Shown here: piece after piece, positions 1-64,000 of the stretch
Position numbering within the stretch: the first letter of the stretch is position 1
Layout: every line of letters begins with the position of its first letter
From: Cliona cf. orientalis
Taxonomy: Eukaryota; Porifera; Demospongiae; Clionaida; Clionaidae
DNA: 64,000 bases
Direction: 5' to 3'
NCBI GenBank assembly: GCA_963930775.1
Contig: OZ005704.1
Coordinates: 6,448,001 to 6,512,000, forward strand
Position numbers and translations under genes: made by a program
Notes under the pieces: generated by a model
What the model was told of the DNA's origin: nothing
Databases searched by the model: none
What the model saw: the letters and a program-made list of their open reading frames with translations, nothing else

Positions 1-86
1 AAGACTCAATAAAGATTTAAGTCAGAAAGCTATAACTAAGAAGATCGACTTGAATAGGATTCATCAGAGTTTCACCATTGCAAGTG

Positions 87-971
87 ATGAATTGCCAAGA
101 AAGAATAATCATTATGCTGATAACTAGACTGCAGCTGATCACGACCATGATCTCAATAAGTAAGGTGTTTTTATCATGATTACATCACTATAATATTATT
201 GCTTTGCATGGTTTCATATCAATAGCACACTGCTCAGTACCAATTGGAAATTTTACTGAGCTAAGGAGTTTTGAGGATACAGTTTCACGCATTCCTCTCA
301 TTGACCTGCTGCGAGGTCGTGATGGACTACCTGGAAGAGATGGCGAAGATGGAATGCCAGGACCTCAAGGAGAACAGGGACCACCTGGACCTCAAGGACC
401 TCCAGGACCTAGGAGTGCTGGGGTGACCTACATTAGGTGGGGAAATAGCTCCTGCCCTAGTGTAACTGGAACTCAACCAGTCTATGCTGGAAGAGCTGGT
501 AGCACTTCTTGTTGCAGTCCTGGAGGAGGAGCAGAGAAGCTTTGTCTGCCTCTTGATCCAGACTACATTGATGTTGCTCGTTCAACCAGTGCAAACCTGA
601 TTTCTACCTTGCAAGGAGCAGAATATGAAACTCTCAATGGCCCACATCACAACTTGCATGACCAAAATGTCCCCTGTGCTGTCTGCTATGCCTCCACCAG
701 AGCTGCAATGATCATGATTCCTGCTAAAACACAGTGTCCATCTTCCTGGACCAGGGAGTACTATGGCTACCTCATGAGTGAACGAGAACATTCTGGTCAT
801 CGTCGATCATCATTTGACTGTGTCGATGTCAATCCTGATGTTGTACCTGGTGGTAGTGGGGATACAGATGGTTCCCTCTTTCAGTATGTTGTTGCTACAT
901 GCAATAGTGGTCTCCAGTGTCCACCGTACCAGGCCAACCGAGTGGTGTCCTGTGTTGTATGCACAAAGTAA
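87..971 (+). CDS. Short-chain collagen C4-like secreted protein, copy A (2 exons)
   Basis: Exon 1 is 87-159 and exon 2 is 226-971, giving 272 aa; the 66 bp intron is GT-AG, phase 1. Exon 1 encodes a hydrophobic signal segment; mature protein starts near HCSVPIGNF, which carries an N-glycosylation sequon (NFT). Then come the IPLIDLLRG hinge, 11 Gly-X-Y triplets and a Cys-rich head starting SAGVTYIRWG. The collagen stretch plus this head matches sponge and cnidarian proteins annotated as short-chain collagen C4-like (spongin short-chain type); family assignment is from memory. By analogy it is secreted and trimeric. Unlike its paralogues it has two extra adjacent cysteines in the first variable site (TSCCSPGGG) and lacks one GRD triplet. 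Bases 1-86 look like 5' UTR homologous to copies C and D; its promoter lies outside the window. Confidence 0.85.
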
Positions 972-1555
972 GCACAACGGACATTATGACAGACTGTAGA
1001 TAATAACAGCTAAGTAGATAAACTGTTTGCAGATCATGCATACTAAAATGATGTACCCTTCTATAATTCCATACCAGATCCTGAGTGTATCTCTACATAA
1101 TAATATACATTGTGTATCTACTGAGGGGTGAGGGGAATTTACTATAGTCTATAGCATGGCTAATCATATCAGATGAATAATTATTTCAAGATCAAGGGAA
1201 TTATTGGTTGTGATATAAATTGAGGATAATGAAGGCTAAAAATGATTTGTGGTATATTAATGATGCAAACATCATCTCCTTCTGGATGACCTTTTGAACC
1301 TATTAGACCTCACTGAAAAGATTCTGCATGAATTCTTTTACAAAGAAAGATTAATATTGGCTCATCATCTATATTATAATGGATACTGAGTCATTCACTA
1401 ATGTTGCACCAATCGCAAAAAGCTGGCATGAATCTCAAAAAGGTTTTTGGTGGCTGATCTGTAAATAGCTAGCTAGCTGTCAACAAGACAAAAAAGGGCA
1501 CAATTTCTGTCATAAATCCGCTGGAGGAATGGTGTAATAAACAAGTGGCCACCAC
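972..1555. other. Intergenic repeat flank of the collagen-like array
   Basis: No gene seen. The stretch is homologous to the upstream flanks of copy D (about 4300-4740) and of the fragment at 6306: all share a 'ccttctggatgacctttt' block (1279, 4492, 6060) and a block near the promoter. It is therefore part of the duplicated unit. Confidence 0.6.
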
Positions 1556-1563
1556 TATAAAGG
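1556..1563 (+). promoter_or_regulatory. Relic TATA box of broken copy B
   Basis: TATAAAGG inside the conserved 'gtggccaccactataa' context shared with copies C and D. It now leads directly into a truncated head-domain fragment. Confidence 0.5.
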
Positions 1564-1589
1564 TAGAGCTGTGAGGACTGCTTGATCAA

Positions 1590-1973
1590 CCAGTGCAACC
1601 CTCTATTCTACTCTATATGGAGCAGAATATGAAACTCATGCACATTACAACTTGTATCAACAAAATGTCCCCTGTGCTGTCTGCTATGCTTCCACCAGAG
1701 CTGCAATGATCATGATTCCTGCTAAAACTCAGTGTCCATCTTCCTGGACCAGGGAGTACTATGGCTACCTCATGACTGAGAGGGACCATGCCGTTCATCG
1801 TCGATCATCATAATATTATGACTGTATCGATGTCAAATGATCCTGATGTTGTACCTGGTGGTGTTGCAATTACAGATGGTGCCCTCTTTCAGTATGTTGT
1901 TGCTACATGCAATGGTCTCCAGTGTCCACCATACCAGGCCAGCTGAGTGGTGTCCTGTGCTATGTGCACAAAG
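1590..1973 (+). pseudogene. Short-chain collagen-like pseudogene B (promoter fused to head domain)
   Basis: The conserved promoter block runs straight into the middle of the head domain (from 'tcaaccagtgcaac'), so the signal peptide, hinge, collagen stretch and about 45 head residues are missing. Further damage: small insertions around 1811-1842 shift the frame, a CGA codon has become TGA near 1944 (AGC TGA GTG), and the terminal stop is lost. The remaining parts are about as similar to intact copies as those are to each other, so inactivation looks recent. Confidence 0.85.
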
Positions 1974-2839
1974 GTGGATATTGTGACTGTAGGTAATTAT
2001 AAATACCAGTAATATACCTAGCTATATAATAGTTAGACACTGTTTCTACATGATTTAGAAGACCAAAGGGCTCTATGTAGAATCCCAAGCGAAGCATATA
2101 TAGATGCTCATTAATTTAGCTATAGTGACTGATCTGATCATAATGAGCATGTACAACAAAAATCTACAGCTAGCTGGTACTTAATGGATAATGGATGAGC
2201 CAACACATGATAGCATTCTTACCAGCTAGCTAGTGTGCATCAGCTGATGCATACTAATCATACTAACTAGCTAGAAAGAATGCTGGAGACAGCATGGTCC
2301 ACTAGGATTCAGATTCTACAAAATTTAATGACCTAGCTATAAGGTTGGCTGGTGGGGTTGATCTCTGCATATTATTATGCTGCATTGAAACAATGTAATT
2401 AGGCAGAGGGTAGGGGTTAGGGTGTGGGTTAGAACAATAGGGTCAGACTATAGTTGTGGGGAGCTGTCCGAGGACAGACAGTCATACTGGTCACTTCAAG
2501 CTCAAGGGTTAATGACAATGATGTGAAAGCTGTATATCTCTCATTACTGATTATCCATCCACTTGAACCCATTAGACTCCATTAGGAAGCACACCATTTT
2601 CAACCACATAATCATGGCTCCAGGATGTGGTAGTACCCTGCACAGAGAGGTCTCATCAATGCTTCAGATTGATGGTTGATCTGTAGCAAGTAGCTAGCTG
2701 TGGTTAGGTGTTCACTAACATCTCCAAAGGTTAGTGTAGATTGATCTGTAGCTAAGTAGCTAGCTGTCAACAAGATGAAAAATGACACAATTTATGTCAT
2801 AAATCCACTGGAGGAATGGAGTAAACAAGTGGCCACCAC
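1974..2839. other. Intergenic region between copies B and C
   Basis: AT-rich, with many AGCTAGCT runs and no open frame with gene-like features. The last 150 bp are the conserved promoter-proximal block of the collagen-like unit (compare 1470-1560 and 4650-4750). Contains half of a dispersed inverted-repeat element at 2031-2096. Confidence 0.5.
2031..2096. repeat. Half copy of dispersed inverted-repeat element
   Basis: Matches the left arm of the inverted repeat at 34683-34818 (shared 'gggctctatgtagaatccc'). The right arm is missing. Confidence 0.55.
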
Positions 2840-2847
2840 TATAAAAG
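2840..2847 (+). promoter_or_regulatory. TATA box of copy C
   Basis: TATAAAAG in the context ccaccac-TATAAAAG-tagagctgtgagg, also present before copies B and D, 118 bp upstream of the ATG of copy C. Confidence 0.7.
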
Positions 2848-2964
2848 TAGAGCTGTGAGGACTGCTTGAAATATAGGAAGACTTGATCAAGATTTAAGCC
2901 AGATAAGGAGACTCAAACAGGATTCAATATCATCTATCATCATAACGTTTCACCACTGCACGTG

Positions 2965-3851
2965 ATGAATTTCCAAGGAAAGATAATTATCATGCTGATA
3001 ACTGGACTGCTCATGACTGTGATTCCAATTGGTAAGGTGTTTTATCATGTCATACGTAATTTATATTGCTTATGTATGTTTTTGCTACATCAACAGCACA
3101 TTGCTCACCAATAATTGATAATTCTACCGAGCTAAGGAGCTTTGAGGATACAGCTTCACGCATTCCTCTCATTGACCTGCTGCGAGGTCGTGATGGTCGA
3201 GATGGTCTGCCTGGAAGAGATGGTGAGGATGGAAAGCCAGGACCTCAAGGAGAACAGGGACCACCTGGACCTCAAGGACCTCCAGGACCTAGGAGTGCTG
3301 GGGTGACCTACATTAGGTGGGGAAAGAACTCCTGCCCTAGTGTAACTGGAACTGAACTAGTCTATGCTGGAAGAGCTGGTGGAAGTGCTCATGATAGTCC
3401 AGGAGGAGGAGCAGAGAAGCTTTGCCTGCCTCTCGATCCAGACTACATCAATGTTGCTCGTTCAACCAGTGCAAGTTTTTTTTCTACCATACATGGAGCA
3501 GAATATCAGACTCATAATGGCCCCCTTACCAGTATACTTGACCAAAATGTCCCCTGTGCTGTCTGCTATGCTTCCACCAGAGCTGCAATGATCATGATTC
3601 CTGCTAAAACTCAGTGTCCATCTTCCTGGACCAGGGAGTACTATGGCTACCTCATGACTGAGAGGGACCATGCCGTTCATCGTCGATCATCATTTGACTG
3701 TGTTGATGTTTATCCTGATATTGTACCTGGTGGTGCTGGGGATACCAATGGTGCCCTCTTTCAGTATGTCGTTGCCTCCTGCAGTCGTGGTCTCCAGTGT
3801 CCACCATACCAGGCCAGCCGAGTGGTATCCTGTGCTGTGTGCACCAAGTGA
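2965..3851 (+). CDS. Short-chain collagen C4-like secreted protein, copy C (2 exons)
   Basis: Exon 1 is 2965-3031, exon 2 is 3097-3851; the 65 bp intron is GT-AG, phase 1, and splicing gives 273 aa. Residues 1-22 form a signal peptide (MNFQGKIIIMLITGLL...), followed by AHCSP and the sequon NST (31-33). Residues 53-88 are 12 uninterrupted Gly-X-Y triplets; 89-273 are the head. Head cysteines fall in SSCPS/NSCPS, KLCLPL, PCAVC, TQCPSS, FDCVD, SCS, LQCPP and VSCAVC, ten in total, enough for five disulfides. Predicted extracellular, matrix or soluble; partner unknown. It represents the family consensus well. Confidence 0.88.
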
Positions 3852-4748
3852 ATGGACATTGTAACTATAAACAATAGCACAGATATAAACTATTAAAGAT
3901 CATGCTTTATAGCCTGTCCGTAGCTGCTAGCACAATTAACCCTTATGCTGTTTAGCAATAGTGATTCAATATAGCTAATTAGTCTAGCTCTATAAACATT
4001 CTCATTAAGATTTAGTCTTTATAGCTGATCTGCATTATATTATAATGATTGTTATTATACATGACTAATTCATTAATAATGTGTACATCTCAGTGCACCT
4101 ATGAATGTTTCCTGGTTTGAGAGACGTACTGGTATTAGTTTCATCCCCAGCATCTATAGCAATATTTATACCCAATAATAATATTAACCAGTGTTTTATG
4201 CATACATGATCAATGAACTATATATATGCATGTAATGTTAGATTGGAAGATCACTACTGAAGTCCAGCACTTTGCTGGTTGCTCATATGCTGTTCTAATT
4301 CCATACCAGGTCCTGAAATTTGTTTACCTTTACATCTTGTAGCTATTGAGGGATGGGGGAATTTGACTAGAGCATAATCATGAGGGATGATCTCATGAAT
4401 CAATGGTAAGGATAATAAGTATTGGTTATGATGTAATAAAATTGGATAATACATTTCATGAATAATTATTAAAGATTACTGTTTCCTTCTGGATGACCTT
4501 TTGAACCCATTTGACCTCACTGAAAAGAGGCTGCATGAATTTATTTATGAGCAAGGATGATTATGGGACCATCATCTACACAATAGCTTCTGAGCCATTT
4601 ATTTCCCATTGCAAGAAGCTGGCATGAATATCAAAAAAGGTTATTGGTGGTTGATCTGTAAAATAGCTAGCTAGCTAGCTGTCAACAAGACAAAAAATGA
4701 CACATAAATCCACTGGAGGAATGGTGTAAACAAGTGCATGGCCACCAC
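3852..4748. other. Intergenic region between copies C and D
   Basis: No gene seen. From about 4290 onward it repeats the 972-1555 flank, ending in the conserved promoter block before copy D. Confidence 0.5.
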
Positions 4749-4756
4749 TATAAAAG
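4749..4756 (+). promoter_or_regulatory. TATA box of copy D
   Basis: TATAAAAG in the same ccaccac/tagagctgtgag context as copy C, 129 bp before the ATG. Confidence 0.7.
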
Positions 4757-4877
4757 TAGAGCTGTGAGAACTGCTTGAAATATAGGAAGACTTGATCAAG
4801 ATTCAAACCAGATAGCTATCAAAGGAGACTTGCAATATCATAATAATATTATTATCATAGCTTCACCACTACAAGCA

Positions 4878-5750
4878 ATGGATTCGCAAGGAAGAATAAT
4901 CAACGTGCAGATAACTGGATTGATCATAACTGTGATCTCAATAGGTAAGGTATTTTTATCACACATTGCCATAATAATATTATTACCTTGTAATGTTTAT
5001 GAATTCGCTACATCAACAGCACATTGTTCACCAATTGGAAATTCTACTGAGTTAAGGAGCTTGGAGGATTCAGCTTCACGCATTCCTCTCATTGACCTGC
5101 TGCGAGGTCGTGATGGTCGAGATGGTCTGCCTGGAAGAGATGGGGAGAGAGGACCTGAAGGAGAACAGGGACCACCTGGACCTCAAGGAGAACAGGGACC
5201 TAGGAGTGCTGGGGTGACCTACATTAGGTGGGGAAAGAGCTCCTGCCCTAGTATAACTGGAACTGAACTAGTCTATGCTGGAAGAGCTGGTGGCACTTCT
5301 TATGCCAGTTCAGGAGGAGGAGCAGAGAAGCTTTGTCTGCCTCTTGATCCAGATTACATCAATGTTGCTCGTTCAGTAAGCTATTTTTCTACCATACATG
5401 GAGCAGAGTATCAAACCTACACTGGACCACTGAGTCAGCATGACCAAAATGTCCCCTGTGCTGTCTGCTATGCTTCCACCAGAGCTGCAATGATCATGAT
5501 TCCTGCTAAAACTCAGTGTCCATCTTCCTGGACCAGGGAGTACTATGGCTACCTCATGACTGAACGAGAACATGCTGGACATCGTCGATCATCATTTGAC
5601 TGTATTGATGTCAATCCTGATGTTGTACCTGGTGGTGCTGCAAATACAGATGGTGCCCTCTTTTTCCATGTCATTGCCTCCTGCAATGGTCTCCAGTGTC
5701 CACCGTACCAGGCCAACCGACTGGTATCCTGTGCTGTATGCACAAAGTAA
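4878..5750 (+). CDS. Short-chain collagen C4-like secreted protein, copy D (2 exons)
   Basis: Exon 1 is 4878-4944, exon 2 is 5020-5750 (265 aa when spliced, phase 1). The signal segment begins MDSQGRIINVQITGLI; mature start near AHCSPIGNSTEL with sequon NST. There are 11 Gly-X-Y triplets with a different composition from copy C (GER GPE GEQ ... GEQ GPR). The head is two to three residues shorter than copy C at variable sites (RSVSYFS, TGPLSQHDQ). The 75 bp intron is a multiple of three and has no stop, so intron retention would also make a continuous protein. Confidence 0.87.
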   Translation: MDSQGRIINVQITGLIITVISIGKVFLSHIAIIILLPCNVYEFATSTAHCSPIGNSTELRSLEDSASRIPLIDLLRGRDGRDGLPGRDGERGPEGEQGPPGPQGEQGPRSAGVTYIRWGKSSCPSITGTELVYAGRAGGTSYASSGGGAEKLCLPLDPDYINVARSVSYFSTIHGAEYQTYTGPLSQHDQNVPCAVCYASTRAAMIMIPAKTQCPSSWTREYYGYLMTEREHAGHRRSSFDCIDVNPDVVPGGAANTDGALFFHVIASCNGLQCPPYQANRLVSCAVCTK

Positions 5751-6305
5751 ATAAACTTCAATTTATATAATTACACAACGGACATTGTGACTGTAGACAA
5801 TAGTCTGTAGAGCTACCTATAGCTAATTATTGATGTCAGTTGTTGATTATGTTTATTATGTAGATGTTCATTACCTTGTGCACGTATTGACCAATCAGTG
5901 GGCTGGAACTGCATGCATACCTTAGACTGGGAGATCATTACTGATGAAAGTGTAGCTACTGTACATTTGCTCATCTGGTCTTCTACCATTTCCTGGAATT
6001 AATTTTGTGTAATAATTATAGCTACTGAGGGGTGGGGGATATTTATGACATAAACACTGTTTCCTTCTGGATGACCTTTTGAACCCATTAGATCTCACTG
6101 AAAATTAATATGGGCCCATCGTCTACATAATAGCTACTGAGCCATTCACTAATGTTGCAAAAGGCTGGCATGAATGTCAAAAAGGTTTTTGATGGTTGGT
6201 TGATCCATATTATGTAGCTATAATTTTTATACCTGTCAACAAGACAAAAATGATACAATTTTTGTCATAAAGGGATGGTGTAAACACAATGTCATATCCA
6301 CCAGT
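5751..6305. other. Intergenic flank leading into a 3' gene fragment
   Basis: No gene seen. 6050-6290 is a decayed copy of the promoter-side flank (compare 1279-1555 and 4490-4740) that has lost the TATA box. Confidence 0.45.
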
Positions 6306-6422
6306 AGTGCTGTGAATACAGAAGGTGCCCTCTTTCAGCACGTCATTGCCTCTTGCAATGGCCTCCAGTGTCCACCGTACCAGGCCAGCCGAGTGGTGTC
6401 CTGTGCTGTGTATACGAAGTGA
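6306..6422 (+). pseudogene. Short-chain collagen-like 3' fragment E
   Basis: Only the last 38 or so codons remain (GALFQHVIASCNGLQCPPYQ-like through a TGA stop at 6420-6422), abutting an array-type upstream flank. An internal deletion has joined promoter-side DNA to the gene's 3' end. Confidence 0.8.
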
Positions 6423-6821
6423 ACTCACACAAAGACACTGTGACTGTAGAGACACCATAGTTATGCCTACAGTTAGTTATTTGTAGCAATTTTATTGTTG
6501 ATCATGTATACACGCAGATGTCCATTAATAAGTATTTTAATAGCTCAGAGCTAGATCCTTTTTTTTTGTATCATGGGTGATTGTTTGTAATTATAGGCCA
6601 ATTCCACATTTCTTATAAGGCTTGTGTCTACAATAATAATTATTATCACAATACTGAGTCAATAATAATTATAAACTTCTTGGGGAGAGAAGCAATCATA
6701 AGCAACATAATTATGATTTATACACTTCATACTACTACAAATGAAGGGACTAGACATCTACGGTAATCTTCAGTTCTCTATAGCTAGCTATCACCACATT
6801 TGTTCAGTTTATAAACTCAAA
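6423..6821. other. Intergenic region
   Basis: AT-rich. The last 60 bp (tcttcagttctctatagctagctat...) match the 3' flank of the - strand gene at 8964 (compare 8890-8930). No gene seen otherwise. Confidence 0.45.
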
Positions 6822-7046
6822 CTCTCACTGGCAGGATTACTGCATACAGACAATCTGTGCCTCCCAGTCATACGTATTGGCACTGTGTGGTAGGATGTGT
6901 ATCCCTGCTCATTGAATGAAATCCAGAATGTGTATGTATGCTTTTTAAACACTGTGTATCCAATGTGATTTCCAATCCCATCTGCACCCACTACGTGCTG
7001 GGGAGACAGTCGCACATAATCATTTTCCGAATCAAATAGAGTGCAA
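6822..7046 (-). pseudogene. Broken duplicate of the last exon of the orphan secreted gene at 8964-9938
   Basis: Read on the - strand it encodes CTLFDSENDY...VVGADGIGNHIG...YTFWISFN, aligning with CTLFESETDD...VVGADGLGNHVG...YTFWISFN of the intact gene. A frameshift near the end separates this from the conserved terminus (DWEAQIVC). The upstream exons are absent; at 7046 the sequence switches abruptly into a collagen-like gene on the other strand. Confidence 0.8.
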
Positions 7047-7682
7047 GGATGGAAAGCCAGGACCTCAAGGAGAACAGGGACCACCTGGACCTCAAGGACC
7101 TCCAGGACCTCGGAGTGCTGGGGTGACCTACATTAGGTGGGGAAAGAGCTCCTGCTCTAGTGTAACTGGAACTGAACTAGTCTATGTTGGAAGAGCTGGT
7201 GGCACTTCTCATGCCAGTTCAGGAGGAGGAGCAGAGAAGCTTTAGCTATCTGCCTCTTGATCCAGACTACATCAATGCTGCTCGTTCAACCAGCGCAATC
7301 CTCTATTCTACTCTACATGGAGCAGAATATGAAACTCTCAATGGCCCACTTCACAACTTATATCAACACAATGTCCGCTGTGCTATCTGCTATGCATGCT
7401 TCCACCAGAGCTGCAATGATCATGATTCCTGCTAAAACTCAGTGTCCATCTTCCTGGACCAGGGAGTACCGTATGGCTACCTCATGACTGAACGAGAACA
7501 TCATGGACATCGTCGATCATCATTAATTTTGACTGTGTTGATGTCAATCCTGATGTTGTACCTGGTGGTGCTAGAAATACGAATGGTGCCCTCTTTGAAC
7601 ATGTCATAGGCACCTGCAATGGTCTCCAGTGTTCACCATACCAGGCCAATCGAGTGATATCTTGTGCTGTGTGCATAAAGTG
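7047..7682 (+). pseudogene. Short-chain collagen-like pseudogene, 5' truncated and frameshifted
   Basis: Starts inside the Gly-X-Y stretch (GKPGPQGEQGPPGPQ...) with no signal exon or hinge. Disruptions against intact copies: about 5 bp inserted near 7242 creating a stop after EKL, about 4 bp inserted near 7403 (ctatgcatgcttcc), 2 bp near 7469 (gagtaccgtatgg), and 5 bp near 7525. Ends with TGA at 7681. Confidence 0.85.
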
Positions 7683-8693
7683 AACAAATTTAAATTCACA
7701 TGCAAAGGACATTGTGACAGCATGTAGATAATAGTTTGTAGTCATAGTTTAATATTAGTATACCTATTAAATTTTTGTTAAGTTGTTGATCATGTATACA
7801 CATAATTATATGTAGCTAGCTATAGTTAGATCCCTTTATGCTTTTTTTCAAAGCTGCCTGCCATGATATACATACTGCAAAAAAATTTAAGGCTTATAGG
7901 CTTTGGGTGGCTAACTTAGTAACTATACCCAGCTAATGAGTACGTTGGCAGACTGCATGCTTATACATGCATTGTGCTTAGCGTGTAGCCTTGTGCTCAG
8001 GCTCCCTGATTTTAATATTTCAGCCTGTGAGAAATCTCTTCTGAGTAGCTATATTATACATACAAGTCTGGTATCACATTATGCACCATGGGTGACCATT
8101 TATAGGATATCCCTTCATTTCTTATGTTGTTCATGCTAGTATAACAGCATGCAAGCATACCACTGACACAATGGAAAGTGGTTAGATTTTTGGTGGGCGT
8201 ACAGGCCTAGGGTCCCATCTCAACAGGGGTTGCGCATGCTTCGGTGACTACATAATATTACCCAGTAGCGCGCTTGTACTTCCATGACACGCCCATTATT
8301 ATCAACCTACTCGCAAATAATTACTGTAGCTGCAAATTAGAGCCCCTGATATTAATTTTAAGCAAATTGCTGAGCACAATATGATCAATGATATGCACAA
8401 ATATTTTCTATGCTATATTATATGCTTGGATGGTTATATTTGAGGCCCAGGAGGGCCCCTCAAACTGAGATGCCACATTGGACCCTGTACTATCATGTCC
8501 TTAACCTGGACGGAGAAATAGTGGCGGGTGGGTGAACAGTTCTTTTGAGCAGGTAGCATGCAGCAGCTGATACAAGCGCTAACATGCGGTCTTACATGGC
8601 ACCACTTACACACATGCGCAGACCCCGTACACCCTAACAAACGCGCACCACCATTCAAACATTATAACTTGGTTTAATTGGCATAAAATCTCA
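7683..8693. other. Intergenic region
   Basis: No supported gene. Short frames lack domain signal or splice context. Confidence 0.45.
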
Positions 8694-8801
8694 TAATATT
8701 ACTAGTCTCGTGAACCAGACCACTCCCTCCGCAGTATGCGCGTGCTGGTGATGCAATACGCTGTGGAGGGAGTGGTCTGGTTCACGAGACTAATAATATT
8801 A
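8694..8801. mobile_element. Short hairpin MITE
   Basis: Two near-perfect inverted arms of about 41 bp (left begins taatattactagtctcgtg; right ends cacgagactaataatatta) surround a loop of about 26 bp. No coding capacity. Typical of a miniature inverted-repeat element; superfamily not assigned. Confidence 0.75.
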
Positions 8802-8963
8802 CATGCAAGAAGTAGCTATTGCTATTATCGCAACACCAAGTCAAATTTTTTTGGAGAGAAGCAAACACTAAAAAAGGGCCTAGATATTTATAGTAATCTT
8901 CAGTTCTCTATGTAGCTAGCTATAATGTCACTACATTTCTGTTTATAAATTGAACTCTTTGGA

Positions 8964-9938
8964 TTACTGCACCACACAGACAATCTGTGCCTCCCAGTTA
9001 TACGTTGGACTGTTTGGTAGGATGTAGTTCCTCTGATTGAATGAAATCCAGAATGTGTATGTGTCCATATGAAACAATTTCTGTCCCACATGATTTCCAA
9101 GCCCATCTGCACCCACTACACGCCGGGGAGGTAGCGGTTTAAAATCATCAGTTTCCGACTCAAATAGAGTGCAAGGATTGTTTCGATTGAGTTCAGGGAT
9201 CAGGACACCCAAGTTGAAGACGTAGGTCGTGGCACCAGCAGGCACGTTGGGACAATATGCCAGGAAGTTGTCCTTCATACCACCTCGAATCAAGCTCAGC
9301 TGAGCCAATATTTGACCATTGGGCCCCGCACCGTCATACACCTTCAGTACATTGTTTTGCACAAAGATGGTTACAGCCTTGAGTTCTAAAGAAATGAGAA
9401 TTGGATAAGTAGCCATACTGGCGTTTACCTAGTCAGCAATGAAAATTCAGTGACTGTGTAGTATTCCTATATTATAATTATAGAGAGCTATGCACAGGTT
9501 TTCCATTAGTGGCAGGAGAGTAGTCTAATGATTATTATAGATGCAAAGTGGCAACTTACTGCCTGCAACATAGCTTGCTTTGGCGGTTTGAAAATCATCA
9601 CTCTGACCACCGTATGGGCTAAAGATGTCATCATCCAATTTGTTTGCTATCTGGGACAGACCTGGACATTCAATAATAGTTTGTATCGCTCACCATGCAT
9701 GTAGCAAAGAGTAATAGTTAAAGTATCCGTTACAAGGTTACATCAAGGACTTATCTTGCCTCTGATACGTATACAGGTTTAAATATATGCTCTTGATTGC
9801 ATTAATCATAGCTAAGGGCTTATATTATTATTTGGAACTAACATTATAATCCATACCTTGCCACATTGGATAAGGTTTGGAGTTGCAGACTTGAAGAGCC
9901 AGGGCTGCAAGCAGGAGTGTTGCAAAGATGATCTTCAT
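8964..9938 (-). CDS. Orphan secreted protein (3 exons)
   Basis: Exons on the - strand are 9938-9857, 9661-9560 and 9385-8964, with GT-AG introns both in phase 1 and an intact 201 aa frame. Residues 1-19 are a clear signal peptide (MKIIFATLLLAALALQVCNS). The rest has no membrane segment and few cysteines (PCTLFES, AYCPN, QIVCVVQ end). I do not recognise the family; KAVTIFVQNNVLKVYDG and YTFWISFNQ look like beta-strand segments of a compact extracellular domain. A broken duplicate of its last exon lies at 6822-7046. It sits alone on the opposite strand inside the collagen-like array. Confidence 0.8.
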
Positions 9939-10018
9939 GTTATGTGATGCTTCAAAAGTGCCGGAACTAGAGGAGTTGACTGAAGTGTGATGGATGAATC
10001 TCAAAATCAATCTCCTTC

Positions 10019-10026
10019 TTTTTATA
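10019..10026 (-). promoter_or_regulatory. TATA box of the orphan secreted gene
   Basis: TATAAAAA on the - strand, 81 bp before the ATG at 9938; the spacing is like that of other genes here. Confidence 0.6.
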
Positions 10027-11191
10027 GAATTTCTCTTACCTATAAAACTTAGTTATAGTACTTAGCTATATAGCTACACAGAGGTAATGATGGAAAGTCA
10101 GTGTGGGAGTGCAAATCGATAATTGTTGTTCTATTTCCAGCAATGTACTCCCCATGCCCAAGGGCTGTGTGATTTCAATCAGTTTAAAAGCGTCCCATAA
10201 TGCCATAAATTAATCATGATACTCCCAAAGGGAATCAAACTTTAATTTTTTTTTGATAATTACAAATCATCAGCGCAGAAACATGGGGTGATCTCCAGTT
10301 TCAATGGTGCAAGAACTTATATACAAAGATAATCATGGATGGAAAGTTGTAGCTAGTGTGGGGGTACAAATTCAAGTATAATGTGGATAGTTGCTCTGCT
10401 TTCAGCAATCATTAGGCTACAACCACATTCCAAGCCATCTGTTGTTAAAAATTTAATTGCCTATACTCCCGAAGTGTACATGTGGTATAATATAGTGTCA
10501 ACTATTAATTAGTCTCCATGGAATCCAATTTAGGTGTCTGCGATCGATAATTAGCTCCATGTTATCGGGCGCTATAGGCATGGGGGTGACACTCAGTTCC
10601 AATAGCTCAGGTAATCATTGCAATAATGTGAGTGTGTTCTCTCCCCTACACATAATTATGGCCATGGCTACATGTCAAGGTAATTGTAAACATGCAGGTG
10701 TGCTTGCTGACACTAAGACACACCTTATCATGAATAGTTCTCAAAAATTGCAATCAAAATAATACTATCATGGATGAGTGGTTCTATAGCTCATGCACCA
10801 TTACCAGCACCACCATTTTTATCGTTTGAGGTTAAGTATATTATGCATAAATCCCGAAGGCAATTAAATAGCATAGATACTACTTCCTGATGTTCTTTGA
10901 ACTGAGTTGTTAAGGTTGTTATGAAGCCCGTTAATCTATGGCAACTGAAATTTAATTTTGGTGTAAAGTTTGGCGTCAGGTATCTTGGCGATTATCATTT
11001 TAAAAGCCAGACAAGATTGGCTCCAACATTATCAGAGATGATCATAGAGCCATGCAACTGCTAACCAATGGTCGACTATCTTCAAAGCTTGGTTGATGGA
11101 TGACATCTGCTCAAACCTTAAATCAGCAGCCAAATGCAACCCTAGATACCAGTGAATTAGTCACAAACAAGTCCAGGTCCAGGGCCACGAC
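10027..11191. other. Intergenic region upstream of copy F
   Basis: No gene supported; one 67-codon frame at 10559 has no features. The region separates divergently transcribed genes and so may hold regulatory DNA for both. Confidence 0.45.
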
Positions 11192-11199
11192 TATAAAAG
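11192..11199 (+). promoter_or_regulatory. TATA box of copy F
   Basis: TATAAAAG in ggccacgac-TATAAAAG-taggcaac, resembling the copy C/D context; 138 bp before the ATG. Confidence 0.65.
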
Positions 11200-11329
11200 T
11201 AGGCAACAGGAATCATCCAAAACATAAGACTCCAAATTTAATAGATCTACTAATAATAATATTATTATAGCTACTCATAACGCTCAAGTCAGACAAGTCA
11301 ACCAAGATTCAGCTTCATCACTACAAGAG

Positions 11330-12145
11330 ATGAGTTCCCAAGGAAGAAAATTAGTGCTGATAACTGGACTGCTCATGGTTGTGATGGTGCACTGTTCGCC
11401 AGCTGGGAATACCACTGAGCTGAAGACTCTGGACAGCATTGAGGATGCAATCTCACGTGTTCCTCTCATTGACCTGCTGCGAGGTCGTGATGGTCGAGAT
11501 GGTCTGCCTGGAAGAGATGGTGAGGATGGAAAGCCAGGACCTCAAGGAGAACAGGGACCACCTGGACCTCAAGGACCTCCAGGACCTAGGAGTGCTGGGG
11601 TGACCTACATTAGGTGGGGAAAGAGCTCCTGCCCTAGTGTAACTGGAACTGAACTAGTCTATGCCGGAAGAGCTGGTGGCACTTATTATGGCAGTTCAGG
11701 AGGAGGAGCAGAGAAGCTTTGTCTGCCTCTTGATCCAGACTACATCGATGCTGCTCGTTCAACCAGTGCAACCCTCTATTCTACTCTACATGGAGCAGAA
11801 TATCAAACTCGAGATGGCCCACATCACAACTTATTTAATCAAAATGTCCCCTGTGCTGTCTGCTATGCTTCCACCAGAGCTGCAATGATCATGACTCCTG
11901 CTAAAACTCAGTGTCCATCTTCCTGGACCAGGGAGTACTATGGCTACCTCATGACTGAACGAGAACATTCTCAGCATCGTCGATCATCATTTGACTGTGT
12001 TGATGTCAATCCTGATGTTGTACCTGGTGGTGCTGCAGATGTAAATGGTGCCCTCTTTCAGTATGTTGTTGCCACGTGCAGTGGTCTCCAGTGTCCACCG
12101 TACCAGGCCAGCCGAGTGGTGTCCTGTGCTGTGTGCACTAAATAG
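11330..12145 (+). CDS. Short-chain collagen C4-like secreted protein, copy F (intronless)
   Basis: A single 271 aa frame. Signal peptide residues 1-20 (MSSQGRKLVLITGLLMVVMV) run directly into HCSPAGNTTELKTLDS, so the phase-1 signal intron of every other intact copy is missing. 52-87 are 12 Gly-X-Y triplets; 88-271 are the head with ten cysteines. Sequon NTT at 27-29. The signal peptide is related to the C/D class, while the segment after it (TTELKTLDSIEDAISRVPL) is of the G/H/J class. One isoleucine common to the family is threonine here (AMIMTPAKT). Its 3' flank is duplicated after the pseudogene at 14889. Confidence 0.9.
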   Translation: MSSQGRKLVLITGLLMVVMVHCSPAGNTTELKTLDSIEDAISRVPLIDLLRGRDGRDGLPGRDGEDGKPGPQGEQGPPGPQGPPGPRSAGVTYIRWGKSSCPSVTGTELVYAGRAGGTYYGSSGGGAEKLCLPLDPDYIDAARSTSATLYSTLHGAEYQTRDGPHHNLFNQNVPCAVCYASTRAAMIMTPAKTQCPSSWTREYYGYLMTEREHSQHRRSSFDCVDVNPDVVPGGAADVNGALFQYVVATCSGLQCPPYQASRVVSCAVCTK

Positions 12146-12774
12146 CTATTCCAGTCTAAGACTTAACTATCGCTATGAATTATAATACTGTAATGTTACA
12201 GTAGCATCAATTAACACTTTGGCATTGTGATTGATAATAATGTGAAAATATGATAGTAATTACATACCTTGTGTTCCTTTATTAAATCCGTTCAAGGTCT
12301 AGTTGAGTCCCGTAATAATCAGTGGAGATCCTTGTGCTGCATGTAGTGTATGTTTTTGGTGCCTATAGTCAGTAATTATTTGAGCTTTGCATGATATACC
12401 CTAGAGTAATAATGATAATGTAATTGCGGCCAAGTGTGTCATTCAGTTCACGATGTTGCAGTGAAGATTATCATAATTAATGGTGGATACCTGTCAGCAA
12501 TATTATGCTCATGCATGCAGTTCTGAATTTTATTATTATATTAAATATCTTACTTTTATAGATACAGACATTCGTAACACTTTAACAAAATTACATGGAC
12601 TTAAGCTTATTAACTATTTATGGAAAAGATTAGGTGCATTTTTTTTTTTTTTTTGTATATAATAATTTCTGATGCTGATATCAGGGGTCAACATGAATAG
12701 CAGAAGCTAATGCAAGCATGATGACCTATTTAAAACTAAGTAAGGTATAGCTACTATAAAGAAAAATGCAATAA
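12146..12774. other. 3' flank of copy F
   Basis: No gene seen. 12270-12400 has a homologue at 15445-15560, showing that copy F and the pseudogene at 14889 share a duplicated 3' flank. Confidence 0.5.
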
Positions 12775-13135
12775 CTAAAGTGAACGTTTAAATGAATACA
12801 ATGTAGTGAGAGTCTGGTTACTGGGGGGTAATGAATTCCACAGGGATATGGAGTGGGGATAAAAAGAAGAAAGAAATTGATAGGTGTTGCCAGGGAGATC
12901 TTGGAGTGATAAATTACTGACCTGTCTTGTGCTATATTTCGGCCTTTTATAGTTAATGGGAGCACATCGACAATCTGTCTGGCCATGGAGTATTTTGAAT
13001 AAGTGGCAGAGCTTAGCCTGCATACGGCGACTCGCGAGTGTAGATAGGTTGGCACGCTCCAGCAGGTCATCATACTGGGAAGACCAGTCCTTAAAACATA
13101 TTCTTAAGGCAAATTTCTGGTACAGATGACTAACA
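12775..13135 (-). mobile_element. Non-LTR retrotransposon (LINE) reverse-transcriptase C-terminal remnant
   Basis: The - strand reads VSHLYQKFALRICFKDW..YDDLLERANLSTLASRR..KLCHLFKILHG and later FFYPHSISLWNSLPP-like text to a stop at 12775. The RR..KL..L(Y/F)KI.HG and LWNSLP signatures are typical of the C-terminal end of LINE-type (jockey/CR1-like) ORF2 proteins. Heavily 5' truncated; no catalytic motif remains. Confidence 0.75.
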
Positions 13136-13778
13136 CGTTAACAACAGACACACAAACAACTTGTAAGAAATAACTTAAGACAATGGCATGTTGCATAAAC
13201 AATACACAAAGCGGTGAAACATCAGTAGCTAGCTATAGAATGTGTTGTGATTAGCTATTTGTGCAGTAGCTAGCTATAATATTATATAATACAGTACCTA
13301 ACTTATTTAATTTATTACAATAATTACCTCATGCGCATACGCTAGGGGTATTACGGTGGCTAACCGATTGCTAATAAACCGATAAACAAACTGATTGCTT
13401 AGCAATTGGTTTGTTCATCGGTTTACAGCCACCGAAGGTCGAGGTCAAGTCCATCAGCTCACTCCAATAGCTATGCAATATGGAGCATGCACACTTCGTA
13501 TTTTGGGTGGTTGATAACAATACTTAGATTATAGAGGTCAACAGTTGATAATTGGTGGTGTATGCTATATTCTGTAACAGGTCAAACTTCAAAGGACAAG
13601 TGGCATACCTAATCTACATTGTCCATACAGAAATCTGTTAGCAATTGATATTATTATGATTGTATACAGTACTAGTGTAGCTTTAAGTTCAGATGTGTAT
13701 TATTTAGAAAATATTGTAGTCAGCCTAAGAACTTTCCACACAATCGTGTCCTCAGAGTCAAAATTGGTGCCTCTAATA
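13136..13778. other. Intergenic region with a short palindrome
   Basis: Nothing coding seen. Contains the imperfect palindrome at 13354-13434. Confidence 0.45.
13354..13434. repeat. Imperfect palindrome, probable MITE
   Basis: Left arm begins cggtggctaaccgattgc and right arm ends catcggtttacagccaccg; the arms pair with a roughly 12 bp length difference. No coding capacity. Confidence 0.6.
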
Positions 13779-14532
13779 CTACGATTTGCCACAAAATTGT
13801 TCATGTATCTGGAGGAATTCTTCAAATAGCTTCTGGTCTCGGACTTTTAGGGTACCCATCTTAAGTGCTTCATCTATTCTCCTTCGGTCAACTCTTGGCT
13901 GAGTGATTGGGTTTCGTTTACATTTAAGTTCCTGGATATAACGGGTATGTTTTCCCTTCCAAGAGAATCTCGACTTAAGTTCAGCCCATCTTCTACGAGC
14001 AGTATCACGTCTATCATTGCTTTCAAATACATCATCATCATCATCATCATCATCTTGTATTACCTTTTCCATATCATGTATAGTGTTAATATGCTGGTCA
14101 CATGTCAGCAGGTCAAACAGAACTGTGTCCAATATCTTTTGCTCGATCTCCATCGCCAGCTGACCTGTCATAATCGTCAGTTCGTCGTTTTCAAATACCC
14201 CGACCTCTTCTTTCAGCTTTCTAACCTCTTCTTTCAGTTGTGAAATGTCCTCTTCGAAAGCTGACATCTTTTTACTTAGCGAGAGTAAGAAATCACTACT
14301 CTCAACCACCGTTTGAAACAATTTGTCGAAATTGCTTTGCCAGAGCCTAGCACGGTTAGCTGAGTACCACTTTCGTTTTGTATAGACTCGTACAAAGATC
14401 CGTCCTCTATCCCGGCTTGTTTGAGAAGACCGAGAAATTTCCTAACGTCGCTCTGATTCCAATTGCCACTATCAATCTTTGATTTCAAAACTGAAACATT
14501 TCTTAGAAGTTCGTCTATATAGTTGCAGCCAT
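13779..14532 (-). pseudogene. Coiled-coil protein gene, frame-disrupted paralogue of 15658-16299
   Basis: The main - strand frame (up to about 14321, ending FCGKS at 13779) aligns with the intact paralogue: charged coiled coil (SALEED/EEDISQLKEEVRKLKEE), an acidic Asp run encoded by a CAT/ATC repeat near 14032-14053, then FSWKGKHTRYIQ and LKVRDQKLFEEFLQIHE. The N-terminal part (YIDELLRNVSVLKS, matching SMEELLNGSLSLLKT) lies in another frame between 14300 and 14540. The conserved ATGGCTGC start at 14532 is itself out of frame and meets a stop after five codons. So either two frameshifts or assembly errors; read as a decayed copy. Confidence 0.65.
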
Positions 14533-14757
14533 TTTCAACAAACCGAGTCTCACACCGTATAATTGTAGCGCCATAATTAATTTTGGAGCTGCGCATGCGC
14601 TGCGTGATCAATGTCACGAAGTGATAGGGCGCTATACATCTCCAGTACAGTATAGAGTGTTTTATGATGCATACAAGATGATTTATATAATGTAAATTAT
14701 CCAATCTGAATCCAATAATTATAAATTTTAATATACTATATTATTTATTATATTAAA

Positions 14758-14888
14758 TTAGCGCGACGACTGGCTAAACATAACGTAAGTTGGGCGACTG
14801 AATTGCAATAGCTACTAGATAATAATATTGTAGTAAACTTCTTAACCGAGTCTCTCCTGGCACAAGTCTCTCTCTCCTTCCTCTCTCT
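14758..14888. pseudogene. Scrambled fragments of the C19orf47-like last exon
   Basis: 14846-14888 on the - strand encodes ERKERETCARRD, matching ERKERETRARRG near the end of the gene at 16554. 14758-14800 on the + strand encodes RRLAKHNV, matching RLAKHHV of the same exon but inverted. The coiled-coil gene duplication thus carried along, and rearranged, the end of its neighbour. Confidence 0.55.
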
Positions 14889-15246
14889 ACCATATATGGA
14901 GCAGAGTATCAGAGTCTTATTAAATGGGCCACTTAACAATCTGCATGACCACTGTGACAATGTTCCCTGCAGTGTGCTATCTGCTATATGCTTCCACCAG
15001 AGCTGCAATGATCATGAAGCTCAGTATCCATCTTTCTGGAACAGGGAGCTATGGTTACTTCATGACTGAACAAGAACATCCTTCTCATTACCGATCATTG
15101 TTTGACCGTATTGATATCAATCCTGGTGCTCCAAATACTCTGATGGTGCCCTCTTTCAGTATGTTGTTGCCACATGCAGTGGTCTCCACAATACCATGCA
15201 GGCCAACCGAGTGGTGTCCTGTGCTACCGGTATGTGCACAAAGTAG
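14889..15246 (+). pseudogene. Short-chain collagen-like pseudogene, head fragment
   Basis: Begins within the head (STIYGAEYQS...) right after the C19orf47-like fragment. Frame is broken repeatedly: an insertion near 14966, loss of the IPAKTQ codons near 15017, altered CPPYQ region near 15190, and an insertion before the final VCAQS-like end. Its 3' flank matches that of copy F. Confidence 0.8.
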
Positions 15247-15657
15247 CTATACTACTACATAGTCTACCAGACTTAACTGTATCTAGATCTATGGAATAAA
15301 AAAAGATTATATTATTTTAATATTGTACACTGTTGGTCTGTAGATACTTTAGACTAAATCTATGACTGATCTGAACACATGCTATTATTTATGTTGAATT
15401 TAGTACACATTTTAAATTGGCATTGTTTTATTCTTTTTAGTTGATTTAAAAACCTGTTCAAGGGCTAGTTGAGTTGAGGTGTGCAATAGCAGTAATCAGT
15501 GGAGATCCTTGCTTTGTGCTGCGTGTAATGTCTTTTGGCGCTTAGTCAGTAATCATTAATTTTGGGTGTTAACTTGAGTTTTGCATAATAATAATAGTAC
15601 TGATATTTTAGTGGCTAACTAACAATTCATTGTCACTGTACATGTTAAAAAAAGGTG
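15247..15657. other. Duplicated 3' flank
   Basis: Homologous to 12146-12400 downstream of copy F; no gene seen. Confidence 0.5.
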
Positions 15658-16299
15658 TTAAATTCTAGGCTTGGCACAAAGATATTCATGAATCCTAAGA
15701 AATTCTTCAAAGAGCTCTCTGTCTCTCACCTTTAGGGCACCTGTTTTAAGTGCTTCCTCCATCTCTCTTTGCTCAAATCTTGGACATGAAATCATCATCA
15801 TCACAATTCGATTCTCCTTGAGGTGCTTGATGTAGCGGGTGTGCCTTTCCTGCCATGAGAACTCCGACTTAAACTCACTCCATCTCCTATTGGCAGCTTC
15901 AATGTCACCTTCTGTCTCAAATACATCATCATAATTATCACAGTCTTCTCCTCGAAGTGCCCTTTCCATCTCATCTAAAGAGTGCAGGCACTGGTCTGGA
16001 GGCACAATATCTCCCAGAACCCAATCTATTATTTTGCGTTCAAATTCTGCAGCAAACAGGCCCATCATGTGTATCAACCTGCCTTTCTTGTTATTTTCAA
16101 GGAATTTGTCCAGCATCTTGTACTTTTGTTTTCTAAGTTGTTTTATCCTTTCTTTCAATTCCAGTTGGTCCTTTTCGAGAGCAGATAATCTCTGCGATAT
16201 GTGTGCTAGCACCTTAGCATCAAAAACGACCACAGTTTTGAGTAAACTTAAAGATCCGTTCAAAAGCTCCTCCATGGAAACTCCTTGCTTAGCAGCCAT
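15658..16299 (-). CDS. Coiled-coil protein of unknown function
   Basis: Single frame of 213 aa starting at MAAKQGVSMEELLNG. I prefer this ATG over the longer upstream frame because the ATGGCTGC start is conserved in the paralogue at 14532 and the sequence before it is not. Residues about 20-65 form a charged coiled coil (ISQRLSALEKDQLELKERI...). A middle segment with an acidic run follows, then FSWQERHTRYIKHL and ALKVRDRELFEEFLRIHE, the parts best conserved between the two copies and so probably the functional core. No signal peptide or membrane segment: likely intracellular. Family not recognised; the gene is intronless. Confidence 0.7.
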   Translation of the reverse strand: MAAKQGVSMEELLNGSLSLLKTVVVFDAKVLAHISQRLSALEKDQLELKERIKQLRKQKYKMLDKFLENNKKGRLIHMMGLFAAEFERKIIDWVLGDIVPPDQCLHSLDEMERALRGEDCDNYDDVFETEGDIEAANRRWSEFKSEFSWQERHTRYIKHLKENRIVMMMISCPRFEQREMEEALKTGALKVRDRELFEEFLRIHEYLCAKPRI

Positions 16300-16553
16300 T
16301 GTACACGAGGGACAAAACGCCAGTGTTGCGCATGGGATGCGCATGCGCGGCGTGATCCACTGCATGTCTGCGCATTCGCTGTCTGATCGCTGACGACCAT
16401 TTCCAAAAAGATACAAAGAATAGAGCGATAGCAGATGCTATATTATGTCTCCAGTAGAGTGTTTTATGATGCATACAGATGATTATAATTTGTTAAAATT
16501 ATCCAATCAGAATTCACTATGTGTTACGTAATAATTACAGACTAAATAATTAT

Positions 16554-18254
16554 TCATTCCAGTCGTCCAAACACGTGGTGCTTAGCCAATCGTCCTGCCA
16601 GTGGGCCGCCTCTCCTGGCACGAGTCTCTCTCTCCTTCCTCTCTAACCGACTCCTCACGTCCAGCTGCCTCAGTGTCTGGTACTCATATTCGTCCGCCAC
16701 CATCGAGTGTTGGCTCGAAACAGGCACCTCCTGCTGTTGCTGTTTCTGCTGTTGGGGCTTTTTCGACAGCGAAGATCGCAAGCTTGCGGGTCTAACGCTA
16801 ACAGTGACGGGATCCTTGGCTCTTGCACCCAGACGCCCAGAGAGCTTAGTGCCAACTGCAGTACCACCACCACCACTGCCAAATGATGTTGAGGATGGCA
16901 TTTCTTTCTCTCTCGTTCCGAGCCTCTCTCTACTTCGAGCAGTGGAGGCAAGCTGATCGGAGACGAGGGTGCCCCCTCCAATTTGCACAGTCAACGAAGG
17001 AGAAGAAGACGAGGAAATCTTCAAACTGTCTTCTTTCTTTCCTCCTAGCCTTCCGGAGAGACGACCCACTGAAGCTGACTTGGTGGCAGTTCGGCTCTGG
17101 GAAACGGGCTTTGCAGTGATCCTCAACGAAGACGACAAATGAGAAGAGGAGGAGGAGGGAGAAGTGACGTCTGAAACAGTCCTTGGCTTTGATGTGTCCA
17201 GAGTCACTCTGGCTGATGGTTTGGAGACACCACCAGGCAGCCTGACGTTCGGGGTGGTGGTGGAGGTGGTAGTCGTGGTGGAGCCGGGATTCTGGTGGTC
17301 AAGACGGGAGAACACGGAGGAGGCAGAGGCAGAGGCAGAGGAGTGACTCTTCTCCCTCTGTGGCTCCAGCAAACCTGCAAAAATAATGTGGGTTATGATA
17401 GAATCATGCTGATAGTATGATAGAGCTTTGGGGGGGGGGGGATAATTTCTCTTCTTGTAAAACCATAGTGGGGAGGCGGGAGGCAAGGGAGAGGGAAAAT
17501 ATTTACAATCCAGAGCATACATAATAATAGTCTTAACAAATAGCTGGTACTGCTTCTCAAAATGAATCTGCTACCAACTGACTAACCAGTTGCCTCCAGC
17601 AGACGTCTTTGTGAGAGTTTCTCTGGAGACTGGTGCTCGCTGAGCGAAGTCCCCTGAACGGCAGTGGCAGCTGCCCCCAGTGCCGTCACCGTGGCAACGG
17701 CCTTCCTGAGGGCAGTGGTGGTGTAGATGTCCTGGTCCTTGTTGGGCAGTACCACTACCCTCGGCTGCTTGCTGCTGGAGCTGTACTCCGTTGGATCGTC
17801 AGAATACATCGAGTGAGGGCGCTGGAGAAGGAAAATAAAAACACACTTGATTATTATAGTGGAGAATTAGACTCGTCCCCTGGCCCTTCCCAGCTTTTCA
17901 ATGCTGCACACTGTAAAGTAGAAGGGTGCAATTGAAAAGAGGGCCTGGGGATGAGGGTTTATGGTGAAAATTCAAGATGACTGACACACTCCGTCCGTAT
18001 AGACCTACCTTTCTTTTAGTTGGAGAGGTGGAGTATCCAGTGTGTGGATTGGGTACAGAAGTCGGAGGAGGGGGAGGGGGGCTCTCCGCACCCAGGAGTC
18101 CTGACTGGGACAGCGCAGCTTCCAGTACCATACGATCTGACCTACTGCACACAACAATGGGTGGTGGTCATGCACTTTCATCACAAATTCAAAAAAATAA
18201 TTCAAGTACACTAGAAACTATCTGCCATAATTACTATAATTTGAGAGAGAGAAA

Positions 18255-18340
<86 letters not shown>

Positions 18341-21300
18341 GAGAGAGAGGCTGGCTATAACATACTTACCTAAGCGTTGGGTGAGAGAGGAGTGCCTCTA
18401 GCTTGGCTACATTCACTGAGGGCCCCTCTTCCTCTGCTAGAGTGAGCTCATCCTCGTCCAGTGGGTCAGTGTCTGAAGTCCAACTGTCAGCGGGCTCCTC
18501 ACTCACAACTAAAACACACACAACACACACACACAAATAAGCAATCAGTGGATAAATGTAATGCAGTGACACTACGAAATTGGATTATTAGCATAATAAT
18601 TATGCAATAATGATGTAATAATTATGCATGATCTAATGATCCCTGATTTCTTGACCAAGCACTAAGTGCAGGGGGCTTAAACTGTTTGATTTTTCAGTTA
18701 TTAATCGTACTGTATAGAATCAATGATCCTATGGTTAAACAGTTTCTCAAATTAGCTATGCAATGAAGACTGAAGTTGTAAAGGAATTCTGAGATCATTC
18801 ATCACTCATTTATTTTATTCCACCAGCCCCCCCCCCCCCCAAATGATACAATGATTAACTCACTGACCCAGGTGCTTTGTCCTCCTTGCAGTTGATGTTG
18901 TGGTGGAGACAGCAGCAGGAGGGGCAGCCAGGCCAGGGCTGGTGGAGTGAGCCGCTGGGATCTTCATCGAGGAAGAGGGTGGAGCAGACTTGGACGATGA
19001 ACCACCTCCCCCTCCTCCACCAAGATCCTTTCTTCGCGACTCCTGAGAAGATAAACATACTATTAGATGAGATTTCCATAGGACTGAGAGGAATCTATAA
19101 ATATGCATTGTGCACTTCTAGTTTTGTGCTGACATTAATTTTGACAGCGCCACTGCAAAAAATTAAATTTTGCCCTTACCTGGGAGTGGACTTGCTTGGC
19201 ATGTTTCAAGATGCTGATGACATCTCCCATCACCTTAATGCCCATGTCATTGAGAATATCCTGAAAGATAGTATGGAAACACAATCGGTAAAAGTTTGTG
19301 CACAGGAGTACTGAGTACATAAGCAATATTGTTGTCACCTTGTTGAGATCTAGAAGCATGTCTCTGGAGATTCGATTGTCCTCAAATATCAGAGCATAAC
19401 TATTGTACATGTGTGTGTGTATGTGTGAGGTGATTGGGGAGAAATCATACCACTTAAAATGAACAGCATGGGCAGACAGCTTCCACTTAACTTACATGTA
19501 CATAATATTATTATTACAAAATGAATGAAAAGCCTGGGTACAAGGCTAGAACTTCATGCATCCATGCTCAGATAAATTCTAGGAGGGGGAATGTCACAAT
19601 TAAGTTTGAGCCCACACTGCGCAGCCTTAGCTAGAGCAAACACAGCTGCACTGCTGCCCACAACCAGAACAGAAATACACTCTTGCCCACAATTAAATCC
19701 ATACACCAAGTTTGGAGAGCCATGGCACTGCATGGGCAATATTCTGTCTGCCAAGATGTATACTCCTGCCACACCTATGCAGTTTGCCTTCAGAATGAAC
19801 CACAGGCTCTCACAGTGAGTTCCCTCATGCTTTAGGAGGGGAGCCGTGATGACTATAAACAACATCTGTCACTTTCTTTCGATTGTAGCCAACATTCACC
19901 ACAACAGTTATTAAATCACACACGATATACTTTCACCTTGGAGATCAAAGCCATTACCTTATCCAACCTCTATCTTCATATTTTCTACAATTTTCAGTGA
20001 CAGCTAGTCATTCACAATAGCCCTATTAGTATGGAGTCTATAAAAGCAGAGGTGAAAAGGTAGCTCTCCATAATGCAATCAGATTCAAAACCACTGCTCC
20101 TTAAAATCCAAGAATGGAAAGGAAAGAAATTGCCACTGGACTATTACTCTTGATATTTGCACTATCAAGTGGTAACTGCATGTAACCTCAATTTGTATTG
20201 ACATCCTTATCTACAGTGCACTGTTCACCAGCTGGGAACACCACTGAGCTAAAGACTCTGGACAGCATTGAGGATGCAATCTCACGTGTTCCTCTCATTG
20301 ATCTGCTGCGAGGTCGTGATGGTCGAGATGGTCTGCCTGGAAGAGATGGTGAGGATGGAAAGCCAGGACCTCAAGGAGAAAAGGGACCACCTGGACCTGA
20401 AGGACCTAGGAGTGCTGGGGTGACCTACATTAGGTGGGGAAAGAGCTCCTGCCCTAATGTAACTGGAACTGAACTACTCTATGCTGGAAGAGCTGGTGGA
20501 ACCTCCTTCAATAATCATGGAGGAGGAACAGAGAAACTTTGTCTACCTCTTGATCCAGACTACATCAGTGATGCTCGTTCAACCAGTGCAACCCTCTATT
20601 CTACCATACATGGAGCAGAATATCAAACTCGAGATGGCCCACATCACAACATATTTGATCAAAATGTCCCCTGTGCTGTCTGTTATGCTTCCACCAGAGC
20701 TGCAATGATCATGATTCCTGCTAAAACTCAGTGTCCATCTTCCTGGACCAGGGAGTACTATGGCTACCTCATGACTGAACGAGAACACCCTCTTCATTAC
20801 AAGTCATCATTTGACTGTGTTGATGTCAATCCTGATATTGTACCTGGTGGTGCTGGAAGCACAGATGGTGCCCTCTTTCAGTATGTTATTGCTACGTGCA
20901 ATGGTCTCCAGTGTCCACCGTACCAGGCCAACCGAGTGGTGTCCTGTACTGTGTGCACAAAGTAGGGGAAAACCCTTCTGTACCTAGAATTTTGTGACTA
21001 CAAAACTATAGATACATCTCATTTCTGCACAAGATTAAATGTGTATATTTTGAAAATGAGAATTAATACATTATTAAATTTTACTCATTTTAGCAAGGTC
21101 ATTCACCGTATAGGCCCCATGAATAAACACTAGGCACCACTGGTCCCATGCCTAGGTGTACATTATTCCAGGAGCACATGAAGAGAAGGACATAGATTCC
21201 AATTGTCCCTGAATCTCCGGGACAGTCCCGGATTTTTAGCAACAGTCCCGCATCCGGCAAGGTTCTACTATAGTTATATTGTTGGTCCCGGAAGAGGTCC

Positions 21301-24300
21301 AGACACTTTCTAGATACAACTTACATGAGCTCACTACCCAGACACTGGCATATAAATACTGGTGTAGTGCTACAACTAATCACTTATTGGTGGTAAAATG
21401 AACCTGGTAGTGCCTTACAACAACTACACTACAAGAGATCTACTAGGCTTGCAAACAGAGAGTATATTCTGGGCATCGTGGTCATCAAATTCAATCATAT
21501 TGGGTGTGGTGTGGGTGGAGTTCTAATTAATGATTGGCGGATCTAGTGGGTGTGGTCTATGTCCCTGGAGCTGTAACACTGCTCATTCCTGCTAATGCAT
21601 GGCAGGTAGAAACATTTTGACTAAAATTCTGTAATCCAAATGACGTGACTAGTAATGGGAGTAGCAAAAAATGACCACAATAATATTATGGTTGGCAAGT
21701 TAGAAAACTGCCATATATGGAAGTTTTCGAACATTTTATCAATAACTTGTTGTTGCAATGTTCATGGCACATTACGCTATTCTTGGTATAGTATAGTACC
21801 CACTATAATAATCTCTAAGATTTTATTTGTAGAGGCTATCACAAGATAGTTTACTTTATCTTTCTAGATGTATGCTCCTTCTCTTCATGTGCTCCTGGTT
21901 ATTCTTATCACAATGTCATGCATAATTATAACTCCCTCCAACTGTACTGGAGGAGCTGATGACACTAATCACTACAATTAGGAAGAGAAACAGAGAAGCT
22001 TTGCTTGCCACTTGATCCAGGCTATACGTCAATGCTATTCTCATGCAGTGTGGCTCACATGCACACACTCCTTCGATCCAACTTGACATGTATGAGTCAT
22101 AGATCCACTAACCCTTAGAGGATGTGGCTAGGGGAGGAGCAAGTTAGCACAAGTAGCCAGTTCTGTGACTATAGACCTCTGAGTTCACAGATTGCTAACT
22201 GCCTGACTATCTTGTGCTCCACTACAGCTTAAATTAGAAAATTTCATTGTTATCCACAATCAATGCACGCAGGCTATCTTCCACATCATACTCTTGCCAC
22301 ATCTATGCAGTTCACCTACAGAATGAACCACAGGCGCTCACAGTAAATCCTTTCTTTCTTTATGAGGGGAGTCATGATGACTAGAACAAAATCTGTCAAC
22401 ATGCCCTCACTTTCTTTGATTATAGCCAACATTCACCACAACAGTTCAATCATATATGATACATACATGTGGTGGTGTATCTAGAGAGTGTGTGTTCATA
22501 GGGCCCCAAAGGGCCCCAACTGCATGAGAGCACACCCAAACCAGGGGGGTCTGGGGGCATGCCCCCCTCCCCCCCCCTCCCCCCCCCCCCCCCCAAGGAA
22601 ATGTTTGAAAAATCAGCTCTCATGACAGTAATTCTGGTGCATTCTGAGCAGTATAATATTATTCTAGCACACATTATCTGCAAACAATTAAAGACAAAAA
22701 TGGACTTCAATAAGTATTCTTTAGTGGAATTAATGACTTCACAACACATCAGAGATATGCTCCAAATTCACTTTCAGTCGAAGTTTTTTCTTTGCTAAGA
22801 GGCCGAAGTACAGAAAACAGGCAAATTTATGTTTAGCCCCTTCTCCCCCAAGTTTTTGGCCAGAGGAGTAGGGTGGGCACCTTGAATATTTGGCAGAGCC
22901 CCTGCCCTGCTAGGCCCTGCCTTAGATACGCCACTGCTTACATGTTGGGGATCAAAGCCAATTATCTTATCCAATTATCTGACTTCACATTTTTTACAAC
23001 CTTTAATGACAGTCATAGTAGCGGTGTTGGTATGGAGCCTATAAAAGCAGAGATGAAAAGAGAGCTCGCCATACCATCAGTCAATCCAAAACTATTGCTC
23101 CTTAAAATCCACCAATGGAAAGAACAGGAATAACTACTGCGTTACTACTCTTGATATTCACACTATCAAAATTTAATGGTAACTGCAACTTTTTTTAATA
23201 GTATTATATATGTGGCTTATTAATTCTACAGTGCACTGTTCACCAGCTGGGAACACCACTGAGCTAAAGACTCTGGACAGCATTGAGGATGCAATCTCAC
23301 GTATTCCTCTCATTGACCTGCTGCGAGGTCGTGATGGTCGAGATGGTCTGCCTGGAAGAGATGGTGAGGATGGAAAGCCAGGACCTCAAGGAGAACAGGG
23401 ACCACCTAGACCTCAAGGATCTCAAGGACCTAGGAGTGCTGGGGTGACCTACATTAGGTGGGGAAAGAGCTCCTGCCCTAGTGTAACTGGAACTGAACTA
23501 GTCTATGCTGGAAGAGCTGGTGGCACTTCTTATAGCAGTTCAGGAGGAGGAGCAGAGAAGCTTTGTCTGCCTCTTGATCCAGACTACATCAATGCTGCTC
23601 GTTCAACCAGTGCAACCCTCTATTCTACCATACATGGAGCAGAATATCAAACTCGAGATGGTCCACTTCACAACATATTTAATCAAAATGTCCCCTGTGC
23701 TGTCTGCTATGCTTCCACCAGAGCTGCAATGATCATGATTCCTGCTAAAACTCAGTGTCCATCTTCCTGGACCAGGGAGTACTATGGCTATCTCATGACT
23801 GAGAGGGAAAATTCTGCACATCGTCGATCATCATTTGACTGTGTTGATGTCAATCCTGATGTTGTACCTGGTGGTGTTCCAAATACAAATGGTGCCCTCT
23901 TTCAGTATGTCATTGCTACATGCAATGGTCTCCAGTGTCCACCATACCAGACCAACCGAGTGGTGTCCTGTGCTGTGTGCACAAAGTAGGGAAAAACCCT
24001 TTTACCTAGCATTTTGATTACAAAATTATAATGTACATCTTATTTCTGCACAATATCATAAAAATTATTGTACATATTTTGGAAATGACATTATTCTGCT
24101 CACTTTTGGGATGTCACTGAGTCTCATGCACTATTAATATAGGCTCCATAGATAAACACTATGCATCAAATCACCATAGCATTAATTCATTACCAGTACT
24201 AATCCTATGCCCAGGTGTGCATTACTCTTATCACATGCACACACTCTCCAACTGCACTGGAAGAGCTGGAGGCACTAATTACAATTCAGGAAGAGAAACA

Positions 24301-27300
24301 GAGAAGCTTTGCTTGCCACTTGATCCAGGCTATACGCCAATGCTACTCATTCAACCAGTGTGGCTCACATGCACACTCTCTCCAATTTTTACCCTGTGTG
24401 TGCACATGTGCAGCAAGGGGTAGAACAATTGGTTTGCCTGTCGTCTGTCATATAAAAATCGGCAAATCTCAACATTTAAGCGAATATATTATAATCAATG
24501 GGATAAAAATTTAATGGTCTAAAATAGCGAAAAAAAATCACCTCCTATTCCTTTCTTAACCCTATAGGCAATCGCCAGGGGGGCTGCAAATCATGCAAGT
24601 ATGTTGGACATGCCCATGAACTAGGGCATCTACTGCGTATGCTCGAGTTTCTCTACTAGGGAGTCTACTATGCATGCTCGAGTTTCTCTATAGCACTCCA
24701 CAATTAATGTGATTTGTGACTATGGATCTCAGAAAGAGATCATTTAATCAGTTTCTGAGCAGCAAGAGACTAAACTTCAAAGAATAGAGGCCTCCAAAAA
24801 GAGGTATTGGCGATATATTATAATTATTTCCATGGCACGTGGGGTATGTGCTCTATTATAACATGTATTGTTCGTAGATATTAAAACCCTTAGAGGATGG
24901 GACTATAGGGGATGAGCAACTTTGTACAAATATAGCCAGTTCTGTCACAGATCTGTGACTATAGGCCTCCGTAGCTAACTGTATGACTATACTGTGCTTC
25001 AGTACAAAATACCTATCTTGCACAGGCATAACTATATATCACCTTCATTGCCATCGTCATGGTAATAGCTACCATTATGTAAACACCTCCAGGACCAATG
25101 ATCCTCTACAGGCATCTGATGATCAGTATAATATACTCCTCCAAATTAATGTCAACAGTTACCAGCGATCACGCCATGTCAGCCACTCACATGATAAATG
25201 TATAAACTAGTTATTATTACTTACAAAAGCTGAGACAAACATTATACGTGTAAATTTGTATCATCATAATTTCAGTCTAATACAGAGGTTAGATATACAA
25301 TAAATCTCTACTCAGCATTCATTACTTAGTCTAGAACTCAGGCTGCTGTGGATCATACACTGGCCGAAAAATTTTGAATTTGGACAGTCAAGAGTCATGA
25401 ATAAATATTTTCTTAAGCTTCATACCTGGCTGACATTCTTAACAAATCCTATGGGTAGCATCACAAATCCTACTATAAAAGTGGCACTAACAGTAAGTAT
25501 CTCGACAGGGATCGATATTATCTGCAGCTCTTTGATTATTACAGAATTTTAAAATGGAATCAAAAGTCATTGGAATACTATTCTGCTGGCTAACAGTAGG
25601 TGAGTAAATTCAAGTACATAGGTTAACTAGAGCTCTGTAGAGCACATACCCCGCGCGCACGTGCACATTGCGCAATCTATAGATTTACTTTTAGTACATG
25701 GCTATAATTTTGTGAACTTCAGAGAAATAATGGAAATGCTGCTTAGTTGTACTGGGGGTTACGGTGACACTTGAAAAAGCGCTCTCTGCACCCAGACCTA
25801 GCCCACACTAGGAAGATATGAGTATAGCTATCTTACATTATGATTGGTTCTATAGGGCAGTGACTATAGACTTAGCATATCGACGGTCTTTACCAGTCAT
25901 ACGCTTAGCCACTTAGTTGTGCGCATGAGCAGAAAGCACAATTGGTATGCATATGCATTGATGGGCACTGTCGATAGGCGTGGCTACGGTGGCCAACAAA
26001 AAGGCACTATTTGTGATGTTCGTGGACCGTATCCCTCGATTTGACGCACACTGAAGCCACTTTTTCGCCGAAATCGATTGATTCCTTGTGATTATGAGTC
26101 GCTTAGACGCCTATATCTCGAAAAAAGGCGATTTTTGTGCTAACGACAACAACAACGACGACGACGACGACGACACAACCGATTACTTTACCCCTTGCGC
26201 ATGCGCGCGGGGTAATGATCTTCCATTAATTCATACGTTTATATTGTTACAGTAGTGCACTGTGTACCAATATCGACCAGAAATTCCACTGAGTTAGACA
26301 CTTTGGAAAGTTTTGACGACATAGCTTCACGTATTCCTCTCATTGACCTGCTGCGAGGTCGTGATGGTCGAGATGGCCTACCCGGAAGAGATGGGGAGAA
26401 AGGACCTGAAGGAGAAAAGGGACCACCTGGACCTCAAGGACCTCCAGGACCTAGGAGTGCTGGGGTGACCTACATTAGGTGGGGAAAGAGCTCCTGCCCT
26501 AGTGTAACTGGAACTAGCTTACTGTATATGGGAAGAGCTGGTGGGAGTGAATATAATGATCAAGGAGGAGGAGCAGAGAAGCTTTGTCTGCCTCTTGATC
26601 CAGACTACATCAATAATCCCCGATCAACAAGTGCACGTTACTTTGCTACAATCACTGGAGCAGAATATACAACACACGATGGGCCTCATCAAAATCTAGT
26701 TGATCAAAATGTCCCCTGTGCTGTCTGCTATGCCTCCACCAGAGCTGCAATGATCATGATTCCTGCTAAAACTCAGTGTCCATCTTCCTGGACCAGGGAG
26801 TACTATGGCTACCTCATGACTGAACGTAGCAAAGCTCATCACTATCGCTCATCATTTGACTGTGTTGACGTTAATCCTGATGTTGTACCTGGTGGTACTG
26901 GAGATAGAGATGGTGCCCTCTTTCAGTATGTTGTTGCTTCCTGCAACAACAAAGGTCTCCAGTGCCCACCGTACCAGGCCAGCCGAGTTGTGTCCTGTGC
27001 TGTGTGCACAAAGTAGGGAAAAAACCCTTGAATTTTGATTATAGAACTGTAGTAATAAGTAGCCATCTCATTTCTATATACACAATGTCATTATTTGAAA
27101 TGCCTAGGCTAAATGAGAATTGATATAGAATATACATTACCTTTAGGGAGGTTTCACCATAATAATTATAGGCCCCACAAATGAACACTATAGGCAGAAA
27201 GTACAGATGGTACCCTCGCCCTCTTTTACCACGTCATTGCCACATGCAATGGTCTCCAGTGTCCACCGTACCAGGCCAACCGAGTGGTATCCTGTGCTGT

Positions 27301-29779
27301 GTGCACGAAGTAGGGGGAAACCCTTCTATAATAATAATCATATTATCTCATTTCTGCACAATGTTGTTATTTGAAACATGTGTATAGTTGAATGAGAATT
27401 GATGGGCCCCACAAATAAACACTAGGCACCCCCATGCCCAGGTGTACATCACTCTTATCATTTAGCTACTCTCCCTCCAACTGAACCTGAAGAGCTCGTG
27501 GTACCATAATCACCACACTTCAGGAGGAAGTGCAGAGAAGCTTTGCTTACCACTTGATCCGGACTATACATCAATGCTGCTTGTTCAACCTCACATGCAT
27601 ACTCCCTCCAACTTTACAATGTCATGTATATTATGGTTCATAGATATCATATTAACCCTTAGAGGGTGGGACTAGAGGAGGAGCAAATTAGTACAAGTAG
27701 CCAGTTCTGTCGAAGATCTAGCTGCGATTATAGATCTCTGAGTTCACAGACTGCTAACTGCATGACTACAATAATATTATTATGCTTCACTATAGCTACA
27801 TTCCCATCATAACCTCATAGTAATCGATACACCGCTTGTGTAAACAGGTCCAGGACCAAAAGACCATGGAGTGATCACCCTGCAGGCTCTGTGAATGATG
27901 TCAAAACACTTTTTCATGACGTATATGCTCCACTAAATGAATGTCAATAGTTACCAGTGATCAACTTATGTCATCACTCAGTGCATAATAATGTATAATC
28001 TAATTATTAAATTACTTGTAAAAGCAGAGATGAAATTTACGTCACTATCTAATACAGAGGTTAGAAATCAATATTATACCTTCTACTCAGAATTCGCTAT
28101 AGAACTTGGTAAGCTGTTGAGGATCACACACAGGCCAAATAATTGAACTTGGGACAGTTTTAGAGTTATGAATTATTATCTTAAACTCCACACCTAGCTG
28201 ATGTTCTTAATCTCCTTCTGACGTAAGCTCAAATCCCATGAATAGTGTCACAAATCCTATAAAAGTGGCACTGACAACAGGGATCTACATCTGCAGCACT
28301 TCAATTTACAGGAAAAAGCTTCAGAAATGGACTCAAAACTCATTGGAATATTATTTTACCTGACAATAACAACGGGTGAGCAAATTTGAAGTACATACAT
28401 ATTGTACGTAGGTGTATGACTTTCTGTTAGTTGATATAATATTATTACATCTTTATTGTAGTGCGCTGTTCACCAGTTGGAAACATCACTGAGCTAAAGA
28501 CCCTGGACAGCATTGAGGATGCAATCTCACGTGTTCCTCTCATTGACCTGCTGCGAGGTCGTGATGGTCGAGATGGTCTGCCTGGAAGAGATGGTGAGGA
28601 TGGAAAGCCAGGACCTCAAGGAGAACAGGGACCAACTGGACCTCAAGGACTTTCAGGACCTAGGAGTGCTGGGGTGACCTACATTAGGTGGGGAAAGAAC
28701 TCCTGCCCTAGTGTAACTGGAACTGAACTAGTCTATGCTGGAAGAGCTGGTGGAAGTAATCACCATATTCCAGGAGGAGGAACAGAAAAACTGTGTCTGC
28801 CTCTTGATCCAGACTACATCAATGCTGCTCGTTCAACCAGTGCAACCCTCTATTCTACATTACATGGAGCAGAATTTCAAACTCGAGATGGTCCACAGCA
28901 TAACATATATAACCAAAATGTCCCCTGTGCTGTCTGCTATGCCTCCACCAGAGCTGCAATGATCATGATTCCCGCCAAAACTCAGTGTCCATCTTCCTGG
29001 ACCAGGGAGTACTATGGCTACCTCATGACTGAGAGGGAAAGTTCTGGACATCATCGATCATCATTTGACTGTGTTGATATCAATCCTGATGTTGTACCTG
29101 GTGGTAGTGGGGATACAAATGGAGCACTCTTTCAGTATGTCATTGCTACATGCAATGATGGTCTCCAGTGTCCACCGTACCAGGCCAGCCGAGTGGTGTC
29201 CTGTGCTGTGTGCACAAAGTAGGGAAAAACCCTTCTACTGACTACTCTACATGCACATTAATTTTCTGCACAAGAATATCATTGATTTTTGAAATATAAT
29301 ACTACTGTTATTATGTTTCAGAGACTATCATACATGTGTAGCTACTAGATGTACATTATACATGTAGTAGAACTCATTCAGATTTTAACACTCAATGAGT
29401 GACCATATTTCATAATAATCTGAACAAAAATTTTCTGGATCATAAGATCATGATAATTATTATAAATAGGATACAGATTTGACCCAATAACCTTGGGTTG
29501 GCATCTCGTGGTGCAGTCACGGATATTGTGGAGCAAGTTTTGACCTTGTCCCCAGTATTGACTAGAAAATGAATCTCATCGTACATTTTACTTACCTCTT
29601 AGCGACTGATGATGGAATACCAGCATCCTTGAAGAACTGAACCCAGTAGTTGGCACCTATCCAAAAATGTAGATATGGTTATTCTAATTAGAGAACACCA
29701 ACAAAAGTTCTCTCTAGCTTTTAGGCAGCTGGAGAACGCTAGAACATACACAAGAGTATTGAACAGTGAACTTACTCAT
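16554..29779 (-). CDS. C19orf47-like SAM-domain protein (9 exons)
   Basis: Coding exons (- strand): 29779-29776, 29656-29596, 19399-19339, 19260-19180, 19042-18868, 18508-18370, 18144-18009, 17821-17587, 17374-16554. All phases agree and the product is 570 aa. Residues about 3-70 form a SAM-like domain: NYWVQFFKDAGIPSSVAKSY, then ALIFEDNRISRDMLLDLNK and IKVMGDVISILKHAKQVH. This aligns without gaps to human C19orf47 (WIQFFKEAGIPP..., MLLDLNKEIMNELG, GDIIAILKHAKVVH) as I remember it. The rest is Ser/Thr/Gly-rich and disordered, with repeated SGRLG/FSRL motifs and the end VFGRLE, like the FxRLG repeats of the human protein. The last exon carries a glutamine run. Exon 1 contributes only ATG plus one base. 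Intron 2 (19400-29595) contains four intact collagen-like genes. Function of the family is poorly known. Confidence 0.82.
18241..18352. repeat. (GA)n microsatellite
   Basis: About 110 bp of nearly pure GA, lying in the intron between exons 6 and 7 of the C19orf47-like gene, so pyrimidine-rich in the transcript. Confidence 0.95.
19400..20038. other. Start of the large host intron; 5' flank of copy G
   Basis: No gene seen. 19730-19990 is homologous to 22260-22990 upstream of copy H (shared 'gccaacattcaccacaaca'), so copies G and H duplicated together with their 5' flanks. Confidence 0.5.
20039..20046 (+). promoter_or_regulatory. TATA box of copy G
   Basis: TATAAAAG in tatggagtc-TATAAAAG-cagaggtgaaaag, the same context as copy H and different from C/D/F; 75 bp before the ATG. 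Confidence 0.65.
20114..20965 (+). CDS. Short-chain collagen C4-like secreted protein, copy G (2 exons)
   Basis: Exon 1 is 20114-20171, exon 2 is 20217-20965; the intron is only 45 bp (GT-AG, phase 1), giving 268 aa. Signal peptide MERKEIATGLLLLIFALSS is of a different class from copies A-F. Mature start near VHCSPAGNTTEL (sequon NTT). Eleven Gly-X-Y triplets end GEK GPP GPE GPR. Variable head sites read TSFNNHGGG, DGPHHNIFDQ, TEREHPLHYKSS and GGAGSTDGALF; ten head cysteines conserved. Nested in the C19orf47-like intron on the opposite strand. Confidence 0.88.
20966..21949. other. 3' flank of copy G
   Basis: No gene supported. The 3' flank resembles those of copies H, I and J (ataaacactaggcacc blocks), part of the repeat unit. 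Confidence 0.45.
21950..22070 (+). pseudogene. Ancient collagen-like head remnant 1
   Basis: Decayed text matching the region YAGRAGGT...EKLCLPLDPDY (aggagctgatgacactaatc ... gagaagctttgcttgccac). Nothing else of the gene remains. Confidence 0.7.
22071..23039. other. 5' flank of copy H
   Basis: No gene seen. Contains a poly-C tract (about 22561-22595) and a block (cttagaggatgtggctagg...) also found near 24895 and 27660. Confidence 0.45.
23040..23047 (+). promoter_or_regulatory. TATA box of copy H
   Basis: TATAAAAG in tatggagcc-TATAAAAG-cagagatgaaaag; 75 bp before the ATG, as in copy G. Confidence 0.65.
23115..23989 (+). CDS. Short-chain collagen C4-like secreted protein, copy H (2 exons)
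   Basis: Exon 1 is 23115-23178, exon 2 is 23232-23989; 53 bp phase-1 intron, 273 aa. Signal peptide MERTGITTALLLLIFTLS is of the copy G class. The collagen stretch has 12 triplets, but one glycine is replaced: GPP-RPQ-GSQ-GPR. A Gly substitution normally kinks or destabilises a triple helix, so this member may fold less stably or mark a flexible point. Head sites: TSYSSSGGG, DGPLHNIFNQ, TERENSAHRR, GGVPNTNGALF. Ten head cysteines conserved. Confidence 0.88.
24247..24365 (+). pseudogene. Ancient collagen-like head remnant 2
   Basis: Encodes CTGRAGGTNYNSG and TEKLCLPLDPGY in one frame, then decays. Close relative of the remnants at 21950 and 27480. Confidence 0.75.
24366..25473. other. Intergenic DNA inside the host intron
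   Basis: No gene supported. 24890-25470 is homologous to 27650-28257 upstream of copy J, including the block leading to the TATA box. Confidence 0.5.
25474..25481 (+). promoter_or_regulatory. TATA box of copy I
   Basis: TATAAAAG in aaatcctac-TATAAAAG-tggcactaaca, shared with copy J; 80 bp before the ATG. Confidence 0.65.
25554..27016 (+). CDS. Short-chain collagen C4-like secreted protein, copy I (2 exons, long intron)
   Basis: Exon 1 is 25554-25599; exon 2 starts at 26253 (or 26256, tandem acceptor cag/tag) and ends at 27016, giving 269 or 268 aa. Signal peptide MESKVIGILFCWLTV is of a third class, shared with copy J. After VHCVPISTRNSTEL (sequon NST) comes DTLESFDDIASRIPL, the most divergent hinge approach. 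Eleven triplets include GEK GPE GEK. The head is the most divergent intact copy (SEYNDQGGG, NNPRSTSARYFATITG, DGPHQNLVDQ, TERSKAHHYRSS, CNNKGLQ). The intron is 653 bp instead of 45-86 bp and contains a GAC trinucleotide run near 26155-26172. Confidence 0.86.
27196..27313 (+). pseudogene. Collagen-like 3' fragment after copy I
   Basis: Last 38 or so codons (STDGTL..FYHVIATCNGLQCPP...VCTK stop at 27311-27313) with a small insertion near 27210; followed by a second copy of the 3' flank. Shows a collapsed tandem duplicate. Confidence 0.8.
27480..27600 (+). pseudogene. Ancient collagen-like head remnant 3
   Basis: Decayed copy of the GRAGG...EKLCLPLDPDY...RSTS region (gcagagaagctttgcttacc). Same segment as at 21950 and 24247. 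Confidence 0.7.
27601..28257. other. 5' flank of copy J
   Basis: No gene seen; homologous to 24890-25470 upstream of copy I. Confidence 0.5.
28258..28265 (+). promoter_or_regulatory. TATA box of copy J
   Basis: TATAAAAG followed by tggcactgacaaca as in copy I; 69 bp before the ATG. Confidence 0.65.
28327..29222 (+). CDS. Short-chain collagen C4-like secreted protein, copy J (2 exons)
   Basis: Exon 1 is 28327-28375, exon 2 is 28462-29222; 86 bp phase-1 intron, 269 aa. Signal peptide MDSKLIGILFYLTITT matches copy I, but the sequence after it (TELKTLDSIEDAISRVPL) matches copies F, G and H, so the 5' module and body have different closest relatives. Twelve triplets, ending GPT GPQ GLS GPR. Head sites: SNHHIPGGG, DGPQHNIYNQ, TERESSGHHRSS, GGSGDTNGALF. 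It is the last member of the array before the host gene's exon 2. Confidence 0.87.
29223..29595. other. 3' flank of copy J
   Basis: No gene seen; lies between copy J and exon 2 of the C19orf47-like gene. Confidence 0.45.
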
Positions 29780-30317
29780 TTTGAGCTCAACTAGCAGAGG
29801 TGTTGTAAGCACGCGGGTACGGCACGCACGACAACGAGTCGTTCACCACTTCCAAAGGGGGCATACAGAATCTACCTAAAGGGGCGTGACCTTTCACGTA
29901 CATGAGTTGGCACGCCCCTACGAAATACCAGCAGTGCAGTGTTACATCATAGACACAATAGTACATGTGCATGCATGTATACACCTTCCCCAGTCCCCCT
30001 AGCGAGTGAGACCACTCCTGCACCTATTCTGTAGTGTATACTGAAGCACAAAGCATGAGGGGACTTATATAGCACCAACTTATAATAATTTTTAATAAAC
30101 AAGACTAGTGCCAATGGAAGCTTTACTCCTTCCAAAATATAATGTACATGTACCTAATTCTATGACATGGTAAGAAAGGAACCTCACAAGTAATAATAAT
30201 AATAATAGTGATTGCTGAGGTCCAAGAACATAGCAAGATTCAACTTGCACAAACTTTTGTTACTAAAGGTATTATCAACAGACACATAAGAGGTTCGCCT
30301 GTGCAAGTTTCACCAAG
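29780..30317. other. Region upstream of the C19orf47-like start codon
   Basis: Should contain the 5' UTR and promoter of the C19orf47-like gene and the 3' UTR of the SYNJ2BP gene. No further gene seen. Confidence 0.45.
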
Positions 30318-32433
30318 CTAACGTCGTTTTTTGAGGTACCAGTAGACAGCAACCGCAGCAGATCCACCGAGAACTAGAAAGAGAGGTATCACAAACCAAC
30401 GAGATAAACCACCTGACCGTTGGACAGTCTGAGAGAAAGAGAGAGAGGGAAAGAGGGAGGGAGGGAGGGAGAGGGTGGGAGACAGAGAGAGGGGGAGTGA
30501 GTGAGGGAGAGAGAAGAAAGATAGGTGAATATGTGTGTGCAGTATAGATAAAAGATATCAATAATTATTGTAAATTATCAATAATATTCAAGGCTCTCCA
30601 CTTACAGCATTGGAAGTTGGTGATAAGCTCACTTCCTGTGCAACTGATTTAGTTTGGTCCTAGAATCACATACAGTGAAATAAAAACACCAAATTTTTTT
30701 ATGAACTTCAAGGGCTAAAACTACTGACTGCAATATTACGCTAACATTTTTTTGTAATTGCACATCATCACGTGTACCAAGAGTGGATAAGATATAGGCA
30801 CGCACTCGAGTTTTTAGCTGACCAGATTTACCTTAATTCTTTTCTCAGCTCCTCTCTCTACTAATAGGATGACAGTTTCTCCAGAGTTGTGAAAGTAGGT
30901 GACCGCCTTTTGGTGCTCCACTTCACGAAGATCGTTGCCATCAATCTATCAGGAAATCAAGGCAGGAATCCAAACAATGCACACACTGAGACCACACAAT
31001 GCATATTATATTCTACCGGTGTATATACATATTTGGGTGCAATAGTATAAAAATAATTGTAATACTAGTGGTGATGAAAATCATCTGTGCGGGGCGAGCC
31101 TTCGCAAAAGTCATAAGATTTCTGTGAAAGCACACAGGCATGCATGCGCACATGGGGTTGGTACCTCAATAGCTAGGCCTGAGAAGTTACCACGACAGTG
31201 AAAGTATCACAAATTGCTAGTATAATAGCTATAGTCCAATAATGTTGATCACCTACATGTATACTATATTTATATACGGTGGTCTACATGCCATGATCAT
31301 GAGTGCAAGTACCCTGAGAGGATAAGCCTCCATGCAGTCATCTTCATGCTCAGGAAAGTGGAGTCTACCAGTGATGTTAATCGTGGACCTGAGCCTTGCC
31401 AGAGTGGTACAGCACTCACCTTTCCAGTTTTATGCCTGGCCTGCACTCGAGTTGTCTTTTAGATCGATGGTGCAGTGCGGGTGTATACGCATGCGCATGA
31501 CGACCATTACCTTACGCGTTCAAAATTTAACTCTCTCCTCACTGAAATGATCACCCCACAAACATACATACAAGTATATATACATATAAAACCGCTTCCT
31601 GTACCTCGTGTATTTGGGGCTCGCTCAGGCTCGCCCCGAATTATCTCCCCCTCCAAGTACATGATGTACGTGGAACCATAGGTGCTTCATGCAGTATCAT
31701 ACGTAGTCACTTATGTGTCAAATTGGGTGCCAGTGTTTCAGGGATGGTATTCTTGCACACACCACTTCATCTACTGTACAATCATTGAAATTTTTAAATT
31801 TTATCCATCACTATGCAGACTATCCATACATGGCCCTGTTTCGAGCAAGCTTATTTTAATAAAGTATGCATATCAAGACATTTCAATCCGAAACAGTGAA
31901 AGTATAGACTGTATGTAGTATTATCACAACTTTAACCTTGTGGTGCTCCATCCCTTGTATGTAAAATTTAATTTCAAAGCCCCTATAATTTACATGTGCA
32001 GGGAGAACATCTTATGAGGCTAAGCAACCTCCCTTAGAGCTGCCCACAGTACAGCTCAACAATAGAGAAGCATAAAATTTAATATCATGTAGCCACAGTA
32101 CACACCTCTAGAATCTTGTCTCCCGGATGGATTCTACCATCTTTGGCAGCCGCTCCACTCGGTTTCACCGTAGTGACAAAAATACCAGGGTCATCCCCAA
32201 CATGGATGTTGTCCAACCCTCCTCTGATGTTGAACCCTAGACCTGCAAGGAGAATGTGACAAAATTCAATCATATCTTTGTGGGTGCAATACTGAAAGTG
32301 CATCACACTAGAGTCTATGTACGTTATGCTACATGCCAATAGGAGTTTTAGTACTACATGTACCTGAACCCTACTTACCAATTGATCCCTTATTCAGGGT
32401 AATTTTTTCAACATGAGGCACTGAAGAACTCAT
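30318..32433 (-). CDS. SYNJ2BP: Synaptojanin-2-binding protein-like PDZ protein (5 coding exons)
   Basis: Coding exons (- strand): 32433-32379, 32242-32106, 30945-30832, 30659-30606, 30428-30318; phases agree and the product is 156 aa (human protein about 145). Residues about 7-100 are one PDZ domain: carboxylate loop GLGFNIRGG, then [26 protein letters not shown] and [11 protein letters not shown] (human: GLGFNIVGG, GAAALDGRLQEGDKILSVNG). A C-terminal membrane span ([20 protein letters not shown]) ends in the basic tail YLKKRR, typical of tail-anchored outer mitochondrial membrane proteins. In vertebrates it tethers PDZ ligands such as synaptojanin-2 to mitochondria. A noncoding first exon is likely at 32623 upward (donor gtaagt at 32617-32622) joining an acceptor at 32459. 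Confidence 0.88.
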
Positions 32434-32987
32434 AGTTGCACAATTCCACAGTACCAGACTGCTTCTTATCTACGGAGGAGTGGAAGGAGATAAAATCGGC
32501 CCACTTTCTAATAGAAGCCCACCAATACTCTGGCTTGTTTCTGGTACGATTCTACAAGTATCTTGTTAACAACATGCAGCTAATCATCTAGCCACAAATG
32601 GAAGGCTAAAAATTTGACTTACCAGATACTTCTGCAGCCAACTAGCTCTTCTGCGTTCTGCAAGCTTGCTTGTAGCGTTAAGGTCAGAGGTCAATACCAC
32701 GCGTCTCGTGCGCGCGCATGCTCAGTGCTGTGTACATATAATGTACGTGTGCATACAGCGAAAAACGTGACACGTTGCCACAAGTACAAAATCAAAAAAG
32801 GGGTGAAAAGGCACTTTAAAGCTCTAAAGGAGGTTTGTTTTCTTGTGTGTGGATTTGCTCTGTACTATTTTTGAACTTTAGACGCTTTATTTTTCTAAGC
32901 GCGTTAGTATTTTTTGTTAAAAACTAGCTAAAAGGGTTCACAAAGCTTCATATCTATTTCGTCTCTATCTGATTTCTTAGGTTCACC
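32434..32987. promoter_or_regulatory. Divergent promoter region between SYNJ2BP and the SR-protein gene
   Basis: 554 bp separate two head-to-head start codons. Contains the probable noncoding exon of SYNJ2BP and a GC-rich patch with gcgcgcgcatgc near 32710. No TATAAAAG box like those of the array genes was seen, fitting broadly expressed genes. Confidence 0.5.
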
Positions 32988-35900
32988 ATGAGCAGAGTCT
33001 ACGTCGGTCGCTTGAGCTACCAAGCTCGTGAAAAAGACGTGGAACGATTCTTTCGTGGATTTGGAAGAATTCGTGACATCAATTTGAAAAATGGCTTTGG
33101 ATTTGTGGTGAGTTGTGATAGCCGCCATTTTGAATATTTTAAGACCGCGAGATATACAAAATGTGGCTGTAAATTTCTATATTTCTTTCTCTCCTTTCTC
33201 TGTATTTCCTTTTTAGCTAGCGGATCCTAGCTAGCTAGCTTGGATTTGATGCATTTTCATAGAGTTGGTAGTCAACTCTGTAAAAGTGGGGATGGCCCCA
33301 CCCCGAGGCGTCATGAGACAAAATTTAATATCGCTTGCTAGCATGGTATAGGAAGTTACGAATACATGTATGTAGTGTTGTACGTTTAAGAAAGCAATCA
33401 TGAGATAATAGAACTAATCTATTTAAGCTTTAACTAAATAAAAGAGACATTTTGTGCGTACCACACTTTAAATGAGAGCCCTTTTCTTCTTGGCAACAAG
33501 AATCAACAAAGGAATTCACACAGGTTCAACCATGCTCTGTGGTATTTCAGGGACGGTACTAGTGCATGTTATGAGTGCAACTTGAACTGTGGTGCAAATA
33601 TTTTCATGTCGGGTGTAAAATACATGTTAGCATGTGTATAGGAGCGGTAGTTTTCATAACAGAATTTTATTTTTGTGCTTTTAACTTGTTGCAACGACAT
33701 TTACATGTTCTTTTGTCAACTAATTACAGGAGTTTGATGATCCAAGGGATGCGGATGATGCAGTCTATGAGCTTAATGGCAGGGAACTCCTCGGAGAAAG
33801 GTTCATCATCATGAATTTTTCTTCCTTTAGTATATTTTTGCTTGTGGTTACTTTTGTCACGTAATATCTTTCATTAGGGTGATTGTAGAGCACAGCCGTG
33901 GAGCTTCATCTGGCTACAGCAGTCGCCGTAGTTATGGTGGTGGTGGGCGTGGCTACGACGGCGGCGGTGGTGGTGGGCGCTATGGAGGTGGAGGCAGAGG
34001 GTGAGCGTTTCTAAATAGAGCCCACCCCGTGTAGGTATATATAATGCTACAATTGCACCTGCACATGTTTCAGTCCGTATAGGTGTGCACTTTGTATAAA
34101 ATAAAAGTGGGTTGTGGATTGTTTTGTGATGCCCCATACGGTAGGTAAATAGGTAGATTAGTAGGTTGACTCTGCCCTTTGGACTTTCCTCTCCTGCAGG
34201 GCCCCAATCTGGCTCGACAAGTAAGTGCACTTGGGCAGTGCTACTCACTCGCATGCTGCATGAGGAGATGCATGCTCCTACTTCTCTCTCCCAGTCTCTC
34301 TCACTCCCCTTCGTGCGTCTTGCACCAACTAACAAAACGTCTGTGATGATTGAGAATCCACAATATTATTGTGTGCTGGTCTTAAAAACTTCATTGTATT
34401 GTCTGTCATGTCTGTAAAAGTATGTGTGTGTGGGTGTGGCTTACATATTATGTTGGAATGAGGTTTCTATGTTTCTTTGTAATGTCTTAGTGCAGTTGGT
34501 TGAGTTTATCGATATTTGTTTGTACATATACACTTGTTTTTATCTTGTCGTTATCGTGTTGTGTGTATTGCATGTGTACTCCAGTGATTTGTTAGTGACA
34601 AGATTACTGAACATATTCATGCATGGTAAAAATTGCTTCATTTAGTTGTCTATAATTATTACATTGTATGCCATAAATAATAGTTAGATACTGTTTAGGA
34701 GGTTTCTACGTGATTTAAAAGACCAAGGGGCTCTATGTAGAATCCCGAGCGAAGTGAGGGTTCTACTGAGCCCTGAGGTCTTCTAAATCACATAGAAACC
34801 GACTAAACAGTGTCTAACAACTTTAGATCCTAGCAACAATGCCCATAGGCTTGACATATAAACTGCTGCCTAGCAACAATCCTAACCATAGGCAACAATT
34901 TTTTTTACAGGTTTATATGAGCTTTTTACAGGTTTATATGAGAAATAGATACCTGCTCCTGACCAATCAGATAACAGTATTTGCTACAACTAGGATCTAA
35001 TGTTCTATAGTATATCCCTCATGCTCTACCTCTTTCTTTCTGATTACACAGATACGGGCCCCCGACTAGAACTGACTATAGGATTATCGTTGAGAACATC
35101 TCCAGTCGTGTCAGCTGGCAGGCAAGTCCTCATATTTGCTTGACTTTTGGGGAAAGAAATATTTTTTTCATAATATTATTATGTGTGTAGTACAGCACCT
35201 GAAGCCTTAGTAAGAGTATGGATGTGTGTGTGTGTATGTGTGTGTGTGTGTGTATGCATGTGTGCTGCTTGCATGGTTCTGCATGGTGCGTCGTAAATGT
35301 TTGTCTGTGTGATCTTCACATTGCATTTTGCTTTTAAAGGCAACTCACTTGTAAGCACTTCTCACTGTGGTGGGCATGGTGTCTGTGTACTGTTGTGGCT
35401 GCACTGGGTGTTCCGCTCTACATATCTCTTCTGTGTGTTATGATGTGCGGGTTGTGTATCAACAATTGAGGGCACCCTCTCTCTCTCTGTCTCTATCTTC
35501 CCTCCCTGATTGTGGTTGGATGACCCCCCATCCCCCCTTTTTTCAAGACACATGTGCACACACCAAACAGTCTATGCACACACCTGCACTCGTGCCTTGC
35601 TCAAAGCACACCCTGAAAGAGAGGGAGGCCGCCTCCTACCTACCTAGTACAGAAAGACTCCTACATTGTGTCTACCTACACGTATCCCAGTAGGGTCTGG
35701 CACCCGAGATCTAGAGAAGAGAGAATTTTTAGATTTTACTGAGAACTTTCAAGCCTGCGTATATTATGCCTATCTGACTCTCCTACTGTGTGTATTTGAA
35801 CTGACTGTGGCTAGAAATAACTATATCTCTACATATCTACCTCTCGGCTGGCTTGTGCCTGTTTATATCTGTCTACCATACGCCACCTGCCAGTCTCGCT

Positions 35901-37092
35901 TGATGGGGTTCGAGGCGTAGTGCACTTTAGGGATGTTGCTACATAACAGACAGACACGACACCCTTGGCTTGGAGAATGATTCTGGGTTAAGAGGCGGTG
36001 CGTCCAAAGTTTAGGGATCTGGATGCAGAAAGTGATGGTTAAATGCTATCATAGTGCTTATTTAAGGTTACTATAAATGCTTGCTTTGTAGCATATTTGT
36101 TCTAAAACTTCGGTATGGAAATAACGGTATATAGATTTTATGTTCTTGGCCTTAGGAGTGAATTCACAGGATAGCATGTGCATTAATAATTGATGAACAG
36201 TATTACAGCTAGTATTCAACGAAACTCCAGGATTTGAAGGATTTTATGAGATCAGCTGGAGAGATCACATTTGCTGATGCCCACAAGCAGAGAGTAGGAG
36301 ATGGGTGAGCTCTATTTGGAAAAATCTAGCATATTCTTGTATAGGCTATTTAGTTTTCTGGCATGACTATGTAGGGTGGTTGAGTATGCAACCTACGATG
36401 ATATGAAGAATGCCATGAGAAAACTTGACGGTGCTGATCTCAATGGGAGGAAATTGAAACTTACTGAAGACTACCGTGGAAGAAAGAGGAGGTTGGTCAT
36501 AGACAAAGGATTTTAGGTTATGATTGGTTTTCCAGCGTAGAATATCAAAGTGCTATATACTATGGCGCCAACATGTTGTGGGGAGGGGATGCTTGAGAAT
36601 TGTGATGTAATGCTTTGCTTTTTATTTTGCAGTCGCTCCAGGTCACGATCTCGCTCTCGTGGAAGGAGCAGGAGCCGCTCTCGTGGACGCGATCGCTCTC
36701 GCTCCAGGTCTAGGGGACGTTCTCGCTCCCGATCCAGGTCCCGCAACCGTTCCCGTTCCAAATCTGGTGATCGTTCCCATTCCAAGGATCGGAACCGATC
36801 TCGTTCCAATTCCAAAGAGCGCAACAGAGACAAGAGCAAGTCCCGCAGTCGCAGTCGATCAAGGTCTCCAGATCGTACTCGTTCACGTTCTCGGTCTCGT
36901 TCTCGTTCCCGTAGCAGGTCGCATGAGAGAGAGAGAAAGACTTCGAATAACCTGGACGATTCGAAGGAGGATGGTAATGACGACAGGAGGTCGCGCTCGA
37001 GGTCACCTTCTCCCCGAAAGAGCCCCCAGAGGGATGAGGATATGCACTCTCGCAGCGCCTCGCCAGCCAAGAATGACTGTGTTGATGAATGA
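32988..37092 (+). CDS. SR splicing factor, SRSF4/5/6 type (7 exons)
   Basis: Exons: 32988-33107, 33730-33800, 33878-34000, 35052-35121, 36231-36304, 36375-36491, 36633-37092; phases agree, 344 aa. RRM1 is residues 1-70 (RNP2 VYVGRL; RNP1 NGFGFVEF spans the exon 1/2 junction). A Gly-rich linker follows ([19 protein letters not shown]). The second, pseudo-RRM (about 108-192) contains the hallmark SWQDLKD heptapeptide of two-RRM SR proteins. An Arg-Ser-rich tail of about 150 residues ends the protein. It should bind exonic splicing enhancers and recruit U1/U2AF in the nucleus. Intron 4, which splits SWQ/DLKD, starts with GC (cag-gcaagt). A good 21 bp in-frame cassette exon, 34200-34220, lies in intron 3. 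The RS exon's antisense frame is a shadow. Confidence 0.92.
34683..34818. repeat. Inverted-repeat element in intron 3 of the SR gene
   Basis: Arms begin gttagatactgttta and end taaacagtgtctaac and pair for about 60 bp with small gaps; a half copy is at 2031-2096. No coding capacity; MITE-like. Confidence 0.65.
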
Positions 37093-37320
37093 TAAAAATG
37101 GAACCTGACTCATACTCTAAAATTTAGTTGCATGCTTTTGTTTACGCATTTTTGGTTGCATACACTCTTACACGCTTTCTTGTACAATAATACCAAGTCA
37201 TAATCGACCAGATACGCATGCGCGTAGCACCGTGTGGGTGGTGCTCCCTTTGCATTTTGCAAGTTGTCACATGATGCTTACTCAGCAAATTTGTAGAGCT
37301 GACTGTGATAGCTATCAAGT

Positions 37321-37688
37321 ATGTCTGACAAGGAAGGTGAGTAGTATTTAAATGGATTTCGAAATTATTAAAGTATGAGGACTGCAGATCTCGAAGGTGT
37401 CATGGTAGAAAATCAGTCAGACAATGCCTCTTTGCTAAGACCTTCACTTTATACTACCGTCCCAACGAGTAGAAACACCGAGAGATACTCCTGGGCTTGC
37501 CTCTGGGACGAAATCAAGTAAGTGATAGCGATAGATGTAGAAGAGAGACTCCGTTTAGTGTCAACCCTTTACCCGTCACTTGTTGCAGATGATACTCCAA
37601 GTACATCATACCAGTTGTGGTGGGTAATGCAGTGGTCGTTGGTGTGATTTTATTGGTGGTGCTCCTGGTTACGCAGTTGAATAAGTAA
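37321..37688 (+). CDS. Putative small membrane protein gene (model incomplete)
   Basis: Exon 1 37321-37336 (MSDKE, donor gtgagt) joins in frame to exon 2 37388-37517 (DLEGVMVENQSDNASLL... YSWACLWDEI, donor gtaagt). A third segment, 37593-37688, encodes a strong membrane span (YIIPVVVGNAVVVGVILL) and a stop. The obvious acceptor at 37588 would put TGA (37590-37592) before that span, so the join is not resolved: an unusual splice site, a sequence error, or a broken gene. Without the third segment the product would be about 49 aa. Family not recognised. Confidence 0.4.
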
Positions 37689-38473
37689 GCTGGACCGGAG
37701 CTGGTGGATCTGAACTGAAAAGACACACTCGGTTTGGCTTCATTTTGACTATGTGATGGAATTGGTGACCAGCTGCTGCCAGATGAGATAGAAGTACAGT
37801 GTGCATGTTTCAATTATTTGACTCTTTTTGTAAACATCTTGGAAAGTAGAAATGATGGTGGCAATGTAAATCCATCCACAGTGGATAGTTGTCACTTGAA
37901 TTATTTGTTTACTTTCTCTCCGACTTCAAAAAATAATTATGACGTTGATGCTATTGAATAGAATCCCTGTGTATGCTATGAGAATATTTTGATAATTAGC
38001 CCAAAAATTAGAGCATCCAATGGTTGCTGATTTAATGAACGGCAGACAATACAATGTCTGATCTTTGTGCATGCACACACACTAAAGTTATTATTGTGGT
38101 AAATAATATTATATTCATGGAGTCATTGTATTATGATTTCATACATAATAATAAGAGCCTTGAAGTGCTCATACCACATTAATTTTATTAAATAGGGCAT
38201 TGGTCACTGTCTTTCACCAGTCTTGATTTAATAGGGTCCCAGTCATAAGAGCTCTGTTTTCATTTTGTCTTTGATGTTAATTGTTTGTAACTACCTGCTA
38301 TATATTAGCACTAAAAAAGAGTATGTGCACTTTGAGGTTTAATTGGATGACGAGATACCTTATAGAAACCGCTTGCTGATACTGCTTCAGACATCTATAG
38401 AATAAATGTATTGCATTAGCGCAAATGGGCTACGAATTCTCATCATCACCGATATCAGCAAGTTTTTTACATT
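37689..38473. other. Upstream flank of the receptor array
   Basis: No gene seen. From about 37960 on it is the conserved 5' flank repeated before each receptor gene (gaatccctgtgtatgctatg ... aagagctctgttttcatttt). Confidence 0.6.
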
Positions 38474-38481
38474 TATAAAAG
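38474..38481 (+). promoter_or_regulatory. TATA box of receptor copy 1
   Basis: TATAAAAG followed by ccatttgactgatc, a context shared by all receptor copies; 93 bp before the ATG. Confidence 0.65.
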
Positions 38482-38566
38482 CCATTTGACTGATCCAATG
38501 TGCTTACACCTGCAGTACTGTAATCAACATCAAGGAATAATACGATAATAATTTATCGGTATCATT

Positions 38567-39486
38567 ATGGCATTCAACTTTTCTGAAATTGACTTTGAAC
38601 TTTACGTTGCTGCAAACACAGCGGTTCAGGCTGGCTTGCTTGCAGTCGTAGTTCTGCCTGCTGTCACTCTCTCTATCATCTGTTCTGTGGCGATCAGTTT
38701 CACATATGTCATCAACTGGCAGATGATGGTCACTCTAGTCAACATCTTCACAACAGAAGTGTTCCACTTGTTGGGCTACACTGTCGAATATCTTGCATTT
38801 GCTCCTAGGGCACTTGACAAGGAGAATTCACTTGTCTCCTGTCGAATATTCTTTTCTTGTGTCATTATTGCCAGTATTCAGAAATTTGCTGCAATTGTTT
38901 TCTACTCCATCATGGTGTACTTGTTTCTGAAGCACGGAGTAAAGAAACTCAAGTGGTATAAGATATCCTCATCCCTAGTGATAACTTGGGCAGTGTCTAT
39001 CACCATTGGAATATTGATCATTTTGGACTTTCTAATAACAATGGATTTTGCAGCGTTGTCACCACTTCTCTCTTCTTTTATGTGACTATCAGTTTTGTTT
39101 TATCTTCAGCCATCATAGGTTCTGCTATTATTGTATTTTTTAGCATCCTATCATACAGGTTTTTGAAGAAAAACACACTTGAAGGCAACGTTGATGTCAA
39201 AAAAGCAGTTTCTAAGAACCTGTTTTTCCTTGCCGTGGCAGCGGTTTTTACCACTGTATGTCAGACACTTCCCAGTTTTTCTCCTCTAATTAGGTTGAAT
39301 TTGCCCGATTACAGATATTTCATTGCTTACAATTATCTCCTTCGACTATTAATAAATTTCCCAAATATTACCACACCCATAATAGCTATTTATGCCCTGA
39401 AGCCAGTCCAGTTAGCTATAAAAAATGCTTTCAAGAAGATAGTATGCAAGAGAAATAATACTGTTGCTCCAGCTACAAAGGAATAG
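38567..39486 (+). pseudogene. 7TM receptor copy 1, frameshifted
   Basis: Starts MAFNFSEIDFELYVAANTA and matches copies 2-5 up to TM4. Compared with them, 10 bp (agcctatttt) are missing after GGAATATT near 39018, shifting the frame; the rest of the receptor (NGFCSVVTTS... to a stop at 39484-39486) continues intact in another frame. A single lesion, so recently lost or a sequencing error; the 5' frame could still make a truncated 172 aa, four-span product. Confidence 0.85.
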
Positions 39487-40620
39487 CACTAGTCAAGCAA
39501 AACGTTACGTTAACGTTGTATATGGCTATTCCAAAACTTTTGGAACTGTAACTGCCACCTCTAATTATTTAATATTACCATGTTATTGTATCAGTTATAA
39601 CTCAATCTCTCTCTTACTCATAGCTCGTCAGTTTTATCATGGTTTTATTCTGTATCATCAATTTTCATTTTCATATTATTTGCCGAATCTGTACCATATC
39701 GGCAAACGCATACTTGGTGATAGGATGACCCCTTACCATAATAGGCCCACTCTCCGCTATACAATACAGCGCATCTGAATGGTTTTCATAGTTTGTCACG
39801 CATGGCTCCAATGATGCACGTTCATTAATTTTATGCTTTATGCATTATGTGTGGGGGAGAAGGTCTCTGCCCCCCCCCCCTCCCTCCATGGTTCAATAAT
39901 ACTTAAATGAAACATGAATAGAATCCCTGCGTATGCTGTGAGAATATTTTGACAGTTAGGCAAAAATTAGAGCATCCAATGGTTGCTGATTTAATGAACA
40001 GCAGACGATACAATGTCTGATCTTTGTGCATGCACACACACTAAAATTAATATTATGTGTGCCTGATAAATACATTCATTGAGTCATGGTATGACTTCGT
40101 ACATAAGAGCCTTGAAGTCATACCACATTAAATACCGTATAGCCGGAAATATTGGCGGGAATTAAAGTTGGCGGTTGAGCCCAAAATCGCTATTATAAGA
40201 ATATTGGCGGATTTAAATTTGGCGGTTCGGTACGGGATCGCCATACGTATATATGCGAGCAGGAAAATTTGGCGGATTTTAATTTGGCGGTTGTAATATA
40301 GAACCGCCAAACCGCCAAATTTAATTCCCCGCCAAATTTTCCGGCTATACGGTAGGGCATTGGTCACTATCATTCATCAGTCTTGATCCGGGGTCCCAAT
40401 CATAAGAGCTCTGTTTTCATTTTGTCTTTGATTTTAATTATCTTCTATTAGCACTAAATGAAAAAAAGAGTATGTGCGTTTTTGAGGCTTAATTGGATGA
40501 TGAGATGCCTTATATATAGAAACCACTTGCTGATACCGCCTCAGACATCTAAGTGTGTAAAGTTAATGTAAATGGGCTACGAATTCTCTTCATCACTGAC
40601 ATCAGCAAATTTTCTACGTC
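39487..40620. other. Receptor repeat-unit flank between copies 1 and 2
   Basis: No gene seen; homologous to the flanks of other units. Contains the MITE at 40133-40354. Confidence 0.6.
40133..40354. mobile_element. TA-flanked MITE
   Basis: Terminal arms begin ccgtatagccggaaatattg and end ttttccggctatacgg, flanked by TA on both sides. Other receptor units have the uninterrupted site ttaaaTAgggcattgg (for example near 48355 and 52260), so the element (about 218 bp) inserted into TA with duplication, as Tc1/mariner-type elements do. The interior repeats 'ggcggtt/ttggcgg' in both orientations. Confidence 0.85.
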
Positions 40621-40628
40621 AATAAAAG
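40621..40628 (+). promoter_or_regulatory. Degenerate TATA box of receptor copy 2
   Basis: CAATAAAAG at the position where copies 1 and 3-6 have TATAAAAG, 81 bp before the ATG. Confidence 0.45.
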
Positions 40629-40701
40629 CCATTTGACTGATCGAATGTGCTTACACCTGCAATGCTGTGTAATCAATAGTTACGATAATATTGTTATCAT
40701 T

Positions 40702-41631
40702 ATGGCATTCAACCTTTCTGAAACTGACTTTGAACTTTACGTTGCTGCAAACACAGCAGTTCAGGCCGGCTTGCTTGCAGTTATAGTTTTGCCTGCTGTT
40801 ATTCTCTCTATCATCTGTTTAGTGGCCATCAGTTTCACGTATGTCATCAACTGGCAGATGAGGGTCGCTCTAGTCAATATCTTCGCAACAGAAGTGCTCC
40901 AATGGTTGAGCTACACTGTTGAATACCTTGCATTTGCTCCTAGGGCACTTGACAAGGAGAATTCACTTGTCTCCTGCCGAATATTCTTTTCTTGTGTCAT
41001 TATTGCCAGTATTCAGAAATTTGCTGCAATTGTTTTCTACTCCATCATGGTGTACTTGTTTCTGAAGCACGGAGTAAAGAAACTCAAGTGGTATAAGATA
41101 TCCTCATCCCTAGTGATAACTTGGGCAGTATCTATCACCATTGGAATATTAGCCTATTTTGATCATTTTGAAGTTTTTAATAACAATGGATTTTGCAGAA
41201 TTGTCACTACTGCTCTCTTCTATCATGTGACTATCAGTTTCGTTTTATCTTCAGCCATCATAGGTTCTGCTATTACTGTATTTTTTAGCATCCTATCATA
41301 CAGGTTTTTGAAGAAAAACACACTTGAAGGCAACATTGATGTCAAAAAAGCAATTTCTAAGAACTTATTCTTTCTTGCTGTGGCAGCAGTTGTTACCACT
41401 GTATGTCAGATACTTCCAAGCGTTTCTCCTCTAATTAGGTTAATTTTGCCTGATTATAGGTATTTCATTGCTTATAATTATCTCCTTCGACTATTAATAA
41501 ATTTCCCAAGTATTGCCACACCCATAATAGCTATTTATGCCCTGAAGCCAGTCCAATTAGCTATAAAAAATGTTTTCAAGAAGATAGTATGCAAGAGAAA
41601 TAATACTGTTGCTTCAGCTACAAAGGAATAG
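40702..41631 (+). CDS. Rhodopsin-like divergent 7TM receptor, copy 2
   Basis: Single exon, 309 aa from MAFNLSETDFEL; this ATG is chosen because MAFN is conserved in all copies and the upstream frame is not. Sequon NLS near the N terminus. Seven hydrophobic spans, roughly at residues 18-45, 52-75, 90-115, 127-148, 163-195, 218-240 and 258-285. A Cys at the top of TM3 (VSCRIFF) and one in loop 2 (NGFCR) can form the standard class A disulfide; TM4 has the usual Trp (ITWAVS). The DRY motif is absent, and NPxxY is replaced by a TPIIAIY-type end of TM7; the tail is basic (KKIVCKRNN). Likely a plasma-membrane GPCR, ligand unknown; single-exon tandem arrays often are chemoreceptors. Confidence 0.82.
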   Translation: MAFNLSETDFELYVAANTAVQAGLLAVIVLPAVILSIICLVAISFTYVINWQMRVALVNIFATEVLQWLSYTVEYLAFAPRALDKENSLVSCRIFFSCVIIASIQKFAAIVFYSIMVYLFLKHGVKKLKWYKISSSLVITWAVSITIGILAYFDHFEVFNNNGFCRIVTTALFYHVTISFVLSSAIIGSAITVFFSILSYRFLKKNTLEGNIDVKKAISKNLFFLAVAAVVTTVCQILPSVSPLIRLILPDYRYFIAYNYLLRLLINFPSIATPIIAIYALKPVQLAIKNVFKKIVCKRNNTVASATKE

Positions 41632-41900
41632 CACTAGTCAAGCAAAAAGTTACATTATAGCTATTCCAAAACTTGGAACTGTAATTGCCACCTCTAATTT
41701 ATTACCATGTTACTCTGTCAGTTATAATTCGATCTCTCTCTCACTCAGAGCTCATCAGTTTTATCATGGGTTTATTCTGTATCATCAATAATTTTATTCT
41801 GTATCATCAATAAAATTATTCATTAATAACGCGTATTATTTGCCGACCCTTTACCATAATATTATAGGCAAAGATAGGATGACCCCTTATCATAATAGGC
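41632..41900. other. 3' flank of receptor copy 2
   Basis: Homologous to 39487-39750 after copy 1; interrupted at 41901 by a transposable element. Confidence 0.5.
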
Positions 41901-43460
41901 CCAGCCCCTTCACAAGAGGGAGGAAGGGTCCGGTACACTTCGCATCAACGACTTGTTCTTCACACCCCACGGGTACCGTGGGACGACAATTGAGCGTGAA
42001 AGCGTCATCCATGCATATTGTGACGTATGCTTGCTTAGGTGCGTGCATTCCATAGCGCCTGTAGCCATACCCATACCAATAATTTAGCTAGGTCTAACGG
42101 ATAGGAGAATCGGATCGCCTCGTGCTTAGTCATGGATTCGGTCATCAACGCTCTTAGCCAAGATCACGCTGACTGAATGACTGAATAGCTGACAAGCTGT
42201 GCTTCTCTCGGGTACGTTTTGAGAGCCAAGCGCTTCGTCTAGAACAGTAGTGTCTCTAGGTAGTTGTTTAACTGGGTGCAAGTTATCGAAGTGTCTACAC
42301 AGGTGGATGCATAAAGCAAGCAGAAGTGTATTGTAGTATACCTGTAGTACTACCAATAGTGCAATAACCTAGGTACTATCATTGACAGTCTACGTATATG
42401 TAGCGATGTATACATGACATGTTTAATACATTACTGGCTGTGATAGTGTAGTGAAACATGCATACTGTGACATGCTATAGGTAATCACCAAAACTATACA
42501 TGCATAAGATGGGTGCAAATGAACCCACATGCACCCCACTGGCGACGCCACTGGTCTAGAAGTTCATCTCTTGTATTCGTGGGAAATACGAGACTAGCCT
42601 AGCTGTACTGTCGGCGTAGGCCTGGTCCTCGCGTTTTGTGGATAAGAAGAGTAGCGGGCGAGCGTTTCTGATCTTGACTGAGCCTGCTAATATCGTTCGA
42701 TTGCGTTCATAGAAGAACGATAGTATAGTGCTTGTCAGTATAATATATGCCCGAATTAGAGTACATGTATGTACCTCACAGCACTAGAAGTACCTGTGGT
42801 CTTGAAACATTTTGTACATTACCTTCTAGGGTAGGGCTCTCTTGTAGCACAACTCGCAATCTTTTTAACCACAATATTCTCGCAATCTTTATTTTTAATT
42901 ACAATAAATGTAGTTTCAGTAAAAAGAGTAATTAATTTTCTCCACTGAGGTTAATAGGGAAATTACCCTACTACTCCCAGGTGTTGCACACCTAGTAACT
43001 CAAAACTGTAGAACAGATTTTAAGTAAATGTTTGCAAACAGATTTTAGAGCTAAAAGTGTTGATTATCTACTTAATCACTCTAACTCGGACAGGAAAAAT
43101 AGGGTTTTAATGATTAATTTCGTAGGCATTTCCATGGAAACAGACATTAGACCTGCTATCTGATTGGCCGAATTCTTAAAAACCAAAAAAATTCAATATG
43201 ATACAATAAAATGACCTGATTTTGCCTGTGTGATTTATTTTTCTCAATTTTCAACCAAAAAATTATGAAAAAATGGACCTTCATGCTGGCAAGCACTATA
43301 GCCGTTTCAAACTCGATCCCCCCGTCAAGCCGCGTCTATTTAATTAGCACTTCTGAAATTTATGTTCACACCCACTCAGTTAGAGCCACTTTTGCTGACT
43401 CAGCAGAACAAGTTGATACGAAGTGTACCAGACCCTTCCTCCCTCTTGTGAAGGGGCTGG
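41901..43460. mobile_element. 1.56 kb non-autonomous TIR element
   Basis: Ends are long inverted repeats of about 55 bp: left begins ccagccccttcacaagaggg and right ends cctcttgtgaaggggctgg. The receptor flank is continuous across it when compared with the copy 1 unit (39745-39785). No transposase is recognisable; internal frames are short and featureless. No clear target-site duplication seen. Confidence 0.75.
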
Positions 43461-44583
43461 CATCCAGACTAGTATCTGAATGGTTTTCATGGTTTGTCAC
43501 GCATGGCTCCAATGATGCACCGTTCATTTATGCTTACAAGGGTGGAGAAACACAGAATTGTTCAAATAAAAAAAATCTGTTACTGGTTCTTGTATAGCTA
43601 ATAATATTAATATTATTATTAGCCTGTGGGGGGAGGTCCCCCCTCCATGGCTCAATAATACTTAAATGAACATCTGATCATGAATATAATCCCTGCGTAT
43701 GCTGTGAGAATATTATTTGATAGTTAGGCAAAAACTAGAGCATCCAATGGTTGCTGATTTAATGAATAGCAGACGATACTATGTCTGATCTTTGTGCATG
43801 CACACACACTAAAGTTAATATTATGTGTGCCTATTATTGTTGTGGTAAATATATTCATGGAGTCACGGTATTTGCTATATAACCCTTTACCATAATATCG
43901 GCAAGCGCAGATAGTGAATGTGGACTATAATATTATGACAATACAGCATGGTTTGTCAAGCATGGCTCAATGATGCAAATTCATTAAATTTTATGCTTTC
44001 AAGGGTGGAGAAAAGTAGAATGGTTCAAATAAAAAAGTGGCTACTGGCTCTTGTACAGCTAATAATATTATTATTAGCCTGAGCCCTTCACTCTTGTGGG
44101 ATCTTAGATTGGGGGGAGGCCTCTGTGAGCATCTGATCATGAATAGAAATTAGAATCCCTGTGTATGCTGTGAGAATATTCGATAGTTAGGCCAAAAATT
44201 AGAGCAACCAATGGTTGCTGATTTAATGAACAGCAGACGATACAATGTCTGATCTTATTATGTAGTCATGGTATGAATTTGTATAATATAATAATAAGAG
44301 CCTTGAAGTGCTCATACCACATAGGGCACTGGTCACTATCTTTCACCAATTTTGATTTAATAGGGTCCCAGTCATAAGAGCTCTGTTTTCATTTTGTCTT
44401 TATTTGTAACTATCTGCTGTTAGCACTAAAAAAGAGTATGTGCACTTTTGAGGCTTAATTGGATGATGAGATGCCACTTGCTGATACCACCTCAAACATC
44501 TATAGCATAAAATTAATGTATTATGTTAGCGCAAATGGATTACGAATTCTCTTCATCACTGACATCAGCAAGTTTTCTACATC
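43461..44583. other. Flank of receptor copy 3, partly duplicated
   Basis: No gene. The 'gaatccctg..tatgctgtgagaatat' block occurs twice (about 43687 and 44153), so this stretch contains one extra flank unit without a receptor gene. Confidence 0.55.
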
Positions 44584-44591
44584 TATAAAAG
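44584..44591 (+). promoter_or_regulatory. TATA box of receptor copy 3
   Basis: TATAAAAG then ccatttgactgatcgaatg; 78 bp before the ATG. Confidence 0.65.
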
Positions 44592-44661
44592 CCATTTGAC
44601 TGATCGAATGTGCTTAGACCAGCAATGCTGTGTAATCAACTATTACGATATTATTACCATT

Positions 44662-45597
44662 ATGGCATTCAACCTTTCTGAAATTGACTTTAAACTTTAC
44701 GTTGCTGCAAATACAGCGGTTCAGGCCGGCTTGCTTGCAGTCATAGTTTTGCCTGCTGTTATTCTCTCTATCATCTGTTCTGTGGCCATCAGTTTCACTT
44801 ACATCATCAACTGGCAGATGAGGGTCGCTCTAGTCAATATCTTCGCAACAGAAGTGTTCCACTGGTTGGGCTACACTGTTGAATACCTTGCATTTGCTCC
44901 TAGGGCACTTGATAAGGAGAATTCACTTGTCTCCTGCCGAATATTCTTTTCTTGTGTCATTATTGCCAGTATTCAGAAATTTGCTGCAATTGTTTTCTAC
45001 TCCATCATGGTGTACTTGTTTCTGAAGCACGGAGTAAAGAAACTCAAGTGGTATAAGATATCCTCATCCCTAGTGATAACTTGGGCAGTGTCTATCACCA
45101 TTGGAATATTAACCTATTTTGATCATTTTGAAGTTTTTAATAACAATGGATTTTGCATAATTGTCACCACTGCTCTCTTCTATCACGTGATTATCAGTTT
45201 CGCTTTTTCTTCAGCCATCATAGGTTCTGCCATTACTGTATTTTTTAGCATCCTATCATACAGGTTTTTGAAGAAAAATGTACTTGAAGGCAACGTTGAT
45301 GTCAAAAAAGCAGTTTCTAAGAACCTGTTTTTTCTTGCCGTGGCAGCAGTTGTTACCACTGTATGTCAGATACTTCCCAGCGTTTCTCCTCTAATTAGGT
45401 TGATTTTGCCCGATTATAGGTATTTCATTGCTTACAATTATCTCCTTCGACTATTAATAAATTTCCCAAATATTGCCACACCCATAATAGCTATTTATGC
45501 CCTGAAGCCAGTCCAGTTAGCTGTAAAAAATGCTTTCAAGAAGATAATATGCAAGAGAAATAATACTGTTGCTCCAGCTACAAAGGAATACCACTAG
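44662..45597 (+). CDS. Rhodopsin-like divergent 7TM receptor, copy 3
   Basis: Single exon, 311 aa (MAFNLSEIDFKLYVAANTA...). Same seven spans and TM3/loop 2 cysteines (SCRIFF, NGFCI) as copy 2; nearly identical to copies 2, 4 and 5. The former stop TAG is changed (GCACTAG context to CCACTAG), so the frame ends two residues later (KEYH). Differences from neighbours cluster in loop 2/TM5 (FYHVIISFAFSS) and intracellular loop 3 (KKNVLEGN). Confidence 0.82.
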   Translation: MAFNLSEIDFKLYVAANTAVQAGLLAVIVLPAVILSIICSVAISFTYIINWQMRVALVNIFATEVFHWLGYTVEYLAFAPRALDKENSLVSCRIFFSCVIIASIQKFAAIVFYSIMVYLFLKHGVKKLKWYKISSSLVITWAVSITIGILTYFDHFEVFNNNGFCIIVTTALFYHVIISFAFSSAIIGSAITVFFSILSYRFLKKNVLEGNVDVKKAVSKNLFFLAVAAVVTTVCQILPSVSPLIRLILPDYRYFIAYNYLLRLLINFPNIATPIIAIYALKPVQLAVKNAFKKIICKRNNTVAPATKEYH

Positions 45598-45963
45598 TCA
45601 AGCAAAAGTTAAATTATAGCTATTCCAAAATTTTTGGAACTGTGACTGCCACCTCTAATTTATTACCATGTTACGATGTCAGTTATAACTCAATCTCTCT
45701 CTCACTCAGAACTCATCAGTTTTTATCATGGTTTTATTGTGTATCATCAATAATGCGTATTATTTGTCGACCCTTTACCATATCAGCAAACGCAGACTTG
45801 GTGATAGGACTGATGACTTCCCACTCTCCACTATACAATACAGCGTATCTGAATGGTTTTCATGGTTTGTCACGCATGGCTCATTTATGCTTACAAGGGT
45901 GGAGAAACGCAGAGTGGTTCACATAAAAAAAATCTGTTACTGGCTCTTGTATAGCTAGTAATG
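45598..45963. other. 3' flank of receptor copy 3
   Basis: Homologous to other receptor 3' flanks; no gene. Ends at the TTAA insertion site of the element pair. Confidence 0.5.
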
Positions 45964-46987
45964 TTAAGGTACCATTTAATTGCGTGGGCGTGAGCGTCAG
46001 GAATGGCTAATTCAATTAGCGAATCGTGAAGGGGCGTGGCCGAAGAGGCCATACGAGTGCTTTTGGTCGAAGGTGGGCGTGTCCAGAATCGGCCAGGGAT
46101 GATTATGCGCGAGTAATTAGCGACCGGAAGTGGCCCCTGAAGAAAAGGCCGGTAATTGCCCACATCAAAGCAAGATCAAAGCATTCTTTCTTAACTATTA
46201 ACCGCAACGACTTAAAAAAAAAAAAAAAAAAAAAAAAAAAGCTTATTAGGCCTAATTAAGCGTGTGGGCGTGTTCCTGGCACTGTGTGGAGTGTGTGCGT
46301 GTGCGTTAATGCAGGTTTTATTGCTTCCGATTGGGCGTGGCTTCACGGGCCAGTGCTTGGACATCGGCGCCTGGGACTTGGCCTCGGCGATAGGTGGGCG
46401 TGTCCCGGAAGCGGTGGTGACCTTTGAACCCCGCGAGGAGGCTTTGGGGGCGTGGCAGGAGGTCAAAGGTGAGGCCATGTCTGTTAATGAGGCACTGTAC
46501 GGCGGTGCGATCGAGGGGCCTGTACGGCTGGACGGAAGCCGACGATGGTTTGAAGCGGATGTGGTTGCGATGACGTGTTGTTACTCCGCCCACACAGGAA
46601 ATGAGGTGAGCTCTTGCGTGGGCGGTGTGGCAGAACGGCCTCCAAGTGTTTGTGTGTGTTTTGGCCTTGAGGAAGCTGTGTGTTTTAATTGGGATTGATT
46701 GTGGGCTTCCGGTGGACATCCGGTGGTTAGTAGGCACTTGATTGAGAATGGTGGTCCTTGGGGAACAGGGTGGGGCTGTTTTGGGCGTGGCCTGGCCCCT
46801 CCCTTCCGGCTCGGCTTCCGGTCCATGGAGGATATTAAATGAACACTTCCGGCTCTAGCAGCCACACCCCTGAGACCTGTGCAATTAAAAGGGCGTGGTT
46901 ACACAACATGCACCTCACTAATGACTTTGATGTGGTTTAGGTGTCATATCCCCCACATCACGCCCACGCAATTTAATGGTACCTTAA
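45964..46987. mobile_element. TTAA-flanked 1.0 kb non-autonomous element, copy 1
   Basis: Begins TTAA-ggtaccatttaattgc and ends gcaatttaatggtacc-TTAA: about 30 bp near-perfect terminal inverted repeats with a TTAA at each end, as for piggyBac-type target sites (superfamily not proven). GC-rich compared with surroundings, with about ten GGGCGTG motifs, an AGGTCAAAGGTGA element at 46460-46472 and an A-tract of about 27 at 46214. A 144-codon frame inside has no domain signal and is not called a gene. Confidence 0.85.
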
Positions 46988-47027
46988 AACTTATCTACTG
47001 TACACAGTATATGGCATAGTAAAGAGC

Positions 47028-48050
47028 TTAAGGTACCATTTAATTGCGTGGGCGTGAGCGTCAGGAATGGCTAATTCAATTAGCGAATCGTGAAGGGGCG
47101 TGGCCGAAGAGGCCATACGAGTGCTTTTGGTCGAAGGTGGGCGTGTCCAGAATCGGCCAGGGATGATTATGCGCGAGTAATTAGCGACCGGAAGTGGCCC
47201 CTGAAGAAAAGGCCGGTAATTGCCCACATCAAAGCAAGATCAAAGCATTCTTTCTTAACTATTAACCGCAACGACTTAAAAAAAAAAAAAAAAAAAAAAA
47301 AAAGCTTATTAGGCCTAATTAAGCGTGTGGGCGTGTTCCTGGCACTGTGTGGAGTGTGTGCGTGTGCGTTAATGCAGGTTTTATTGCTTCCGATTGGGCG
47401 TGGCTTCACGGGCCAGTGCTTGGACATCGGCGCCTGGGACTTGGCCTCGGCGATAGGTGGGCGTGTCCCGGAAGCGGTGGTGACCTTTGAACCCCGCGAG
47501 GAGGCTTTGGGGGCGTGGCAGGAGGTCAAAGGTGAGGCCATGTCTGTTAATGAGGCACTGTACGGCGGTGCGATCGAGGGGCCTGTACGGCTGGACGGAA
47601 GCCGACGATGGTTTGAAGCGGATGTGGTTGCGATGACGTGTTGTTACTCCGCCCACACAGGAAATGAGGTGAGCTCTTGCGTGGGCGGTGTGGCAGAACG
47701 GCCTCCAAGTGTTTGTGTGTGTTTTGGCCTTGAGGAAGCTGTGTGTTTTAATTGGGATTGATTGTGGGCTTCCGGTGGACATCCGGTGGTTAGTAGGCAC
47801 TTGATTGAGAATGGTGGTCCTTGGGGAACAGGGTGGGGCTGTTTTGGGCGTGGCCTGGCCCCTCCCTTCCGGCTCGGCTTCCGGTCCATGGAGGATATTA
47901 AATGAACACTTCCGGCTCTAGCAGCCACACCCCTGAGACCTGTGCAATTAAAAGGGCGTGGTTACACAACATGCACCTCACTAATGACTTTGATGTGGTT
48001 TAGGTGTCATATCCCCCACATCACGCCCACGCAATTTAATGGTACCTTAA
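47028..48050. mobile_element. TTAA-flanked 1.0 kb non-autonomous element, copy 2
   Basis: Apparently identical to the copy at 45964-46987 apart from the A-tract length, same orientation, 40 bp downstream. The frame differences between the two (223-codon versus 144-codon) come only from the A-tract. Confidence 0.85.
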
Positions 48051-48638
48051 TATTATTAGCTTGTGGGGGGAGGCCTCTTCCCCCCCCCCCCCCCCCCCCC
48101 CCATGGCTCAATAAACATCTGATCATGAATAGAATCCCTGCATATGCTGTGAGAATATTTGATAATTAGCCCAAAAATTAGAGCATCCAATGGATGCTGA
48201 CTTAATGACAGCAGACAATACAATGTCTGATCTTTGTGCTTGCACACACACTAAAGTTAATATTATGTGTGCCTATTATTGTTGTGGTAAATACATTCAT
48301 GGAGTCATGGTATGACTTCGTACATAATAATAAGAGCCTTGAAGTCATACCACATTAAATAGGGCATTGGTCGCTATCTTTCACCAATCTTGATTTGATA
48401 GGATCCCAGTCATAAGAGCTCTGTTTTCATTTTGTCTTTGATTTTAATTGTTTGTAACTATCTGCTATTAGCACTAAAATAAACAAAGAGTACGTAGATC
48501 TATACGTGCACTTTTGAGGCTTAATTGATGACGAGATGCCTTATAGCAACCACTTGCTGATACCGCCTCAGACATCTAAGTTAATGCAAATGGGCTACGA
48601 ATTCTCTTTATCACTGACATCAGCAGGTTTTCTACATC
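48051..48638. other. 5' flank of receptor copy 4
   Basis: Standard receptor unit flank with a poly-C run near 48079-48102; no gene. Confidence 0.55.
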
Positions 48639-48646
48639 TATAAAAG
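48639..48646 (+). promoter_or_regulatory. TATA box of receptor copy 4
   Basis: TATAAAAG then ccatttgactgatcgaatg; 91 bp before the ATG. Confidence 0.65.
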
Positions 48647-48729
48647 CCATTTGACTGATCGAATGTGCTTACACCTGCAATGCTGTGTAATCAATATCAA
48701 AGAATAGTTACGATAATATTGTTATCATT

Positions 48730-49653
48730 ATGGCATTCAACCTTTCTGAAATTGACTTCAAACTTTATGTTGCTGCAAACACAGCGGTTCAGACTGGCTT
48801 GCTTGCAGTCATAGTTCTGCCTGCTGTCACTCTCTCTATCATCTGTTCTGTGGCCATCAGTTTCACTTACATCATCAACTGGCAGATGAGGGTCACTCTA
48901 GTCAACATCTTCGCAACAGAAGTGTTCCACTGGTCGGGCTACACTGTCGAATACCTTGCATTTGCTCCTAGGGCACTTGATAAGGAGAATTCACTTGTCT
49001 CCTGCCGAATATTCTATTCTTGTGTCATTATTGCCGGTATTCAGAAATTTGCTGCAATCGTGTTCTACTCCATCCTGGTGTACTTGTTTCTGAAGCACGG
49101 AGTAAAGAAATTCGAGTGGTATAAGATATCCTCATCCCTAGTGATAACTTGGGCAGTGTCTATCACCATTGGAATATTAGCCTATTTTGATCATTTTGAA
49201 GTTTTTAATAACAATGGATTTTGCAGAATTGTCACCACTTCTCTCTTCTATCATGTGACCATCAGTTTCTTTTTATCTTCAGCCATCATAGGTTCTGCTA
49301 TTACTGTATTTTTTAGCATCCTATCATACAGGTTTTTGAAAAAAAATACACTTGAAGGCAACGTTGATGTCAAAAAAGCAGTTTCTAAGAACCTGTTTTT
49401 CCTTGCCGTAGCAGCAGTTGTTACCACTGTATGTCAGATACTTCCCAGCACTTCTCCTCTAATTAGGTTGATTTTGCCCGATTATAGGTATTTCATTGCT
49501 TACAATTATCTCCTTCGACTGTTAATAAATTTTCCAAATATTGCCACACCCATAATAGCTATTTATGCCCTGAAGCCAGTCCAGTTAGCTATAAAAAATG
49601 CTTTCAAGAAGATAATATGCAAGAGAAATAATACTGTTGCTCAAAAAGAATAG
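48730..49653 (+). CDS. Rhodopsin-like divergent 7TM receptor, copy 4
   Basis: Single exon, 307 aa (MAFNLSEIDFKLYVAANTA). Seven spans and disulfide cysteines as in copy 2. Substitutions against copies 2, 3 and 5: VFHWSGYTVEY in TM2, FYSCVIIAGIQK and SILVYLFL in TM3, and a KKFEWYK loop 2-3 region. C terminus shortened to VAQKE, shared with copy 5. Confidence 0.82.
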   Translation: MAFNLSEIDFKLYVAANTAVQTGLLAVIVLPAVTLSIICSVAISFTYIINWQMRVTLVNIFATEVFHWSGYTVEYLAFAPRALDKENSLVSCRIFYSCVIIAGIQKFAAIVFYSILVYLFLKHGVKKFEWYKISSSLVITWAVSITIGILAYFDHFEVFNNNGFCRIVTTSLFYHVTISFFLSSAIIGSAITVFFSILSYRFLKKNTLEGNVDVKKAVSKNLFFLAVAAVVTTVCQILPSTSPLIRLILPDYRYFIAYNYLLRLLINFPNIATPIIAIYALKPVQLAIKNAFKKIICKRNNTVAQKE

Positions 49654-50593
49654 CACTAGTCAAGCAAAAAACTATGTAACTTATAATATTATACTATTAT
49701 GTGGCTAGAACTGTGACTGCCACCTCTAATTAATATTATTTTGTCAGTTATAACTCAATCTCTCTCACTTAGAGCTCAATATGATTTTATTCTGTATCAT
49801 CAATTTTATTAATTTTATTATTTGCTAACCCTTTACAATAATAATATCGGCAAGCGCAGATAGTGAATGTGAACTATAGCATGACAATACAGCGTGGTTT
49901 GTCAAGCATGGCTCAATGATGCAAATTCATTAAATTTTATGCTTTCAAGGGTGGAGAAAAGCAGAATGGTTCAAATAAAAAAAAAGTGGCTACTGGCTCT
50001 TGACGATGTACAGCTAATAATAATATTATTAACCTGAGCCCCTCCACTTCTGTGGGATCTTAGATTGGGGGGAGGCCTCTACCCTCCCCCCCCCTCGGGA
50101 CCTCCCATGGCTCAATAATATTTAAGTGAGCATCTGATCATGAATAGAAATTAGAATCCCTGTGTATACTGTGAGAATATTCGATAGTTAGGCCAAAAAT
50201 TAGAGCGTCCAATGGTTGCTGATTTAATGAACAGCAGACGATACAATGTCTGATCTTATTATGGAGTCATGGTATGACTTTGTATAATATAATAATAAGA
50301 GCCTTGAAGTGCTCATACCACATTAATTAGGGCATTGGTCACTATCTTTCACCAATCTTGATTTGATAGGGTCCCAATCATAAGAGCTCTGTTTTCATTT
50401 TGTCTTTGATTTTAATTGTTTGTAACTATCTGCTGTTAGCACTAAAAAAGAGTATGTGCACTTTTGAGGCTTAATTGGATGATGAGATGCCACTTGCTGA
50501 TACCACCTCAAACATCTATAGCATAAATGTATTATGTTAGCGCAAATGGATTACGAATTCTCTTCATCACTGACATCAGCAAGTTTTCTACAT
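49654..50593. other. Receptor unit flank between copies 4 and 5
   Basis: No gene; closely matches 51597-52540. Confidence 0.55.
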
Positions 50594-50601
50594 CTATAAA
50601 A
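50594..50601 (+). promoter_or_regulatory. TATA box of receptor copy 5
   Basis: TATAAAAG then ccatttgacagatcgaatg; 79 bp before the ATG. Confidence 0.65.
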
Positions 50602-50672
50602 GCCATTTGACAGATCGAATGTGCTTATACCGGCAACGCTATGTAATCAACAATTATGATATTGTTATCATT

Positions 50673-51596
50673 ATGGCATTCAACCTTTCTGAAATTGACT
50701 TTGAACTTTACGTTGCTGCAAATACAGCAGTTCAGGCCGGCTTGCTTGCAGTCATAGTTTTGCCTGCTGTTATTCTCTCTATCATCTGTTCTGTGGCCAT
50801 CAGTTTCACGTACATCATCAACTGGCAGATGAGGGTCGCTCTAGTCAACATCTTCGCAACAGAAGTGCTCCACTGGTTGAGCTACACTGTTGAATACCTT
50901 GCATTTGCTCCTAGGGCACTTGACAAGGAGAATTCACTTGTCTCCTGTCGAATATTCTTTTCTTGTATCATTATTGCCAGTATTCAGAAATTTGCTGCAA
51001 TTGTTTTCTACTCCATCATGGTGTACTTGTTTCTGAAGCGTGGAGTAAAGAAACTCAAGTGGTATAAGATATCCTCATCCCTAGTGATAACTTGGGCAGT
51101 ATCTATCACCATTGGAATATTAGCCTATTTTGATCATTTTGAAGTTTTTAATAACAATGGATTTTGCATAATTGTCACCACTTCTCTCTTCTATCATGTG
51201 ACCATCAGTTTCGTTTTATCTTCAGCCATCATAGGTTCTGCTATTACTGTATTTTTTAGCATCCTATCATACAGGTTTTTGAAGAAAAACACACTTGAAG
51301 GCAACGTTGATGTCAAAAAAGCAGTTTCTAAGAACCTGTTTTTCCTTGCCGTGGCAGCAGTTGTTACCACTGTATGTCAGATACTTCCCAGCACTTCTCC
51401 TCTAATTAGGTTGATTTTGCCCGATTATAGGTATTTCATTGCTTACAATTATCTCCTTCGACTGTTAATAAATTTCCCAAATATTGCCACACCCATAATA
51501 GCTATTTATGTCCTGAAGCCAGTCCAGTTAGCTATAAAAAATGCTTCCAAGAAGATAATATGCAAGAGAAATAATACTGTTGTTCAAAAAGAATAG
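50673..51596 (+). CDS. Rhodopsin-like divergent 7TM receptor, copy 5
   Basis: Single exon, 307 aa (MAFNLSEIDFELYVAANTA). Seven spans; SCRIFF and NGFCI cysteines kept. Differs from copy 4 at few sites, including LKRGVKK for LKHGVKK in the second intracellular loop and IKNASKK for IKNAFKK in the tail. Ends VVQKE. Probably the product of the most recent duplication with copy 4, as flanks are also most alike. Confidence 0.82.
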   Translation: MAFNLSEIDFELYVAANTAVQAGLLAVIVLPAVILSIICSVAISFTYIINWQMRVALVNIFATEVLHWLSYTVEYLAFAPRALDKENSLVSCRIFFSCIIIASIQKFAAIVFYSIMVYLFLKRGVKKLKWYKISSSLVITWAVSITIGILAYFDHFEVFNNNGFCIIVTTSLFYHVTISFVLSSAIIGSAITVFFSILSYRFLKKNTLEGNVDVKKAVSKNLFFLAVAAVVTTVCQILPSTSPLIRLILPDYRYFIAYNYLLRLLINFPNIATPIIAIYVLKPVQLAIKNASKKIICKRNNTVVQKE

Positions 51597-52540
51597 CACT
51601 AATCAAGCAAAAAAACTATATAATATTATACTATTACATAGCTAGAACTGTGACTGCCGCCTCTAATTAATATTATTTTGTCAGTTATAACTCAATCTCT
51701 CTCTCACTTAGAGCTCAATAAGGTTTTATTCTGTATCATCAATTTTATTTATTATTTACTGATCCTTTACAATAATATCGGTAAGCGCAGATAGTGAATG
51801 TGGACTATAGTATGATAATACAGCGTGGTTTGTCAAGCATGGCTCAATGATGCAAATTCATTTATGCTTTCAAGGGTGGAGAAAAGTAGAATGGTTCAAA
51901 TAAAAATAAGTGGCTAGCTATAAGGGCTCTTGTACAGCTAATAATAATATTATTAGCCTGAGCCCCTCCACTTTTATGGGATCTTAGATTGGGGGGAGGC
52001 CTCTACCCTCCCCCCCCCCCTCGGGACCTCCCATGGCTCAATAATATTTAAGTGAGCATCTGATCATGAATAGAAATTAGAATCCCTGTACATGTGCATA
52101 CTGTGAGAATTTTCGATAGTTAGGCCAAAAATTAGAGCGTCCAATGGTTGCTGATTTAATGAACAGCAGACGATACAATGTCTGATCTTATTATGGAGTC
52201 ATGGTATGGCTTTATATAATAATATAATAATAAGAGCCTTGAAGTGCTCATACCACATTAAATAGGGCATTGGTCACTATCTTTCACCAATCTTGATTTG
52301 ATAGGGTCCCAGTCATAAGAGCTCTGTTTTCATTTTGTCTTTGATTTTAATTGTTTGTAACTACCTGCTATTAGCACTAAAAAAGAGTAGTGCACTTTTT
52401 GAGGCTTAATTGGATGATGAGATGCCTTATAGAAACCACCTGCTGATACCGCCTCAGACATCTATAGAATAAATGTATTGCATTAGCGCAAATGGGCTAC
52501 GAATTCTTATCATCACTGATATCAGCAAGTTTTCTACGTC
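51597..52540. other. Receptor unit flank between copies 5 and 6
   Basis: No gene; homologous to 49654-50593. Confidence 0.55.
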
Positions 52541-52548
52541 TATAAAAG
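52541..52548 (+). promoter_or_regulatory. TATA box of receptor copy 6
   Basis: TATAAAAG then ccatttgactgatc; 79 bp before the ATG. Confidence 0.65.
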
Positions 52549-52619
52549 CCATTTGACTGATCAAATGTGCTTATATACACCTGCAACGCTGTGTAATCAA
52601 CAATTACGATATTACCATT

Positions 52620-53564
52620 ATGGCATTCAACCTTTCTGAAGTCGATTTAGACCTTTACGTTGCTGCAAACACGGCAGTTCAGGCCGGCTTGCTTGCAGTC
52701 ATAGTTCTGCCTGCTGTCACCCTCACCATCATCTGTACTGTGGCCATAACCTTCACGCACGCCATCAACTGGCAGATGAGGGTCGCTCTAGTCAACATCT
52801 TCATATCGGAAGTGATCAACTGGTTGGGCTACACTGTGGATTATGGTGGATTTACTCAAAGAGCGCTTGACACGAACATACTCTACTCTTGCCGAATCTT
52901 CGTTTCTCTCCTCATTACTGCTAGTATGCATAAGTTTTCTGCAATCACCATCTATTCCATCATGGTGTACGTGTTTCTGAAGTACGGAGTGAAGAAACTC
53001 AAGTGGTACATGATATCCCCGTCCCTAGTGATAACTTGGGCAGTGTCAATCTCAATTGGAATACTGCCCTACTTCGATCAATTTGAACTGTTCAACAATA
53101 ATGGATTTTGCAGAAATCTCACCACTGCTGCCCTCTACCCCATAGTTATCGGTGGCTTCTTGGCTTCAGCCATCATAGGTTCTTGTATCATCGTATTTTT
53201 CAGCATCATATCGTACAGATATTTGAAGAAAAACACACTTGAAGGTAACGTCGATGTTAAAAAAGCACTTTCCAAGAATCTCTTTTATCTAGCCATTGCA
53301 GCTGTGCTTGCCACTATATCTCAAGTATTTCCCAGTTTTTCTCCCTTAATTAGATCAGTCTTGCCCGATTATAGGTATTTTCTTGCTTGGAATTACATCC
53401 TTCGAGTAATTATAAGTTTTCCAAATATTGCAACACCTATAGTGGCTATTTTTGCCCTGAAGCCAGTCAACTTAGCTATGAAAAATTCCTTCAAGAAGAT
53501 GTGCAAGCAAAACCGTAACAACACCGTTGTCCCAGCTGCAGCGGACAGCCCTGACACAAGCTAA
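52620..53564 (+). CDS. Rhodopsin-like divergent 7TM receptor, copy 6 (divergent member)
   Basis: Single exon, 314 aa. Same fold and start (MAFNLSEVDLDLYVAANTA) and both disulfide cysteines (YSCRIF, NGFCR), but much more diverged than copies 1-5: NWLGYTVDYGGFTQRALDTN after TM2, LPYFDQFELFNNNG in loop 2, and a longer Ala/Ser-rich tail (VVPAAADSPDTS). Its 5' flank and TATA region remain nearly identical to the others, so coding divergence exceeds flank divergence. TM2 resembles the copies at 56493 and 57817 (ISEVINWLGYTV). Confidence 0.83.
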   Translation: MAFNLSEVDLDLYVAANTAVQAGLLAVIVLPAVTLTIICTVAITFTHAINWQMRVALVNIFISEVINWLGYTVDYGGFTQRALDTNILYSCRIFVSLLITASMHKFSAITIYSIMVYVFLKYGVKKLKWYMISPSLVITWAVSISIGILPYFDQFELFNNNGFCRNLTTAALYPIVIGGFLASAIIGSCIIVFFSIISYRYLKKNTLEGNVDVKKALSKNLFYLAIAAVLATISQVFPSFSPLIRSVLPDYRYFLAWNYILRVIISFPNIATPIVAIFALKPVNLAMKNSFKKMCKQNRNNTVVPAAADSPDTS

Positions 53565-54395
53565 CTTTGATTGAATCATTCACCTCTAATTATTACCAAG
53601 TCTTACCATGACATTGTTACTATAATATGAACAACTTGACCACATCCCCAGTAGCTACATAGTTCTAATGGTTCATATGGTAAAAGGTCGTCAATATAGT
53701 GCGCACACAGTCTAAGCCACGTTGATGTCGGCGCCTCAATCGCAGAGATGGAGTCTGAGATCGACTCTCGACTTCGAATTTCGATGCTTCAATCAAAGGA
53801 GATAAACTCGACAGCACAGTACAGCTTCTAAACTTCAGATCAGTCGTGGCATGACGCGTGCTATAATTAGCGCAAGGCTAGCTTTATTTATCCACAGGAT
53901 TACGTCAGCCAAGAGAACGCGTGAAGTTCGGCCATCATTACTTGTCGGAGAAAGTAGCACTTAGCTTTTAATCTATTCGCTGGATATGTATGTAAGTTAA
54001 TATATGATTCTGTGGATTTTCAGGTCTCAGAAGTGTTCTGTAAAGGCTCTGAATTTTAGCGCTATGACGACATAGGTTACATCATAATTACATCATAATT
54101 ACCTAATAACCGCAAAAAAGTAAATTTATACTGGGGATGTAATTATACCTATAATTATATTATTATGACTCAGTGATATTGAATCTTTATTATTATTATT
54201 GTCACTTACCAGTATTCTGTATCATCATCAATTTTTACAAAATTAATAAGAGGTGAATCACTGATTGATATGGGCTCTAACTCTTTGGAGTACCGGTACA
54301 TGTAGTAACTAACCTGCATGCATGGTGCATTGTGATCCCTTCAAACACCGAATTGTTTAATAGCGACATAGTGTGTGTGTCAGTGCATGGTCTTA
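53565..54395. other. Intergenic region after receptor copy 6
   Basis: No gene supported. Confidence 0.4.
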
Positions 54396-54848
54396 GGGGC
54401 CTTGTCCAAAGTCCTTATAGAAAAATTAACGTCATTATGACGTTAATATTTTACCCCCCCCCCTCCCCCCCTCCCTTAACGTCACAGCATTTCAGCATAG
54501 ATTCAATACTGAAACTCTGATTCTGCTCCATTTAGCCTACTCATTCAGTATTCACTTGTATTCTACAGTGCTAGCTATATCTTCATGGATTCATTGCATA
54601 CCAGGTAACACTGTGCTTCTTGCGGAATAGTTTCTCACTTGCCTGTAGCTATGTGCACACTTTTAGCTACATAGTACTTGGACACTGCTGGAGGTGTGTC
54701 TAGACTTGTTTAACCACAAGAATGCATAATCACAACTACTAACATCTGCTGACAATGCAGAGTTGTATAACGTCATGGACCAAGACCCCCTCCCCCCCCT
54801 AACGTCATAATGACGTTAATTTTTCCACAAGGACTTTGGATAAGCCCC
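54396..54848. mobile_element. 450 bp foldback element
   Basis: Left arm ggggccttgtccaaagtcct and right arm aggactttggataagcccc pair for about 50 bp, including the inner palindromic run aacgtcattatgacgtt. Poly-C tracts lie next to the arms inside. No coding capacity. Confidence 0.75.
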
Positions 54849-55903
54849 CTTATTGGAATTTGAAGTTTCCTTATCATCTAGTGTTAGTCTGAACTCTCGA
54901 TCGCATTTTCACCTTGCTATCTAGCTATACTTGCTATTAGCACTATTATCATAGAGTCGGTAGACTCTATAAGTAGGGATGGCCCGGATATGCCATATAT
55001 GTAATACATTACAAATACCCAAATATCTCGAAATAGGTAATTTTGTGAAATTTTTAAGTGTGAAAATCAGAATCTCCAGCAAATTGTGCATCTAGCAAGA
55101 CCAAGATTATTCATCAAAACAATTGTACATGCCAGAACCAGATATTTGAAAAATAGCCCATTTCTCATTCTTTCTTTCTTCTTTCTTTCTTTTTCATTAT
55201 CAGGGCTAACTCAAGACTGTCTGGACCGCTCGCCTTAGTTCTCGTATAAATCCATTCTATTTTGTAGCGCGCAGGTCCATGGCACGTTTGTTTGGCGTTA
55301 TCTCGACAGCTATACGAAATGGTGGCGGCGCATTAACTAGTGGGTGTGTCTGATACGCCATTTTGTCATACAATGCGCATGCTCGGAATATGTTGCCATG
55401 GTGAAATCATGTGACTATGGTCGACCGGCGCGGTCAGGGTCCGGGCGTGGCGCGCGCAATGCAGCATGCATGAACTGCGTACTGGACCGCGTATAATCAC
55501 TGGCCTGGCTCGAGCTCGATCGCTCAGCGCTCAGACACTCGCGGCGCTCAGTTCTAGCTTCGAGCTAGGCGCCAGGCTCTCCCGCTCGAGCTAGCTATAG
55601 CTTAGTTAACTAGGCCAGTGCGAGCTGAGCGCTATACCGTGGCAGTGAACTAGGTATCAATAGGCTCCCCGGCGGCCTCAGCAGTCAGCATATCAAGCCA
55701 GTTCACAACTTGAAGAGACACACTGCTACCTGGGCAGCCTTCTTTGTCAGCCACCTTGAAGGGATGGCTAAGACTTTGGGCGCACGCGCGAACTTTGGTA
55801 CCTCCCATCTACTAGCTACTTAGTACTACACTGAGAGTTGAATGAGCAAGCCATTTAAGATGGCATTGATAAATTATGCTAAGAGCAATAAAAAAGAACA
55901 GAA
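54849..55903. other. Intergenic region
   Basis: No gene supported. 54950-54990 resembles 33255-33300 (agagt..ggtag..actct..aa..agtggggatggcc), a dispersed repeat. 55260-55640 is GC-richer with many gctcgagc/gcgctcag words. Confidence 0.4.
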
Positions 55904-56280
55904 ACAAGTATAAAAAAACAATAAAATTGAAGGATAAAGTAGGGATGGCAGGATCAAAAAGTACACAAACAAGATTTGTAAGGCATAAGCATCTGCTATA
56001 CATCCCTACGCTTGCTTTTTGAGGGGTGCAGAAATTATGAATGCAATTGAATCAAAACTGACTATTCTGAACCATTGTGACAACCAGAGAACAACCTGAA
56101 TGTCTCCCACATGCCACACTCGACAAATATATCAACATTAATAGATAGGTGCATAATAATCGAGTAAAGCAAGCGAAGGCATGTATAGCAGATGCTTATG
56201 CCTTACAAATCTTGTTTGTGTACTTTTTGATCCTGCCATCCCTACTTTATCCTTCAATTTTATTGTTTTTTTATACTTGT
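55904..56280. mobile_element. 377 bp foldback element with long arms
   Basis: Arms 55904-56020 and 56166-56280 are near-perfect inverted copies of about 115 bp (ends acaagtataaaaaaacaata / tattgtttttttatacttgt), with a spacer of about 145 bp. Typical foldback/MITE structure; the high arm identity implies a recent origin. Confidence 0.85.
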
Positions 56281-56492
56281 AATAATTATTATCATGGAGT
56301 GCATGTATAAGTTATTGGAGCTTATGTAATTGAGATGCCTTATATGTGTATTTTTTCACGCAAAAATTCTTACTGCATTGTCATCATTCTATATCCATGC
56401 ATTGATTGATCGAATGTGACCGACAGTGCAGTGCATGTTTACACATGCAACACTCAGGCTGTATTCAACATTAAAGAATTACAATGATTACT

Positions 56493-56697
56493 ATGGCATT
56501 CAACCCTTCTGAAGATGATTTTGAACTTCACATTGCTGCAAACACGGTGGTTCAGGCCAGTTTGCTTGCAGTCGTAGTTCTGCCTGCTGCCACTCTCTGT
56601 ATCATCTGTTCTGTGGTGATCAGTTTCACACATACCATCACCTGCATGGCCGATGAGGGTCACTCTAGTCAGCATCTTCATATCGGAAGTGATCAAC
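56493..56697 (+). pseudogene. 7TM receptor copy 7, truncated
   Basis: Begins MAFNPSEDDFELHIAANTV and covers TM1. A 2 bp insertion near 56643 (cacctgcatggccg against ctcctggccg) breaks the frame, and after 'ggaagtgatcaact' the gene jumps directly into the receptor's 3' flank, deleting everything from TM2 on. Confidence 0.85.
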
Positions 56698-56816
56698 TTC
56701 CACCCCAAATTTTTGTTGCTGGATGAAACCCTGAATATATACATCAATTGCTTATTATTAATAGTACACATGATGCTAAACATTAACTTAATGAGTCATT
56801 AAAGAATAATACAGGA

Positions 56817-57234
56817 CTATCCCTTCAGCAGGGTGCAAAAGTTCTCCACGTCCGTGACTGCTCTGCTCATGATGACGGGAGGCTCGGCTATGCAGACAAG
56901 GACTCCAACAGGGAACAAACTCACTTATAGTCTATCAGGTTGTACAGTTTCCCAGCACTCGTCGCATAAAAGCTGTCAATTGAAGTAGAAAAATTTAATA
57001 GTGTTATACTATAAATCACAATCTTAAAGCCCCGTTTACACTAGGACCTTAACCTAGATTAGAATCTGGATTAAAGTAATCCAGTTTCTGTGTAAACACC
57101 TTAATCCACTTTTAATCTGGGTTAGTTAATCCGGAAGAATCCACATCCTGATGTGGATTAAAGTAAGTAGTGGGCCTGGATTAAGCACTAGCCAGTTCAG
57201 TTTAATAAAAACTCAATTACCTGGATTGGCCTTT
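56817..57234 (-). pseudogene. Broken duplicate of the two terminal exons found at 59089-59312
   Basis: Terminal exon 56972-56817 and 14 bp exon 57234-57221 match the copy at 59089-59312. A 7 bp insertion near 56930 creates a frameshift and a stop after NLIDYK. The intron is enlarged by the insertion at 57027-57206. Confidence 0.7.
57027..57206. mobile_element. 180 bp insertion in the duplicated intron
   Basis: Absent from the otherwise matching intron at 59237-59298. Starts agccccgtttacactagg and is made of 'ttaatcc/ggatta' words in both orientations. A small DNA-transposon derivative is likely; ends not fully defined. Confidence 0.55.
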
Positions 57235-57816
57235 CTGAAAGACAGTAAACGATAAATTTAAATTTGTCTATTGTGATAGGATCTGAAAGGAATAATTTCG
57301 CGCAAAATGCTAAATTTTGACACTTCAAGTTGAAGGGTTGCCACCACTCAAAGGTACCAAGAGCCATAGGCTTAAATATTTTTGGTTTATAAGCACCCCA
57401 GCCCTTCTACTAAAAGAAATCCAACGTTAGAAAGCCTAGCTATGTTCTTATTTGAAATGGTGGAGCTCCAAAGTGAGGCATAAAACGTCCGATTCTCGAC
57501 CACGTGCGATAGTCGCGATCGCCAAGCCCATACCGAAAATTTTCAGCAAATGTAGAGCAATGATTGGAGAATCAGGTTTGAAGACTGTAGCTACTACGCA
57601 GCAACACCCTTGAAGTTATGCGCGATTTAAAAAGAAAATTCGGCCCGCGCGCGAAATTACCCCTTTTCTCAGATCCTTATTATGTGTGATATATTCGCGC
57701 AAATGGGCTAAAAAATTCTTACTGCATTGTCATTCATGCATTGATGGATCAAATGTGACCGACAGTGCAGTGCATGCTTACACATCCAACATTCAGGTAG
57801 AATTACAATGATTACT
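57235..57816. other. Intergenic region before receptor copy 8
   Basis: No gene; the last 110 bp match the region before copy 7 (accgacagtgcagtgcatg). No TATAAAAG box seen for copies 7 and 8. Confidence 0.45.
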
Positions 57817-58739
57817 ATGGCATTCAACCTTTCTGAAGTTGATTTTGAACTTGTGACGTTGCTGCAAACACAGCAGTTCAGGCTGGCTTGCTTGCAGTCG
57901 TAGTTCTGCCTGCTGCCACTCTCTGTATCATCTGTTCTGTGGTGATCAGTTTCACACACACCATCTCCTGGCCGATGAGGGTCACTCTAGTCAACATCTT
58001 CATATCGGAAGTGATCAACTGGTTGGGCTACACTGTTGAATACCTTGCATTTGCTCCTAGGGCACTTCATAAGAAGAATTCACTTGTCTCCTGCCGAATA
58101 TACTGTTCTTGTGTCATTATTGCCAGTATTCAGAAATTTTCTGCAATCGTGTTCTACTCCATCATGGTGTACTTGTTTCTGAAGCACGGAGTAAAGGGAT
58201 TCAAGTGGTATTGGATGTCTTTATCCCTGGTGATAACTTGGGCAGTGTCTATCACAGTTGGAATGCTAGCCTACCTTGATCAATTTGAAGTTTTTGATGA
58301 TAATGGATTCTGCGGAATTGTCACCACTGTTCTCCTCTTCGTAATTATCGGTTACTTTTTATTTACAGTCATCTCAGGTTCTGCCATTACTGTAGTTTTT
58401 AGCATCCTATCGTACAGGTTTTTGAAGAAAAGCACACTTGAAGGCAACGTTGAAATTAAAAAAGAGTTTTCTAGGAATTTGTTTTTTCTTGCTGTGGCAG
58501 CAGTTGTTACCACTGTATGTCAGATACTTCCCAGTATGTTTCCTCTATTTAGGTTAATTTTGCCCAATTACAGATATTTCATTGCTTACAATTATCTCAT
58601 TCGACTATTAATAAATTTCCCAAATATTGCCACACCCATAATAGCTATTTATATCCTGAAGCCAGTCCAGTTAGCTATAAAAAATGCTTTCAAGAAGATA
58701 ATATGCAAGAGAAATAATACTGTTGCTCCGGTGCTATAG
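57817..58739 (+). pseudogene. 7TM receptor copy 8, frameshifted near the start
   Basis: MAFNLSEVDFEL is followed by a 2 bp insertion (gaacttgtgacg for gaactttacg) near 57852 that breaks the frame. From 57888 on, the frame is open to the normal end (283 codons, TM1 to tail KKIICKRNNTVAP), so only the N-terminal 25 residues are lost. A downstream start could give a nearly full receptor; more likely a young pseudogene. Confidence 0.75.
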
Positions 58740-59088
58740 CTATACGCTACCTACTGAGGAACTTGATAGCTCTAATCAAGAAAAAAGCTATATAACTATC
58801 TATTCCAAACTTTTGGAATAGGACTGCCACCTCTAATTAAATATTACCATGTTGTTGTGTCACTCATAATTATTTTTGTGTTCGTCGACCCTTTACCATA
58901 TCGGCAGACCAAGCAATACAAGTGCACTTGATGATCCTTACCATAGGCCTACAAACTACATCTCTCATCTTTACAGTTGAACACACTTTTTGTGAGCACA
59001 GTATTATACATCAATTGCTTATTATTAATAGTGCACATGGTGCTAAACATTAACTTAATGAGTCATTATAATAATAATAATTATAGCG
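58740..59088. other. 3' flank of receptor copy 8
   Basis: Homologous to receptor 3' flanks, and from about 58995 to the flank after copy 7; no gene. Confidence 0.45.
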
Positions 59089-59312
59089 CTATCTCTTCAG
59101 CAGGGTGCAAAAGTTCTCCACGTCCGTGACTGCTCTGCTCATGATGACGGGAGGCTCGGCTATGCAGACAAGGACTCCAACAGGGAACAAACTCACTATC
59201 AGGTTGTACAGTTGCCCAGCACTCGTCGCATAAAAGCTGTCAATTGAAATAATATTATTATAGTGATACTATAAATCACAATCTTATGTCAAAACTACCT
59301 GGATTGGCCTTT
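59089..59312 (-). CDS. Terminal two exons of an unrecognised gene (partial)
   Basis: Exon 59236-59089 (acceptor cag at 59237, stop at 59091-59089) encodes FYATSAGQLYNLIVSLFPVG, then VLVCIAEPPVIMSRAVTDV and ENFCTLLKR. It joins in frame to a 14 bp microexon at 59312-59299 (KGQS) with good splice sites. Splice sites and frame are intact here, and both exons are conserved in the broken copy at 56817-57234. Upstream exons were not found; beyond 59376 lies a GT microsatellite. Could be the true end of a gene whose other exons are distant, or a duplicated orphan fragment. Family unknown. Confidence 0.5.
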
Positions 59313-59373
59313 CTGAAAGACAGTGAACGATATTTGTCTGTCATTCAATATAAGTGAGATCTTAGGTATTGCA

Positions 59374-59535
<162 letters not shown>

Positions 59536-59935
59536 AAATAATAGTACTTCGAAACTCGGTCTACATTACAAAAATTAACAATAGAATCTGATGTATCTAC
59601 AGCAATGTAGTATCAGGGTACTACAGTTTTATGTTTAATTTAATTCTTCATTTTCCGTTTATTGTACCAAAAGATTGTTAAGCTCTGGTAGTAAAATCGG
59701 AGAATCAGTATTGATTCATGTGTGATGATAATGTAACTATTGATCGTACACACACACATAATCACATCAAGTACTAGTACAAGTCTCGTCCCTAGATATA
59801 ATATTATGCCACCCTGAAAAGGAGGGAGTGATTTTGGACAGTTTCCTTGGTTTGGCCGGCTCTGGGCGTGCATACCGACATGGGTGCACTTGAACAAAGC
59901 TTGGATGTGATTGGCCTAGCTACCAGTAAGGCACA

Positions 59936-60076
59936 CAGTGGAACCCCTCTATAAGGATACCCCTGATATGAGGACACCTCCCTTAATCAGGACACCATGC
60001 ACGCTCCCGGCTACATATATAGCACCTCCCTTAATCAATCTGTCCCAAGGGTGTCCCGAATAGAGGGGTTCCACTG
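59936..60076. mobile_element. pogo/Tigger-like MITE
   Basis: Ends cagtggaacccctctataag and tagaggggttccactg are inverted repeats; CAGTGGAACC-type ends and a TA at the right border are typical of pogo/Tigger elements (family knowledge). About 141 bp, non-coding. Confidence 0.8.
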
Positions 60077-61202
60077 TAGTATTAATACAAGGTATCAGAG
60101 GGAGAGCCTTTGGACTAACCCTGTTACAATAGAGATTATCACCTGGAACAAGCGTATTCAAATACATAATATAATATATTATGGTATACAAAATAACTGA
60201 TTTCCTGCTTCAAGTGTATTTGGGGCTTGCTCACGGACTCATCCCAAAACAATAATATTTTTTTATCACACGTACCTTGTGCTTCGCTGCTGGTATTGCT
60301 GAACACATCAGTGAATTGCGACCACCTCTGTATTGCATAGGGTAACATTGTATGTAATACATGTGTACTGTAGGAATGGTTTTCACAATTCACTTCACTG
60401 CTTACGGTACTATGTTATCATCACATCATAATACTATGCATAAAACATTCCAAAATAATATACTAACAATTTCGGGTAGAATTATCGTTTCCTAATATTA
60501 TTTTATCACCCCATGATCCAGAAATTTTGCATGGAAGGTGGCTAATCTGATGGGGTGGCTACCCATAGTAAACTTATACTGGTGCAAGGGGGGTGGCTGG
60601 TTAATAATGGTGGATATCTCCTATACTACGTAGCATAAAATAACTGGTGAAGGGGCGTGGCTAGGGTGGATCAGCCCCTGCTGGCAGGCTAAAAGGAATA
60701 ATCGCACAGCAGGATTTTGTGGTGCAACAAATTACAGTATGCATTAATACGTTGCTCTATGCTCGCTGATGGACGTACTTGATCTTCCCCAGTGCTCAAG
60801 TTCCCATGGGAATAGACGCAGCTACCGGTCTTTGTCAGAATAGCAACACCAGTCACACTGCCAGTGGATATCAGATGAGCTATAAATATATGAAATTATA
60901 TAAGATTAACATAATTTAGCCATATTCATTCTTATATCCGGACATTGTAAGAGTTCTTCCCATGAGGTTGACCCTTGCTCCACAGTAGTCATGCCTCTAA
61001 TAACTCTGAACTTTGAACTATTGGACTGCAATTAAGTATAATTTACGGAGAGTATACGGAGGAGAGGGCGTGGTCCACCAAACCATCAGCTGCATCTGCA
61101 GCACCCCACCCCACAAAAAGTTGGTGCTGCAACTTTCCAGGTTTAGTAAGGAAAAAAAATCTGATTATTGAGACATTTCGCTGGGAATAAGAAATTGGAG
61201 AG
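60077..61202. other. Region upstream of the PLEKHD1-like gene
   Basis: No gene supported; must include the promoter of the next gene. 60216-60245 resembles 31605-31635 (gtgtatttggggct.gctc), a dispersed repeat. Confidence 0.4.

Positions 61203-64000
<2,798 letters not shown>

Follow-up and report, generated by a model that had tools for sequence, protein, structure and literature searches.

Spongin short-chain collagens across the genome of the sponge Cliona cf. orientalis: eight arrays whose heads vary at the same five stretches

The stretch of DNA analyzed here (the window: 64,000 nucleotides, C16:6448001-6512000, within a 217 Mb, 149-contig genome) carries a real tandem array of collagen genes, larger than a preliminary description had it and, judging by the sequence and modeled fold of its heads, made up of spongin short-chain collagens, a known family rather than the undescribed one then proposed. 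The same five stretches of the head are variable in all eight arrays that the family forms in this genome. With moderate confidence we read the window array as one cluster of a genome-wide set of matrix proteins whose loops would act as paralog-specific contact surfaces. That so large a family combines one scaffold with loops that vary again and again suggests that contacts in the sponge matrix are specific, and it identifies the residues to swap; our literature search found no account of a short-chain collagen family with recurrent variable stretches in eight arrays.

Organization of the window array

Eight intact genes on the + strand span positions 87-29222 (Table 1), each consisting of a short lead, a Gly-X-Y stalk and a head of 179-184 residues (about 182) that is 79-85% identical to the head of copy 1; the shared scaffold and the motifs first quoted for it are all present. 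The conserved lead ends in PLIDLLRGRDG in the eight window copies, and in all eight the stalk, of 11-12 triplets, directly precedes the head, with one Gly replaced in one copy. The Collagen profile scores 27.1 and 24.4 bits in the two window copies scanned, slightly below its cut-off of 27.2. A separate signal-peptide exon is apparent in seven of the eight copies, less clearly in copies 7 and 8, and in copy 4 the signal is read through into the stalk and head. The plan originally described, a secreted collagen stalk with a globular head, is supported. Eight broken copies or fragments are interspersed among them. Two further intact heads are close ones: the first immediately precedes the window (C16:6446457-6447005), the second is on a different chromosome (C17:1928278-1928829).

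Table 1. Features of the collagen array, in window coordinates
Feature	Position	Strand	Remarks
Signal-peptide-like exon, copy 1	87..158 (3' end approximate)	+	ATG at 87, then hydrophobic stretch; aligns with exon of other copies
Copy 1: pre-stalk, Gly-X-Y stalk, head	228..971	+	head 420-968
Broken copy	about 1571..1973	+	in-frame stops
Signal-peptide-like exon, copy 2	2965..3020 (3' end approximate)	+	
Copy 2: stalk and head	3099..3851	+	head 3300-3848
Signal-peptide-like exon, copy 3	4878..4950 (3' end approximate)	+	
Copy 3: stalk and head	5022..5750	+	head 5211-5747
Head fragment	about 6309..6410	+	
Broken copy	about 7046..7680	+	in-frame stops
Copy 4: signal, stalk, head	11330..12145	+	single open frame; head 11597-12142
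Variable site S1, copy 4	11681..11698	+	head residues 29-34
Variable stretch S2, copy 4	11747..11791	+	head residues 51-65; absent from the preliminary description
Variable site S3, copy 4	11804..11842	+	head residues 70-82
Variable site S4, copy 4	11954..11980	+	head residues 120-128
Variable site S5, copy 4	12026..12049	+	head residues 144-151
Broken copy	about 14886..15250	+	
Copy 5	20114..20965	+	signal-like exon from 20114, stalk/head exon from about 20219; head 20417-20962
Head fragment	about 21949..22070	+	
Copy 6	23115..23989	+	signal-like exon from 23115, stalk/head exon from about 23234; head 23441-23986
Head fragment	about 24256..24360	+	
Copy 7	25554..27016	+	possible signal exon 25554, stalk/head exon from about 26258; head 26462-27013
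Head fragment	about 27218..27313	+	
Head fragment	about 27486..27590	+	
Copy 8	28327..29222	+	possible signal exon 28327, stalk/head exon from about 28464; head 28671-29219

The early claim that differences gather at the same short places is confirmed as exceeding chance: among the window heads the variance of amino-acid difference, calculated for every 6 residues, amounts to 2.44 times the mean after shuffling, a value reached in none of 2000 permutations. A six-gene receptor array at 40600-58739, taken as a comparison of like mean amino-acid difference (0.178 vs. 0.169 in the collagen array), gives 1.29 times the shuffled mean, and 56 of 2000 permutations reach it.

Identity of the head

By its sequence and predicted fold the head is a spongin short-chain collagen (SSCC) domain. 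The head model (pLDDT 86.5) finds collagen IV NC1 as its fold matches, with low Foldseek TM-scores (0.23-0.31 by query, ranks 1-9). Ten cysteines stand at head positions 12, 42, 86, 89, 106, 134, 161, 166, 177 and 180 of the 69 heads aligned (see below), nine of them invariant and one nearly so, and the HSQ motif is missing, RWG standing where NC1 has RHSQ. The heads presumably resemble records named 'short-chain collagen C4-like'. As characterized in the relevant part of PMC5395295, SSCCs ('short-chain collagen C4') are a multigene family whose members join an NC1-like head to a short Gly-X-Y stalk; ten cysteines of the head are conserved, and four NC1 cysteines and the HSQ motif are missing. 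All of this fits the genes described here; what differs is the presence of at least 94 stop-free heads in one genome and variation that recurs at the same stretches across eight arrays.

The likeness to collagen IV itself lies in the modeled fold and in eight head cysteines that align by order with those of NC1, where the same account gives seven. In contrast, the present heads are without HSQ, four of the NC1 cysteines and any match to PF01413 (C4) in the 69 heads at E up to 10, and their stalk is very short. At that threshold Pfam returns four stray families, the best being DUF3750 at 0.0011 in four of the 69. Apart from its short-chain collagens, the host genome contains a gene (C1:5762806-5764153, L082) in which C4 domains (collagen IV NC1) score above the Pfam cut-off; demosponges are said to have no detectable collagen IV in the treatment given by PMC5395295.

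C1q, collectins and ficolins share a general plan of collagen stalk and globular head, and the genes were at first likened to them on that ground. The head domain is different: no C1q, C-type lectin or fibrinogen-like domain appears in the 69 heads at E up to 10, the fold matches are those of collagen IV NC1, and the analogy is not supported.

The family across the genome

A six-frame protein search of the genome, in which 150 of 175 candidates were scored and 151 matches given, yields by hand count at least 94 stop-free heads covering nearly the whole query, spread over 12 contigs and 33-100% identical to it among the matches listed. Sixty-nine distinct intact heads were read and aligned, and 59 of these fall in eight arrays: the window array (10), C10 (8), C12 (12), C11 (9), C16b (6), C4 (5), C5 (5) and C14 (4), the window and C10 groups each taking in one relative from another chromosome. 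The C12 array (C12:2089789-2128913) is a tandem set of short-chain collagens in which 12 intact heads were read; two of its members (L059 and L063) have loops in common and 3' flanks that are 99% identical, and other C12 pairs have some loops in common and others different.

Variable stretches of the head

The five stretches (residues 29-34, 51-65, 70-82, 120-128 and 144-151, S1 to S5) were picked from the 69-head alignment together with the earlier list, with all arrays known. All four of the sites first listed are indeed variable, but S2 was missing from that list. All 40 stretch-by-array cells have more non-silent difference than the scaffold, by a small margin in some (for example, 0.031 vs. 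0.019 for C5 at residues 51-65). The length of S1 is kept, with one gap in 69 heads, and 66 of these heads have Y, H, F or W at head residue 31, within S1. Compared with the translated DNA of window positions 30000-40000, the 23 variable positions are enriched in N, H, Y and Q and depleted in C, M, I, L and V.

The sites had been supposed to be surface loops, and the monomer model agrees in part: S1 and S5 are placed entirely outside strands, but S4 only for 8 of 9 residues and S3 for 9 of 13. Over all five stretches the model puts 38 of 51 residues outside strands vs. 62 of 131 in the rest of the head; this is equalled in 16 of 181 circular shifts, so that the stretches as a set are only weakly enriched there.

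Selection and silent change

Selection was tested with one tree per segment, the null being a model in which amino-acid rates may not exceed silent ones. The resulting 2dL is 12.2 for C12, 7.7 for C11, 4.1 for C10, 3.2 for C16b, 2.3 for C4, 1.7 for the window array, 0.3 for C14 and 0.2 for C5, and 160 simulations were run for each of the first six. The observed value is reached by none of the 160 in C12 (a narrow margin, the top simulated value being 12.1), by 4 in C11 (a result that would be lost on correction for six arrays), by 14 in C10, 25 in C16b, 20 in C4 and 83 in the window array, where the stretches thus give no excess of amino-acid over silent change and dN/dS is about 0.6 by counting. 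The excess of amino-acid change originally predicted for these sites is therefore seen in one sister array and perhaps a second, but not in the array for which it was predicted. In C12 codons of the stretches seem to have changed faster than silent sites, as if diversity there were favored; perhaps the same holds for C11.

Silent change is also elevated in the stretches, which the preliminary description did not foresee. In the window array it is three- to four-fold that of the scaffold (3.74, or 2.79 in one of four settings, vs. 0.87; LRT 48.5-53.5); C14 gives 3.74 vs. 1.56, while in C10, C12, C11, C16b and C4 the ratio is about 1.3-2.4 (p 0.004 to 0.1), and in C5 the stretches are no different from the scaffold. 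The raised silent change leads us to infer that copies of one array homogenize each other's scaffold and that the loops escape this. When arrays are compared with one another, the contrast shrinks and is partly saturated (0.558 in stretches vs. 0.471 in scaffold), which leaves room for a higher local mutation rate or for codon constraint on the scaffold. The 200 nt past the stop codon have a median identity of 0.52-0.66, vs. 0.18-0.44 when shuffled and 0.87-0.94 for the heads, with exceptions that reach 0.99. Runs in a mosaic test over all sites support exchange in C4, C12 and C10 (0, 1 and 1 of 200, respectively), less so in C11 and the window array (10 and 13); with silent sites alone C12, C11 and C14 stand out (5, 7 and 11 of 200), C4 gives 37, and C10 and the window array (158 and 165) do not stand out.

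Possible roles of the variable stretches

The reading that we favor, with the moderate confidence already expressed, is that these are small secreted matrix proteins in which a signal peptide is followed by a short Gly-X-Y stalk and, at the C terminus, by a head of predicted NC1 fold, the stalks presumably trimerizing. Purifying selection keeps the head scaffold constant and gene conversion between neighboring copies would homogenize it, with the five loop-rich stretches escaping; diversity of the stretches would be favored in C12 and perhaps C11, and in the window array they would be no more than free. The loops could then serve as contact surfaces that give each collagen its own partners, whether among the short-chain collagens themselves, in the rest of the matrix, or on cells or microbes, and the genes would make up a germline-encoded set of matrix adhesins. 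The diversity observed is that between genes of one genome, from a single assembly. In the literature drawn on here, short-chain collagens figure as parts of the skeleton or matrix.

It is quite possible, if less probable, that these are plain structural collagens of the spongin type, whose loops have no binding function and drift, tolerating almost any polar residue, while purifying selection and gene conversion keep the scaffold. The dN/dS of about 0.6 in the window stretches, with no positive selection shown there, suits such drift, as do the joint increase of silent and amino-acid rates and the broken copies within the array, which birth-and-death evolution predicts. However, C12 lies above its simulated null (C11 less firmly), the length of S1 and the class of its residue 31 are kept, and composition at the variable positions is not random, all of which counts against this reading.

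A bolder version of the contact-surface reading, which we regard as unlikely, makes the stretches a pairing code, in which paralog-specific, perhaps individual-specific, loops set which heads dock head to head. The analogy is with the chloride-dependent trimer-trimer contact of collagen IV, for which PMC6527180 names, in the part concerned, alpha-1 NC1 residues 64, 66, 74-78, 175, 179, 187 and 189; Met93 and Hyl211 are added in a passage of PMC13098435, and in one of PMC8093946 the apexes are formed by loops EA and EB. These contacts lie between cysteines 53-108 and 164-222. By cysteine order S2 and S3 would fall in the interval holding 64-93 and S5 in that holding 175-211, with S1 and S4 in neither. 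Spongins are without the domain-swapping region, according to modeling described in PMC5395295, so assembly may differ. Were the pairing code real, it would be a matrix-borne identity system on the basement-membrane fold, with relatives on bacterial surfaces.

An immune, symbiont-binding or self/non-self repertoire, as the preliminary description had it, appears quite unlikely. Many paralogs with a constant scaffold bearing variable loops, and variable positions that are polar and rich in Tyr, His and Asn, would suit one, and sponge graft responses are held to depend on a polymorphic genetic system (PMC5450542, in its discussion of grafting). However, the main text of that graft transcriptome study has 'collagen' once, for deposition, and 'short-chain' never, and the up-regulation of Amphimedon short-chain collagens in the adult with cadherin and scavenger-receptor genes, as given in part of PMC3447736, suits a matrix role equally. 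Loop-targeted mutation by a hypermutation system, elevating silent and amino-acid change alike, is very improbable: most arrays do have more silent change within the stretches, and A-C, A-T, C-G and G-T differences are more frequent there than in the scaffold, but C5 has no silent excess, the excess between arrays is smaller, amino-acid selection also shifts the spectrum, and we know of no germline hypermutation system of such a kind in animals.

Relatives in Myxococcota

Over two queries, a related NC1-type head is found in 12 of 377 Myxococcota genomes, in some cases partial (L085-L095). One of these proteins (L089:1318-2079) has the short-chain collagen plan, with a signal that is lipobox-like by eye, a Gly-X-Y stalk and a head; it is the one Myxococcota case with such a stalk before a related head. 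The L089 head is 32-42% identical to 27 aligned host heads, has all ten cysteines and is NC1-like in its model. It differs from the host collagens in being bacterial, with no intron and with the lipobox-like signal. In several other Myxococcota proteins the head ends long fibre-like frames, and more distant heads are without two of the cysteines. The heads of collagen IV and spongins are described as animal inventions in the portion of PMC5395295 on their origin, and collagen IV is also reported, in part of PMC5560861, from Ministeria, close unicellular kin of animals. Given a bacterial protein that combines a Gly-X-Y stalk and an NC1-like head, it becomes possible to test where the domain arose.

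Other features of the window

Within the collagen array, two frames on the - strand (13779-14441 and 15658-16437) have no Pfam family over the cut-off and, by eye, contain similar acidic, coiled-coil-like stretches. The receptor array used above for comparison encodes in tandem six related proteins, each about 300-340 aa long and multi-pass by eye; the one member scanned gives no Pfam family over the cut-off and a weak DUF4199, and one further close copy lies on C5.
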